Below are positions 1-43,177 of a stretch of DNA of 43,177 nt, one piece after another. Position numbers and translations under genes: made by a program. Positions within the stretch are counted from its first letter, which is position 1. Each line of letters opens with the position of its first letter. The notes beneath the pieces are model-generated. The model worked only from the letters and a program-made list of their open reading frames with translations, did no database searches and was not told the DNA's origin. Origin of the DNA: Actinomycetota bacterium (GTDB taxonomy: Bacteria > Actinomycetota > Aquicultoria > Subteraquimicrobiales > UBA9087); NCBI GenBank assembly GCA_030019215.1, contig JASEEZ010000016.1, positions 1 to 43,177 of the forward strand, in the 5' to 3' direction.

Positions 1-107
1 AAACTGACTGGTTGGAGTTTTCAAGATGCAATTAATAGACTCAGTTAACTATAACGCTACCTAATTTTTAATTTTACTCTGTGATTTTTACTTTTTCGTT
101 TTTATTT

Positions 108-998
108 GGTGATTCCTACCTAACTGGTACTGTGATATGATACCTTTATGCTTGATAACCAGACAATATCCCTGGCAAATAGTCTGCCAAAAAGTAGACG
201 GTTTTTTGTCAAGCTCAGATGGGGCGGAAGAAGGGTCTGCCCAAAGTGTGGAGAGAGGAAACTCTGGCGTAGCAACCAGAGATTCAGGTGTTCCCACTGC
301 CGTTACCCTTTTACCGATTTTACCGGCACCTACTTGGGAAGGTTTCGCATCCCCCTTAACGAAGTCGTACATCTTCTCTACCTCTTCTGTCTGGGTGTTC
401 CAGGCTACAGAACAAGGCTTTACCTTTCCCACAACCTCTCCACCACCCACAGAGCTTTTAGGCTCTTCAGGGAAGCCATCTATGACGCTTCTCTCACCGA
501 AATGGAGGCCCTCTCTGGAGAACTTGAGTTTGACGAGTCCCTCTTTGGCGGGAAAAGAAAGGGCAAAAGAGGCTGGGGAGCTGAGGGAAAGAAGCTGGTC
601 TTCGGGATGTATCAGAGAAATGGGAAAGTCATCACCTTCCCCGTTCCCAACCGAAGAAGGTCCACCCTCGTACCCCTCATTCTGGAACACACCAGAAGGG
701 GTAGTATCTACTACACTGACGACTTTAAAGGATATGGGGTTCTCTCCTTTCGAGGGAGACATCACAGGGTCTTGCACGGCAAAGAGGAATACGTCAGCGG
801 AAGAACCCACATCAACGGCATTGAGGGTTTCTTCTCCTATGCCAAGACTTGGCTCTATCACTACCGAGGTGTTCCCAGCCAATACTTTCATCTCTACCTC
901 AAAGAAACCGAGTTTAGGTTCAACCACAGAGACGAAGATCTCTTTGCCTTTATTGCACAACTATTGGTCAAACCAGTACCAGATGTATAGGAATTACC
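108..998 (+). mobile_element. IS1595-family insertion sequence, complete with imperfect terminal inverted repeats
   Basis: The ends match as imperfect inverted repeats. The left end from 108 reads GGTGATTCCTACCTAACTGG, and the reverse complement of the right end at 998 reads GGTAATTCCTATACATCTGG, with GTACTG following in both. The element is 891 bp and contains one transposase gene that ends inside the right repeat. The flanks 100-107 (ttttattt) and 999-1006 (ttaaaaaa) do not form the 8-bp target duplication expected for this family. The flanks may therefore have been rearranged, or an end is misplaced by a few bases. Confidence 0.85.
148..990 (+). CDS. IS1595-family transposase with zinc ribbon and ISXO2-like DDE domain
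   Basis: This 280-residue protein has an N-terminal zinc ribbon (CPKCGERK near residue 34 and CSHC near 53). An ISXO2-like catalytic domain follows: GELEFDESLFGGKRKGKRG near 128-146 contains the first acidic residues, YYTDDFKGY near 195 the second, and HINGIEGFFSYAKTWL near 222-237 the conserved C-terminal block. Length and domain order are normal for a single-ORF IS1595 transposase. The ATG at 148 lies inside the left end region and the stop TAG (988-990) lies in the right inverted repeat, so the gene fills the element. No frameshift is seen and it may be active. Confidence 0.93.
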   Translation: MLDNQTISLANSLPKSRRFFVKLRWGGRRVCPKCGERKLWRSNQRFRCSHCRYPFTDFTGTYLGRFRIPLNEVVHLLYLFCLGVPGYRTRLYLSHNLSTTHRAFRLFREAIYDASLTEMEALSGELEFDESLFGGKRKGKRGWGAEGKKLVFGMYQRNGKVITFPVPNRRRSTLVPLILEHTRRGSIYYTDDFKGYGVLSFRGRHHRVLHGKEEYVSGRTHINGIEGFFSYAKTWLYHYRGVPSQYFHLYLKETEFRFNHRDEDLFAFIAQLLVKPVPDV

Positions 999-1005
999 TT
1001 AAAAA

Positions 1006-1785
1006 ATGAAAGAAGCAAACGTGAGTGCTGCTGCAAGAAAAGAAATGGCTGAGGAAAAAGCCAGAATAATGAGAAGAAAGAAAAAAGGCTTCTCTCTTTT
1101 AGAACAGGTAGCATTAGCTTGGAAAAAGAAGAAAGAAAAAGAAAGAAGAGCAGAGCAGGAGAGAAGAGTTCAAAGAGGACAACAGACGCCGGTGATATCG
1201 GTGCAAAAAATACCGGCCCAAGTCAAAGCTTTGCACAATGAAACAGATGGCGCTATGCAGTGGAAGCAATATAGTCCTTTTAGAAAAGAAGAGCTAGAGC
1301 CAGGAAGATTAAATGAAGCTGGAATATGGGTTGCTGCTAAAAGTTTGATAGCCAAGGAATGGGCAAGAGCGCTGGGGAGAAAAACAGAGGATCCTCGGAT
1401 ACTTGCCTTAGAGCGAGAGGCGGCTGAGTATGAGGAGAGAAAAAAAGAACAGAAAAGAAGAGCAGAGCAGGAAAGAAAAAGAGCTGAGGAGCAAAAGAAA
1501 ATATTACAGGACTCTCTGGAAGCCTTTGGCGAAAAGCTTTTGCAGGAGAAGGGAAGTATTACCTTTGAGGGGACTGCCAAGCTGTTTGAAGAGGCCTTAG
1601 AAAATGTGGGAGAAGTTGTGGAAGTAAGTTGGAAAGAAGAGGGGTGTGAGGCTTGCATTGAACCTTGGGAAGAAAAGAAATTGCGTAGAAAGAGGCGAGA
1701 TAGCTCACCTGTTATTTATAAATTAAACATCAATAAGATGCTAAAAGTTGTCTCTTATGAGCGAATTAATCAGGGGGGAACTTAA
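1006..1785 (+). CDS. Charged coiled-coil protein of unknown function, 5' end next to an IS element
   Basis: I do not recognise this 259-residue protein. It is rich in Lys, Glu, Arg and Ala, with long heptad-like helical stretches near residues 38-58 and 135-175 (for example ERKKEQKRRAEQERKRAEEQ). A less charged middle lies around residues 75-120. It contains a CEAC pair near 210. The ATG starts only eight bases after the right end of the IS1595 element, and no convincing ribosome site is left upstream. The original start and promoter were probably cut off by the insertion. The stop at 1783-1785 directly precedes gvpN, so it belongs to the same transcription unit. A gas-vesicle accessory role is inferred from position only. 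Confidence 0.6.
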   Translation: MKEANVSAAARKEMAEEKARIMRRKKKGFSLLEQVALAWKKKKEKERRAEQERRVQRGQQTPVISVQKIPAQVKALHNETDGAMQWKQYSPFRKEELEPGRLNEAGIWVAAKSLIAKEWARALGRKTEDPRILALEREAAEYEERKKEQKRRAEQERKRAEEQKKILQDSLEAFGEKLLQEKGSITFEGTAKLFEEALENVGEVVEVSWKEEGCEACIEPWEEKKLRRKRRDSSPVIYKLNINKMLKVVSYERINQGGT

Positions 1786-1786
1786 A

Positions 1787-2704
1787 ATGGAAAATGGTGT
1801 TACCCCTATACTGATAGAACCAAATCAGCCTAATTTTGTTATCACTCCATATGTTGAGGATATAATCAATCGGGCTCTGACATATATCGGTGCCGGTTTT
1901 CCCATTCATTTTATGAGTCCTGCGGGCACAGGCAAAACAACCTTGGCTATGTACGTGGCTGCCCAGATTGGCAGACCGGTGATATTAATTCATGGAGATG
2001 AGGAACTTGGTACTAGAGATCTCGTAGGAGCAGAACATGGCTATCGCACCAAAAAAGTAGTGGATAACTTCATCCATTCTGTTTTAAAAACTGAGGAAAA
2101 AGTAGCTGGGACATGGGTAGATAATCGTCTGACAGTAGCTTGTAAGTACGGATTTACCCTTATTTACGATGAATTTACTAGGTCCCGACCGGAAGCTAAT
2201 AACATTCTGTTGTCAATTTTAGAGGAGAAAATACTTGATCTTCCTACTGCTCGGGGAGATGAACAAGGCTACTTGAGAGTTCATCCTGATTTCTCTGCTA
2301 TTTTTACCAGTAATCCTGAAGAGTATGCTGGTGTTCATAGAGCTCAAGATGCATTGAGGGATAGAATGATAACTATCAAGTTGAGCCATTATGATAGGGG
2401 GACAGAAATTGCCATAACTTGTGCCAAGTCAGGTCTTCCGCGCTCAGAAGCAGAGAGAATTGTAAATATTGTGAGAGGTTTTAGAGAAGCTGGAGGCGAT
2501 GGATCCACTCCTACTATAAGAGCTTGCATAATGATCGCTAAAGTGTTGAAGCTCTGCGAAGCTCACCCCACTGCTGCTGACGAAAGTTTTGTTCAAGCTT
2601 GTCTGGATATCTTAGATGCACATTCAAACAGTGTCAGCATAGGTCAAGTTAAGCAGAAAGAAGTTGAAGAGACAGTAATGAATTTAATCAAAAAATATTG
2701 CTAG
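1787..2704 (+). CDS. gvpN: Gas vesicle AAA+ ATPase GvpN
   Basis: GvpN is a MoxR-type AAA+ ATPase required for gas vesicles to reach full size. The 305-residue protein has a Walker A (SPAGTGKTTLAMY, about residues 44-56), a Walker B-like block (TLIYDEFTRSRPEANN, about 124-139), a sensor block (AIFTSNPEEYAGVHRAQDAL) and the arginine-containing LRDRMITI. These match GvpN throughout. An upstream in-frame TTG at 1748 would add 13 residues, but AGGGGGG at 1772-1778 is well placed for the ATG at 1787. That ATG also follows directly on the stop of the preceding gene. Length is typical for the family. Confidence 0.95.
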   Translation: MENGVTPILIEPNQPNFVITPYVEDIINRALTYIGAGFPIHFMSPAGTGKTTLAMYVAAQIGRPVILIHGDEELGTRDLVGAEHGYRTKKVVDNFIHSVLKTEEKVAGTWVDNRLTVACKYGFTLIYDEFTRSRPEANNILLSILEEKILDLPTARGDEQGYLRVHPDFSAIFTSNPEEYAGVHRAQDALRDRMITIKLSHYDRGTEIAITCAKSGLPRSEAERIVNIVRGFREAGGDGSTPTIRACIMIAKVLKLCEAHPTAADESFVQACLDILDAHSNSVSIGQVKQKEVEETVMNLIKKYC

Positions 2705-2706
2705 TT

Positions 2707-2770
2707 AGAAAACAGAGGACAGATGACAGAAAACAGAGGACAGAGGGCGGATGACAAAGAACAGACAAAA
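2707..2770 (+). repeat. Stutter-word repeat (AACAGAGGACAGATGACAGA type)
   Basis: Near-repeats of the word ACAGAGGACAGATGACAG run from the gvpN stop across the start codon of the TPR gene. The same word family recurs at 12137, 21278 and 23131. Its GAGGAC acts as the apparent ribosome site for the next gene, and the repeat encodes that gene's first residues. Confidence 0.75.
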
Positions 2771-3523
2771 GAGGATACGGCTCAAATTTATTTTGAGCAG
2801 GGGAATAGATTTAAACGGGAAGGTAAGAATGATCAGGCAATAGCGGCATACAACAAAGCTATAGAATTAGATCCAAATTTAGCTGAAGCTTATAACAATT
2901 TGGGTATCCTCTATAAAAATAAGGGCGAGTACCAGAAAGCTATAGCAGCGTATAAAAAAGCTCTGCAGATTAATCTTGCTTTAGATCAAGCTCATGATAA
3001 TTTAGGGATTATCTATATGAAAATGGGCTTGTATGACCAGGCTATAGAAGCGTACAGAAAAGCTTTACGAATTAATCTTCACAACCCCAGAGCTCATAAT
3101 AATTTAGGTATTGCCTATGATAATAAGGGAAATTATGAGGCGGCAATACAGGAGTATAAGAAAGCCATTCAGCTAGACCCCAATTTAGGAGAAGCCTACC
3201 ATAATCTAGGGATTATCTATGGCGTAATAGGTAAGTATGATGAGTCTATTAGGAGACTCAAGGAGGCTATAAAGCTTAATCCTTCCGATGCTGAAGTTTA
3301 TTATAACTTGGCTTTGACCTACAAAAATAAAGGTCTGATAGAAGAGGCTATATCGGAATATGAAAGGGCTGTCCAGCTCGACCCTAATTTAGCCGAAGCT
3401 CATTATAATTTAGGAATGATCTTCGAAAGCATGGGAGAGAAAGACAAAGCTATTGAGGCTTGGGGGAAATATTTACAACTAGTTTCCGACATTAACGGGA
3501 AGGGAGAGAAAGATGTCTCCTAA
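2723..3523 (+). CDS. Protein of seven tetratricopeptide repeats
   Basis: This 266-residue protein is almost entirely TPR. Seven consecutive 34-residue repeats begin near residue 20, each with the pattern (A/E)xAYxNLGxxYxxxGxYxxAIxxYxKAlxLdPN. TPR arrays bind protein partners, so a scaffold or adaptor role in the gas-vesicle cluster is inferred. The N-terminal residues MTENRGQRADDKEQ are encoded by stutter-word repeat DNA and are probably not part of the fold. The ATG lies within the repeat, with GAGGAC as the only candidate ribosome site. It has no signal peptide or membrane segment. It overlaps the next gene by 11 bases, which suggests translational coupling. Confidence 0.85.
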   Translation: MTENRGQRADDKEQTKEDTAQIYFEQGNRFKREGKNDQAIAAYNKAIELDPNLAEAYNNLGILYKNKGEYQKAIAAYKKALQINLALDQAHDNLGIIYMKMGLYDQAIEAYRKALRINLHNPRAHNNLGIAYDNKGNYEAAIQEYKKAIQLDPNLGEAYHNLGIIYGVIGKYDESIRRLKEAIKLNPSDAEVYYNLALTYKNKGLIEEAISEYERAVQLDPNLAEAHYNLGMIFESMGEKDKAIEAWGKYLQLVSDINGKGEKDVS

Positions 3524-3839
3524 TGAAATAATGATTTTAAGAATGGCTGCGGAATTAAAGGAGGTCAATAAAGGAGTGGTGAGCGGCAGAACGCAGATTT
3601 CATCTGATTACGCCAACCATCTTTTAAATTTTCTGGTTAAGGGTGGCTATCTGACAAGAGTTGCCTCGGTAGGCTATAAACTCACACCCAAGGGAATAGA
3701 AATTCTTATGGATGAACTTTATCGAGCCAGACGGAGTCTAGAAACGCGAATAGATATCTCTTGCCGGCACCTGGATAGGGTGAATGAGGAGATAGGTAGA
3801 CTTCGAAATCTTCTGGAGGAACAATTAGCAAGGGCATAG
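3513..3839 (+). CDS. Small winged-helix protein with C-terminal coiled coil
   Basis: Residues 1-75 resemble a winged helix-turn-helix: ISSDYANHLLNFLVKGGYL gives the helix-turn-helix and GYKLTPKGIEIL gives the wing. Residues 76-108 form a charged helix (LDRVNEEIGRLRNLLEEQLA) that could dimerise. The protein belongs to a set of small related winged-helix domains spread through this island. The ATG overlaps the end of the TPR gene, so the two are likely translated together. Whether it binds DNA is not known, and in this cluster the fold could be a protein-interaction module. Confidence 0.7.
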   Translation: MSPNEIMILRMAAELKEVNKGVVSGRTQISSDYANHLLNFLVKGGYLTRVASVGYKLTPKGIEILMDELYRARRSLETRIDISCRHLDRVNEEIGRLRNLLEEQLARA

Positions 3840-3949
3840 ACTACTATAAAATTGGTAAGCAATCCAGCCAACACCATAGGGAATATATAAGTAGGCATCA
3901 AGGTTTTGAGGTAAGCATTGGAAAGGTCGACTACACCAGTAGATGTTTT

Positions 3950-4189
3950 ATGAGAGACAGAGGGGTTATTAAGACGGTGGTTAGTGGCAGCGAATTAGAA
4001 GCTCTAAAGGTAGTTGGAGAAGAAGGAGGAGAGACTGTTATACAGGTAGTAAGTCGCAAAATGGGAATAGATACCGGTTACGCACGTCTTCTGTGTACAT
4101 CTCTGGCCAGAGCCGACTATCTTGATCTACTTGCTTCTGGAAAGCTTGTACTCACACCCAAGGGAAGAAAAGAATTGGAGAGAAAGTGA
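3950..4189 (+). CDS. Small winged-helix protein
   Basis: This 79-residue protein is a single winged helix-turn-helix domain. VVSRKMGIDTGYARLLCTSL forms the helix-turn-helix and YLDLLASGKLVLTPKGRKEL the wing. Its DNA from about 4049 to 4131 is nearly identical to the start of the gene at 19521, indicating a recent duplication within the island. The ATG at 3950 has no strong ribosome site. The preceding 110 bases (3840-3949) show no gene. A role as transcription factor or as a structural interaction module cannot be decided from sequence. Confidence 0.7.
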   Translation: MRDRGVIKTVVSGSELEALKVVGEEGGETVIQVVSRKMGIDTGYARLLCTSLARADYLDLLASGKLVLTPKGRKELERK

Positions 4190-4248
4190 ATGGAAGTAGG
4201 AAACAGGAGAAGCAAAAGTAGACAGAGGGCTCTAGCATAGGAGACCAG

Positions 4249-5004
4249 ATGATAGAAGAAGGGAAATATATCTATTGTATAGTGGGAACAAATGAGGCAA
4301 GGAATTTCGGTCCTATTGGCATCGGGAATCGAGGCGATGTAGTGTCAACAGTCGGTTACCAGGATATCGGCGCGGTTATCAGTAATTCACCAATGACCAA
4401 ATATGTTATCAGTAGAGAAAATATGACCGCGCATGAGAAAGTTATCGAGGAGGTAATGAAGGATTACACGGTGCTACCGGTGAGATTTTGCACCATTGCT
4501 ACAAGCGCTGAGGAGGTTCGGAGCTTGTTGAGGAAAAGATATCTGGAATTTAAGAATTTGCTGAAAGACATGGACAACAAAGTAGAGCTTGGTGTGAAAG
4601 TTTTGTGGACGAATATAGATGCAATTTTTCAAGAGATTGTAGGCGAGCATGGAGAGATCAAAAGACTCAAAGAAAAGATAGCAGACAAATCTCCTGAGAA
4701 AACTTATGCTCAGAGAATCAAAATAGGAGAAAGAGTCAAGAATGCTCTTGAGACAAAGAAGGAAAAGGAAGGGAGAGAGATATTAGATGTTTTGAAAAAA
4801 TCTTCTATCGATTTTCGCACAAATCAACTTGTGGGTGACAGAATGATAATAAATGCTGCTTTCCTTGTGGATAAGGGTTGGGAGAAAGAGTTTGATAACA
4901 AGGTAGATGAATTAACAGTGAAATATGATGAGAGAGTAAAGTTCAAGTATGTAGGACCAGCACCACCCTTCAATTTTGTCAATATCGTAGTAAAGTGGAG
5001 ATAG
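4249..5004 (+). CDS. Gas vesicle protein GvpF/GvpL, paralogue 1
   Basis: GvpF/L proteins are accessory factors that bind GvpA and help nucleate the vesicle shell. This 251-residue protein has the family N-terminus (GKYIYCIVGTNEARNFGPIG), the central TVLPVRFCTIA block near residue 75, and the C-terminal block with DRMIINAAFLVDK near 205 followed by VKFKYVGPAPPFNFVNIVV. Length is normal. It is the first of four paralogues in the window and is closest to the one at 9919. The ATG at 4249 has a weak GGAGACC upstream. GvpF and GvpL cannot be told apart by eye. Confidence 0.92.
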   Translation: MIEEGKYIYCIVGTNEARNFGPIGIGNRGDVVSTVGYQDIGAVISNSPMTKYVISRENMTAHEKVIEEVMKDYTVLPVRFCTIATSAEEVRSLLRKRYLEFKNLLKDMDNKVELGVKVLWTNIDAIFQEIVGEHGEIKRLKEKIADKSPEKTYAQRIKIGERVKNALETKKEKEGREILDVLKKSSIDFRTNQLVGDRMIINAAFLVDKGWEKEFDNKVDELTVKYDERVKFKYVGPAPPFNFVNIVVKWR

Positions 5005-5058
5005 GATTGTATTACCTAATTTTTTTAATAGAAAATTTAGTTTAACAGCCTTATTGCC

Positions 5059-5086
5059 TTGTTAATTTCAGAAGTTGTGGTATCAT
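5059..5086 (+). promoter_or_regulatory. Possible promoter brought in with transposase-like 5' sequence
   Basis: TTGTTA (5059-5064), a 16-base spacer and TATCAT (5081-5086) resemble a sigma-70-type promoter just before the transposase-like start of the next gene. GGTATCA and TGATACC near 5080-5108 form a short inverted repeat around the ribosome site. This is a pattern match only. Confidence 0.35.
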
Positions 5087-5108
5087 TGTGTTACATAGGA
5101 GTGATACC

Positions 5109-5864
5109 ATGGCTTCTCTGATAAAAAAGAAGGTCGGCAAAAAGTTTTATTACTACATTGTAGAGTCCAAAAGAGTAAGTGGCCGGCCTCGTATTGTTTC
5201 CCAAGTGTACCTGGGCTCAGTGGAAAATATTCTTAAAAGGTTTCAAGAGGGAGAGGTTGGAAGGTCAGCGGAAGCTGGAATCACTCCAAGGGTAAAGATT
5301 AAAGGGAGGGAATCCAAAGTGGCTGAAGAGAAGAAAAAACCAGAGGAAGAAGAGGCAGAAGTTGATTTTGGGATTGGGAAATTGGGTTTTGGGGGCTTAC
5401 TTAAGGGAATTGGCAATTTTATTGATTTAGTTTCCAAGATGGCTGAAGAAGGCAAAGAAGAAGTTTCTCGCACCGGTGAGTTCAAAATCAAAGGTATGCC
5501 TGGCAAGGAGGCTAAGGGCGTTTATGGTTTTACGGTGAAAATGGGAATAGGAGGAGCTCCTACTGTAGAGCAGTTTGGCAACATTCGTGAGACAGCGAAA
5601 GGCCCGGTGGTAGAGGAAGTTCGAGAGCCCATAGCGGATGTTTTTGACGAAGAAGATAAAGTGCTGGTAATTGCCGAACTGCCTGGGGTAGAAGAAAGTA
5701 ATATCAACTTAGAAGTAAAAGGCGATGTCCTTACCATATCTGCTGAGGATAAGGACCGGAAATATAGCAAGGAAGTTTTACTTCCTTCAGCGGTGGATGC
5801 AAGTACCATGAAAACTTCTTACAAAAGTGGAATCTTGGAAATCGTCTTTCCAAAAAACAAGTAG
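5109..5864 (+). CDS. Chimeric GvpH/Hsp20-family protein with an IS transposase-like N-terminus
   Basis: Residues 1-45 (MASLIKKKVGKKFYYYIVES, then RVSGRPRIVSQVYLGSVENI) look like the start of IS1634/IS4-group transposases. A charged linker EEKKKPEEEEAEVDFG follows. Next comes a GvpH-like region (GGLLKGIGNFIDLVSKMAEE, about 98-117) and then an Hsp20 alpha-crystallin domain (about residues 175-251: IADVFDEEDKVLVIAELPGV and YKSGILEIVFPK). GvpH/Hsp20 proteins stabilise gas vesicle proteins against aggregation. The ATG at 5109 has AGGAG seven bases upstream, and the upstream GTG at 5088 is less likely. The fusion suggests a transposase 5' end, possibly with its promoter, was joined to a gvpH gene. 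The transposase match is from recall, not a search. Confidence 0.8.
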   Translation: MASLIKKKVGKKFYYYIVESKRVSGRPRIVSQVYLGSVENILKRFQEGEVGRSAEAGITPRVKIKGRESKVAEEKKKPEEEEAEVDFGIGKLGFGGLLKGIGNFIDLVSKMAEEGKEEVSRTGEFKIKGMPGKEAKGVYGFTVKMGIGGAPTVEQFGNIRETAKGPVVEEVREPIADVFDEEDKVLVIAELPGVEESNINLEVKGDVLTISAEDKDRKYSKEVLLPSAVDASTMKTSYKSGILEIVFPKNK

Positions 5865-5906
5865 GATATAGGAAGGAAAAGCACAACGAGGCGGGAGAGA
5901 CTGCAA

Positions 5907-8096
5907 ATGCCAGGTGTAGGTACTGCTAAGGGCATAAAGACTGCTGATGTGTTAACTCTACGTGTATCTGAGGCATTGTCAAAAGATGTGGGCAGGGGTA
6001 TAGCCAGAATCGATCCCAAGGATATGGAAAAGATCAATGCTCAGGTGGGAGACACCATCGAGATTGAGGGCAAAAGGAAAACGGTAGCTAAAATAATGCC
6101 AACCTATGTGGAGAACAGAGGCAAAGACGTTATTCAGGTGGATGGCCTGGTTAGGGAAAATGCCCAGATTGGACTGGACGAGAAGGTTCTCATCAAAAAA
6201 ACTTTTCACAAGCCAGCAGAAAAGGTGGTTCTATCTCCCACGACTTTAATGAGAGCCATGAGTGGCAGCAGGGATATTAGATATATTGGAAGACTCCTAG
6301 AGGGTCTGCCCCTATGTGAGGGCGATAGAATAAGGGCTAACTTGTTCGGGGCGCGGAGCCAAGATTTTACCGTCGTTTCCACCACTCCCAAGGGAGCAGT
6401 TTTAATCCACCCCACCACTGCCATCAAGATAAAAGAGGAAGGAGTCACAAGAGAAAGAGGGCTTAAGATATCCTATGAGGATATCGGCGGATTAGATAAA
6501 GAAATCCAAAGGATCCGAGAGATGATTGAGCTTCCTTTAAGATATCCCCAAGTATTTGAAAGGCTGGGAATAGACCCTCCAAAAGGAGTGTTACTCCACG
6601 GTCCACCCGGGTGTGGGAAAACTTTGATCGCCAGGGCAGTAGCCAATGAGACCGATGCATATTTCAACCACATTACCGGACCAGAGATCATGGGTAAATA
6701 TTATGGAGAGTCTGAAGCGCGTCTTCGAAGTGTATTTGAAGACGCGGCGGCTCATGCCCCCAGCATAATTTTTTTAGACGAGCTCGATGCTATTGCTCCC
6801 AAACGGGAGGAAATGGGTAGTGAGAAACAGGTAGAGCGAAGGGTAGTAGCTCAGCTTTTAGCCCTTATGGATGGCTTGGAATCCAGGGGAGAAATTATTG
6901 TTGTCGGGGCAACTAATATCCCTAACGTTCTTGATCCGGCGTTAAGAAGACCTGGTCGTTTTGACCGGGAAATTTCCATAAGCATCCCTGATAAAAATGG
7001 CAGGATGGAAATACTCCAAATCCACACCCGAGGGATGCCTTTAGCCGAGGATGTAGACTTACAAAGGTTAGCCGAGATTACTCACGGATTTGTGGGAGCA
7101 GACTTAGAAGCCTTGTGCCGGGAAGCAGCTATGTGTGCCCTTCGGAAAATCTTTCCCAGTATCGACTTCGAGTTAGAAGAGATTCCCTATGAAGTACTTT
7201 TGCAGCTTGAAGTGACCATGGATAATTTTTTGGATGCTTTAAAAGAGGTAGAACCTTCAGCCATCCGCGAAGTTTTCACCGAAATCCCCGATGTGAAATG
7301 GGATGACGTTGGAGGTCTCGAAGAGGTGAAGCAAATATTGAGGGAGACCATCGAATGGCCATTGAAGCATGCGAGATTATTTGAACACACCAAGACCAAT
7401 CCACCTAAAGGGATATTGTTATATGGTCCGCCGGGTACGGGAAAAACCTTATTAGCTAAGGCAGTAGCCAGCCAAAGCGAAGTAAACTTTATATCAGTTA
7501 AGGGTCCAGTCCTCATAAGTAAGTGGGTTGGTGAGTCGGAAAAAGGAGTTCGCGAGGTCTTTAAGAAAGCAAAGCAAGCCAGTCCTTGCATTGTCTTTTT
7601 CGACGAACTGGATGCCCTGGCTCCCGTTAGAGGCGCAGGCGGAGGAGATTCCCACGTAACCGAGCGGGTGATTTCCCAGTTTCTCACAGAGCTCGATGGA
7701 ATTGAGGAACTCAAGGGAGTGGTGGTTTTGGCTGCCACCAACCGTTTAGACATCATCGATCCAGCTTTGCTTAGAGCAGGTAGATTCGATTTTCTTTTAG
7801 AACTGCCAATTCCCGACGAAAAGACAAGATTGGAGATATTCAAGATCCATACGAGGGGGAAACCACTGGCTAGCGATGTAGATCTTAAAGCACTAGCCAG
7901 GATAACAGATGGTCTTGTGGGCTCGGACATAGAATCCATATGCAAAAAGGTTTCTCTGCTAGCCATAAGGGAGTTTCTAGAAGGGGCAACGGGCACTGGA
8001 CATCGGGTACCAGAAAAAGATTATAAGAGGTTTAAGATCGAGTCCAGGCATTTTGATGAAGCAATCAAGATGGTAAAGGCGAACAAAGTAACTTGA
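5907..8096 (+). CDS. Cdc48/VCP-type double AAA+ ATPase
   Basis: This 729-residue protein has the full Cdc48/p97 architecture. The N domain (about 1-185) begins [21 protein letters not shown]1 has Walker A GPPGCGKT near 231, Walker [10 protein letters not shown] near 287 and arginine finger block RRPGRFDRE near 346. D2 has GPPGTGKT near 507, IVFFDELDA near 562 and LRAGRFDF near 625. Family members use ATP to unfold or extract proteins from complexes. Cdc48-type ATPases are typical of archaea and rarer in bacteria. Here it sits between an Hsp20 gene and a GvpF-J-domain gene, so remodelling of gas vesicle proteins is inferred. The ATG at 5907 follows GGCGGGAGAG. Confidence 0.93.
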
Positions 8097-8130
8097 TAGT
8101 TTTACAAAGGCGAACCTACCGAAGAGGGAA

Positions 8131-9156
8131 ATGGAACAGGGGAAATATGTCTATTGCATCATAGGGACAAATGAGGAAAGAAATTTCGGTCCCATGGGAA
8201 TAGGGGGGGCCGGCGATGAGGTGTACGCCATTCCCCATGAGGATATTGCAGCGGTGGTCTCTGACGTATCCTTTGTGTCCCTCCATGCCATTCCCAAGGA
8301 AACTTTAATTCACTACTTGGTGGATCACCAATTTGTTATCGAGCAGGTGATGGGGAGCTATACCGTTGTCCCCCTTAAATTTGGGACGACAATTTCCGGT
8401 GAAGTTCGGGAAATCCTGAAACAGGGCTATTACCAGTTCAAAAGCGCATTGGAGTCTATGGATGGCAAGATAGAACTCGATGTGGTGGCTTTGTGGAGCA
8501 ACTTAAACTCAATCCTGCAAGAAATTGGGACACATCCGGAGATTAGAAAATTTAAACAGGAGATGGCGGCAAAGTCCGGTCCTACGCATGAAGATAGGAT
8601 AAAAATGGGCAAGATGGTGAAGACAAAGCTAGATGAAGTGAGAGATGAGCTTGCGAAAGAGCTAATGGACGAATTAAAAAGATATGCCATTGATTTTTGT
8701 CCCCATGAGCTCCTAGATGATTCAATGATAATGAACGTTGCCTTCTTGATGGATCGAAGTAAAGGGGAAGAATTTGACCGGAGGATAAACGAGTTAGATA
8801 AAAAGTGCGCTGGGAAGGTTAACTTTAGGACCGTGGGACCTTTGCCTCCGTACAGTTTTTGTACTTTGGAAGTTGAAAGAGTGGAATTCGAGGAGGTGGA
8901 TGAGGCGAGAAAAATACTGGGGTTAGCCGAAGAAGCCAGCCTGTTCACCATAAAAAAAGCTTATCGGGAATTCGTACGAGAATATCACCCCGATAAAAAC
9001 CCAGATGAAGCTGCCCAAGAACAATTCAAGAAGGTGTCTGAGGCGTATAAAATCCTCACCGATTATTGCGAGCATTATAAATGTTCCTTTAAGCCAGAAG
9101 ATGTCAAGAATTTCATAGTAATCAAATTATTAGAGTTGGGGAACGAGGATCGGTGA
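8131..9156 (+). CDS. GvpF/GvpL fused to a C-terminal J-domain
   Basis: Residues 1-250 are a GvpF/L protein (GKYVYCIIGTNEERNFGPMG at the start; MIMNVAFLMDRS and GPLPPYSFCTLEV near the end). Residues about 255-325 are a J-domain with the HPD signature in YREFVREYHPDKNPDEAAQE. The HPD motif stimulates Hsp70 ATPase, so the protein could recruit a DnaK, such as the one encoded at 25926, to GvpA or nascent vesicles. The fusion is in one uninterrupted frame. GAAGAGGGAA precedes the ATG. The TVVPLKFGTTI block is kept. This is the second of four GvpF/L paralogues. Confidence 0.93.
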   Translation: MEQGKYVYCIIGTNEERNFGPMGIGGAGDEVYAIPHEDIAAVVSDVSFVSLHAIPKETLIHYLVDHQFVIEQVMGSYTVVPLKFGTTISGEVREILKQGYYQFKSALESMDGKIELDVVALWSNLNSILQEIGTHPEIRKFKQEMAAKSGPTHEDRIKMGKMVKTKLDEVRDELAKELMDELKRYAIDFCPHELLDDSMIMNVAFLMDRSKGEEFDRRINELDKKCAGKVNFRTVGPLPPYSFCTLEVERVEFEEVDEARKILGLAEEASLFTIKKAYREFVREYHPDKNPDEAAQEQFKKVSEAYKILTDYCEHYKCSFKPEDVKNFIVIKLLELGNEDR

Positions 9157-9183
9157 AGGTCAAAAGGACCTCTACAATGGAAA

Positions 9184-9864
9184 ATGAGAAAATTACTTTA
9201 TGTACCCATAATTCATATGGAACCCGATTTAGGAAGTCTTGCTCAAGATGTGGGCAGGATGAGCAGCCAAATATATGGGGAAGAGCGGTGGAATAAACAT
9301 AAGCAGACGGTGTCCAATTTTTGGGATTCGATCGCAAATTATTTTGACTCTCTAGATGCCGCTCGATTGAAAATTTATCAGGATGGGTTGATGGCAGATG
9401 GCATGCTCGGATTAAAAATTATCGAAGAGGGAGCCAAAAGGGGCAGCAAGAATCATCAAATCGTTTTGAAGTTAATTGGGAGGGGAGGCGAGATAAGGAA
9501 GACCGAAGAGGCTTCACTCCTAAAAGAGGAATATGAACACATCATCAAACTTTCACAATCCAAGTCTCTTTTGCAAATGGGTCTCGCTTATCTGCAATAT
9601 AAGATGCGCAAAGCGCGCCTCACCGAGGAAAGGGATAAGGTTATAGCCAAGGCGATAAATGAAACCTTACAAGAGGGAGAAATCGGTGTACTCTTCATCG
9701 GGGCTTATCATGATGTGCTCCCCCTGCTTTCGAGGAACATTCTGGTAATGGAGGCAAAAGAGCACGGGAAGGTAAAAGCCTACTTTGAGGAGCTTATTCG
9801 AGGAAAGAACAATAACAAATTTGAAGAGCTCACTAAATATCTTGCCTCTCCGGTAACTCTTTGA
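9184..9864 (+). CDS. Conserved-looking protein of unknown function
   Basis: I do not recognise this 226-residue protein. It starts MRKLLYVPIIHMEPDLGSLA, has a central helical, charged region (about 60-160) and a C-terminal block EGEIGVLFIGAYHDVLPLLS that looks like a beta strand and turn from an alpha/beta fold. There is no signal peptide or obvious membrane segment. It lies between two GvpF/L genes, 27 bases after the J-domain fusion, so it is probably co-transcribed with them. No function is assigned. Confidence 0.65.
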   Translation: MRKLLYVPIIHMEPDLGSLAQDVGRMSSQIYGEERWNKHKQTVSNFWDSIANYFDSLDAARLKIYQDGLMADGMLGLKIIEEGAKRGSKNHQIVLKLIGRGGEIRKTEEASLLKEEYEHIIKLSQSKSLLQMGLAYLQYKMRKARLTEERDKVIAKAINETLQEGEIGVLFIGAYHDVLPLLSRNILVMEAKEHGKVKAYFEELIRGKNNNKFEELTKYLASPVTL

Positions 9865-9918
9865 GGGGATGGATAAGAGTCAATTCCTGGCAGGTTGTCG
9901 ACATCAGCGGGGAATAAA

Positions 9919-10695
9919 GTGACAGAAGTAGGAAAATATATTTACTGCATAGTTGGAACAAGCGAGAAGAGAAACTTCGGGCCCATAGGAATAGGTGGGC
10001 GAGGCGATGAGGTATACACCGTTTGCTACCGAGATTTAGCCGCGGTGATTAGCGATTCACCAATTATTAAATACTCCATTTGTAGAGAAAATACTCTAGC
10101 TCATCAAGTAGTAATGGAAAAAGTGATGAAAGATTGTACGATCCTTCCCGTAAGATTTGGGACGATTGCCGAGGGCAAAGATGGAGTGGCTCCGGAGGAA
10201 AGAATCAAGGAAAAAGTTTTAAAGGAAAGGTACGAAGAATTCAAAGATTTGCTGAAAAAGATGGATGGCAAGATAGAGCTGGGTGTAAAAGCTCTGTGGG
10301 CCAATATGGGGACAATTTTTGACGAGATTGTAGAAGAAAACAAGGGGGTTAAGAGGCTAAAGCAAAAGATATTAGCAGCTAAACTCCCTGCTCAGACTCG
10401 TGCTGATACAGTAGCTGTGGGCGAGATGGTTAAATCCGCTTTAGAAGCCAAGAAAGACAAGAAGGGGAAAGAGATCCTGGATGCCTTAAAAAAATTTTCT
10501 GTTGATTTTCGGACCAATAAGGTCTTTGGCGACAAGATGGTCATGAACGCCGCCTTCTTGGTAGATAAAGCCCGAGAGAAACAGTTTGATGAGGAAATAA
10601 ATAAGTTGGAAGCAAGGTACGATGGGAGAATAAAGTTCAAATATGTGGGACCCATCCCACCCTGCAATTTTGTGGAAATAGTGGTGACCTGGTAG
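9919..10695 (+). CDS. Gas vesicle protein GvpF/GvpL, paralogue 3
   Basis: This 258-residue GvpF/L protein starts MTEVGKYIYCIVGTSEKRNF. It carries TILPVRFGTIAEG near residue 78 and ends with MVMNAAFLVDKARE and KFKYVGPIPPCNFVEIVVTW. It is closest to the paralogue at 4249, and the DNA and protein patterns suggest tandem duplication followed by insertion of other genes. An in-frame TTG at 9895 would add eight residues. The GTG at 9919 is preferred because GCGGGGA lies seven bases upstream and the protein then starts as its paralogues do. Confidence 0.92.
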   Translation: MTEVGKYIYCIVGTSEKRNFGPIGIGGRGDEVYTVCYRDLAAVISDSPIIKYSICRENTLAHQVVMEKVMKDCTILPVRFGTIAEGKDGVAPEERIKEKVLKERYEEFKDLLKKMDGKIELGVKALWANMGTIFDEIVEENKGVKRLKQKILAAKLPAQTRADTVAVGEMVKSALEAKKDKKGKEILDALKKFSVDFRTNKVFGDKMVMNAAFLVDKAREKQFDEEINKLEARYDGRIKFKYVGPIPPCNFVEIVVTW

Positions 10696-10709
10696 GAGGA
10701 AAGCAAAGA

Positions 10710-10769
10710 CAGTTCGGAGTCAGGAGTTCGGAGACCGTCTCTGAACACCGAACTGTTAACTCCGAACTG
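10710..10769. repeat. Stutter-word hairpin, family 1, without ORF
   Basis: CAGTTCGGAGT (10710-10720) and ACTCCGAACTG (10759-10769) are a perfect 11-bp inverted repeat. Near-copies of TTCGGAG and CCGAAC words lie between them. The right arm is almost identical to the right end of the S23-containing element at 11451-11910, so this looks like a short derivative of it. Confidence 0.8.
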
Positions 10770-10793
10770 AAGAGGGAAGTGAGGTAATGGTAA

Positions 10794-11141
10794 ATGACTA
10801 GTAAAGAGAACAGTAGTAGCTTTCTTCAGGAGATAACGGAGCAGGATGTAATGGAATGGTATGAAGAAATGATAGTCAAGATTAACGTCTTAAAAGAAGA
10901 AGGTCTTAAGATGGCAAAGAAAGGTGTACCTCAAGGTGAGCTTGATGATAGAAATAAGGATCTGATCCGAAGGGTTATATATCTCAGAAAAAGCAAGCAG
11001 AGAAGAAAAAGAGAGATCAAAGAATTGATGGATAACATTAAAAAAGAAAGCAATGAGCGAAGAAACGAATGGCAAAAACTACAAGCTACTATGCAGAAGG
11101 TAAGGGAGGAACACACCTTGATGGGGATTCAACGCGAGTAG
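10794..11141 (+). CDS. Coiled-coil protein of unknown function in the gas vesicle cluster
   Basis: This 115-residue, strongly charged protein is predicted to be nearly all helix. The stretch ELDDRNKDLIRRVIYLRKSK and the following KRREIKELMDNIKKE look like a coiled coil. No cysteines or membrane segments are seen. It follows the stutter hairpin directly, with GAAGTGAGG upstream of its ATG, and ends 20 bases before gvpG. The position beside gvpG suggests a gas vesicle accessory protein. I cannot place it in a named Gvp family. Confidence 0.65.
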   Translation: MTSKENSSSFLQEITEQDVMEWYEEMIVKINVLKEEGLKMAKKGVPQGELDDRNKDLIRRVIYLRKSKQRRKREIKELMDNIKKESNERRNEWQKLQATMQKVREEHTLMGIQRE

Positions 11142-11161
11142 TTTGCGTCGGAGGTGAAATA

Positions 11162-11443
11162 ATGGCGGAGAAGAGAGAAAGAAAAGGGGGCATAGGAGGA
11201 TTTGGGTTAATTGATATATTGTGTCCCTTTCTAATACCTGTAAGAGGAGTTGCGTGGGTTGGGAGCAAGCTTAAAGACACGGCTGAGGCCGAATTAACTG
11301 ATGAATCTAAGGTGCAGGAAGAACTGCTGGAGCTCCAGATGCGCTTTGAGATGGATGAGATAACTGAAGAGGAATATGAGAAAAAAGAAGCAAAGCTGAT
11401 GGAAAAACTTGAGGCTATTAGGAAGTACAAAGAAGGAAAGTAG
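11162..11443 (+). CDS. gvpG: Gas vesicle protein GvpG
   Basis: GvpG is a small accessory protein that works with GvpF/L in vesicle assembly. The 93-residue protein has the family pattern: a hydrophobic N-terminal segment with Pro and Trp (LIDILCPFLIPVRGVAWVGS, about 18-37), then a helical C-terminus with LLELQMRFEMDEITEEEYEK, which matches the GvpG 'elq..y..geIteeEye' motif. The ATG at 11162 is chosen because GGAGGTG lies seven bases upstream. An upstream in-frame start at 11069 would overlap the preceding gene. Confidence 0.88.
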   Translation: MAEKRERKGGIGGFGLIDILCPFLIPVRGVAWVGSKLKDTAEAELTDESKVQEELLELQMRFEMDEITEEEYEKKEAKLMEKLEAIRKYKEGK

Positions 11444-11450
11444 ATAAGAG

Positions 11451-11910
11451 GAGTTTGGAGTCGGGGGTTCGGAGATCGGAGTAGATGGAAGAGGAGAGAT
11501 TTAATTTTGAAAAGCTTAATGTTTATCAAAAGGCATTAGATTATATAGATTTTGTTTATAAATTAACAGAAAAATTTCCAAAGGAAGAGCAATTTGGTTT
11601 AACGAGTAACTTTCGAAGAGCGGCCCAATCAATAGCATTAAATATTGGAGAAGGTAGTGGAGGAACTAAAGCAGAGTTTAAAAATTTCATTAGGACAGCT
11701 CGAAGATCTGTTAGAGAATGTATTGTTAGTACAACTATTGCTAGGAGGAGAAAATATATAAACTTGGATGAAGAAAAGGAATCTAGAATAAAATGTTCGG
11801 AGTTATCAAAAATGTTGAGTGGATTGTTCAAATCTGTGTTCTGAAAGTTTGAAGGTTGTGCTCCGAGTCTTAAATTGTCTCCGAACACCGAACTGTTAAC
11901 TCCGAACTGA
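11451..11910 (+). mobile_element. Putative stutter-word element, family 1, carrying an S23-type ORF
   Basis: Left words GTTTGGAGTCGGGGGTTCGG (11453-11472) and right words CCGAACACCGAACTGTTAAC then TCCGAACTGA (11881-11910) flank an intact four-helix-bundle gene. The right end matches the ORF-less hairpin at 10710-10769 over about 30 bases. An element with an ORF-plus and an ORF-minus form only 700 bases apart suggests mobility. This is inference; no target duplication was identified. Confidence 0.6.
11485..11844 (+). CDS. Four-helix-bundle protein of the S23 / 23S rRNA intervening-sequence family
   Basis: The 119-residue protein has the family features: an N-terminal block NFEKLNVYQKALDYIDFVYK, a middle block LTSNFRRAAQSIALNIGEGS near residues 41-60, and EFKNFIRTARRSVRECIV near 65-82. 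These proteins were first seen in insertions within 23S rRNA genes and are related to Avd accessory proteins of diversity-generating retroelements. They form pentameric bundles. The gene interrupts the gvp operon between gvpG and a zinc-ribbon gene, and is enclosed by stutter-word repeats on both sides. No reverse transcriptase is nearby. It is likely the ORF of a small mobile element and not a gas vesicle gene. Confidence 0.88.
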   Translation: MEEERFNFEKLNVYQKALDYIDFVYKLTEKFPKEEQFGLTSNFRRAAQSIALNIGEGSGGTKAEFKNFIRTARRSVRECIVSTTIARRRKYINLDEEKESRIKCSELSKMLSGLFKSVF

Positions 11911-11926
11911 AAAAGGGGGTGAGATT

Positions 11927-12136
11927 GTGGAGGAGAAAGTAGGAGCAGTAGAAGGAACAGGAGCATTTAAATGTCCAAGGTGTGGGGCTACAACCTGGGG
12001 TAATCTTAACTTTTGTCAAGAGTGTGGCCAATATCTTAATGTAGAATGTCCTGGGTGCGGGGAGACTTGGCGTTACATTCATGAACGTCTCTACTGTCCT
12101 TCCTGCGGGGCAAAAGTTACCGCTCGCAAAAGTTAA
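11927..12136 (+). CDS. Double zinc-ribbon protein
   Basis: The 69-residue protein has four CxxC knuckles (CPRC, CQEC, CPGC, CPSC), which can hold two zinc ions as two zinc ribbons. Such domains mediate protein or nucleic-acid contacts. The GTG start at 11927 is preceded by AAAGGGGGTGAG, directly after the right end of the stutter/S23 element. It fits a local theme: zinc ribbons also occur fused to GvpA-family proteins at 21710 and 24694. Confidence 0.8.
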   Translation: MEEKVGAVEGTGAFKCPRCGATTWGNLNFCQECGQYLNVECPGCGETWRYIHERLYCPSCGAKVTARKS

Positions 12137-12207
12137 GACAGAGGACAGATGACAGAAGACAGAAGACAGAACTAAATATCTGATATCTGAATTCTGACAT
12201 CTGATTT
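12137..12207 (+). repeat. Stutter-word repeat with two word sets
   Basis: ACAGAGGACAGATGACAGAA words (12137-12171) are followed by ATATCTGATATCTGAATTCT and GACATCTG words (about 12176-12205). The block ends directly before the GAGGAGGTG ribosome site of gvpO. Confidence 0.7.
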
Positions 12208-12227
12208 AAGTGAGGAGGTGAAATTAA

Positions 12228-12500
12228 ATGGCTTTAGGTATACCGGAGTTAGTCGATAAGGCTCGAGAGCAATTGGCTAAACTCACCGGATTGGAGCTTT
12301 CCACTACTTTAGGGGCTGTCAAAGATGAGAAGGGTTGGCACGTAACCGTAGAGATGATAGAGAAACATTCTCTTCCTGACGGAATGGACATCCTTGCAGC
12401 CTACGAGGCTTTGATGGATGACAATGGCAAGATGCTTGAGTTTGGTCGTAAGGGACTGCGTAAGCGGATTGATACTGAGGCTGAGGAAGTAGAAGAGTAA
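12228..12500 (+). CDS. gvpO: Gas vesicle protein GvpO
   Basis: GvpO is a small protein found in most gas vesicle clusters and essential in haloarchaea. The 90-residue sequence matches it: AREQLAKLTGLELSTTLGAV, the WHVTVEMIE strand, and IPD-type motif here LPDGMDILAAYEALMDDNGK, followed by a short acidic tail. GAGGAGGTG is well placed before the ATG. It lies immediately before the first ArsA/Get3-like gene, which may be co-translated. Confidence 0.9.
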   Translation: MALGIPELVDKAREQLAKLTGLELSTTLGAVKDEKGWHVTVEMIEKHSLPDGMDILAAYEALMDDNGKMLEFGRKGLRKRIDTEAEEVEE

Positions 12501-12561
12501 AGCGAGTCCACCCGAATAAAGAAGACTAATAATTAACGTTCAAGGAGGTTTAGCTAAGGCA

Positions 12562-14532
12562 ATTGCCCATTTTTTAGTTAATGAAGGCCTACAATTGATA
12601 CTTTTCGGAGGAAAGGGAGGAGCTGGCAAGACCACAGCAGCCGCAGCTACAGCAATATATTTAGCTCAACTTAAGCCTGAGAGAAGATTGCTGGTTGTCT
12701 CCACTGATCCGGCTCATTCCTTGGGAGATAGTTTTGGTTTTCCGATAGGGAATACAATCACACCTATAAAAGACCTGGATAATCTTTGGGCTTTGGAGAT
12801 AAATGCACAGCAGTTATATGACGATTTCAGGAAGAGATATGAGGGAGTGATAAAGAAGATAATTGATAGGGGCACCATGCTTGACCAAGAAGATATATCT
12901 GAGCTCTATTCTCTTTCTCTGCCGGGCTTAGACGAGGTTATGGCGGTATTAAGAATTGCTGATATCCTCAAAAGTGAAGAGTATGACTTGATTATTTTAG
13001 ACACTGCGCCTACGGGACATACTATCAGACTACTCACACTACCTGAACAGATGCGTAAATTCTTTAACCTTTTTGATCTGATGTTAGAAAAACATCGTTA
13101 TTTATCCAGACATTTCACTGGTAGGTACAAGAAAGATGAAACGGACGAGTTTGTGGAAACAATGACTAAAGATATGGCTAAAGTCAAGTCACTTCTAAGT
13201 TCTTCTGCAACTGAATTTGTTCCGGTTACCATTCCTGAGCCCATGAGTATCGATGAGACTAAGAGACTTCTGGTTGTTTTAAAGGAATATGGAATTCCTG
13301 TAAGGAGCATTATTGTTAATAAAGTGGCTACAGAGAAGGGATGCCCCTTTTGTTTATCTAGGAGTACAGATCAGAGAATGCATATTGCCCAAATTGAGGA
13401 GGAGTTTGCTTCCTATAACCTGATCAAAGTGTCTTTATTTCCCGGTGAGGTCAAAGGGGTAGGAGATTTAACACAGTTCGCTGAAATTCTATTTGGCAGA
13501 GCTTCTCAATATAGATTAGCTCCTGTAGAGGCTGCGCCAGAGGTATCTCCTATCACTACTGCAAAGATGTCAGATCTCCCGCAGAAGAATTTGCAGTTTC
13601 TTCTGTTCGGAGGGAAGGGAGGAGTAGGCAAAACTTCTCTTGCCTCTGCTACTGCCTTACACATAGCTAGGAACAATCCGGACAAGAGAGTACTATTGTT
13701 TTCCACCGATCCGGCTCACTCCCTATCTGACAGTTTTGGTTTTCCCATAGGAGATAAAATTACACCCATAAAAGGTATAGACAACCTTTGTGCCTTTGAG
13801 ATAGATGCTCCGCAGTTATACGAGGACCTTAAAAGCCAATATAGAGCAGAGGTGGAGAAAATCATTGATGGGTTTTTAGGCAGGGGACTAGATGTAAAAT
13901 TTGATCGAGAAGTGATAGTTAATCTTATTGAGATTTCTCCTCCTGGATTGGATGAAGTTATGGCATTAGAAAAGATTATAGAATTGGCAGATGAAAACAA
14001 GTATGATCTGTATATTTTAGATACGGCCCCTACAGGACATCTCCTCCGTTTTCTAGAACTCCCCGGGCTGGTCAGGGAGTGGTTAAAAACAATTTTTAGG
14101 ATACTGCTCAAATATCGTAGGGTGATGCGGGCTGCGGGATTAGCAGAGAAGTTGCTCAAGATGGCAAGGTCGGTCAGAAAAATACGAGAAGCTTTTATAG
14201 ACTCTGAAAAGTGTGAATTTGTTGCTGTAACCATCCCTGAAGCAATGGGCGTGCTGGAGATGGAGGATCTTTTATTAACTCTCAGGAAGCTCGAGATTCC
14301 GTGTCATCATGTTGTTATTAATATGGTTATTCCGCCTACTGAGTGCAATTTTTGCGTCTCCAAAAGAAAAGAGCAACAGGGGTATATTGGACAAGTCAGT
14401 ACAGAATTCTCTGAGTGCACCCTTACACAGATACCATTATTCCCTCATGAAATTGCAGGAATAGATGCTTTAACAGAGCTAGCTGAAGTCATGTATGGAA
14501 GGCAAGTAGCGGTCAGTGGAAAGATTGGATAG
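12562..14532 (+). CDS. Double-headed ArsA/Get3-type ATPase 1 (probable ATT start)
   Basis: Two complete ArsA/Get3 halves are joined. Half 1 has P-loop FGGKGGAGKTT near residue 15, STDPAHSLGDSF, DTAPTGHT near 147 and CPFC near 261. Half 2 has FGGKGGVGKTS near 349, STDPAHSLSDSF, DTAPTGHLLRFL and CNFC near 595. The CxxC in each half resembles the zinc motif of Get3, which shields hydrophobic tail anchors; ArsA instead drives arsenite export. No arsenic gene is nearby, so a chaperone for hydrophobic Gvp proteins is inferred. The TTG at 12595 would start inside the first strand and lacks a ribosome site. An ATT at 12562 follows AAGGAGG (12542-12548) and adds residues matching the paralogues. A frame check upstream shows no stop. 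Confidence 0.85.
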   Translation: MAHFLVNEGLQLILFGGKGGAGKTTAAAATAIYLAQLKPERRLLVVSTDPAHSLGDSFGFPIGNTITPIKDLDNLWALEINAQQLYDDFRKRYEGVIKKIIDRGTMLDQEDISELYSLSLPGLDEVMAVLRIADILKSEEYDLIILDTAPTGHTIRLLTLPEQMRKFFNLFDLMLEKHRYLSRHFTGRYKKDETDEFVETMTKDMAKVKSLLSSSATEFVPVTIPEPMSIDETKRLLVVLKEYGIPVRSIIVNKVATEKGCPFCLSRSTDQRMHIAQIEEEFASYNLIKVSLFPGEVKGVGDLTQFAEILFGRASQYRLAPVEAAPEVSPITTAKMSDLPQKNLQFLLFGGKGGVGKTSLASATALHIARNNPDKRVLLFSTDPAHSLSDSFGFPIGDKITPIKGIDNLCAFEIDAPQLYEDLKSQYRAEVEKIIDGFLGRGLDVKFDREVIVNLIEISPPGLDEVMALEKIIELADENKYDLYILDTAPTGHLLRFLELPGLVREWLKTIFRILLKYRRVMRAAGLAEKLLKMARSVRKIREAFIDSEKCEFVAVTIPEAMGVLEMEDLLLTLRKLEIPCHHVVINMVIPPTECNFCVSKRKEQQGYIGQVSTEFSECTLTQIPLFPHEIAGIDALTELAEVMYGRQVAVSGKIG

Positions 14533-14592
14533 TCCATTAATTCACAGCTTTTTGCTAAACATGGATAAGGATGGTAAAGGAGAAAAGGAAGA

Positions 14593-14874
14593 ATGGTCAG
14601 CGGCACTGAATTGGAAGTCTTGAAGATAGTCCAGAAAAGAGGAGGAGAGACTAATCTCTTTGGGGTAGCATCCGAGCTTAAGATGAGTACAGACTATGCC
14701 AAGATTATATGTAGATCTTTGGGCATGGCTGACTACCTGGATTTGTTTAGTTCGGGCAAAGTTAGGCTAACACCAAAAGGCGAGAGGGTTCTGGAGAAAA
14801 AGACATCGCCTGGTGAGGAGGAAAAGGCTCCTCAATCTCCTGAGGAGAAATTCAGGCGGTGGACCTCAAAGTAA
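14593..14874 (+). CDS. Small winged-helix protein with charged tail
   Basis: Residues 1-65 form a winged helix-turn-helix: TELEVLKIVQKRGGETNLFG, then MSTDYAKIICRSLGMADYLD, then FSSGKVRLTPKGERVLEK as wing. Residues 66-93 are an acidic linker ending SPEEKFRRWTSK. The protein at 16054 ends in the similar TPGERFKRCMSR, so these two share the same C-terminal peptide. It is part of the island's winged-helix family. The ATG at 14593 follows AAAAGGAAG. Confidence 0.72.
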   Translation: MVSGTELEVLKIVQKRGGETNLFGVASELKMSTDYAKIICRSLGMADYLDLFSSGKVRLTPKGERVLEKKTSPGEEEKAPQSPEEKFRRWTSK

Positions 14875-14920
14875 GGTCTTTGGCTTAAATGTTTTTGGGA
14901 GAATAGGAGAGGCTGTTTAA

Positions 14921-15163
14921 ATGAACCAGGCCGAGGAGCATTTTAATCGAGGTAGGATATTGAGCGTAAAGGGTCTCTACCAGGAAGCAATTGCAGAATA
15001 TAAAAAAGCATTACAGATAGACCCTGACTATAGCCAGGGTCGCACTAACCTGGGGCTCATTTACTGGTTAAAAGGATTAGGGAAAAGCAAAGACAACACA
15101 AAGGTTAATGGTAAATCCAGAACCTGCCGACTTCCAAAAAGAGTGTGGGGACCAAGGAACTAA
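14921..15163 (+). CDS. Short TPR protein, probably a fragment
   Basis: The 80-residue protein contains about one and a half TPR units (AEEHFNRGRILSVKGLYQEA, YKKALQIDPDYSQGRTNLGL) closely related to the repeats of the 7-TPR protein at 2723. After residue 52 the sequence becomes basic and non-TPR (KGLGKSKDNTKVNGKSRTCR), which suggests truncation by a rearrangement. GGAGAGGC precedes the ATG. It may be a decayed copy of the upstream gene or a functional short adaptor. Confidence 0.5.
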   Translation: MNQAEEHFNRGRILSVKGLYQEAIAEYKKALQIDPDYSQGRTNLGLIYWLKGLGKSKDNTKVNGKSRTCRLPKRVWGPRN

Positions 15164-15197
15164 AAGCTAAAAGATTTTCAGAAAGGAGGGTTAAGCT

Positions 15198-15509
15198 ATG
15201 AAGTATTCTACAGGGCGAGGCACAAGAATGAAACATTCTACCGCTATGGAATGGGATGAGTATGAAAAAAGGAAGAAAAAGCGTTCCAGAGTAAAGCATT
15301 CCACCGGTAAGGGCGCTGCTATCACCCACGCCTGCGGGATAGAGCTTGATATGGAGGAGGAACTGGAACTAGGGGAAGAAGCTAAACAACTGCAAGAGAA
15401 GAGAGCGAAACAACTTTTAGAAAAAGAGAGATCCTTCGACTTCGCTCAGGACAAGCAAAAGACTGAAGGTACCAAGAAGTCATTTAATAAGGTAACCATT
15501 GATTACTGA
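15198..15509 (+). CDS. Small basic protein with KHSTG repeats, C-terminus altered by a repeat
   Basis: I do not recognise this 103-residue protein. Its first half contains three copies of a short motif (MKYSTGRG, MKHSTAME, VKHSTGKG). A Glu/Lys-rich helix follows (EEELELGEEAKQLQEKRAKQ). The C-terminal SFDFAQDKQK is encoded by a widespread intergenic repeat (15433-15456), so the tail is probably not native. AAAGGAGGG before the ATG is a strong ribosome site, which supports real expression. No function is assigned. Confidence 0.6.
   Translation: MKYSTGRGTRMKHSTAMEWDEYEKRKKKRSRVKHSTGKGAAITHACGIELDMEEELELGEEAKQLQEKRAKQLLEKERSFDFAQDKQKTEGTKKSFNKVTIDY
15433..15456 (+). repeat. REP-like repeat inside a coding region
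   Basis: CCTTCGACTTCGCTCAGGAC followed by AAGC is a dispersed repeat seen in many environmental genomes. A related copy in the opposite orientation lies at 40287-40310 within a MITE-like element. Confidence 0.65.
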
Positions 15510-15533
15510 GGTTAAGGTAAGGGGGGTTGGATA

Positions 15534-15722
15534 ATGACCAAACGGGAAAGAGAAGTCTTTGAGGTAGTTAAAGAACTAAGGAGAGCACATCCCAATGATA
15601 TATCAGAAAGGATGGGAATTTCACCAGGATACGCAGAGCAACTTTGTCGAGACATGGTCTGGTTACGCTATCTTGTTAAAAAAGGCTCATTTTATGAGAT
15701 TACCCCAAAATACCGTTCGTAG
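15534..15722 (+). CDS. Small winged-helix protein
   Basis: This 62-residue protein is one helix-turn-helix domain: ISERMGISPGYAEQLCRDMV followed by the wing YLVKKGSFYEITPKYR. It lacks the LTPKG wing motif of its relatives but keeps ITPK. AAGGGGGGTTGG lies just before the ATG. It belongs to the island's family of at least seven winged-helix domains. Confidence 0.68.
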   Translation: MTKREREVFEVVKELRRAHPNDISERMGISPGYAEQLCRDMVWLRYLVKKGSFYEITPKYRS

Positions 15723-15757
15723 GATCATGGCGGAAAAAAGAAAGGGGGTGAGAGAGA

Positions 15758-15994
15758 ATGGCTATCCCAGAATATTTAGAGGATTACAAGAAAGAGTCGG
15801 AAAGACGCCGTAAGGACCACGAGGCTAAACGCAAAGCCTATCAGAAGTACGAGAAGGAGAGAGCAGCTGCGCAGGCTAACATGCATGCTGAGCACATGAA
15901 AGCAATGGACGAGCTGAGGAAAGAGACGATCAGAAGAAGCGGTGAACATGCAGCTAAGGTCAGCGCTTTCAACAAGACCTTAGGGAAATATTAA
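15758..15994 (+). CDS. Small charged helical protein of unknown function
   Basis: The 78-residue protein is rich in Lys, Glu, Ala and His and appears fully helical (EDYKKESERRRKDHEAKRKA, then EHMKAMDELRKETIRRSGEH). It has no cysteines. AAAGGGGGTGAGAGAG directly before the ATG is a strong ribosome site. It could be a structural or assembly accessory, by position only. Confidence 0.62.
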   Translation: MAIPEYLEDYKKESERRRKDHEAKRKAYQKYEKERAAAQANMHAEHMKAMDELRKETIRRSGEHAAKVSAFNKTLGKY

Positions 15995-16013
15995 TAACCT
16001 GTTTAGAAGAGGG

Positions 16014-16063
16014 GAGCCCTCTCTTAGTTTAGTATTAGGTTTTTAGTATTAAGTTGAGGGCTC
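16014..16063. repeat. Inverted repeat with stutter words before a winged-helix gene
   Basis: GAGCCCTC (16014-16021) and GAGGGCTC (16056-16063) form a perfect 8-bp stem. The loop holds repeated TTAGTATTAG-like words. The right arm overlaps the apparent start of the next gene, so the insertion may have replaced its 5' end. It lacks a following T-run and is not a standard terminator. Confidence 0.55.
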
Positions 16064-16344
16064 TCCTTCCAAAAAGAAAGATTTTAAAGATAGTTGAAGA
16101 AAAAGGTGGAGAGTCTCACGAAGTTACAATAGCAGACGAGATAGGCCTGCGCTTTGATTATGCCAGGGTCATCAAAAGGTCTATGGGCACAAGGGATTAT
16201 ATCGATGTATTTAGGTCGGGAAGGGGTAGGATTGCAGATAAAGGATGGCGGGTTTTAGGTAAAAGTTCTCCTACTCTTTACGGCACAGATTCAATACCTA
16301 ACGAAACACCGGGAGAGAGGTTTAAAAGGTGTATGTCAAGATGA
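16054..16344 (+). CDS. Winged-helix protein with uncertain start
   Basis: Residues 7-70 form a winged helix-turn-helix like the protein at 14593 (KILKIVEEKGGESHEVTIAD, DYARVIKRSMGTRDYIDVFR, GRGRIADKGWRVLG). The shared C-terminal peptide is TPGERFKRCMSR. The only nearby start is the TTG at 16054, which has no ribosome site and lies in an inverted repeat. The native start has probably been lost or replaced. The stop overlaps the next ATG as ATGA, so translation coupling to the PH-like gene is likely if it is expressed. Confidence 0.62.
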   Translation: MRALLPKRKILKIVEEKGGESHEVTIADEIGLRFDYARVIKRSMGTRDYIDVFRSGRGRIADKGWRVLGKSSPTLYGTDSIPNETPGERFKRCMSR

Positions 16345-16760
16345 AAGAAGGGCAAGGCCGATTTAACTTAGAAAAAGATAGTAAGATTAGAAGCGGATTA
16401 GATATAGTGAGGGAGCTAAAATTGCCTCCAGAGATTGAAGGAGAGAAGGTTCTTGTACATGGACAGGCAGCCTATGATGCAGGTAGTATTTCAAGGTCAA
16501 GCTGGAGGATGGGTTTTTTATATCTAACTGCTACCAGATTAATTTTCACTCAGGGAGAAAATAGACTATTTGATATTCCTCTTGATTCATTGAATGGGCT
16601 TCAAATAGTTAGCAGAAACTGGGTTCCCGGCAAGTTGGTTCAACAGCTTCGTCTGATTAAAGAGTTGGATGGGGAAAAGAGTATTTTTTATCTTTCGGTA
16701 AAAGAGCCGCAAGAATGGATGAAAACTATAGAAACAGCCAAAAAGGAGAATTTAAAGTGA
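16341..16760 (+). CDS. PH/GRAM-like domain protein
   Basis: The 139-residue protein carries one small beta-rich domain: GEKVLVHGQAAYDAGSISRS, WRMGFLYLTATRLIFTQG, then FDIPLDSLNGLQIVS. The same pattern (W-x-x-G-x-x-YLT-x-x-RL followed by FEIPL) recurs in the proteins at 24694 (twice) and 27688. It resembles bacterial PH/GRAM domains, which bind lipids or proteins. The ATG at 16341 overlaps the previous stop as ATGA. The next gene's GTG overlaps this stop as GTGA, giving a tightly coupled trio. Confidence 0.72.
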   Translation: MKEGQGRFNLEKDSKIRSGLDIVRELKLPPEIEGEKVLVHGQAAYDAGSISRSSWRMGFLYLTATRLIFTQGENRLFDIPLDSLNGLQIVSRNWVPGKLVQQLRLIKELDGEKSIFYLSVKEPQEWMKTIETAKKENLK

Positions 16761-19021
16761 ATTCTGAGGAGAAGATTACCACCTTCTTTAAAAAAGTAGT
16801 AGAGAGTAAAACTCAGACTGAGTCGCAACATATTGAAGAGGCAAAAGGGGAAACACCCATCGCCGAAAGTAGTTCCGAGGTGCAGTCAAAAGAGGGTAAA
16901 GAAATCATTCTTAGTGACAATATCCCAAGTTTCTTAAGGTGTGAGAGTTTGCGATTGGTAATTTTTGGCGGAAAAGGTGGAGCTGGAAAGACAACTTCAT
17001 CTACAGCCACCGCCATGTATCTAGCTCAACTTCATCCGGACAAGAGAATTCTAGTTGTCTCTAGCGATCCAGCTCATTCGTTAGGAGACAGCTTTGATTG
17101 TCCTATAGATAGTTCTGTTACACCTGTGGAAGGAGTGGACAACCTTTGGGCTATAGAGATGGATTCGGTAATTCTCCTTCAAAAATTTAAGAAGAAATAT
17201 AAGTTTGCTCTAGAGAACTTATGCAACATGGCTTACTATACAGACCAAATAGATATAAGAGACTTCCTTGGCTTCAAGCTACCGGGTATGGAAGAGATGA
17301 TGATACTGCTTGAGATTGTGAACTTGCTCAAGTTTGGCATATTTAGACCTTGTGAATATGATTTGGTAATTTGGGATACTGCACCTACTGGGCATACCCT
17401 TAGACTGTTAGCTCTGCCCAACAAGGTGCTCAAATGGATTGAACTTTTCAACTCTTCATTTTGCAGATACAAAGGCGTATCTGTAGGAGTTGCCGCGTTG
17501 GGATTTAACATTCCTGGACGTAAAGCTCCTAAAGGAAACGTCCACAAGTTTCTGGATACATTGTCAAAAAATTTGCAAAAAATAACAACTGTTCTTAGAA
17601 ATTCACAGGAATGTGAATTCATCTCGGTTACCATTCCAGAGGCACTGAGCATATTAGAAACAGAAAGGCTTCTCCTTGCCCTAAAACAAGAAGGTATTCC
17701 CGTAAGAAATATCATTGTAAATCGGGTTCAAGATGAGAAGCAGTGTGTCTTCTGTTCAACTAGAAGAGAGAGACAAAAAAACCATCTTACAGAAATCGAT
17801 GAAAAATTTGCTTCTTACAACCTCGTTAGGGTGCCAATGTTTCCTTATGAAGTGCGGAGAAAAGAAGCTCTATTGAAGTACGCTAAGATTTTGATTGGGG
17901 ATGAGTATGAGTATGAGTATTCATCAAATCAGCTCGTTGAGGCTTTAGTAGAAGCAGAATCATCGGCTCCTGGTGTAATGTCAGAAATCCTGGGTAAGGA
18001 TTTGCAGTTCATTATCTTTGGAGGCAAGGGCGGAGTAGGGAAAACTACGGTTTCTGCAGCTACGGCTCTGTCCATTGCCAGGCATAATCCTGATAAAAGA
18101 ATACTGGTTTTTTCCACTGACCCTGCTCACTCCTTAGCAGATAGTTTTGCCTGTCCAATAGGAGATGCCATAACTTCCATAAATAGTGAAGGCAACCTCT
18201 ATGCCTTAGAGATAGATGGAACGAGATTATATGAAGATTTTAGGAAAGAATATAAGGTAAACATAGAAGATGCCTTTAACAAATGGCAAGGTAGTAATAT
18301 CGTAGGTGGTAGAAAATGGAAATTGGATTTTGATCGGCAGATCATGGTGGGGTTTGTTGATACCTATCCACCAGGGCTAGAAGAGGTGCTTGCCTTAGAA
18401 CAAATTATGGGTTTTGTCGATAGGAAGAAATACGACATATATATTTTTGACACCGCTCCCACAGGTCACTTAATCGAACTTCTGAAGTTCCCGGAGCTAG
18501 TAAGGGAATGGTTAAGAGTTACTTATAGGGCGATTTTGAAGTATCACAGAGATGTTCTCCCTGTAGATAATGTGGAAATTATAAGTAAGAAGATATTGAA
18601 TTCGCAAACAACAGTGCAGAAAATGCGAGAGGTCCTTACTGACCCTCAAAAAAGCGAGTTTGTTGCGGTAACCATCCCTGAAGCAATGAGCCTACTTGAA
18701 ACAGAGGATCTCCTTTCTAGCATACAGGATCTTGGCATCCCATGCAGCCATGTCATTATCAATATGGTAATGCCCCCTACAAAGTGCGATTTTTGTTCAG
18801 CTAAGAGAGGCGAGCAGATTCGCTATATCAAAGAGGTAGTCAGCAAAAAGGAGTACGCTGGATGTGTTGTAACAAAAATACCATTATTTCCCCATGAAAT
18901 TAGGGGAATAGATAATCTTACAAAACTTTCGGAGATTATGTATGGGAAGGCGCGAATAAACGCAAAACAATTTGCAAATATTCGCCATAATTCGCGTTTG
19001 GGGGTGAGAAAGCGTGGGTAA
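16757..19021 (+). CDS. Double-headed ArsA/Get3-type ATPase 2
   Basis: This 754-residue paralogue of the ATPase at 12562 adds an N-terminal extension of about 65 acidic residues. Half 1 has P-loop FGGKGGAGKTT near 71, SSDPAHSLGDSF, DTAPTGHTLRLL and CVFC near 329. Half 2 has FGGKGGVGKTT near 421, STDPAHSLADSF, DTAPTGHLIELL and CDFC near 676. The GTG at 16757 is chosen for its GTGA overlap with the preceding stop and AGGAG nine bases upstream. The C-terminal residues after about 735 (NAKQFANIRHNSRLG) are encoded by stutter-word DNA (ATTCGC words, 18953-19003), so the tail is likely foreign. A role in guiding hydrophobic gas vesicle proteins is inferred. Confidence 0.88.
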   Translation: MNSEEKITTFFKKVVESKTQTESQHIEEAKGETPIAESSSEVQSKEGKEIILSDNIPSFLRCESLRLVIFGGKGGAGKTTSSTATAMYLAQLHPDKRILVVSSDPAHSLGDSFDCPIDSSVTPVEGVDNLWAIEMDSVILLQKFKKKYKFALENLCNMAYYTDQIDIRDFLGFKLPGMEEMMILLEIVNLLKFGIFRPCEYDLVIWDTAPTGHTLRLLALPNKVLKWIELFNSSFCRYKGVSVGVAALGFNIPGRKAPKGNVHKFLDTLSKNLQKITTVLRNSQECEFISVTIPEALSILETERLLLALKQEGIPVRNIIVNRVQDEKQCVFCSTRRERQKNHLTEIDEKFASYNLVRVPMFPYEVRRKEALLKYAKILIGDEYEYEYSSNQLVEALVEAESSAPGVMSEILGKDLQFIIFGGKGGVGKTTVSAATALSIARHNPDKRILVFSTDPAHSLADSFACPIGDAITSINSEGNLYALEIDGTRLYEDFRKEYKVNIEDAFNKWQGSNIVGGRKWKLDFDRQIMVGFVDTYPPGLEEVLALEQIMGFVDRKKYDIYIFDTAPTGHLIELLKFPELVREWLRVTYRAILKYHRDVLPVDNVEIISKKILNSQTTVQKMREVLTDPQKSEFVAVTIPEAMSLLETEDLLSSIQDLGIPCSHVIINMVMPPTKCDFCSAKRGEQIRYIKEVVSKKEYAGCVVTKIPLFPHEIRGIDNLTKLSEIMYGKARINAKQFANIRHNSRLGVRKRG

Positions 19022-19418
19022 AAGAAGACAGAATACTCTAGTTAGTGAAATAATCCCTCTGGTTAGTAAGATAACACCCTGCGCAAGTCAAATACCCCCT
19101 ATTACCATATGTAGATTTTGGGGAATAATGCCTAGCTGGCGATGGGGAGAAGCAGTAGTGCCAGCGACTCGAAGGAGAGAAATACGTCCCATAGATGTAG
19201 GACTAAGAGGTATCTTTACTTGGCCAAAGATATTGGCAGAAACCGTTTTGGAACAGGTCAAGAAGCAAGCTGAGTATGAATCTGATGTTGAATCTGGGCT
19301 TAAGAAAAAGCTTCTAGAGGTTAAAATGCGCTACGAGAGTGGTGAAATAAGCGAGAAGGAATATAAAAAGAAAGAAGCAGAGCTTAGGAAAAAATTAGAA
19401 ACCCTCAAGAAAAGGTGA
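19014..19418 (+). CDS. GvpG-like protein with unusual N-terminus
   Basis: Residues 65-134 match GvpG: a hydrophobic segment with Pro/Trp (GLRGIFTWPKILAETVLEQV), then LLEVKMRYESGEISEKEYKK and a Lys/Glu tail. The first 60 residues (SEIIPLVSKITPCASQIPPI, then a Trp/Arg stretch) are unlike GvpG and may be an extension or mis-started. GGGGGTGAG precedes the GTG at 19014, which overlaps the ArsA stop by eight bases. It is the second GvpG-type protein in the window. Confidence 0.7.
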   Translation: MGKRRQNTLVSEIIPLVSKITPCASQIPPITICRFWGIMPSWRWGEAVVPATRRREIRPIDVGLRGIFTWPKILAETVLEQVKKQAEYESDVESGLKKKLLEVKMRYESGEISEKEYKKKEAELRKKLETLKKR

Positions 19419-19507
19419 GTGGTGATTATGGAATATAAGACTACCATTCAACCAATAACCATTTAACCAATTACCAATAACTTATTACCATTTAACCAAT
19501 AACTGAG
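19416..19507 (+). repeat. Stutter-word element, family 3, short form with ORF remnant
   Basis: It begins GTGAGTGGTGATTATGGAAT, matching the left part at 21217. ACCAATAACCATTTAACC words fill the middle. It ends AATAACTGAGTG directly before the GAGGAGGAG ribosome site of the next gene. The left part contains the first five codons of an S23-type ORF. Confidence 0.72.
19428..19466 (+). pseudogene. Remnant of the start of an S23-type ORF
   Basis: ATGGAATATAAGACT at 19428 equals the first five codons of the decayed ORF at 21229 (MEYKT), including the upstream bases. It then jumps straight into the right-hand repeat words and stops. This is what an internal deletion of an S23-carrying element would leave. 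Confidence 0.5.
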
Positions 19508-19520
19508 TGAGGAGGAGAAT

Positions 19521-20735
19521 ATGGGAGTAAGTGGCAGTGAGCTAAAAGCCTTAAACATAGTTCAGGAGGAAGGTGGAGAGACCAACACCCAAGTAGTAAG
19601 TCGCAAAATGGGAATAGATACTAATTACGCTCGTCTTCTGTGTACCTCTCTGGCCCGAGCGGACTATCTTGATTATTTGGCTTCAGGAAAATTTAAGATA
19701 ACACTGAAAGGAAAAAGTGTCTTAGAGAGGACCTCTCCTCCAGAAGCTAACCAGGAAAAGAACAAAAGAGTTACTAAGAAGAGGGCTCCAACTGAGTGGG
19801 TATTAAAATCACCTCCGAAAGAAGGGGAAAGAAAGTCAGATTGGAACCCCTACCGGATAAAGCAAGAGGGATACCAAACAAGGCAGGAGGAAGAGGGATG
19901 GATTTGGCAACCAGTTGAAATGGGTAAGTCCTATGGCAGAGGTGGAATAAGAAAAACCGGTCAAATACTAACAGATGAGATATATCCCTGCGGCTTTTGC
20001 AAGGGCGAAGGGGAAAAACCAAAGGGAGCAAAATGTTCGGTGTGCAGAGGCAAAGGAGAAGTTTCCGTTGAACCACCGGCAGTAATATGTGCTTTTTGTA
20101 AGGGAAGAGGGGAGGAACGTCCCAGAACCAATGTGACTTGTACTGTATGTAGAGGCAAAGGCGTGGTCAGTATCCAAGAGCCAATTGAGATTTGCTCTCA
20201 TTGTCGAGGAACTGGAGCTGAGCCCACTAATAAACTTCCTTGTATTGTCTGCCGAGGCAAGGGAGTGGTTACTACTAAACCTAAGGTTGAAGAAGCGGAG
20301 CATTTTGCCCCCTTTACATCAACCAAAATAACAGTCCAATCGGAACAGAAGAAAGTTGCTGAAGAGAGAAGGCCAAAACCTGGGGGTGGTGTGACTGGTA
20401 GCGAACTAGAAGTCCTCGAAGTTTTTAAGGAAGCTGAAGAAACTGAAAAGTCTCTGAATGTAAGCGATTACACAGGAATGTCCCCAGGTTATGTGAGTAT
20501 GTTAATTTCCTGTTTAGTGAAGAAAGGTTTCTTAATACCCACTGGCTCCAGACAATACCGACTTACTAATGAAGCAAAAGAACTATTGAAAAAAAAGAGT
20601 GTGAGCAGTGAAAGCAAAGAGGCTTCAGAGACCTTTGAGGATAAATCGGAGGAAGTTTTGACAAAGGAGGATTTTCCAATAGAGAGGGGAAAAGACGAAG
20701 GATTAGAGTGGAGGCCGCTTAATTTAAAATTTTAG
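19521..20735 (+). CDS. Winged helix - DnaJ-type zinc finger - winged helix fusion
   Basis: Residues 1-75 form a winged helix nearly identical to the protein at 3950. About 155-252 hold six CxxCxGxG motifs (CGFCKGEG, CSVCRGKG, CAFCKGRG, CTVCRGKG, CSHCRGTG, CIVCRGKG), the zinc-binding repeat of DnaJ. About 290-355 form a second winged helix (YTGMSPGYVSMLISCLVKKG, YRLTNEAKELL). DnaJ needs four such motifs, and here there are six with no J-domain. The zinc domain could bind unfolded Gvp proteins while the winged helices recruit partners. The ATG has GAGGAGGAG upstream. A charged linker lies at about 76-150. Confidence 0.88.
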   Translation: MGVSGSELKALNIVQEEGGETNTQVVSRKMGIDTNYARLLCTSLARADYLDYLASGKFKITLKGKSVLERTSPPEANQEKNKRVTKKRAPTEWVLKSPPKEGERKSDWNPYRIKQEGYQTRQEEEGWIWQPVEMGKSYGRGGIRKTGQILTDEIYPCGFCKGEGEKPKGAKCSVCRGKGEVSVEPPAVICAFCKGRGEERPRTNVTCTVCRGKGVVSIQEPIEICSHCRGTGAEPTNKLPCIVCRGKGVVTTKPKVEEAEHFAPFTSTKITVQSEQKKVAEERRPKPGGGVTGSELEVLEVFKEAEETEKSLNVSDYTGMSPGYVSMLISCLVKKGFLIPTGSRQYRLTNEAKELLKKKSVSSESKEASETFEDKSEEVLTKEDFPIERGKDEGLEWRPLNLKF

Positions 20736-20771
20736 TTCAGAGTAGAGACGTGGTAATCAAAAGGAGGAACA

Positions 20772-21212
20772 ATGGCTAGAAGACCTAGAAAGAGAAAACC
20801 CAGAAAAAGAAGGAGAATTGATCCCCAAGAGCTTAAAAAAATTATGGGAGAGACGGTATCAGTTAAATGTGCTTTTTGCGATGGAAAGGGGAAAGATCCT
20901 TTTGGGCTTCTCTCAACACTCTCTGATTGCCAGGTATGTTTAGGTGCAGGCAAAGTTAAGGTTAGAAAACCTGTAACAAAGTGTGCTTTTTGTGAGGGGA
21001 CAGGAATCCAGCCCTATACTACCAGTAGGCTTCACTGCTCAGCATGTGGTGGTAAGGGCTCTGTCACGGTTATCGAGCCAGCAATGGACTGTCCTACTTG
21101 TGGAGGAACTGGAGTGTACCCTCGCCGACCTCATCCAATGCCCTGTCATACCTGCAAAGGTCAAGGCGTCGTACCCAAGAGACAATTGGTAATTGGTGAG
21201 GGTAACTGGTAA
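20772..21212 (+). CDS. DnaJ-type CXXCXGXG zinc-finger protein without J-domain
   Basis: The 146-residue protein has a basic N-terminus (RRPRKRKPRKRRRIDP). Six CxxCxGxG-type motifs follow (CAFCDGKG, CQVCLGAG, CAFCEGTG, CSACGGKG, CPTCGGTG, CHTCKGQG). In DnaJ this region binds zinc and substrate. There is no HPD J-domain; the only visible HPD in the window is in the GvpF fusion at 8131. AAAGGAGG precedes the ATG. The C-terminal LVIGEGNW is encoded by the onset of stutter words, so the native end may be slightly earlier. Confidence 0.85.
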   Translation: MARRPRKRKPRKRRRIDPQELKKIMGETVSVKCAFCDGKGKDPFGLLSTLSDCQVCLGAGKVKVRKPVTKCAFCEGTGIQPYTTSRLHCSACGGKGSVTVIEPAMDCPTCGGTGVYPRRPHPMPCHTCKGQGVVPKRQLVIGEGNW

Positions 21213-21228
21213 GTAGTGAGTGGGGATT

Positions 21229-21318
21229 ATGGAATATAAGACTTTCGAGGATTTAGAAGATGAAGGCAGAAGACAGAAAACAGAGGATAGAAAACAGAGG
21301 ATAGAAAACAGAGGATAG
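21229..21318 (+). pseudogene. Truncated S23-type four-helix-bundle gene start
   Basis: The reading frame from ATG 21229 gives MEYKTFEDLEDEGRRQK. The MEYKTFEDLE part has the look of the S23-family N-terminus (compare NFEKLNVYQKAL at 11485 and DFERLEVYKLAL at 24135). After ten codons it runs into ACAGAGGATAG repeats and stops. GAGTGGGGATT precedes it as a ribosome-site-like sequence. It is read as a decayed element ORF. Confidence 0.55.
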
Positions 21319-21392
21319 AAAACAGAGGATAGAAAACAGAGGATAGAAAACAGAGGATAGAAAACAGAGGATAGAAAACAGAGGATAGAAAA
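21278..21392 (+). repeat. 14-bp tandem repeat, about eight copies
   Basis: AGAAAACAGAGGAT is repeated head to tail about eight times with almost no change, ending in AGAAAACAGACTTT. There are no spacers, so it is not a CRISPR. It resembles an expanded stutter word. Confidence 0.85.
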
Positions 21393-21709
21393 CAGACTTT
21401 AACGAGGGACGAGAAATGAGGGACGAAGGACGAAAAGTAAAATCGTCCTAGCGAAGCGGTCGTACATCGTCCTTCGTAAACTGGCTTCTGAAGTCTGACT
21501 TCTGAGCCCATTTACCAATAACCATTTAACCAATTTTGTGATTGGTAACTGGTGACTCGTAATTGGTGAGTGGTGATTAGTTAAAGGATCGAATAAGAAG
21601 TAAACAATTTGAGTTGTTTCATTTAACCATTTACCAATAACCATTTACCATTTAACCAATAACTAATTACCAATAACCATTTAACCAATAACTGAGTGGG
21701 GAGGAGAAG

Positions 21710-22063
21710 ATGGCTTTAGAGGCAACAAGAGATGCTGCCGGCACCTTAGCTGATGTAATAGATCGAATCTTGGATAAGGGGCTGGTGATTAATGCCGATA
21801 TTGCTGTATCCGTTGCTGGTGTAGAGCTACTTGGCATAAAAATAAGAGCAGCCCTAGCATCCTTTGAGACTGCGGCAAAATATGGTTTAGAGTTTCCATC
21901 GGGCACTAGTGCGGAAACCGCTGCCTGGGAAGAAGCCCAAGTTGCTAAAGAGAATTGTCCCCAATGCGATAAAAGAGTTTCCGTAGAAGAGCTTGTAAGT
22001 ACCGGCTGTCCCTGGTGCGGGTGGATAAGCGCCAAAGCAAAAGCACTAAAACCTGAGGTATGA
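21710..22063 (+). CDS. GvpA/J/M-family shell protein fused to a zinc ribbon
   Basis: Residues 1-68 are a GvpA-superfamily domain (LADVIDRILDKGLVINADIA, VSVAGVELLGIKIRAALASF, ETAAKYGLEFPSGTS). The INADIAVSV and ASFETAAKYGLEFP details are closer to GvpJ/GvpM minor shell proteins than to GvpA. Residues 82-110 form a zinc ribbon (CPQCDKRVSVEELVSTGCPW, CGW). The extension would extend from the shell and could bind another Gvp protein. GGGGAGGAG precedes the ATG, directly after a stutter block. The same ribbon type ends the protein at 24694. Confidence 0.88.
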   Translation: MALEATRDAAGTLADVIDRILDKGLVINADIAVSVAGVELLGIKIRAALASFETAAKYGLEFPSGTSAETAAWEEAQVAKENCPQCDKRVSVEELVSTGCPWCGWISAKAKALKPEV

Positions 22064-22093
22064 GTTTGGTAACTGTAGGCAGAGGTGAAAATA

Positions 22094-22705
22094 ATGAAAG
22101 AATTGGATAGAAAGAAGAAAGTTGGTCAGGAAAGAAAGATAAAAGAGCTTGAAGAAAAGATAAAGAAATTGGAAGAGGCTAAAGCAAAAGAGAAAAAGGA
22201 AGACCTTGGAGGAGTGGCTGGTGCTATCCTCAAAGGAATAGGTGAAATGACCCCTGGACTAGGTGGTCTAATTAAAGGATTGGAAAAATCAGAAGCTTTT
22301 CAAGAAAGACTAAAAGCCATAAATAAAGAAGTTGATCGTAAATTAAAAGAAGAACCATTGAAGAGAATGGAAGGAAGAACTCCACATATTCGAACTAGTT
22401 TTTCTCATCATCCTTTGGTCAAGGGCAAGCCTTCCTTTAAAGAAAAAGTAGAAAAACCGTCATCGAAACCCAAAGAGCTTTTAGTAGATGTTTTTGATGA
22501 GGGCGACCATTTAAGAATAATTGCTGAATTACCGGGTGTAGAGGAAAAAGATATAAAAGTTGATTTAAAAGGCGACGCCCTTATCATATCTGCTGACACC
22601 CCAAATCGTAAATATCATCAAGCAGTAACTCTACCTTGCTCACCTAAGGGCAAACTAAAGAAGGTGTATAGAAATGGCATCTTAGAAATAAGAATATTAA
22701 AATAA
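22094..22705 (+). CDS. GvpH/Hsp20-family protein
   Basis: The 203-residue protein begins with a charged coiled coil (KIKELEEKIKKLEEAKAKEK). A GvpH-like segment GAILKGIGEMTPGLGGLIKG (about 44-63) follows. An Hsp20 domain (about 130-203) contains LLVDVFDEGDHLRIIAELPG, DIKVDLKGDALIISADT and YRNGILEIRILK. Small heat-shock GvpH proteins keep gas vesicle proteins soluble. It is related to the chimeric protein at 5109, which supports the view that the latter's first 45 residues are foreign. The ATG at 22094 is preferred over the GTG at 22085 because AGAGGTG forms the ribosome site. Confidence 0.87.
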   Translation: MKELDRKKKVGQERKIKELEEKIKKLEEAKAKEKKEDLGGVAGAILKGIGEMTPGLGGLIKGLEKSEAFQERLKAINKEVDRKLKEEPLKRMEGRTPHIRTSFSHHPLVKGKPSFKEKVEKPSSKPKELLVDVFDEGDHLRIIAELPGVEEKDIKVDLKGDALIISADTPNRKYHQAVTLPCSPKGKLKKVYRNGILEIRILK

Positions 22706-22707
22706 TT

Positions 22708-22812
22708 GGTTTACGGTTAACGGTGTACGATTTACGGTAAAAAACTGTAAACGGTAAACAGTAAGGCTGTGGACCGAACGGGTAAACTTTAAACCACGAG
22801 TGAAGCGAGGAG
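22708..22812. repeat. Stutter-word hairpin, family 2, short form (copy a)
   Basis: GGTTTACGGTTAACGGTGTA words are followed by their complement ACTGTAAACGGTAAACAGTA. A shared tail ACCGAACGGGTAAAC and GAAGCGAGGAGA follows. The tail supplies GAGGAG just before the gvpK start. Nearly the same text recurs at 23222, 24540 and 25804. Confidence 0.82.
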
Positions 22813-22818
22813 AGAAAG

Positions 22819-23205
22819 GTGCCCATTGATATCAATGAAGATAATCTGAAGCACGGTGTGTTGGGGCTTGTCCTTGCCCTAGTAGAGATAATAAGAGATG
22901 CTCTTCGCTTACAGGCGCTTAAACGAATGGAGGGCGGAAGTTTAACCGAGGAAGAAGTTGAGAGGTTGGGAAAAGCGCTTATGGATCTTGATACAGCCAT
23001 TGAGGGGATAAAAGAAGAACAGGGAGTCACCGAAGCGGTTCAGTCCGTTAGAGATGGCCTAGATAGTATAGTAGACGATGTTATTGATAAAATCGCCAAT
23101 CCTGAGCGGTGGAGAGAAGAAATGGAAGGCAGCAAGCAGAAGACAGAAAACAGAAAACAGAAAACAGAAAACAGAAAACAGAAAACAGATGACAGACGAC
23201 AGTAA
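22819..23205 (+). CDS. gvpK: Gas vesicle protein GvpK with a repeat-encoded tail
   Basis: GvpK is a conserved accessory protein of vesicle assembly. Residues 1-100 match the family: NLKHGVLGLVLALVEIIRDA, LRLQALKRMEGGSLTEEEVE, RLGKALMDLDTAIEGIKEEQ. From about residue 106 the protein reads KQKTENRKQKTENRKQKTDD, the translation of ACAGAAAACAGA stutter words. The native stop has thus been overrun by a repeat, adding about 23 basic residues. The GTG start at 22819 follows GCGAGGAGAG supplied by the preceding stutter element. Confidence 0.93.
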   Translation: MPIDINEDNLKHGVLGLVLALVEIIRDALRLQALKRMEGGSLTEEEVERLGKALMDLDTAIEGIKEEQGVTEAVQSVRDGLDSIVDDVIDKIANPERWREEMEGSKQKTENRKQKTENRKQKTDDRRQ

Positions 23206-23338
23206 AGTAATGACACCAATGGCCTTACGGTTAACGGTGTACGGTTTACGGGAGAAAACCGTAAACGGTAAACAGTGAGGCCGTAGGTCGAACGGGTAAA
23301 CTATAAACCACCGATGAGCGAACGTAGTGAGTGAGGAG
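23206..23338. repeat. Stutter-word hairpin, family 2, short form (copy b)
   Basis: TTACGGTTAACGGTGTACGG, then AAACCGTAAACGGTAAACAG, then the tail AACGGGTAAACTATAAACCA and GAACGTAGTGAGTGAGGAG. The last part is the ribosome site of the next GvpF/L gene. ACAGAAAACAGA words from inside gvpK run into it. Confidence 0.82.
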
Positions 23339-23342
23339 TGAG

Positions 23343-24104
23343 ATGGAGGGAAGGTATCTTTATTGTGTTGCTAACGGTGGCCAAAAAGTGAGCTTAGGCA
23401 AAATAGGGGTAGAAGGTAATGAGGTTTATACTATCCCTTACAAGGATTTATGTGCAGTTGTCCACAACTGCCCACCTGAGCCTTACAAATCAGAGGACAA
23501 GGAAAAGGTCAAATCCTGGGTAATTACTCATGAGAAGGTTGTAGAGGTTGCCTGGGGGAAATTTGGCACGGTTTTGCCCTTAGGATTTGATACCATAATC
23601 GGGGGCAAAGAGGAAACTTCCTCGGAAGAAAATATGAAAAATTGGGTTAGGGGTGATTACAAAAATCTAAAAGAAAAGATATCGAAACTCAAAAATAAGG
23701 CTGAGTATGGTGTCCAGATTTTTTGGGACCCTAAGGTGATTGGAGAGAAATTAATAGAAAATAATCAGGAGATTAAAAAACTTAATGAGGATGTAAAGTC
23801 TAAATCTAAAGGTTTAGCTTATATGTATAAACAGAAATTGGAGAATCTTTTAAAGAAACAGATGGAGGTAGAGTCAGAAAGATATTTTAAAGATTTTTAT
23901 GAGCAGATTAAAAGATGTGTTGACGAGATTAAAGTGGAAAGAACCAAGAAACTTGAGGAAGGAAAACAGATGTTGATAAACCTCTCTTGCTTACTTCCCA
24001 GAGAAAAAAGCAAAACATTAGGGGAAGAATTAGAGAAGATTAACAATATGGAAGGATTTTACGTTCGTTTTACCGGACCTTGGCCACCCTACTCCTTTAC
24101 ATAA
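23343..24104 (+). CDS. Gas vesicle protein GvpF/GvpL, paralogue 4 (divergent)
   Basis: The 253-residue protein is a divergent GvpF/L: MEGRYLYCVANGGQKVSLGK at the start, VLPLGFDTII near residue 78, MLINLSCLLPREKSK near 207 and the C-terminal FYVRFTGPWPPYSF. It lacks the NFGPIGIG block of the other three paralogues. The ATG at 23343 is preferred over the GTG at 23331 because GAGGAG lies between them and the protein then begins as expected. The stop is directly followed by stutter words. Confidence 0.9.
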   Translation: MEGRYLYCVANGGQKVSLGKIGVEGNEVYTIPYKDLCAVVHNCPPEPYKSEDKEKVKSWVITHEKVVEVAWGKFGTVLPLGFDTIIGGKEETSSEENMKNWVRGDYKNLKEKISKLKNKAEYGVQIFWDPKVIGEKLIENNQEIKKLNEDVKSKSKGLAYMYKQKLENLLKKQMEVESERYFKDFYEQIKRCVDEIKVERTKKLEEGKQMLINLSCLLPREKSKTLGEELEKINNMEGFYVRFTGPWPPYSFT

Positions 24105-24690
24105 GTTAACGGTGAACAGTTTACAGTGTACGGTATGACAGACAATATGGGGAAAAGAGAGGATAATTTTCAGTTTGATTTTGAGAGGCTAGAAGTTTAC
24201 AAATTAGCACTCGAATTTTTGAGCAAGATTTTTAAAGTTTATAGAACTCTTCCCAAAGATTTGCAATATTCTTTGGGAAGTCAGTTAATTCGAGGAGGGG
24301 TCTCTATCTCAAATAACTTGGCTGAAGGAAGTGGTAAAAAATCAAAGAAGCACAAATTAAGTTATCATAATATTTCTTTAGACTCAACTCGGGAATGTAT
24401 CTCAATGAATAATGTGCTATTAAAAGAGAAATTAATCGATAGGGAGACTTATACCCAAATTCGTTTAGAAGGTAGAAGAATTACAAGTATGATTGTAGGT
24501 TTAATAAACTCTCTTTAAGTAAATTTAAGTAAAAATTGTAAACCGTAAACAGTAAACCGCATCAAAGGGTTTACGGTTTTCAGTGTACGGTTTACGGTAA
24601 AAAGTTTTTTAAGCTGTACACAGTAAACAGTCCTGAACGTAGTGAGGGACGGGTAAACTGTAAACCTCTGACGAGTGGTAGCGAGGAGAG
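24105..24690 (+). mobile_element. Putative stutter-word element, family 2, carrying an S23-type ORF (copy c)
   Basis: Left words GTTAACGGTGAACAGTTTAC (24109-24128) and right words AACCGTAAACAGTAAACCGC (24540-24559) enclose an intact four-helix-bundle gene. A further hairpin with GTTTACGGTTTTCAGTGTAC follows. The shared family-2 tail ends GCGAGGAGAG before the next start. ORF-less relatives lie at 22708, 23206 and 25804. Confidence 0.6.
24135..24518 (+). CDS. Four-helix-bundle protein of the S23 / 23S rRNA intervening-sequence family
   Basis: The 127-residue protein has DFERLEVYKLALEFLSKIFK near the start, LGSQLIRGGVSISNNLAEGS in the middle and LSYHNISLDSTRECISMNNV afterwards. This is the same family as the protein at 11485 but clearly divergent from it. 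The ATG at 24135 lies within stutter words, with no good ribosome site; the ATG at 24147 is an alternative. It is the second intact S23-type gene in the island, again wrapped in stutter-word repeats and unrelated to gas vesicles. Confidence 0.85.
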   Translation: MTDNMGKREDNFQFDFERLEVYKLALEFLSKIFKVYRTLPKDLQYSLGSQLIRGGVSISNNLAEGSGKKSKKHKLSYHNISLDSTRECISMNNVLLKEKLIDRETYTQIRLEGRRITSMIVGLINSL

Positions 24691-24693
24691 AAA

Positions 24694-25803
24694 GTGGAAC
24701 CGATTCGGGATACACACGCTACTCTGGTAGATTTATTGGATAGGATTCTGGATAAAGGTCTGGTGATTAACGCCGACATTATCATCTCTGTTGCCGGCAT
24801 TCCTCTCATTGGTGTTAACTTAAGAGCTGCCTTGGCTGGAATGGAAACCATGCTAAAGTACGGAGTTATGCAGGCCTGGGATGAGAGAACGCGTGCTTGG
24901 GAACGCGAACATCGGGGGAAGAAAGAGCTCTCTTTAACCCAAGGGGAAGAAGTTATCCTCAAGATGTTCGGCTCATATTACTATAGTGAAGGAATATACA
25001 CAGCCTGGAGATCGGGCTATTTTTATTTGACAGATAAAAGGCTCCTTCTTCACCGTCAAGATTTCAATGAAGTCATGTTCGAGATACCTTTGGAGGAGAT
25101 AAAAAGCTTAGTGATAAAGGAAGAAAGACATTTTACCAAAGAGGGCAAAGAGGTGCTCTATCTTATAGATCGAACGGATAGAGTCTCTCGGCTTCATGCC
25201 GCAGAAATGAGCCACTTAAAAGATGCTATTGAGAAGACAATAAAAGCCAAAGGGCTTTTCTTGGAGGAAAACCCAATCCTTCCCGAGTTTGAAGAGAAGC
25301 TAATTGGCTTCCTGATGGAGGGAGAAAAGATTACCCACCGAGGAAAAATATGGCATCTGATGACTACCCCTGCACCCGGTGGAGTTGTAAGTAGCACGTG
25401 GAGACCAGGCCGTCTCTATTTGACCAACAAGAGGTTATGTTGGTGGTACGACTTTGATAGAAAAGTAGCCTTTGAGGTCCTCATCGATAAGATAGCTGCC
25501 TCGATGGTAGAGATAAGAGACCTTAGCGCAATGCTGAAGAGGAAAAAGGCCCTCGACGTTATATATGAAACCTCGCAGGGTAAAAAGGTAGCCTGCTTTT
25601 CTGGAAAGTCATTGGGTGAGTGGGAGAAAGCACTTAATCGAACCATATCCAGGCAGGGTGCAACCGCTGCGGAGAGCGAGATAGAGATCTGTCCTCAATG
25701 CGGTCAAAAAGCACCGACAAAAGAGCTATTGGAAAAAGGATGCTCAAAGTGTGGGTGGGTTAGCCCAAAATTGAAAAAAAAGTTAGCCCAAGCAGCTAAG
25801 TAA
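24694..25803 (+). CDS. GvpA-family domain + two PH/GRAM-like domains + zinc ribbon
   Basis: Residues 1-60 form a GvpA/J-family domain (TLVDLLDRILDKGLVINADI, ISVAGIPLIGVNLRAALAGM, ETMLKYGVM). About 85-180 form a PH/GRAM-like domain (WRSGYFYLTDKRLLLHRQDF, FEIPLEEI). About 205-325 form a second one (WRPGRLYLTNKRLCWWYDFD). About 331-360 form a zinc ribbon (CPQCGQKAPTKELLEKGCSK, CGW) like that of the protein at 21710. If the shell domain joins the vesicle wall, the rest would be displayed outside and could bind lipid or protein. At 369 residues it is about five times a normal GvpA. The GTG start follows GCGAGGAGAG from the stutter element. Confidence 0.87.
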   Translation: MEPIRDTHATLVDLLDRILDKGLVINADIIISVAGIPLIGVNLRAALAGMETMLKYGVMQAWDERTRAWEREHRGKKELSLTQGEEVILKMFGSYYYSEGIYTAWRSGYFYLTDKRLLLHRQDFNEVMFEIPLEEIKSLVIKEERHFTKEGKEVLYLIDRTDRVSRLHAAEMSHLKDAIEKTIKAKGLFLEENPILPEFEEKLIGFLMEGEKITHRGKIWHLMTTPAPGGVVSSTWRPGRLYLTNKRLCWWYDFDRKVAFEVLIDKIAASMVEIRDLSAMLKRKKALDVIYETSQGKKVACFSGKSLGEWEKALNRTISRQGATAAESEIEICPQCGQKAPTKELLEKGCSKCGWVSPKLKKKLAQAAK

Positions 25804-25921
25804 CTGGTAATTGGTTTACGGTTAACGGTGTACGGTTTACGGTAGAAAAACTGTAAACGGTAAACAGTAAGGCCGTGGGCCGAACGAGTAAACCGTAAAC
25901 TACCAATGAGTGAAATGAGGA
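25804..25921. repeat. Stutter-word hairpin, family 2, short form (copy d)
   Basis: GGTTTACGGTTAACGGTGTA, then AAACTGTAAACGGTAAACAG, the tail GAACGAGTAAACCGTAAACT and GAAATGAGGAG just before the dnaK start. It is nearly identical to copy a at 22708. Confidence 0.82.
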
Positions 25922-25925
25922 GAAA

Positions 25926-27677
25926 ATGGCTAAGGTTATTGGAATTGATTTGGGGACCACTAACTCGGTGGCGGCATTCATAGAAGGTGGTCAAGCTGCA
26001 GTTATACCCAATACTGAGAACGGTCGATTGACACCATCGGTTGTGGCTTTTACTGAAGATGGAAAACGATTGGTTGGCCAGTTAGCTAAAAGACAAGCTG
26101 TTGCCAACCCGCAGCGCACCATCGCTTCAATCAAGAGGCATATGGGCTCAGACTATAGGGTAAAGATAGATGGCAAAGAATATACACCTCAGGAGATATC
26201 CAGCTCGATTTTACAGAAAATCAAAATCGATGCGGAAAACTATTTGGGTGAGAGGATAGAAAAAGCGGTGATCACTGTACCCGCCTATTTTAATGATAAT
26301 CAGCGTCAAGCGACCAAAGATGCGGGCATCATCGCTGGTTTGGAGGTAATCAGAATCATCAACGAACCCACCGCCGCCTCCCTAGCCTATGGCCTGGATA
26401 TGGAGGATGTTCACACTATCCTTGTTTGGGACCTAGGTGGTGGTACTTTTGACGTCTCTATCTTGGAGTTAGGCGAAGGGGTCTTTGAGGTCAAAGCTGT
26501 TAACGGCAATACTTGGCTGGGCGGAGATGATTGGGATGAGCGGATAATAGACTATTTAGCGGACGAATTTCAAAGAGAGCACGGGATTGATTTGCGCCGG
26601 GATAAGATGACTTTCCAAAGGCTCAAAGAAGCAGCGGAGAAAGCTAAGATTGAGCTATCTGCTGCATTGACTACTGATATAAAGTCACCCTTTATCGCCA
26701 CCAGTCCAGATGGCCCCCTACATTTGGAAACGACCTTAAGCAGAGCACAATTCGAGGAGTTAACCAAAGACTTGTTACAAAAAATGATTGGTCCTACCAA
26801 GCAGGCTTTAGCAGATGCAGAACTTACACCCGAAGAGATCGACAGAGTAGTTTTAGTGGGAGGATCGACCAGAATGCCAGCAGTACAAGAACTGGCAAGA
26901 TCGCTGATAGGCAAAGAGCCTTACAAGAATATTAATCCGGACGAGGTTGTTGCTATTGGAGCGGCGATTCAAGCGGGTGTCCTGACAGGCGGGGTGAGAA
27001 AAGTGGTCTTAGTGGATGTTACTCCCTTATCTCTGGGTATTGAAACACAGGGTGGAATATTTGCCAAAATTATTGAAAGAAATACTACTATTCCCACCTC
27101 TAAAGGTCAGATTTTTACCACCGCTCGTGATAACCAGAGTGAGGTGGATATTCATATCTTGCAGGGGGAGCGGGAGATAGCTTCCCACAATATGAGCTTG
27201 GGCGGGTTTCAACTTACAAACATTCCGCCAGCACCCCGCGGAGAACCACGGATTGAAGTGACCTTCGAAATCGACGCTAATGGCATTCTTCATGTCTCTG
27301 CCAAAGATATCCATACAGATGACGAACAGAGAATAAGAGTTGCTTCTTCAAGCAGGCTCTCAGAGCGAGAGATAGAGCAAATGATTAAAGAAGCTCGACT
27401 ATATGCTGAAGAAGATAAGAAACGGCGAGAGGAAACCCAGATAAGAATTCAAGCAGAGAATATGATCTATGCCGCTCAAGTTTGCATTAAAGAAGCAAAA
27501 GATATCGCAGGTGAAGCTCAAGTGGAAGAAATTGAGAAAGCAATGCAGAAAATAAAAGCAGCTTTAGCTAACAGCGAGGGTCAAGAGATTAAATCAAGAA
27601 TTGAAGAGCTAAAAGAGCTGATTGGGATGCTCTCTAGACAAATTAAAGATGAGAAGGAAAGCAGGGCATACAGATAG
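25926..27677 (+). CDS. dnaK: Hsp70 chaperone DnaK
   Basis: The ATPase domain is complete: [20 protein letters not shown] at the start, [20 protein letters not shown] near 117, [31 protein letters not shown] and [16 protein letters not shown] near 308. The substrate-binding domain follows ([13 protein letters not shown] near 365). At 583 residues it is shorter than usual (about 610-640): the C-terminal lid is partly kept but the disordered tail is missing. No grpE, dnaJ or hrcA is adjacent. Its likely partners here are the GvpF-J-domain fusion and the CXXCXGXG proteins. It may be a specialised second DnaK. AGGAG from the stutter element precedes the ATG. Confidence 0.95.
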
Positions 27678-27687
27678 GGAGGCATTA

Positions 27688-28584
27688 GTGGTGAGGAAGA
27701 GCAAAAAGCCCCCACTAACTGAGGGTGAACAGATTGTCCTATGTGAACAGGGGGGGTACTTAAGTAATTTACGAACTGGCTGGAAACTGGGCCATCATTA
27801 TCTCACCAACAAGAGACTGTTCTTTTCTCAAGCCATGAGGATTGTATTTGAGACACCCCTCGTATGTATAACAGATGTCACAGCAGAGGAAAGAGCCTTT
27901 GCATTCAGGAGAAAGAATGTTATTTGTATCTCATACCGGCGCCCCAACGTTGAAGGAATATCAAAGGCCCGCATTATAATGGCCAACTTAGAAACTTGGA
28001 GGAAAAAGATTTATGAAATAATAGCACCTCCTATCAATAAGGAAACTGTAAATGGAGTGGCTGAGGAGCTTGATCCGATAAGTCAAGAAATACTTTGGTA
28101 TCTTTGGCAGAATGGACATGGCACTATCGATGAGTTAACTGAGCTTGTGTCAGCTCCCACCCATATGGATATTTTGTTTAGAATAAGAGAGGTTATCAAT
28201 CCTACTGCCGAAAGGATAATTGGCAATCCTATACTGTCATTTGAGAAATCAAGGATTGATCCCGAGACCGGAGAAAAGATTTTATTTAACTGGTGGCTGG
28301 TAGGTCGAGAGCAGTCGGGGGAGGGGAGAAAGGAAACACTTCTAGACGTTTTTGACGAAGGTGATCATCTTTATGTGGTCATGGAGTTATTGGGTGTCCA
28401 GGAAGAGGATATCCTTTTGATGGTGGAAAAGGACAAGCTCACCATATTTGCGGATGCGCAAGGCGTGAAGTATCGCGGGGAGGTTTCTCTCCCAGCGGAA
28501 GTATATACCGAGGGATTTACGAAAAGATACAATAACAATACGTTGGAGGTTAGATTGGGCAAACGACGACTTAAGGAGGGGTGA
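27688..28584 (+). CDS. PH/GRAM-like domain + helical domain + Hsp20 domain
   Basis: About residues 8-105 form a PH/GRAM-like domain (LTEGEQIVLCEQGGYLSNLR, WKLGHHYLTNKRLFFSQAM, FETPLVCITDV). About 115-200 form a helical, possibly winged-helix domain (ISQEILWYLWQNGHGTIDEL). About 215-298 form an Hsp20/GvpH domain (LLDVFDEGDHLYVVMELLGV, YNNNTLEVRLGK). It joins two modules that occur separately elsewhere in the island. The GTG at 27688 has GGGAGG just upstream; a GTG at 27691 is equally possible. The in-frame upstream start at 27622 lies inside dnaK and is rejected. Its stop overlaps the next GTG. Confidence 0.8.
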   Translation: MVRKSKKPPLTEGEQIVLCEQGGYLSNLRTGWKLGHHYLTNKRLFFSQAMRIVFETPLVCITDVTAEERAFAFRRKNVICISYRRPNVEGISKARIIMANLETWRKKIYEIIAPPINKETVNGVAEELDPISQEILWYLWQNGHGTIDELTELVSAPTHMDILFRIREVINPTAERIIGNPILSFEKSRIDPETGEKILFNWWLVGREQSGEGRKETLLDVFDEGDHLYVVMELLGVQEEDILLMVEKDKLTIFADAQGVKYRGEVSLPAEVYTEGFTKRYNNNTLEVRLGKRRLKEG

Positions 28585-28862
28585 AGCGATTGAAAAAACT
28601 CCGCGCAGAAGGTATAATACATTGTCCCTTATTTCAAAGCGAGGAGGAGGTTGCAAGGAAGTTAACCAGCGAAATCAATGAGGCAGCGAGCATCGAAGAG
28701 AAAGCAGCTAAAGCTCGAGATCTGATAGAAGAGGTCGATGCGCTTCTATTGTGTGAGGAGTATGATGACAAAAACGTGGATTGTAAGAATTGTCGCGTTA
28801 TCTCGGAGCTACGAAAGAAGACAGCCGAGTTGGTTGTGAAGGCTCGAAAGTTGCCGCACTAG
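28581..28862 (+). CDS. Small helical protein with cysteine cluster, function unknown
   Basis: I do not recognise this 93-residue protein. It appears mostly helical and charged. A cysteine group (LLLCEEYDDKNVDCKNCRVI, about 63-82) could bind metal. The GTG start at 28581 overlaps the previous stop as GTGA and has AAGGAGG upstream, so translation is coupled. It is followed without a gap by a zinc-ribbon gene. Confidence 0.68.
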   Translation: MKRLKKLRAEGIIHCPLFQSEEEVARKLTSEINEAASIEEKAAKARDLIEEVDALLLCEEYDDKNVDCKNCRVISELRKKTAELVVKARKLPH

Positions 28863-29048
28863 ATGGTAAAAAATATTTTGATGGACGAAAAGTTAGATAA
28901 AAATCTAATTTACAAGGTAAGTGCATATAGCTGTATAAACTGCGGAAGTGCCTTACATAAATTTAAGGAGAGTCCCGGTTTGGTGGTTAGTCGATGTGAT
29001 AACTGTGGCCACAAAAATAAGTTTTTACCAAACGGGGCCCGGGAGTAG
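28863..29048 (+). CDS. Small zinc-ribbon protein
   Basis: The 61-residue protein carries one zinc ribbon (SCINCGSALHKFKESPGLVV, then CDNCGHKNKF). The ATG follows the preceding stop directly with no strong ribosome site, consistent with coupling. Its role is unknown; it continues the zinc-ribbon theme of the island. Confidence 0.65.
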   Translation: MVKNILMDEKLDKNLIYKVSAYSCINCGSALHKFKESPGLVVSRCDNCGHKNKFLPNGARE

Positions 29049-29072
29049 AATGTGTTGGGAAGGAGATGAGAA

Positions 29073-29306
29073 TTGAGGGAAGAAAGCAAAAAGTGTTGGG
29101 AACTTGATGTTCGCCCCAAAGAAGTGTGTCGAAAATGTCCTGCTTACGTTAGCAAGGTGCACTGTTGGGAAGCTTCTCCTCTTACGCCACGTCCATGTAT
29201 TATAAATTATCATTTATGCATAGAGAAAAAATGTCCGGTATATGAGGAGCATAAAGACGAAATCATAAGGGCGATAAGAAAGGGAACGAAAGGAGTTAAT
29301 GGGTAG
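29073..29306 (+). CDS. Small cysteine-rich protein, function unknown
   Basis: The 77-residue protein has seven cysteines: CWELDVRPKEVCRKCPAY, CW, then CIINYHLCIEKKCPVY. The spacing could bind a metal or an iron-sulfur cluster. The TTG start at 29073 is supported by AAGGAGATGAG. It is the last gene of the island before the apparent junction at about 29450. Confidence 0.6.
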   Translation: MREESKKCWELDVRPKEVCRKCPAYVSKVHCWEASPLTPRPCIINYHLCIEKKCPVYEEHKDEIIRAIRKGTKGVNG

Positions 29307-29341
29307 GGTTGAAACATCGTCTAACATCCATTGAGAGCGAT

Positions 29342-29356
29342 CCCGCCGTTGGCGGG
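29342..29356. repeat. GC palindrome CCCGCCGTTGGCGGG
   Basis: A perfect 6-bp stem with a 3-base centre lies in the 148-base gap at the island edge. A nearly identical palindrome is inserted in argB at 42435-42461. No T-run follows directly, so a terminator role is doubtful. The rest of 29307-29454 shows no gene. Confidence 0.6.
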
Positions 29357-29454
29357 GCAATAGAAATCCACTAGCTTTCCTTGTTTTACTTTCTTTCAGT
29401 TTTTTGTACGAAGCTTCTTCTCTCGAAAAGCTGCTCAGATGGAAAATGAGAGTC

Positions 29455-29919
29455 CTAAGATGAGTGGTGTTTACTAAATAGTGGCAGCGCTATTCCTATT
29501 CCTCTCACAGGTCTGCTGAAGACCTTGGCTATCAGTGCGACCACACCCGTTGAGATCAAAACGGCCAACGATGGAACTTTTGGTAGCAGGTAAAGACAGA
29601 GCAGGGTGGGCACCAGGGCCCCACCAACATTTATTGCCAGGACCTGTTCCTGGACTTCGGGGACGGTGAATCCAAAGAAGTATCTAAAGAAGCCCAGAGC
29701 CTCGTCGTGCCTCGTCACGGCGACCTTTCTTTTCAGGATGGGAATATTAATGGTGCTTCCTATCAGACAGAGAAAGAAGAATAAAATTCCAAGCGTGGGA
29801 TTCAAGCCCAGCCTGTAGAAGGCCACCTCTATTACCTTGATCTGAACTAAGAAGATCAGGATCGGCAGAAGCAGAATCAAGAAGAAGAACAGCGCGAGCG
29901 AAATTGGCAAAAAAAGCAT
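29455..29919 (-). pseudogene. Truncated DUF1614-like membrane protein
   Basis: The 154-residue product begins with a hydrophobic helix (LALFFFLILLLPILIFLV), then LNPTLGILFFFLCLIGSTIN and the family-like NVGGALVPTLLCLYLLPKVP and FSRPVRGIGIALP. DUF1614 proteins usually continue with more membrane helices, but this one ends LFSKHHSS. The missing 3' half and its position where island and core DNA meet suggest a rearrangement cut the gene. It is divergent from thrS. The DUF1614 identification is from memory of the pattern. Confidence 0.6.
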
Positions 29920-29959
29920 AGCTTACCCCTTTTTTCTTCAGGATTTCCCTCGTTACTGT

Positions 29960-29965
29960 TATAAT
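29960..29965 (+). promoter_or_regulatory. Possible -10 element of the thrS promoter
   Basis: A perfect TATAAT lies 29 bases before the thrS ATG, between the divergent genes. No good -35 is seen at the right distance. Confidence 0.4.
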
Positions 29966-29993
29966 TATTCCATTGATGTCTTGGGAGGTCTAT

Positions 29994-31913
29994 ATGGCTA
30001 AAAAAGTGAAGGCCACTTTGCCGGATGGGTCGGTTCTGGAGGTGGATAAGGGGATCAGGCTTGGCGAACTGGTGGCCCAAATTGGCCCAAAGCTGGCCAA
30101 AGAAGCTCTGGCCGGGAAGGTCGACGGAAAGCTGGTCGATTTGAGCGCGCCCATTTTGGGAGATAGCTCGGTTGAGATTATCACCTTCTCCTCACCGGAG
30201 GGTCCGGAGATCTATCGCCACAGTACCTCCCACGTAATGGCCCAGGCGGTTAGCGAGCTCTATCTTGGCGTGAAACTGGGCATTGGTCCCGCCATCGAGG
30301 ACGGTTTTTACTACGATTTCGACCTCGATGAAAATCTTTCTCCTGATGATCTGGAAAAGATCGAGAAGCGGATGAGAGAGATAATCCGGCAGGATCTCCC
30401 CTTCATCAAGGAAGAGCTTTCCCGCGAGGAGGCCATAAAATTTTTCAAATCCCTGAAACAGCCCCACAAGGTTGAGCTCTTGAGGGAGCGAGGAGATGAG
30501 AGAGTTACCGTCTATAAAAACGGCGATTTCGTTGATCTCTGTCGGGGTCCCCACCTCCCCTCGACTGGCAAGATTAAGGCCTTCAAGTTGTTGAGCATAG
30601 CCGGTGCCTACTGGCGGGGTGACGAAAAAAGACCGATGCTTCAGAGGATCTATGGAACGGCCTTCGATTCAAAAAAGGGTTTGGAGGAGCACCTTTACAG
30701 AATAGAAGAGGCGGCCAGGCGCGATCATCGTAAACTCGGTAGGGAGCTTGATCTTTTCACCCTCAGTGATCGGTTCGGCGCCGGGCTTGTCCTTTGGCAT
30801 CCCAAAGGTGCTTTGATTCGGAAGATCATCGAGGATTTCTGGCGGGAAGAGCACTTGAAACGGGGTTACGAGATCGTGATGACCCCTCATATCGCCAAAC
30901 TCGATTTGTGGAAGGAGAGCGGTCACTGGGATTTTTATCGGGATTACATGTATTCCCCCATGGAGATAGAGGGTCAGGAGTATGTTATCAAGCCGATGAA
31001 CTGTCCCGCCCACATCCTGATCTATCAATCGCGGACGCGCAGTTATCGAGATTTGCCTCTTAGGTGGGCTGAGCTGGGTACCGTCTATCGCTTCGAGCGA
31101 TCGGGGGTTCTTCATGGGCTCTTGAGGGTGAGGGGCTTTACCCAGGATGATGCACATATCTTTTGTCGGCCGGATCAAATAGAGGACGAAATCCTGGGCG
31201 TGATTGATCTTGTTCTTTATATGCTCAGAACCTTTGGTTTTGAGGAGTACGATGTTTATCTTTCCACCAGACCGGAAAAGTTCGTGGGTACGGTGGAACA
31301 CTGGGATCAGTCCACGGAGGCTCTGAAAATAGCCTTGAAGGATGTGGGCTTAGGATACCAAATCGATCCCGGTGAGGGTGTCTTTTATGGTCCCAAGATA
31401 GATATAAAGATAAAGGACGCTCTGGGAAGGGCCTGGCAGTGCACCACCATCCAGGTGGATTTCAATATCCCTGAGCGTTTTGACATGACCTACATGGGTG
31501 CTGACAACCGGCAGCATCGGCCGATCATGATTCACCGGGCGATCCTTGGCTCGATGGAGCGGTTTATGGGTTGCCTCGTTGAGCATTATGCGGGAGCTTT
31601 TCCGACCTGGCTTGCCCCTGTTCAGGTGATGGTCTTGCCCATCGCCGATAGGCATAACGATTATGCCCGGGGGGTCGGCGATAAACTCCGGGCGGAAGGG
31701 TTCCGCGCGGAGTTGGATGTGCGCACAGAATCGGTCAACAAGAAGATTCGAGATGCCCAGGTCCAGAGGGTTCCCTACATGTTGGTGGTTGGGGACAAGG
31801 AGATGCAATCGAACACCGTGGCGGTGCGCGACCGAGACGGCAAGGACAAGAGGGGTGTAGATTTTGATGAGTTCCTGTGGGGGTTAAAGGAGGAGATAGG
31901 GCAGAGGAGATGA
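29994..31913 (+). CDS. thrS: Threonine-tRNA ligase
   Basis: The 639-residue enzyme has all domains: TGS (VKATLPDGSVLEVDKGIRLG, residues 4-61), the editing-type SAD domain (RHSTSHVMAQAV near 72), the class II core (MNCPAHILIY near 333, RVRGFTQDDAHIFCRP near 377, and HRAILGSMERFMGCLVEH near 514), and the anticodon-binding domain at the C-terminus. It charges tRNA-Thr. The ATG at 29994 follows GGGAGG; the TTG at 29973 would add seven unneeded residues. Base composition is clearly richer in GC than in the island. No T-box is seen upstream. Confidence 0.97.
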   Translation: MAKKVKATLPDGSVLEVDKGIRLGELVAQIGPKLAKEALAGKVDGKLVDLSAPILGDSSVEIITFSSPEGPEIYRHSTSHVMAQAVSELYLGVKLGIGPAIEDGFYYDFDLDENLSPDDLEKIEKRMREIIRQDLPFIKEELSREEAIKFFKSLKQPHKVELLRERGDERVTVYKNGDFVDLCRGPHLPSTGKIKAFKLLSIAGAYWRGDEKRPMLQRIYGTAFDSKKGLEEHLYRIEEAARRDHRKLGRELDLFTLSDRFGAGLVLWHPKGALIRKIIEDFWREEHLKRGYEIVMTPHIAKLDLWKESGHWDFYRDYMYSPMEIEGQEYVIKPMNCPAHILIYQSRTRSYRDLPLRWAELGTVYRFERSGVLHGLLRVRGFTQDDAHIFCRPDQIEDEILGVIDLVLYMLRTFGFEEYDVYLSTRPEKFVGTVEHWDQSTEALKIALKDVGLGYQIDPGEGVFYGPKIDIKIKDALGRAWQCTTIQVDFNIPERFDMTYMGADNRQHRPIMIHRAILGSMERFMGCLVEHYAGAFPTWLAPVQVMVLPIADRHNDYARGVGDKLRAEGFRAELDVRTESVNKKIRDAQVQRVPYMLVVGDKEMQSNTVAVRDRDGKDKRGVDFDEFLWGLKEEIGQRR

Positions 31914-31968
31914 TGAAGGACGAAGGATGAAGGACGAAGGACGAAGGACGAAGGACGAAGGACGGGAA
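31914..31968 (+). repeat. Stutter words GAAGGACGAAGGATGAAGGA
   Basis: About seven near-copies of GAAGGACGAAGGAC fill the start of the gap between thrS and infC. The same words recur at about 21419 and 43053. Only one orientation is present here. Confidence 0.8.
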
Positions 31969-31991
31969 GAGGCTTTATTGGCAGTTTTTTC

Positions 31992-32020
31992 TGGACATCT
32001 TCTTTTGAACCATGTATACT
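31992..32020 (+). promoter_or_regulatory. Sigma-70-type promoter of the infC operon
   Basis: TGGACA (31992-31997), a 17-base spacer and TATACT (32015-32020) match the consensus well. Transcription would start near 32027, giving a leader of about 165 bases before infC. Confidence 0.65.
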
Positions 32021-32107
32021 TTCCTGGGACTAAATAGAGGAAAAGAAGAAGCCATCAGCTTCTCACCCCGGGGCGTTCTTTGGAACTGCTAGTGGGTTAT
32101 TTTATCG

Positions 32108-32132
32108 GGTGGCTTCAGCCACCTTTTGTTTT
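32108..32132 (+). terminator. Leader terminator or attenuator before infC
   Basis: GGTGGC-TTCA-GCCACC followed by TTTTGTTTT is a good intrinsic terminator. It lies between the promoter at 31992 and infC, so it is more likely an attenuator of the infC-rpmI-rplT leader than a terminator of thrS. An upstream AGAAG/CTTCT hairpin (about 32047-32064) could be part of the switch. Confidence 0.75.
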
Positions 32133-32193
32133 AATGGATTCGATGCCATAAGGTGTCTTTTGATCATCGAATGTTTTTGTGAGGTGAGTGCCC

Positions 32194-32712
32194 ATAGTCG
32201 TTAGAGCTCGCATAAATGAGTTCATCCGTGCTCCTCAAGTTAGACTTATCTCGCCTGAGGGAGCCCAGTTGGGGATAAAGCCGTTGGAGGAGGCTCTTAG
32301 GCTGGCGGAAGAGGAGGGGCTTGATCTGGTCGAAGTTGCTCCTCAGGCCGACCCGCCTGTTTGCCGTATTACGGACTATGGCAAGTACAGGTACGAGCAG
32401 GAGCAGAAGGTGAAGAAGGCCAGAAAGCACCAGACGACGATCGTGGTCAAGGAGATGAAGATGCGGCCCAAGATCAATGATCACGATTTTGAGACCAAGA
32501 AACGTCACGTGGTGAGGTTTCTAAAGCGGGGCTTCAAGGTCAAGGTAACAATAATGTTTCGAGGACGGGAGATGGCCCACACCGAATTGGGAAGGAAGCT
32601 CCTGGATAGATTGGCGGAGGAAGTGAAGGATTTAGGGGTGGTGGAATCCACTCCCAAGCTTGATCGGCGTGATATGAGAATGGTTCTTGCCCCAATTGGG
32701 GTGAAGCAGTAG
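32194..32712 (+). CDS. infC: Translation initiation factor IF-3, probable ATA start
   Basis: IF-3 checks the initiation codon and keeps ribosomal subunits apart. The N-domain ([20 protein letters not shown], then [18 protein letters not shown]) and C-domain ([20 protein letters not shown], then [10 protein letters not shown]) are complete. A GTG at 32188 is the only standard start, but GAGGTG (32181-32186) is only one base from it. The ATA at 32194 is seven bases from that site. infC genes in many bacteria use ATT, ATC or ATA so that IF-3 limits its own synthesis. With ATA the protein has 172 residues, a normal length. Confidence 0.93.
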
Positions 32713-32724
32713 GGGGTTGTTGTT

Positions 32725-32928
32725 TTGCCTAAGATGAAGACACACAAGGGTGCTGCAAAGCGCTTTAAGGTTACTGGCTCCGGCAAGATAATGCGGCGCC
32801 GGGCTTTTAAAAGTCACCTTTTGGAGAAGAAATCGGCCAAAAGGAAGGGGAAGCTTTCCCAGGATGCGTCAGTTAGCCCGGCGAATCTGCAAAACGTTAG
32901 GAGAAGCATCTCCTGCCGTGCCCACTGA
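32725..32928 (+). CDS. rpmI: 50S ribosomal protein L35
   Basis: The 67-residue protein matches L35: [20 protein letters not shown], then [20 protein letters not shown]. It starts with TTG at 32725, twelve bases after the infC stop, with GGGGG upstream. It is co-transcribed with infC and rplT. Confidence 0.96.
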
Positions 32929-32981
32929 ACCTCGTCGAGCTTGGTTTAGAAATGAGTTTGGTGTAAGGGAGTTGAGGTTTT

Positions 32982-33341
32982 ATGCCCAGAGTTAAGCGGG
33001 CCATTCGCGCTAAGAAAAGGCACAAAAAAACACTGAGTTTGGCCAAGGGTTATTACGGGGCCAAGAGCAGGACCTATCGGGCGGCCAAGGAGCAGGTCAT
33101 GCATTCTTTGGCCTACTCCTATAGGGACCGAAGAGCTCGCAAACGGAATTTTAGGAGGCTCTGGATAGTAAGAATAAATGCCGCGGCCAGGCAGCATGGT
33201 CTCTCCTACAATCGATTTATAAACGGGCTCAAGCTGGCCGAAGTGGATATCGATAGAAAAATCCTCTCCGATTTAGCGGTAAACGAGCCGGATGCCTTCG
33301 CCGAGCTTGCCTCCCTAGTTAAGGAGAAGCTCGGTGCCTAA
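32982..33341 (+). CDS. rplT: 50S ribosomal protein L20
   Basis: The 119-residue protein matches L20: [60 protein letters not shown] and [15 protein letters not shown]20 is an early assembly protein of the large subunit and often represses its own operon through the leader RNA. An ATG with GGGAGTTGAGG upstream starts it. Confidence 0.97.
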
Positions 33342-33421
33342 TCGCGGTTTAGGAGTCTGCTTTCGGAAAGGCTCGACTTTCCTATTTCGAGGTTTATTGG
33401 AGTTTAAAAAATCAACAGTAA

Positions 33422-33790
33422 TCGATGACCGGTTACAAAAGCTGTGAAGGAGAGAGAGTAAGCCATTGTTTTCCCATTCAGAGAGGTGTGTCTGTGGCTG
33501 GGAGCACACCTGGGGAATCGGCTGAAATTCACTCCGGAGTTGTGGGCTGAACAAATTCAGTCAAGAGGGACAAGTCAAGAGTCAAAAGAAAAACTTTTGA
33601 CTAGCAAGTCCTTTAGGGATGAGCGGTTGGCTAGACCAAAGGCCGATCGACTGAATTTAAGTAGGTCACATCGGTTTGCCCACCGTTATTGGGTCTGGAG
33701 AGCCCCCCGATGGACATCGGGGGGAACTGAGGTGGTACCGCGAGGGTGAAATCCCCTTCGTCCTTTGACGAAGGGGATTTTGATTTTTGC
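33422..33790 (+). promoter_or_regulatory. T-box riboswitch for tRNA-Phe upstream of pheS
   Basis: The 485-base gap before pheS holds a T-box leader. Stem I spans about 33422-33545, with an AGTA motif (33455-33465 region). A candidate Phe specifier codon TTC (33528-33530) is followed by A. The conserved T-box GAACTGAGGTGGTACCGCG lies at 33724-33742, where TGGT would pair with the ACCA end of tRNA-Phe. A terminator follows. Uncharged tRNA-Phe should stabilise the antiterminator and raise pheST expression. The 5' boundary is approximate. Confidence 0.92.
33751..33787 (+). terminator. Intrinsic terminator of the pheS T-box
   Basis: ATCCCCTTCGTC and GACGAAGGGGAT pair perfectly around CTTT and are followed by TTTGATTTTT. 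It ends 40 bases before the pheS ATG. Confidence 0.92.
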
Positions 33791-33826
33791 GGGAATAATA
33801 TAAGAGTATCTCATTTGGGGGTTGAG

Positions 33827-34876
33827 ATGAGCCTGCGGAGCGAAATAGCGAAGTTGCGCAAGGAGGTTCGAGGAGAGCTGAAGAAAGTTTCCTCGCTGGA
33901 GGAACTCGATACCCTCTGGGTACGAGTCCTGGGTCGAAAAGGGAAGTTAACCTCTCTGACGAGGGAGCTCGGACGTTTATCCTCTACCGAACGACCCACC
34001 GTCGGCAAGATGGTCAATGAGTTGCGTCAAGCATTCGAGACGAGCTTCGCTGAGAAACGGCGGGAGCTGGAAAGGGAACTTCGGGAAAGGAAGCTTGAGA
34101 AGGAGACCCTGGATATAACCCTTCCAGGCAAATTGCCTCAGCTGGGCGGAAAGCACTTAATTACCCAGATTATTGAAGAAGTCATTAGAATTTTCATTGG
34201 ATTGGGATACCAGGTGGCAGAGGGTCCAGAGGTGGAGCTGGATTACTACAACTTTGAGGCCCTCAATACCCCCCCAGACCATCCGGCGAGATCCTTGCAG
34301 GACACATTCTACATCAGGCGAAAAGGGGAGCGTCCGATGGCCGAGGATGTTCTCTTGAGGACTCATACCTCTCCGGTTCAAGTGAGGGTGATGGAGAAGA
34401 CAAAACCACCTATTTATATCATCGCCCCTGGTAGGGCTTATCGCCACGACGTTCCCGATCCCACACATTCCCCGATGTTTCATCAAATCGAGGGATTGGC
34501 CGTGGACAGAAACATCACCTTCGGGGATTTGAAGGGGACACTCGAGGTTTTCGCTCGGGAGATGTTTGGCGGGGAGAGGAAAGTTAGGCTCCGGCCGCAC
34601 TTTTTCCCGTTTACCGAGCCCAGCGCTGAGGTGGATGTCTCCTGTATCATCTGTGACGGGAAGGGCTGCAGAGTTTGCAAATATAGTGGTTGGTTGGAGA
34701 TATTGGGGGCGGGAATGGTCGACCCAAATGTTCTGGAGAATGTGGGCTACGATACCGAAGAGATAACCGGTTTCGCTTTTGGCATGGGCGTTGAAAGAAT
34801 TGCCATGCTCAAGTACGGCGTAAGCGATATCCGACTGTTCTTCGAGAACGATGTGAGGTTTCTTAAACAGTTCTAA
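33827..34876 (+). CDS. pheS: Phenylalanine-tRNA ligase alpha subunit
   Basis: The 349-residue protein has the N-terminal coiled coil (about 1-90) and the class II core: PDHPARSLQDTFYIRR, MFHQIEGLAVDRNITFGDLK, RPHFFPFTEPSAEVDVSC, and GFAFGMGVERIAMLKYGVSD near the end. It pairs with PheT as an alpha2-beta2 enzyme. A cysteine group (CIICDGKGCRVCK) sits in motif 2-3, as in many bacterial PheS. The ATG at 33827 is chosen: an in-frame ATG-less extension to 33746 would run through the T-box terminator. Confidence 0.96.
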   Translation: MSLRSEIAKLRKEVRGELKKVSSLEELDTLWVRVLGRKGKLTSLTRELGRLSSTERPTVGKMVNELRQAFETSFAEKRRELERELRERKLEKETLDITLPGKLPQLGGKHLITQIIEEVIRIFIGLGYQVAEGPEVELDYYNFEALNTPPDHPARSLQDTFYIRRKGERPMAEDVLLRTHTSPVQVRVMEKTKPPIYIIAPGRAYRHDVPDPTHSPMFHQIEGLAVDRNITFGDLKGTLEVFAREMFGGERKVRLRPHFFPFTEPSAEVDVSCIICDGKGCRVCKYSGWLEILGAGMVDPNVLENVGYDTEEITGFAFGMGVERIAMLKYGVSDIRLFFENDVRFLKQF

Positions 34877-34896
34877 CGACTATAACCGGAGGTTAG

Positions 34897-37308
34897 ATGA
34901 GGGTTTCACTGAACTGGCTAAGAGAATACGTGGATTTTGATCTCTCCCCCGAAGAGTTAGCCGAGAGGCTGGCCATGACCGGAACGGCTGTGGAGAGCAT
35001 CGAGCACCTTGGTTGCGCCTTCGAAAAAGTGGTCGTTGGCCGGATTAAGGGCATCAAACCTCATCCCAACGCCAATAATTTGGTTTTGTGCCGTGTAGAT
35101 GTGGGCGAGAGGGAGCTACAGATTGTCTGCGGTGCCAAGAATATGAAGAGATGGGACAGGGTCCCCGTTGCATTGGTCGGCGCTGTTTTACCGGGCGGTT
35201 TTGAGATCAAGAAGACTACCATCCGGGGCGAGGTTTCGGAGGGCATGATGTGCTCCGAGATGGAGCTGGGAATAGGCGAGGATGCCAGTGGCCTGCTGAT
35301 TTTAGACAAAGACAGCGGGGTTGGGGAGGATGTCGGGAAGGTCCTTGGCCTGGAGGACACGGTCCTTGAGTTGGAGATCACTCCGAATCGACCCGATTGC
35401 CTAGGTATGATTGGGGTCGCTCGGGAGGTGGCGGCCATCACCGGGGGCAAACTTAGAATACCCCGAGTCAGGTTCAAGGAAGAGAGTAGGCCAGCTTCAA
35501 GCCTGGCCAAGGTGAAGATAGCCGATCCCGATCTTGGTCCACGGTATGTTGCCCGGATGATCACCGATGTTAGCGTTGGCCCATCGCCCCTCTGGATGCA
35601 GAGACGCTTGATTGTAGGGGGTATGAGGCCGATTAACAACATTGTTGATGCGACCAACTATGTGATGCTGGAGACAGGACAGCCTCTTCATGCCTTTGAT
35701 TATGAAAAGCTGCGCGAGGGGAAAGTCATCGTCAGGCGAGCTCGTCGGGGGGAAACCCTGCTTACCTTGGATGGTGTGTTGCGCCAACTCGATGAGAGCA
35801 TGCTTGTTATCGCCGATGCCAGAGAACCCATCGCTTTGGCTGGTGTGATGGGTGGAGCTGACTCTGAGGTTTCTTCGGGGACAAGAATGGTTCTTTTGGA
35901 GTCCGCTAACTTTAATCCCGTGAGCGTGACGCGAACGTCGAGGAAGTTAGGTTTGCTTTCTGAGGCCTCCAGTCGTTTCGAAAAAGGGGTCGATCCTAAT
36001 GGGGTAATCTATGCTGCTGATAGGGCGACTCAGCTCATGGCGAGGATAGCGGGGGGCAAGGTCTTAAGGGGCGCGATCGATGTCTATCCCAAGCCGGTGC
36101 CCCCGAAAACTATGGGGCTTCGCCCTCGACTGGTTAACCACGTTTTGGGAACAGACCTTTCTTTGAAACGGATTGCTCAAATTCTGGAGAGCCTGGAGCT
36201 TAAAGTTTCGAAACCGGTTGCTCGTGACTCAAAACTAGAGGTCACTATTCCCACCTTTCGCCCCGATCTTGAACGGGAAATAGATTTAGTGGAAGAAGTA
36301 GCCCGCATTTATGGGTTCGATAGGATCGAGTCAACTTTGCCTGAGAGTGGCGAGAAGCGGGGAGGACTGAGTCCGGATCAGAGAATTCGCCAGCGCATCA
36401 AAGACTTCCTCGTCGGCATTGGTCTCCGGGAGGTCATAACCTACAGCTTCATCGATGCCAGGCATTTCGATAAATTAGCTCTTCCAGAGGAGAGTCCTCT
36501 GCGACGGGTGGTGCAGCTTCAGAATCCGCTCTCGGAGGAACAGTCGATCATGAGGACCACACTCATAGCGGGCTTGCTCCACGTCCTTCAGCACAATATC
36601 AATCGTGGTCAGCGCAATCTTCATGTGCTTGAAGTTGGACGGGTTTTTCATCCAGTACCCAGTCGCCCCTTGCCGGATGAACCGACAATGGTTGCGGGGG
36701 CGCTGACCGGGGCCTGGCACGATGACCAATGGTATGGAAGAGCCAAATCCGTTGATTTCTATGACGTTAAGGGTATAATCGTTGCCCTATTAAGGGATCT
36801 GGGGATCAGGGATTGGTTTTCAACCAGGGCTGTTCATCCGATCTTTCATCCGGGGCGGTGCGCGGAAGTATTTGTGAATGGGGAAGTCGTGGGTATTTTT
36901 GGGGAGATCCATCCAGATGTTCAGGCTGCTTATGGATTGCCTGAGCGCGTTGCCATCTTTGAACTCGAGGAGGCCAAGCTCGTTTCCCAGTCTGATCTCT
37001 CTCGGCACTTTGGGGAGATACCCAAGTACCCGGGCGTAATCTTGGACGTTGCTCTGGTGGTGGACGAGAAGATTCCAAACGAGGTCTTGGAGAAGGCCAT
37101 TCGCACATGGGGGGGCAAGCTTTTAAAGGAAGTTCGTCTCTTCGACCTCTATCACGGCAAACAAATTCCGGAGGGCAAAAGAGGTTTGGCTTATTCCCTT
37201 GTGTACTGGGCGGAGGATAGAACTCTCACTGATGAAGAGGTGAAGAAGATCCAGGACCGCATAATTGCCAAACTGAGGCAACAGTTGGGAGCGGAGATCC
37301 GCGCTTAG
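34897..37308 (+). CDS. pheT: Phenylalanine-tRNA ligase beta subunit
   Basis: The 803-residue protein is full length. It shows the tRNA-binding (EMAP-like) domain (VVVGRIKGIKPHPNANNLVL near 46), B3/B4 editing domain (MQRRLIVGGMRPINNIVDAT near 229), B5 domain, catalytic-like core (EVITYSFIDARHFD near 515) and C-terminal FDX-ACB anticodon-binding domain (KYPGVILDVALVVDEKIPNE near 709). It starts with ATG 20 bases after pheS. Its stop TAG (37306-37308) coincides with the left end of a MITE-like element. Confidence 0.97.
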   Translation: MRVSLNWLREYVDFDLSPEELAERLAMTGTAVESIEHLGCAFEKVVVGRIKGIKPHPNANNLVLCRVDVGERELQIVCGAKNMKRWDRVPVALVGAVLPGGFEIKKTTIRGEVSEGMMCSEMELGIGEDASGLLILDKDSGVGEDVGKVLGLEDTVLELEITPNRPDCLGMIGVAREVAAITGGKLRIPRVRFKEESRPASSLAKVKIADPDLGPRYVARMITDVSVGPSPLWMQRRLIVGGMRPINNIVDATNYVMLETGQPLHAFDYEKLREGKVIVRRARRGETLLTLDGVLRQLDESMLVIADAREPIALAGVMGGADSEVSSGTRMVLLESANFNPVSVTRTSRKLGLLSEASSRFEKGVDPNGVIYAADRATQLMARIAGGKVLRGAIDVYPKPVPPKTMGLRPRLVNHVLGTDLSLKRIAQILESLELKVSKPVARDSKLEVTIPTFRPDLEREIDLVEEVARIYGFDRIESTLPESGEKRGGLSPDQRIRQRIKDFLVGIGLREVITYSFIDARHFDKLALPEESPLRRVVQLQNPLSEEQSIMRTTLIAGLLHVLQHNINRGQRNLHVLEVGRVFHPVPSRPLPDEPTMVAGALTGAWHDDQWYGRAKSVDFYDVKGIIVALLRDLGIRDWFSTRAVHPIFHPGRCAEVFVNGEVVGIFGEIHPDVQAAYGLPERVAIFELEEAKLVSQSDLSRHFGEIPKYPGVILDVALVVDEKIPNEVLEKAIRTWGGKLLKEVRLFDLYHGKQIPEGKRGLAYSLVYWAEDRTLTDEEVKKIQDRIIAKLRQQLGAEIRA

Positions 37309-37382
37309 TGCCGTTACAACTTTAAAATAGAACATTTTGCCAATTAAAAGAAGCGATGTAGAAAATAGTTGTAACGGTACTA
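37306..37382. mobile_element. MITE-like element copy 1, between convergent genes
   Basis: The ends TAGTGCCGTTACAACTTTAA and, reversed, TAGTACCGTTACAACTATTT form terminal inverted repeats around a 77-bp element. Two more copies are at 40235 and 41589. The outer TAG at each end serves as stop codon, on the plus strand for pheT and on the minus strand for the gene ending at 37380. Confidence 0.75.
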
Positions 37383-37901
37383 GACCTCCACCGGTTTGAC
37401 TAAACCTGTTTCGCGAAGGCGTAGCATCATTCCGAAGATTAGTCCTATGATCGCGCATAGCCCCAGGGCTATGAGGGTATCCGGGACGGGGTTGGAGATG
37501 GCGATGAAGGCTAGACCGCTTACTCCCATATCCAGCATCGGCTGTAGTCCAACATCCAGCGCGGCGTATATCCACAACATCGCTAAGGCAAGCACATTGG
37601 CGAGGACCGGAGCTATTGTTGATAAGGTAAGCGAGGGATGCCGAAAGCGATGGTTGAGCACACCAAGGCTCGTCGAGCAGACGATGACGATCTCGCCAAA
37701 GTAGGGGATGAATACCATCAGAGGAAGCATCGCCACAGTTTCCAGGGGAAGAAGATCGTAAATCTTCATGCAGTCTATCATCCAGAGACAGGCCAAAACC
37801 GCGGCCAGCGTTACGGTCCCGAGAGGGCCACTAAAGGTTGCTCTGGAGGATGGGAGCTTCAAGCCGGCTATAATTTTCACACTCTTTCCAACCCCTTCCA
37901 A
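37380..37901 (-). CDS. Membrane protein of unknown function
   Basis: The 173-residue protein has about four to five hydrophobic segments (LGTVTLAAVLACLWMIDCM, VAMLPLMVFIPYFGEIVIV, TIAPVLANVLALAMLWIYAA, LIALGLCAIIGLIFGMML), so it is an integral membrane protein. I do not recognise the family. The start may be the TTG at 37901 or, better spaced behind GGAAGGGG, a GTG ending at 37880. The stop TAG is supplied by the right end of the MITE-like element, so the native C-terminus may have been trimmed. Confidence 0.7.
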   Translation of the reverse strand: MEGVGKSVKIIAGLKLPSSRATFSGPLGTVTLAAVLACLWMIDCMKIYDLLPLETVAMLPLMVFIPYFGEIVIVCSTSLGVLNHRFRHPSLTLSTIAPVLANVLALAMLWIYAALDVGLQPMLDMGVSGLAFIAISNPVPDTLIALGLCAIIGLIFGMMLRLRETGLVKPVEV

Positions 37902-37943
37902 TAGGGATATCGGCGAGTTCGCCCCCCGACTTTAGGAGAATTT

Positions 37944-38972
37944 ATGAGACGACCCGTGAGGGCGATGATTCTGGCGGCGGGTTTGGGAACCAGACTTCGC
38001 CCGTTGAGCTACGAAAGGCCGAAAGCGTTGTTTCCTGTGGCGAACCGGCCAGTAATCGAATTCGTCGTCCGCCTCCTCAAAAGGCACGGTTTCAATGATC
38101 TGGTCATTAACCTGCATTATCTTCCGAATAGAATAGTGGAATATCTGGGGGATGGTTCTGTCCTCGGGATGAAAATCGATTATTCATTTGAGGAGGAGCT
38201 TTTGGGCACCGCCGGGGCTTTAAGAAAAGCCCGAAAATATCTGGGTGAGGAAACTTTTCTGGTGATCAACTGCGATGTTTTAACTGATGTCGATCTTTCC
38301 AGAGCGCTCGAGTTTCACCGTGAGAGACGGGCGCTGGCCACCTTGATTTTGATCGAAGTCGAAGACCCGTCTTCTTATGGGATGATCGGTATTGATGATC
38401 GGGGAAGAATTGGGAGTTTCTTGGGGAGATCGGAAGTTGCCTTGAAATATGCGGTTTACGGGGGGATTTGTTTTTTGGAGCCGGAGATTTTTGAACTCAT
38501 CCCTCTCGGCTGTTCGGGTTTGGGGGATGTTGTCTTCCCCGGGCTTTTGCGGGAGGGAAAGCCGTTCTTTGGGTATCTGACTTCCGCTTCGCCTTCAGGT
38601 GAGGCGGGTTACTGGCTGGATGTGGGAACTCTGGAGAGATATCGTCGGGCGAACTGGGATGTCCTCGGGGGAAGATTTAAGGCGGTTGTTCCTTCCCATG
38701 GAAAAGGTGGGCGGGTACACCCCTCTGCTAAAATCAATGAGCCGGTGATCATTGGTTTGGGCTCGGTTGTCGGGGAAGGTGCCGAGATCGGTCCCCATGC
38801 TATCCTGGGACGAAATTGCTCGATAGGGAAGAGCGTCGTGGTGAGGAGGAGCATCTTCTGGGATGGGGTTCGTGTCGGGGATGGAGCCAGGGTCGACGAA
38901 TCTATTGTAGGGGATAGTGCTGTCATAAGGGGCGGTTGCGGCCTCAGAGGAAAAATTTGCAAGAAAACTTGA
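37944..38972 (+). CDS. Sugar-phosphate nucleotidyltransferase
   Basis: The 342-residue protein joins an N-terminal nucleotidyltransferase domain to a C-terminal left-handed beta-helix. The first has AMILAAGLGTRLRPLSYERP at residues 7-26, the KALFPVANRP block, the LLGTAGALRKA block and NCDVLTDVD near 110. The second has VHPSAKINEPVIIGLGSVVG, GAEIGPHAILGRNCSIGKSV and RVGDGARVDESIVGDSA. This matches mannose-1-phosphate guanylyltransferase or glucose-1-phosphate nucleotidyltransferase types used for cell-surface sugars. The exact substrate cannot be read from sequence. AGGAGA precedes the ATG. The stop lies within the palindrome before argC. Confidence 0.9.
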   Translation: MRRPVRAMILAAGLGTRLRPLSYERPKALFPVANRPVIEFVVRLLKRHGFNDLVINLHYLPNRIVEYLGDGSVLGMKIDYSFEEELLGTAGALRKARKYLGEETFLVINCDVLTDVDLSRALEFHRERRALATLILIEVEDPSSYGMIGIDDRGRIGSFLGRSEVALKYAVYGGICFLEPEIFELIPLGCSGLGDVVFPGLLREGKPFFGYLTSASPSGEAGYWLDVGTLERYRRANWDVLGGRFKAVVPSHGKGGRVHPSAKINEPVIIGLGSVVGEGAEIGPHAILGRNCSIGKSVVVRRSIFWDGVRVGDGARVDESIVGDSAVIRGGCGLRGKICKKT

Positions 38973-39009
38973 ATATTTATTGACAAATATTCAAGTTTCT
39001 GTATATAAT
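38965..39009 (+). promoter_or_regulatory. argC promoter overlapped by a 14-bp-arm palindrome, ArgR operator candidate
   Basis: TTGACA (38980-38985), an 18-base spacer and TATAAT (39004-39009) form a near-perfect promoter. AAACTTGAATATTT (38965-38978) and AAATATTCAAGTTT (38985-38998) are perfect inverted repeats around ATTGAC and cover the -35. The halves resemble ARG boxes (TGAATAWWWATTCA). ArgR binding here would block argCJB transcription. The palindrome also could end the upstream transcript, since it starts at that gene's stop codon. Confidence 0.75.
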
Positions 39010-39049
39010 GCCGATATAAATTGAAATTGAGAGTTGTTAAGGAGGGGAA

Positions 39050-40093
39050 ATGGTCAGGGTTGGGATAGTTGGGGCATCGGGATATACGGGCTCGGAGCTC
39101 ATTCGTCTCCTGTTGAATCATGCGAAGGCGGAACTGACTTACGTGACTGCCAATCGTTATATTGGCCAGAAGGTCTCTTCCCTTTATCCCAATTTCGCGG
39201 GCGTTTGCGATCTGGTTTATCGGGGTTTCGATGCTGCCGAGGCCAAGGAAGCTGCGGAAGTTTTGTTCATTGCTTTGCCTCATGGTGCTTCGATGGATGT
39301 TGTTTCCCAGGCGTTGGAGGGAGAACATAAGATCATCGATCTGAGCGGCGACTTCCGCTTTGCTGATAAGGAGGTTTATGAAAGCTGGTATGGAATGCCC
39401 CATAAGTGTCCCACTCTTTTGGGGATGGCGGTTTATGGTTTGCCCGAGGTGAACCGGAAAGCCATTAAGGGGACAAATTTCATTTCCAACCCCGGTTGTT
39501 ATCCAACGGGGGCAATATTGGCTACAGCACCCCTTTTGACCAAAGGACTTGTTTTTGAGCAAGATATCATCATTGATGCTCTGACGGGGGTTTCCGGCTC
39601 TGGCCGAGCGGCGAAAGAGGATACTCATTATTGTTACTGTGACGAGAATGTCAGCTCTTATAAAGTGGGTGGGGTTCACCAGCATATTCCCGAAATGGAA
39701 CAGGAGATGAGCAAGATCGCCGGGGAAGAGGTAAGGATTTCCTTCACGCCTCACCTGGCTCCTTTTTCCAGGGGGATCTATACCACGGCTTACTGCAATC
39801 TGAAGAAGAATCTTTCCACGACCGAGTTGATCAAGATTTTTGGTGAGTTCTACGAGGGCGAGTACTTTGTCAAAGTTTTGCCCGAAGGAGAGTATCCGCA
39901 AGTTAAGTCGGTGGCTGGTTCGAACTTTTGTCACATTGGTTTAAAGGTGGATGAGCGAACGGGTCGGGTGATAGTTATCTCCGCTATCGACAATTTGGTC
40001 AAGGGGGCTTCGGGTCAAGCAATTCAGAATATGAACATCATGTGTGGGTTCGATGAGACGGAGGGGCTAACGGCGGTAGGGCTAATGCCCTGA
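39050..40093 (+). CDS. argC: N-acetyl-gamma-glutamyl-phosphate reductase
   Basis: This enzyme makes N-acetylglutamate semialdehyde in arginine synthesis. The 347-residue protein has the NADP motif VGIVGASGYTGSELIRLL at the start, FISNPGCYPTGAILATAPLL with the catalytic Cys near residue 149, and DALTGVSGSGRAAKED, plus HQHIPEMEQE. Length is normal. AAGGAGGGG precedes the ATG. It heads an argC-argJ-argB set, as in many Gram-positive bacteria. Confidence 0.97.
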   Translation: MVRVGIVGASGYTGSELIRLLLNHAKAELTYVTANRYIGQKVSSLYPNFAGVCDLVYRGFDAAEAKEAAEVLFIALPHGASMDVVSQALEGEHKIIDLSGDFRFADKEVYESWYGMPHKCPTLLGMAVYGLPEVNRKAIKGTNFISNPGCYPTGAILATAPLLTKGLVFEQDIIIDALTGVSGSGRAAKEDTHYCYCDENVSSYKVGGVHQHIPEMEQEMSKIAGEEVRISFTPHLAPFSRGIYTTAYCNLKKNLSTTELIKIFGEFYEGEYFVKVLPEGEYPQVKSVAGSNFCHIGLKVDERTGRVIVISAIDNLVKGASGQAIQNMNIMCGFDETEGLTAVGLMP

Positions 40094-40234
40094 AGATGAC
40101 AGATAGCTGACGGCGGATGGTAGAAAATGAAGAATGGAGAACGAAAAAATAAAAATGTCTTTAAGGCTTTAAAACATTCTTCATTTTTAGTTTTTAATTC
40201 TTAATTTCAGTGGCTGGCGACTGGCGGCTGGTAG
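40094..40234. repeat. Nested stutter-word repeats between argC and argJ
   Basis: GATGACAGATAGCTGACGGC words lie on the left and GTGGCTGGCGACTGGCGGCT words on the right. An inner perfect inverted repeat is made of AAAATGAAGAATG (40125-40137) and CATTCTTCATTTT (about 40172-40184). No gene is seen. The block abuts MITE-like copy 2. Confidence 0.75.
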
Positions 40235-40363
40235 CTAGTACCGTTACAACTTTAAGCCAGAACATTTATTGGCTGACAAACAAAAGGCTTGTCCTGGGCT
40301 TGTCGAATGGTGAAAGGTATTCCTTGAAAGAAGAGACACAAGAAATATTTGTAACGGCACTGG
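40235..40363. mobile_element. MITE-like element copy 2, with a nested REP-like repeat
   Basis: The left end CTAGTACCGTTACAACTTTA matches copy 3 exactly. The right end AAATATTTGTAACGGCACTG is slightly decayed. It is 129 bp and ends just before the argJ ribosome site. A REP-like repeat lies inside at 40287-40310. Confidence 0.75.
40287..40310 (-). repeat. REP-like repeat
   Basis: GCTTGTCCTGGGCTTGTCGA followed by ATGG is the reverse-orientation relative of the repeat at 15433-15456 (TTCGAC...CAGGACAAGC). Confidence 0.6.
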
Positions 40364-40383
40364 TTTAAGTGGAGGAATATGTG

Positions 40384-41592
40384 ATGGAGATGAAGGCAGT
40401 AGAGGGCGGAATAACCGCGCCGAAAGGGTTTAAGGCAGCCGGGGTGTCCTGTGGCATAAAAGCGGGCACCAAGAAGGATTTGGCCCTCGTCTGTTCCGAG
40501 GTCCCGGCAAAAGCGGCGGCGGTTTTTACCACCAATAAGATGGTGGCTCCCCCGATTTTGCTCAGTCGGAAGAATGTATCCGATGGCATTGCTCAGGCCG
40601 TATTGATAAACAGCGGCAATGCTAACGCTTGCACGGGAGAGCGGGGCTTGTCCGATGCGAGGAAGATGAGCGAGCTTGCTGCGGAGGCCCTGGATGTGCC
40701 ATCCGAGAATGTTCTGGTGGCTTCAACTGGTGTCATCGGCGTTCCCCTTCCGATGGAGAAGGTGGAGAGGGGGATCAAGGAAGCAAAGGTCGCCCTCGAT
40801 GTGGGAGGTCACTTGGAGGCCGCCGAGGCCATCATGACCACAGATACGTTTCCAAAGGAATTTGCGGTTGAGTTCGAATTGGGGGGAAAGATCGTGACCT
40901 TAGGAGGAATGGCCAAGGGCTCGGGGATGATCGCTCCAAATATGGCCACGATGCTCGGTTTCTTGAGCACCGATTTAGTGATATGCCGTACCTGTTTAAA
41001 GGCCTGTTTGGTCGAGGCGGTGAACAAATCCTTCAATATGATAACGGTCGATGGGGAAACCAGCACCAATGATATGGTCGTCATCATGGCTAATGGGTTG
41101 GCGGGGAACGAGAAGCTTGTTCTTGGGGAAGACGATTTACCCGTCTTCCAAAAGGCTCTCGATCTTGTGACCCAAAAGTTGGCGAAGACGATCGTTAAGG
41201 ATGGCGAGGGGATAACGAAGTTCCTTGAGATCACCATCGCGGGAGCCAAAACTTTTGGAGACGCCAAGGCGGCGGCCATGGCGGTTGCCAATTCTAATCT
41301 GGTGAAGACCGCTTTCTTCGGCGAGGATGCCAATTGGGGGCGGATAATAGCGGCCATTGGGCATTCCGGTGCCGAATGCGATCCCTGGAAGGTGAGCATC
41401 CATTTTAATGGGAAGAAGATAGTTGAAAACGGCATGGTGGCTTCCTTTGATGAGGATGATGTGCTTGGGATTTTAAAGGGCGAGGAAATTGAGGTTTTAA
41501 TCGAGCTAGGAGTCGGCAGGGAGCGGGCTACGGTCTGGACGTGTGATCTTTCTTATGATTACGTGAGAATAAATGCAGCCTATCGTACCTAG
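40384..41592 (+). CDS. argJ: Glutamate N-acetyltransferase / ornithine acetyltransferase
   Basis: ArgJ recycles the acetyl group in arginine synthesis by moving it from N-acetylornithine to glutamate; some also use acetyl-CoA. The protein has GGITAPKGFKAAGVSCGIK near the start, VLINSGNANACTGERG near 75, the self-cleavage block KGSGMIAPNMATMLGFL with the nucleophilic Thr near 188, and NWGRIIAAIGHSGA. It ends with VRINAAYRT. The ATG at 40384 is eight bases after GGAGG; a GTG at 40381 is possible. The stop TAG lies in the left end of MITE copy 3. Confidence 0.96.
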   Translation: MEMKAVEGGITAPKGFKAAGVSCGIKAGTKKDLALVCSEVPAKAAAVFTTNKMVAPPILLSRKNVSDGIAQAVLINSGNANACTGERGLSDARKMSELAAEALDVPSENVLVASTGVIGVPLPMEKVERGIKEAKVALDVGGHLEAAEAIMTTDTFPKEFAVEFELGGKIVTLGGMAKGSGMIAPNMATMLGFLSTDLVICRTCLKACLVEAVNKSFNMITVDGETSTNDMVVIMANGLAGNEKLVLGEDDLPVFQKALDLVTQKLAKTIVKDGEGITKFLEITIAGAKTFGDAKAAAMAVANSNLVKTAFFGEDANWGRIIAAIGHSGAECDPWKVSIHFNGKKIVENGMVASFDEDDVLGILKGEEIEVLIELGVGRERATVWTCDLSYDYVRINAAYRT

Positions 41593-41711
41593 TACCGTTA
41601 CAACTTTAAGGAGGATAAAGTTGATCTCTCAAAGTCAAGTGAGCTGAGAAAGAAAAGTGGAAAGGTGTTTATTGAGAGAAGTGATATAGGAAATAGTTGT
41701 AACGGTACTAG
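41589..41711. mobile_element. MITE-like element copy 3
   Basis: CTAGTACCGTTACAACTTTA at the left and, reversed, CTAGTACCGTTACAACTATT at the right are terminal inverted repeats of a 123-bp element with no ORF. The left TAG is the argJ stop. It separates argJ from the next two genes. Confidence 0.8.
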
Positions 41712-41749
41712 AATTTCCCTCCTCGGTGGGGTAATAAAGGAGGTTTGGG

Positions 41750-42100
41750 GTGAATAGGAGCGTCTTATCAAGGGCCATTTCTTTTGGCGGTTTGCTGATC
41801 GTCTCGACCGCCATTGTCTTCTTTGTCTGGTCGAGCGAGGATGCTTTTCTGACGAAGCTCTTGTGCACCTCACTTTTTGTGGCATTTCTTTTTATGGCCA
41901 GGGATTGGAGACCTCTGGCTATGAATCTGAGTTCCATTTTCTTGGCCGTCGGTTTCCTATTCTTTTATGGCTGGGCTGGATTTTCTCTAGCGTGGAGCGT
42001 CCTCATTCCAATTGCTACTGTTTATTCGCACGCTTTGATGTTTGGGTTCCCTAATCGCGGATACTTAAAACGGGGAGGTCATCGTGGTTATTATGGATAA
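41750..42100 (+). CDS. Small membrane protein of unknown function
   Basis: The 116-residue protein has about four hydrophobic segments (AISFGGLLIVSTAIVFFVW, LLCTSLFVAFLFMA, SSIFLAVGFLFFYGWAGFSL, WSVLIPIATVYSHALMF) and a Gly/Arg/Tyr-rich tail (GYLKRGGHRGYYG). I do not recognise it. AAGGAGG is well placed for the GTG start. It overlaps the argB start by 17 bases, so the two are translationally linked. That is unusual for an arg operon. Confidence 0.75.
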   Translation: MNRSVLSRAISFGGLLIVSTAIVFFVWSSEDAFLTKLLCTSLFVAFLFMARDWRPLAMNLSSIFLAVGFLFFYGWAGFSLAWSVLIPIATVYSHALMFGFPNRGYLKRGGHRGYYG

Positions 42101-42980
42101 CGCTTTGCGGGCGGAGGTGCTCGTGCACGCCTTGCCCTACATAAAGGCGTACCACGGTAAGACTGTGATCATAAAATATGGCGGCAAGGCCATGGTCGAG
42201 GATTCTCTTAAAAAGTCGGTTGCTTCCGATATCGTCTTGATGAAGTACGTGGGGATAAATCCGGTCATCATCCACGGTGGGGGCCCCGAGATTACCAAAT
42301 ACATGGATAAGGTCGGAAAGAAAGCCAAATTCGTGGAAGGACTTCGTGTCACCGATAGGGAGACCATGGAAATTGTCAAAATGGTTCTGGTGGGCAAGAT
42401 CAATAAGGAGATAGTCTCCCTGATCAATCAGCATGCCTCCCCGCCGTCGGCGGGGGAACAGGGCAAGCTGGCGGTGGGGGTGAGTGGCGACGATGCTGGT
42501 CTCATTTATGCCAAAAAACACCTGGTTGAGGGGGTTGATTTGGGTTTCGTCGGGGATGTGGCGAAGATAAATGCCAAGATACTGGATGATTTGATAAGGG
42601 ATGGTTTCACGCCGGTCATCGCCTCGGTAGGTGTAGGAGGGGAAGGGGAGAGCTACAACATTAACGCCGATTGGGTGGCGGCCGAGATAGCAGCTGCCAT
42701 GAGGGCCGACAAGATCATCTTCTTGACAGACGTCGATGGACTTTATTGGGACATTGAGGACAAGACCTCTCTCATCTCCAAGTTGACCCTGGCTCAGTGT
42801 GAGGAAATGGTGAGAAAAAAACAGTTAGGCGAAGGGATGTTTCCTAAGGTCAAGGCGTGTGTGACTGCTCTCAAAGAGGGTGTCAGGCGAGCTCATATCC
42901 TCAACGGGACAACACCTCATGCCCTTTTGTTGGAGATATTCACCGACGAGGGAATCGGGACGATGATCACGAAAGATTAA
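42084..42980 (+). CDS. argB: Acetylglutamate kinase with a small in-frame insertion
   Basis: ArgB phosphorylates N-acetylglutamate, usually the arginine-inhibited step. The 298-residue protein has TVIIKYGGKAMVEDSLKKSV, NPVIIHGGGPEITKYM near 66, EGLRVTD, GFVGDVAKIN and NINADWVAAEIAAAMRADKI. Nine residues (ASPPSAGEQ) sit between INQH and GKLAVGVSGDDA near residue 118, where relatives read straight through (for example INxHGxxAVG). They are encoded by a GC palindrome at 42435-42461. The GTG at 42084 follows GGGAGG by five bases. Feedback by arginine is likely from the N-terminal helix (ALRAEVLVHALPYIK), typical of inhibited forms. Confidence 0.96.
   Translation: MVIMDNALRAEVLVHALPYIKAYHGKTVIIKYGGKAMVEDSLKKSVASDIVLMKYVGINPVIIHGGGPEITKYMDKVGKKAKFVEGLRVTDRETMEIVKMVLVGKINKEIVSLINQHASPPSAGEQGKLAVGVSGDDAGLIYAKKHLVEGVDLGFVGDVAKINAKILDDLIRDGFTPVIASVGVGGEGESYNINADWVAAEIAAAMRADKIIFLTDVDGLYWDIEDKTSLISKLTLAQCEEMVRKKQLGEGMFPKVKACVTALKEGVRRAHILNGTTPHALLLEIFTDEGIGTMITKD
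42435..42461. repeat. Palindromic 27-bp insertion inside argB
   Basis: The core CCCCGCC-GTC-GGCGGGG is a near-perfect palindrome like the one at 29342-29356. Removing exactly 27 bases (nine codons) restores a normal ArgB sequence INQH-GKLAVG. This indicates insertion of a small mobile palindrome in frame. Confidence 0.7.
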
Positions 42981-42984
42981 GATT

Positions 42985-43130
42985 AGCTACCAACAACCAG
43001 CTGCCAGCTACCAGGGGGCTAGGGTACAGGGGTCAGGGGCTAGAGACCAGAAGTGAAGGACGAGGGACGAGGGACGAAGAAAGCAGCGAGCAGTGAGCAG
43101 AGAGCAGAAATTAGGAATTCGGAATTAGGA
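42985..43130 (+). repeat. Series of stutter-word repeats after argB
   Basis: Five word sets follow one another: AGCTACCAACAACCAGCTGC, GGGGCTAGGGTACAGGGGTC, GAAGGACGAGGGACGAGGGA, GCAGCGAGCAGTGAGCAGAG and AATTAGGAATTCGGAATTAG. Only one arm of each is inside the window. No gene is seen. Confidence 0.8.
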
Positions 43131-43132
43131 AT

Positions 43133-43177
43133 GTGTGCCCTGCAGCTAAGGGGACTAGCGGGTGAAAGTCCCGCCAA
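43133..43177 (+). mobile_element. 5' end of a group II intron, cut by the window edge
   Basis: The sequence begins GTGTGCCC, fitting the GUGYG start of group II introns. It continues with AGGGGACTAG and the hairpin GCGGGTGAAAGTCCCGC, whose GGTGAAAGTCC core is common in the first domain of bacterial group II introns. The remainder, including any reverse transcriptase, lies beyond the window. Confidence 0.65.

Follow-up and report, generated by a model that had tools for sequence, protein, structure and literature searches.

The window analysed here, a stretch of 43,177 nucleotides from an actinomycetotal genome of 1.63 Mb, contains a gas vesicle (gvp) gene cluster spanning positions 1006-28862, in which every gene lies on the + strand. 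The window proteins were scanned with Pfam and NCBIfam models and scored against the curated cut-offs; each gene named in an initial annotation was backed by these scans, but the end of the cluster, placed there at 29306, has to be drawn back, as the last cluster gene stops at 28862. The gas vesicle genes proper begin with that of GvpN (1748..2704), an AAA+ ATPase scoring 347.5 bits with TIGR02640 (cut-off 266.8) and the single protein of the whole genome matched by the GvpN alignment. Four GvpF/L proteins are encoded at 4249..5004, 8131..9156, 9895..10695 and 23331..24104 (PF06386, 230.3, 198.2, 212 and 222.2 bits, respectively), and the second carries a C-terminal J-domain (PF00226, 62.8 bits, cut-off 27.8) with the HPD motif by which J-domains are recognized. 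GvpG (11069..11443; PF05120, 85.3 bits), a GvpG-like protein (19014..19418; PF05120, 51.4 bits, cut-off 30.6), GvpO (12228..12500; PF05800, 57.4 bits) and GvpK (22819..23205; PF05121, 68.9 bits) are also encoded. The tail of the gvpK gene passes through a 7-bp tandem repeat.

Two further proteins match PF00741 and carry a Cys4 ribbon, which is C-terminal in the first. The first, of GvpJ type (21710..22063; 61.8 bits), has GvpJ as its top NCBIfam match (102.6 bits, under the cut-off of 125). The second, of GvpM type (24694..25803; 62.4 bits), has GvpM as its top match (95.8 bits, under the cut-off of 109) and includes two PH/GRAM-like domains (PF11605, 31.2 bits); its structure model, of low mean pLDDT (68.7), gave PH-like matches, the best to BBS5 (E 1.1e-8). 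Their earlier assignment to the GvpA/J family holds as far as PF00741 is concerned, but neither has GvpA as its best match. The shell gene gvpA is not in the window: a canonical GvpA of 68 amino acids (124.2 bits, cut-off 100) is encoded on contig C36, where genes for coiled-coil/repeat proteins and a two-component system share its strand, and the coiled-coil repeat protein that follows it has no Pfam GvpC match. The genes that define a gas vesicle cluster, those of GvpN, GvpF/L, GvpG, GvpK and GvpJ/M-type proteins, are thus in the window, with GvpA elsewhere in the genome. A new shell organelle had been proposed at the outset, and a shell not filled with gas and made of GvpJ/M-type proteins only would agree with the lack of GvpA in the window itself. 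Such an organelle is nevertheless highly improbable given the canonical GvpA, the standard accessory genes and the PF00741 gene found directly upstream of gvpN in many relatives; because gvpA is present on C36, the cluster seems to belong to a gas vesicle system of the ordinary kind.

Interspersed among the gvp genes are genes for Cdc48, double Get3/ArsA ATPases, Hsp20, DnaK and CXXCXGXG proteins, and the catalytic motifs are retained in the window proteins. The Cdc48-type double AAA+ unfoldase (5907..8096; TIGR01243, 986.3 bits, cut-off 802.65) consists of an N domain (CDC48_N) followed by the D1 and D2 domains, the composition that defines the Cdc48/VAT family, and both rings carry the two Walker motifs (A and B) as well as aromatic pore loops. 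It is the sole CDC48_N match in the genome and, from its pore loops only, is predicted to be a threading unfoldase. Both double ATPases (12595..14532 and 16715..19021) match PF02374 over two stretches, score far above the TIGR00345 cut-off of 135 (486.3 and 458.6 bits) and possess the features of the Get3/TRC40/ArsA family, namely P-loops, the DTAPTGH switch and CxxC, two of each. An assignment to the arsenical pump ArsA proper was rejected, the scores with TIGR04291 being just 257.9 and 205.1 bits for a cut-off of 650.

Among the three Hsp20 proteins, the first (5088..5864; 160.4 bits, with PF17886 and PF00011 matches) alone passes the NF041800 cut-off of 140. The second (22085..22705; NF041800, 86.8 bits) passes, like the first, the PF17886 cut-off (26.1 bits, cut-off 22.5), and the third (27622..28584), in which a GRAM-like domain is joined to the Hsp20 part, was recognized by NF041800 over residues 232-316 (67 bits) and has no Pfam match. 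The DnaK encoded at 25926..27677 matches the full Hsp70 model (NF001413, 876.1 bits, cut-off 648); it is the second of this genome, a separate full-length DnaK being encoded on contig C33. Two proteins contain CXXCXGXG zinc fingers (PF00684, cut-off 32.7): one is fused to a winged helix (19521..20735; 46.6 bits) and the other resembles the DnaJ central domain (20772..21212; 58.5 bits in 4 stretches).

To place these genes we use a set of 65 non-cyanobacterial GvpN loci, and a better-covered set of 35 with at least 8 kb of downstream sequence. CXXCXGXG zinc fingers were matched at 29 of the 65. A protein without Pfam or NCBIfam match or assigned function (9184..9864) belongs to a family conserved in gvp clusters (18/65), and its confident structure model has no PDB match at E <= 0.001. 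The small conserved protein at 28581..28862 (6/65) and the charged protein at 1006..1785, found near gvpN in some relatives (7/65 by HMM), likewise have no Pfam match, and the TPR gene (2723..3523) is rare (4/65). A small winged-helix protein is encoded at 3513..3839 (HTH_45, 19.8 bits, cut-off 25.5 not reached), and a small protein at 14593..14874 has no Pfam match, but a profile that we built identifies it as a homologue of the winged helix in 19521-20735. Finally, the PH/GRAM-like protein at 16329..16760, also without Pfam match, groups by HMM with the GRAM-like domains common to the GvpM-type protein and the third Hsp20. The 9184-9864 family, the winged-helix and TPR genes and these fused domains were all omitted from the initial annotation.

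The arrangement is not peculiar to this genome, since Cdc48 and its partners recur in the gvp clusters of bacteria from 22 phylum-level groups (assigned from record labels). In the better-covered set, we found Cdc48 at 30/35 loci, Hsp20 at 33/35, the GvpF/L-J fusion at 25/35, Get3/ArsA at 18/35 (17/35 are without it) and DnaK at 6/35. Neighbouring pairs were frequent among the 65 loci (Cdc48 with GvpF/L-J, 17; with Hsp20, 16; with ArsA, 15; Hsp20 with ArsA, 14). When the genomes of GvpN loci were searched whole, CDC48_N was present in 45/49, and 39 have it together with gvp genes in one retrieved stretch. The isolates Anaerobacterium chartisolvens and Aquisphaera insulae encode Cdc48 as well as Hsp20 within their gvp clusters; the J fusion and ArsA were not found in the gvp stretch retrieved from them.

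In the Actinomycetota, five of 296 genomes contain a strong CDC48_N match, all five on gvp contigs and among the 18 genomes with gvpF/L, compared with 0/278 genomes without gvpF/L (hypergeometric P 4.7e-7, ignoring relatedness and counting the window's own genome). In the Chloroflexota, 27 of 301 genomes have a match of at least 84 bits, a line set after inspection of the data; 26 of them are among the 45 gvpF/L genomes, leaving 1/256 without gvpF/L, and in 24/27 the match is within 20 kb of gvpF/L, as against 0/47 for weaker matches. The initial annotation would have been contradicted if the same genes occurred apart from gvp genes in relatives; this is so in part only, for weaker, mostly different Cdc48 relatives. 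Its view that the chaperone genes belong to the gas vesicle cluster, beyond chance, is supported by this co-occurrence. Gas vesicles can in general do without the set, because 13/18 actinomycetotal and 19/45 chloroflexotal gvpF/L genomes lack a strong CDC48_N match.

An IS1595-type transposase lies at the start of the contig and the GC content of the cluster is below that of the genes after it, as might be the case if genome packing or an assembly error had put chaperone genes beside gvp genes. As a general account this is refuted by the co-occurrence in Actinomycetota and Chloroflexota and by the GvpN-locus counts, and it is extremely improbable: these genes recur across many phyla, the two isolates included, and their order is often kept. 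GC content and the Cdc48 tree, in which most gvp-linked Cdc48s form one clade (support 97), rather suggest that the cluster was transferred horizontally as a whole. The gvp-linked DnaKs formed no single clade separate from housekeeping DnaK in the tree, so repeated recruitment of DnaK is possible. HPD is present in 33/39 rows of GvpF/L-J fusions (one row is a duplicate). The six fusions without it are from Chloroflexota, and since four of them (L070, L111, L082 and L092) occur in genomes whose gvp cluster holds DnaK, the J-Hsp70 step is doubtful there.

Part of this association was already known. Clusters with two-domain ArsA, Hsp20 and several gvpF/L copies, as in the window, were reported in 2010 from Polaribacter, Pelodictyon and Geobacter uraniireducens (PMC2963123), so that GvpN and GvpH can no longer be called, as in the initial annotation, the only chaperone-like members. 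The cluster descriptions in that report do not include Cdc48, DnaK or a J-domain, whereas the window encodes all three, and its double ArsA and Hsp20 proteins number two and three, respectively. The clusters of Bacillus (Priestia) megaterium and of haloarchaea share GvpN, GvpF/L, GvpG, GvpJ, GvpK and related assembly genes with the window, but their published gene lists contain no Cdc48, ArsA, DnaK or J-domain fusion (PMC11445434, PMC9501494), and the cluster table of PMC9501494, with entries for Bacillus, Serratia, Streptomyces and haloarchaea, does not list the set either. Our literature searches found no paper linking Cdc48, J-domain or DnaK to gvp clusters; a cluster class with its own protein-handling module is new to the literature searched.

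For another uncultured actinobacterium, from Hakuba, whose gvp genes also lie near hsp20, this proximity was taken to suggest heat-shock-linked gas vesicles, hsp20 alone being noted in that account, with no mention of Cdc48, ArsA, DnaK or a J fusion (Merino et al. 2020, PMC7325909). The window set could similarly be general heat-shock proteins co-regulated with vesicles and not acting on Gvp proteins, flotation and protection from stress then being turned on at the same time. We consider this improbable: the J-domain fused to GvpF/L and the GRAM-like domains found both in the GvpM-type protein and in one Hsp20 tie the chaperones to Gvp proteins, and strong CDC48_N is almost confined to gvpF/L genomes in both phyla.

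The most likely role is instead that of client-specific chaperones for the hydrophobic shell subunits, Cdc48 acting as an extractor or editor, as judged from the gene recurrence, the Cdc48 clade, the J-domain fusion and the mostly intact ATPase and HPD motifs. Hsp20 proteins and Hsp70 would keep GvpA/J/M subunits, which are very hydrophobic, in solution, the GvpF/L-J fusion would bring in Hsp70, and the Get3-like double ATPase would shield subunits and pass them to the growing shell, where GvpN acts. Cdc48 would remove misassembled subunits or aid shell recycling. The whole would resemble a eukaryote-like relay from Hsp70/J to Get3, completed by a Cdc48 extractor, with a protein shell and not a membrane as target. 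In eukaryotes the relay includes Sgt2, a TPR protein. GvpF binds GvpA and has been proposed as its chaperone (PMC9501494, PMC11445434). In the GET pathway, Hsp70/J pass clients to Sgt2 and then Get3 (PMC8054193), so that Hsp70, J-domain, TPR and Get3-type proteins serving hydrophobic clients are common to both; unlike there, the window clients would be shell subunits and the J-domain is fused to GvpF/L. The analogy is just partial because the TPR gene is not conserved and ArsA is missing from many loci.

Cdc48-type proteins are segregases and unfoldases, and the window protein might mainly dismantle or repair vesicles for subunit reuse, with Hsp20, Hsp70 and Get3 holding the freed subunits, making buoyancy reversible without collapse or dilution. 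Besides the Walker motifs and pore loops of both rings, the C-termini agree with this: an HbYX-like end is absent from all the full-length Cdc48 C-termini inspected, window protein included, so that recycling fits better than proteasome delivery. Archaeal VAT/Cdc48 (PDB 5g4f, the best PDB match) shares the N domain, two AAA rings and aromatic pore loops with the window protein, which differs in lacking this end, and falls outside the gvp-linked clade. Such a turnover role is rather unlikely, however, since GvpN already provides an AAA+ remodeller, assembly factors are what the adjacent GvpF/L and J-domain genes encode, and intact shells as Cdc48 substrates are an assumption; moreover, a different unfoldase, ClpX with ClpP, strips tagged GvpC yet leaves the GvpA shell intact (PMC9501494).

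Altogether, these data probably define a widespread class of bacterial gvp cluster with its own protein-handling module, a putative chaperone relay for shell subunits with a Cdc48 extractor. More tentatively, relay and extractor might have evolved for a single organelle, whose hydrophobic subunits they load and unload, so that vesicles are edited, shrunk and recycled, in a common, horizontally spread type missed by culture-based models. The finding touches on the assembly of shells from insoluble subunits and on their possible dismantling by the cell, names Cdc48, GvpF/L-J, the Get3-like ATPase and Hsp20 as candidates for direct tests, and may be of use where gas vesicle genes are transferred to other cells for imaging by ultrasound. 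It would assign a Cdc48-type unfoldase to a specific bacterial organelle pathway. Many uncultured bacteria have the unfolding motor, Hsp20, Get3-like and Hsp70/J kit inside the gvp cluster while many gvp clusters are without it, which suggests that building or recycling gas vesicles needs, in the former, dedicated machinery missing from the standard models.

Pfam and NCBIfam scans backed all the genes named in the initial annotation. The gas vesicle genes of the window, which is the entire contig C7 of a 1.63-Mb Actinomycetota genome (52 contigs, 94% complete), encode GvpN, four GvpF/L proteins, GvpG, a GvpG-like protein, GvpO, GvpK and two PF00741 proteins whose best NCBIfam scores are GvpJ and GvpM. 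Every gene of the cluster (positions 1006 to 28862) lies on the plus strand; many overlap or are separated by fewer than 100 bases, four gaps measure 383–544 bases, and the GC content is about 40–47% (compare with 49–53% past 30 kb). A transposase of the IS1595/ISXO2 type occupies the contig start immediately before the cluster (148 to 990), and two PF05635 (23S rRNA intervening-sequence-type) proteins lie within it (11485 to 11844 and 24126 to 24518). Tandem repeats with a 7-base (or 14-base) period and several differing units were found at positions 2712–2765, 12135–12171, 21267–21396, 21620–21693, 22708–22738, 23137–23189, 23225–23251, 24568–24598 and 25813–25843; they are mostly intergenic, and one makes up the tail of the GvpK frame. 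The Rfam scan gave no match inside the cluster and a T-box leader (RF00230, 99 bits) at 33435 to 33768, and the tRNA scan found none.

A new shell organelle, raised as a possibility in the initial annotation, was rejected because of a canonical GvpA of 68 amino acids, scoring over the curated cut-off, on contig C36 of the same genome; the window cluster looks like a gas vesicle system. On C36 (locus L051, 1 to 3877), GvpA is preceded by response-regulator and histidine-kinase genes and followed by two coiled-coil/repeat genes (a short-repeat protein and a coiled-coil protein), all on a single strand. Since the order response-regulator match, PF00741-type gene, gvpN is seen in 21 of the 65 non-cyanobacterial GvpN loci, C36 is probably the upstream portion of the same gvp island. 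The regulator and kinase beside GvpA are likely a regulatory switch for the vesicles. No second gvpN copy, as found in loci L037 and L039, was detected in this genome.

We then looked at the conservation of the cluster in loci found by GvpN alignment in bacterial genomes. The best 80 of 109 confirmed matches, a choice biased toward GvpN resembling that of the window, gave 65 non-cyanobacterial and 15 cyanobacterial loci, annotated with HMMs grown from the window proteins; many are fragmented MAGs whose record titles are possibly wrong, and L061 and L037 are one contig. Among the 65 non-cyanobacterial loci of these best 80 of 109, Hsp20 was found in 50, Cdc48 in 39, the GvpF/L protein with a C-terminal J-domain (GvpF/L-J) in 35, ArsA in 22 and DnaK in 7. 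When at least 8 kb were present downstream of GvpN (n = 35), the values were 33, 30, 25, 18 and 6, respectively. The Cdc48 counts leave out L099 (151 bits) and L133 (223 bits) as weak and include L057, which is truncated where its locus ends and for which L209 gave confirmation; before this stricter recount, Cdc48 matches above 100 bits were present in 32/35 and 41/65 loci. Directly neighbouring pairs include Cdc48 with GvpF/L-J in 17 of the 65 loci, Hsp20 with Cdc48 in 16, ArsA with Cdc48 in 15 and Hsp20 with ArsA in 14, and the gap flanking Cdc48 has a median of 20.5 bases (64 gaps). As titled in the records, the Cdc48-bearing loci belong to 22 phylum-level groups, a count that covers the phylum of the window, omits cyanobacteria and takes Deltaproteobacteria and Thermodesulfobacteriota as separate. 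Conservation of the protein-handling set with gvpN extends beyond the window's genome. In the whole genomes behind these loci (49 taken from 68 first named), the Cdc48 N domain (CDC48_N) was present in 45 and lay on the same fetched stretch as a gvp gene in 39; in the six others (G301, G304, G314, G327, G333 and G337) the stretch carried no gvp gene, and in G301 and G314 CDC48_N adjoins DnaK, an arrangement that related loci show within their gvp clusters. Five of the 15 cyanobacterial loci, L123, L128, L130, L131 and L132 (Microcystis, Calothrix), have a double ArsA and a double AAA protein (614–623 aa) after the gvp cluster, and CDC48_N was found in neither of the two such genomes searched.

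The link between Cdc48 and gvp genes was also followed in two phylum samples chosen without GvpN, 296 genomes of Actinomycetota and 301 of Chloroflexota. In Actinomycetota, gvpF/L was found in 18 genomes and CDC48_N in 19. The five strong CDC48_N matches (94–106 bits), that of the window's genome included, all belong to gvpF/L genomes with Cdc48 on the gvp contig, and none of the 14 weak ones (24–55 bits) is on a gvp contig, one of them (G075) being in a gvpF/L genome on a different contig. In Chloroflexota, the phylum of the genome of locus L070, gvpF/L was present in 45 genomes and CDC48_N in 64. With a line at 84 bits, drawn after the list was seen, 27 genomes score at or above it, of which 26 have gvpF/L, within 20 kb in 24; below it, none of 47 matches in 43 genomes is within 20 kb of gvpF/L. 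The initial annotation named, as a refutation, the occurrence of the same genes apart from gvp genes in relatives: in these two samples Cdc48 relatives do occur apart, mostly as weaker-scoring types. On the GvpN loci and the phylum samples, an accidental neighbourhood of chaperone and gvp genes was rejected. As 13 of 18 Actinomycetota and 19 of 45 Chloroflexota gvpF/L genomes contain no strong CDC48_N, the protein-handling set is the mark of one class of gvp cluster.

In a Cdc48 tree of 70 rows (quick method, midpoint root, thin sampling of non-gvp bacterial Cdc48s), one clade holds 50 rows (SH-aLRT 97); 43 of these lie on a stretch that also carries gvp genes, two (L195 and L198) are accompanied by DnaK only, and for five no gvp link was seen (L197, L199, L201, L203 and L207). 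Outside it fall VAT, plant Cdc48A, weak-scoring actinobacterial proteins, cyanobacterial proteins and two Chloroflexota second copies, as well as one of the two Cdc48s of an Anaerobacterium cluster. The five actinobacterial cluster Cdc48s form no common group, which points to transfer between phyla. In nearly all full-length Cdc48s, motif patterns detect a Walker motif (A or B) in each ring and, except in the cyanobacterial proteins, at least one ring with an aromatic pore loop; the window Cdc48 (5907 to 8096) has Walker A and B and aromatic pore loops in both rings. In L200 (400 + 351 aa) and L202 (405 + 317 aa), Cdc48 is read as two frames, reflecting either an actual split of the gene or an error in sequencing. 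Because none of the full-length Cdc48s examined ends in an HbYX-like motif, proteasome delivery was rejected as first choice.

The HPD motif is kept in 33 of 39 GvpF/L-J rows (38 distinct loci; window copy at 8131 to 9156). All six rows devoid of it are titled Chloroflexi or Dehalococcoidia, and in four the gvp cluster of the genome has DnaK. The window DnaK (25926 to 27677) is a second copy, the other full-length DnaK being on contig C33; it is 62% identical to the latter, compared with 76% to the cluster DnaK of genome G275. The DnaK tree, with 16 rows, 14 distinct, and only two DnaKs from outside the usual cluster position, leaves gvp and housekeeping DnaKs unseparated, and a single dedicated gvp lineage was tentatively discarded. 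Each double ArsA (12595 to 14532 and 16715 to 19021) has two P-loops and two CxxC; CxxC is missing from the five cyanobacterial ArsA proteins and from that of L112. Against PDB, the first window ArsA scored 240 bits with ARSA1 (5zme), up to 180 with Get3-type chains and 131 with the arsenite ATPase (1f48).

The GvpM-type protein (24694 to 25803) has PH/GRAM-like domains by PF11605 and PF02893 matches, and HMM grouping places one on a window Hsp20 (27622 to 28584); the structure model of the GvpM fusion is poor, and its PH-like fold match is indicative only. The protein at 9184 to 9864 has no Pfam or NCBIfam match, and with a confident model (pLDDT 91.4) none of 203 PDB matches in the fold search had E ≤ 0.001. 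Its family occurs in 18 of the 65 non-cyanobacterial loci, beside GvpF/L-J in 4, Hsp20 in 5 and Cdc48 in 2.

According to PMC11445434 and PMC9501494, GvpF binds GvpA as its proposed chaperone and vesicle growth needs GvpN. Gene content suggests a scheme in which GvpF/L, through its J-domain, would recruit Hsp70 to the GvpF-GvpA step and the hydrophobic subunit would be shielded by Get3-like ATPases, while surplus subunits would either be retained by Hsp20 as overflow or, like wrong ones, be extracted by Cdc48; the PH/GRAM-like domains on the GvpM-type protein and one Hsp20 may set nucleation and holding at one site.

Clusters of gvp genes with two-domain ArsA and Hsp20 have been known since 2010 (PMC2963123), and an uncultured actinobacterium with Hsp20 near gvp genes was noted in 2020 (PMC7325909). 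No report of Cdc48, DnaK or a J-domain in gvp clusters was found in the literature searched, which misses most subscription papers and includes available text of PMC2963123, PMC6107691, PMC9501494, PMC11445434, PMC4982088, PMC7325909, PMC11008690, PMC8054193, PMC4046663 and PMC1971269; where texts containing both 'gas vesicle' and 'cdc48' were examined in part, cdc48 was a purification contaminant or a heat-shock gene. On that evidence, the gvp cluster with its protein-handling set is a new and widespread form of the gene cluster of a known organelle.
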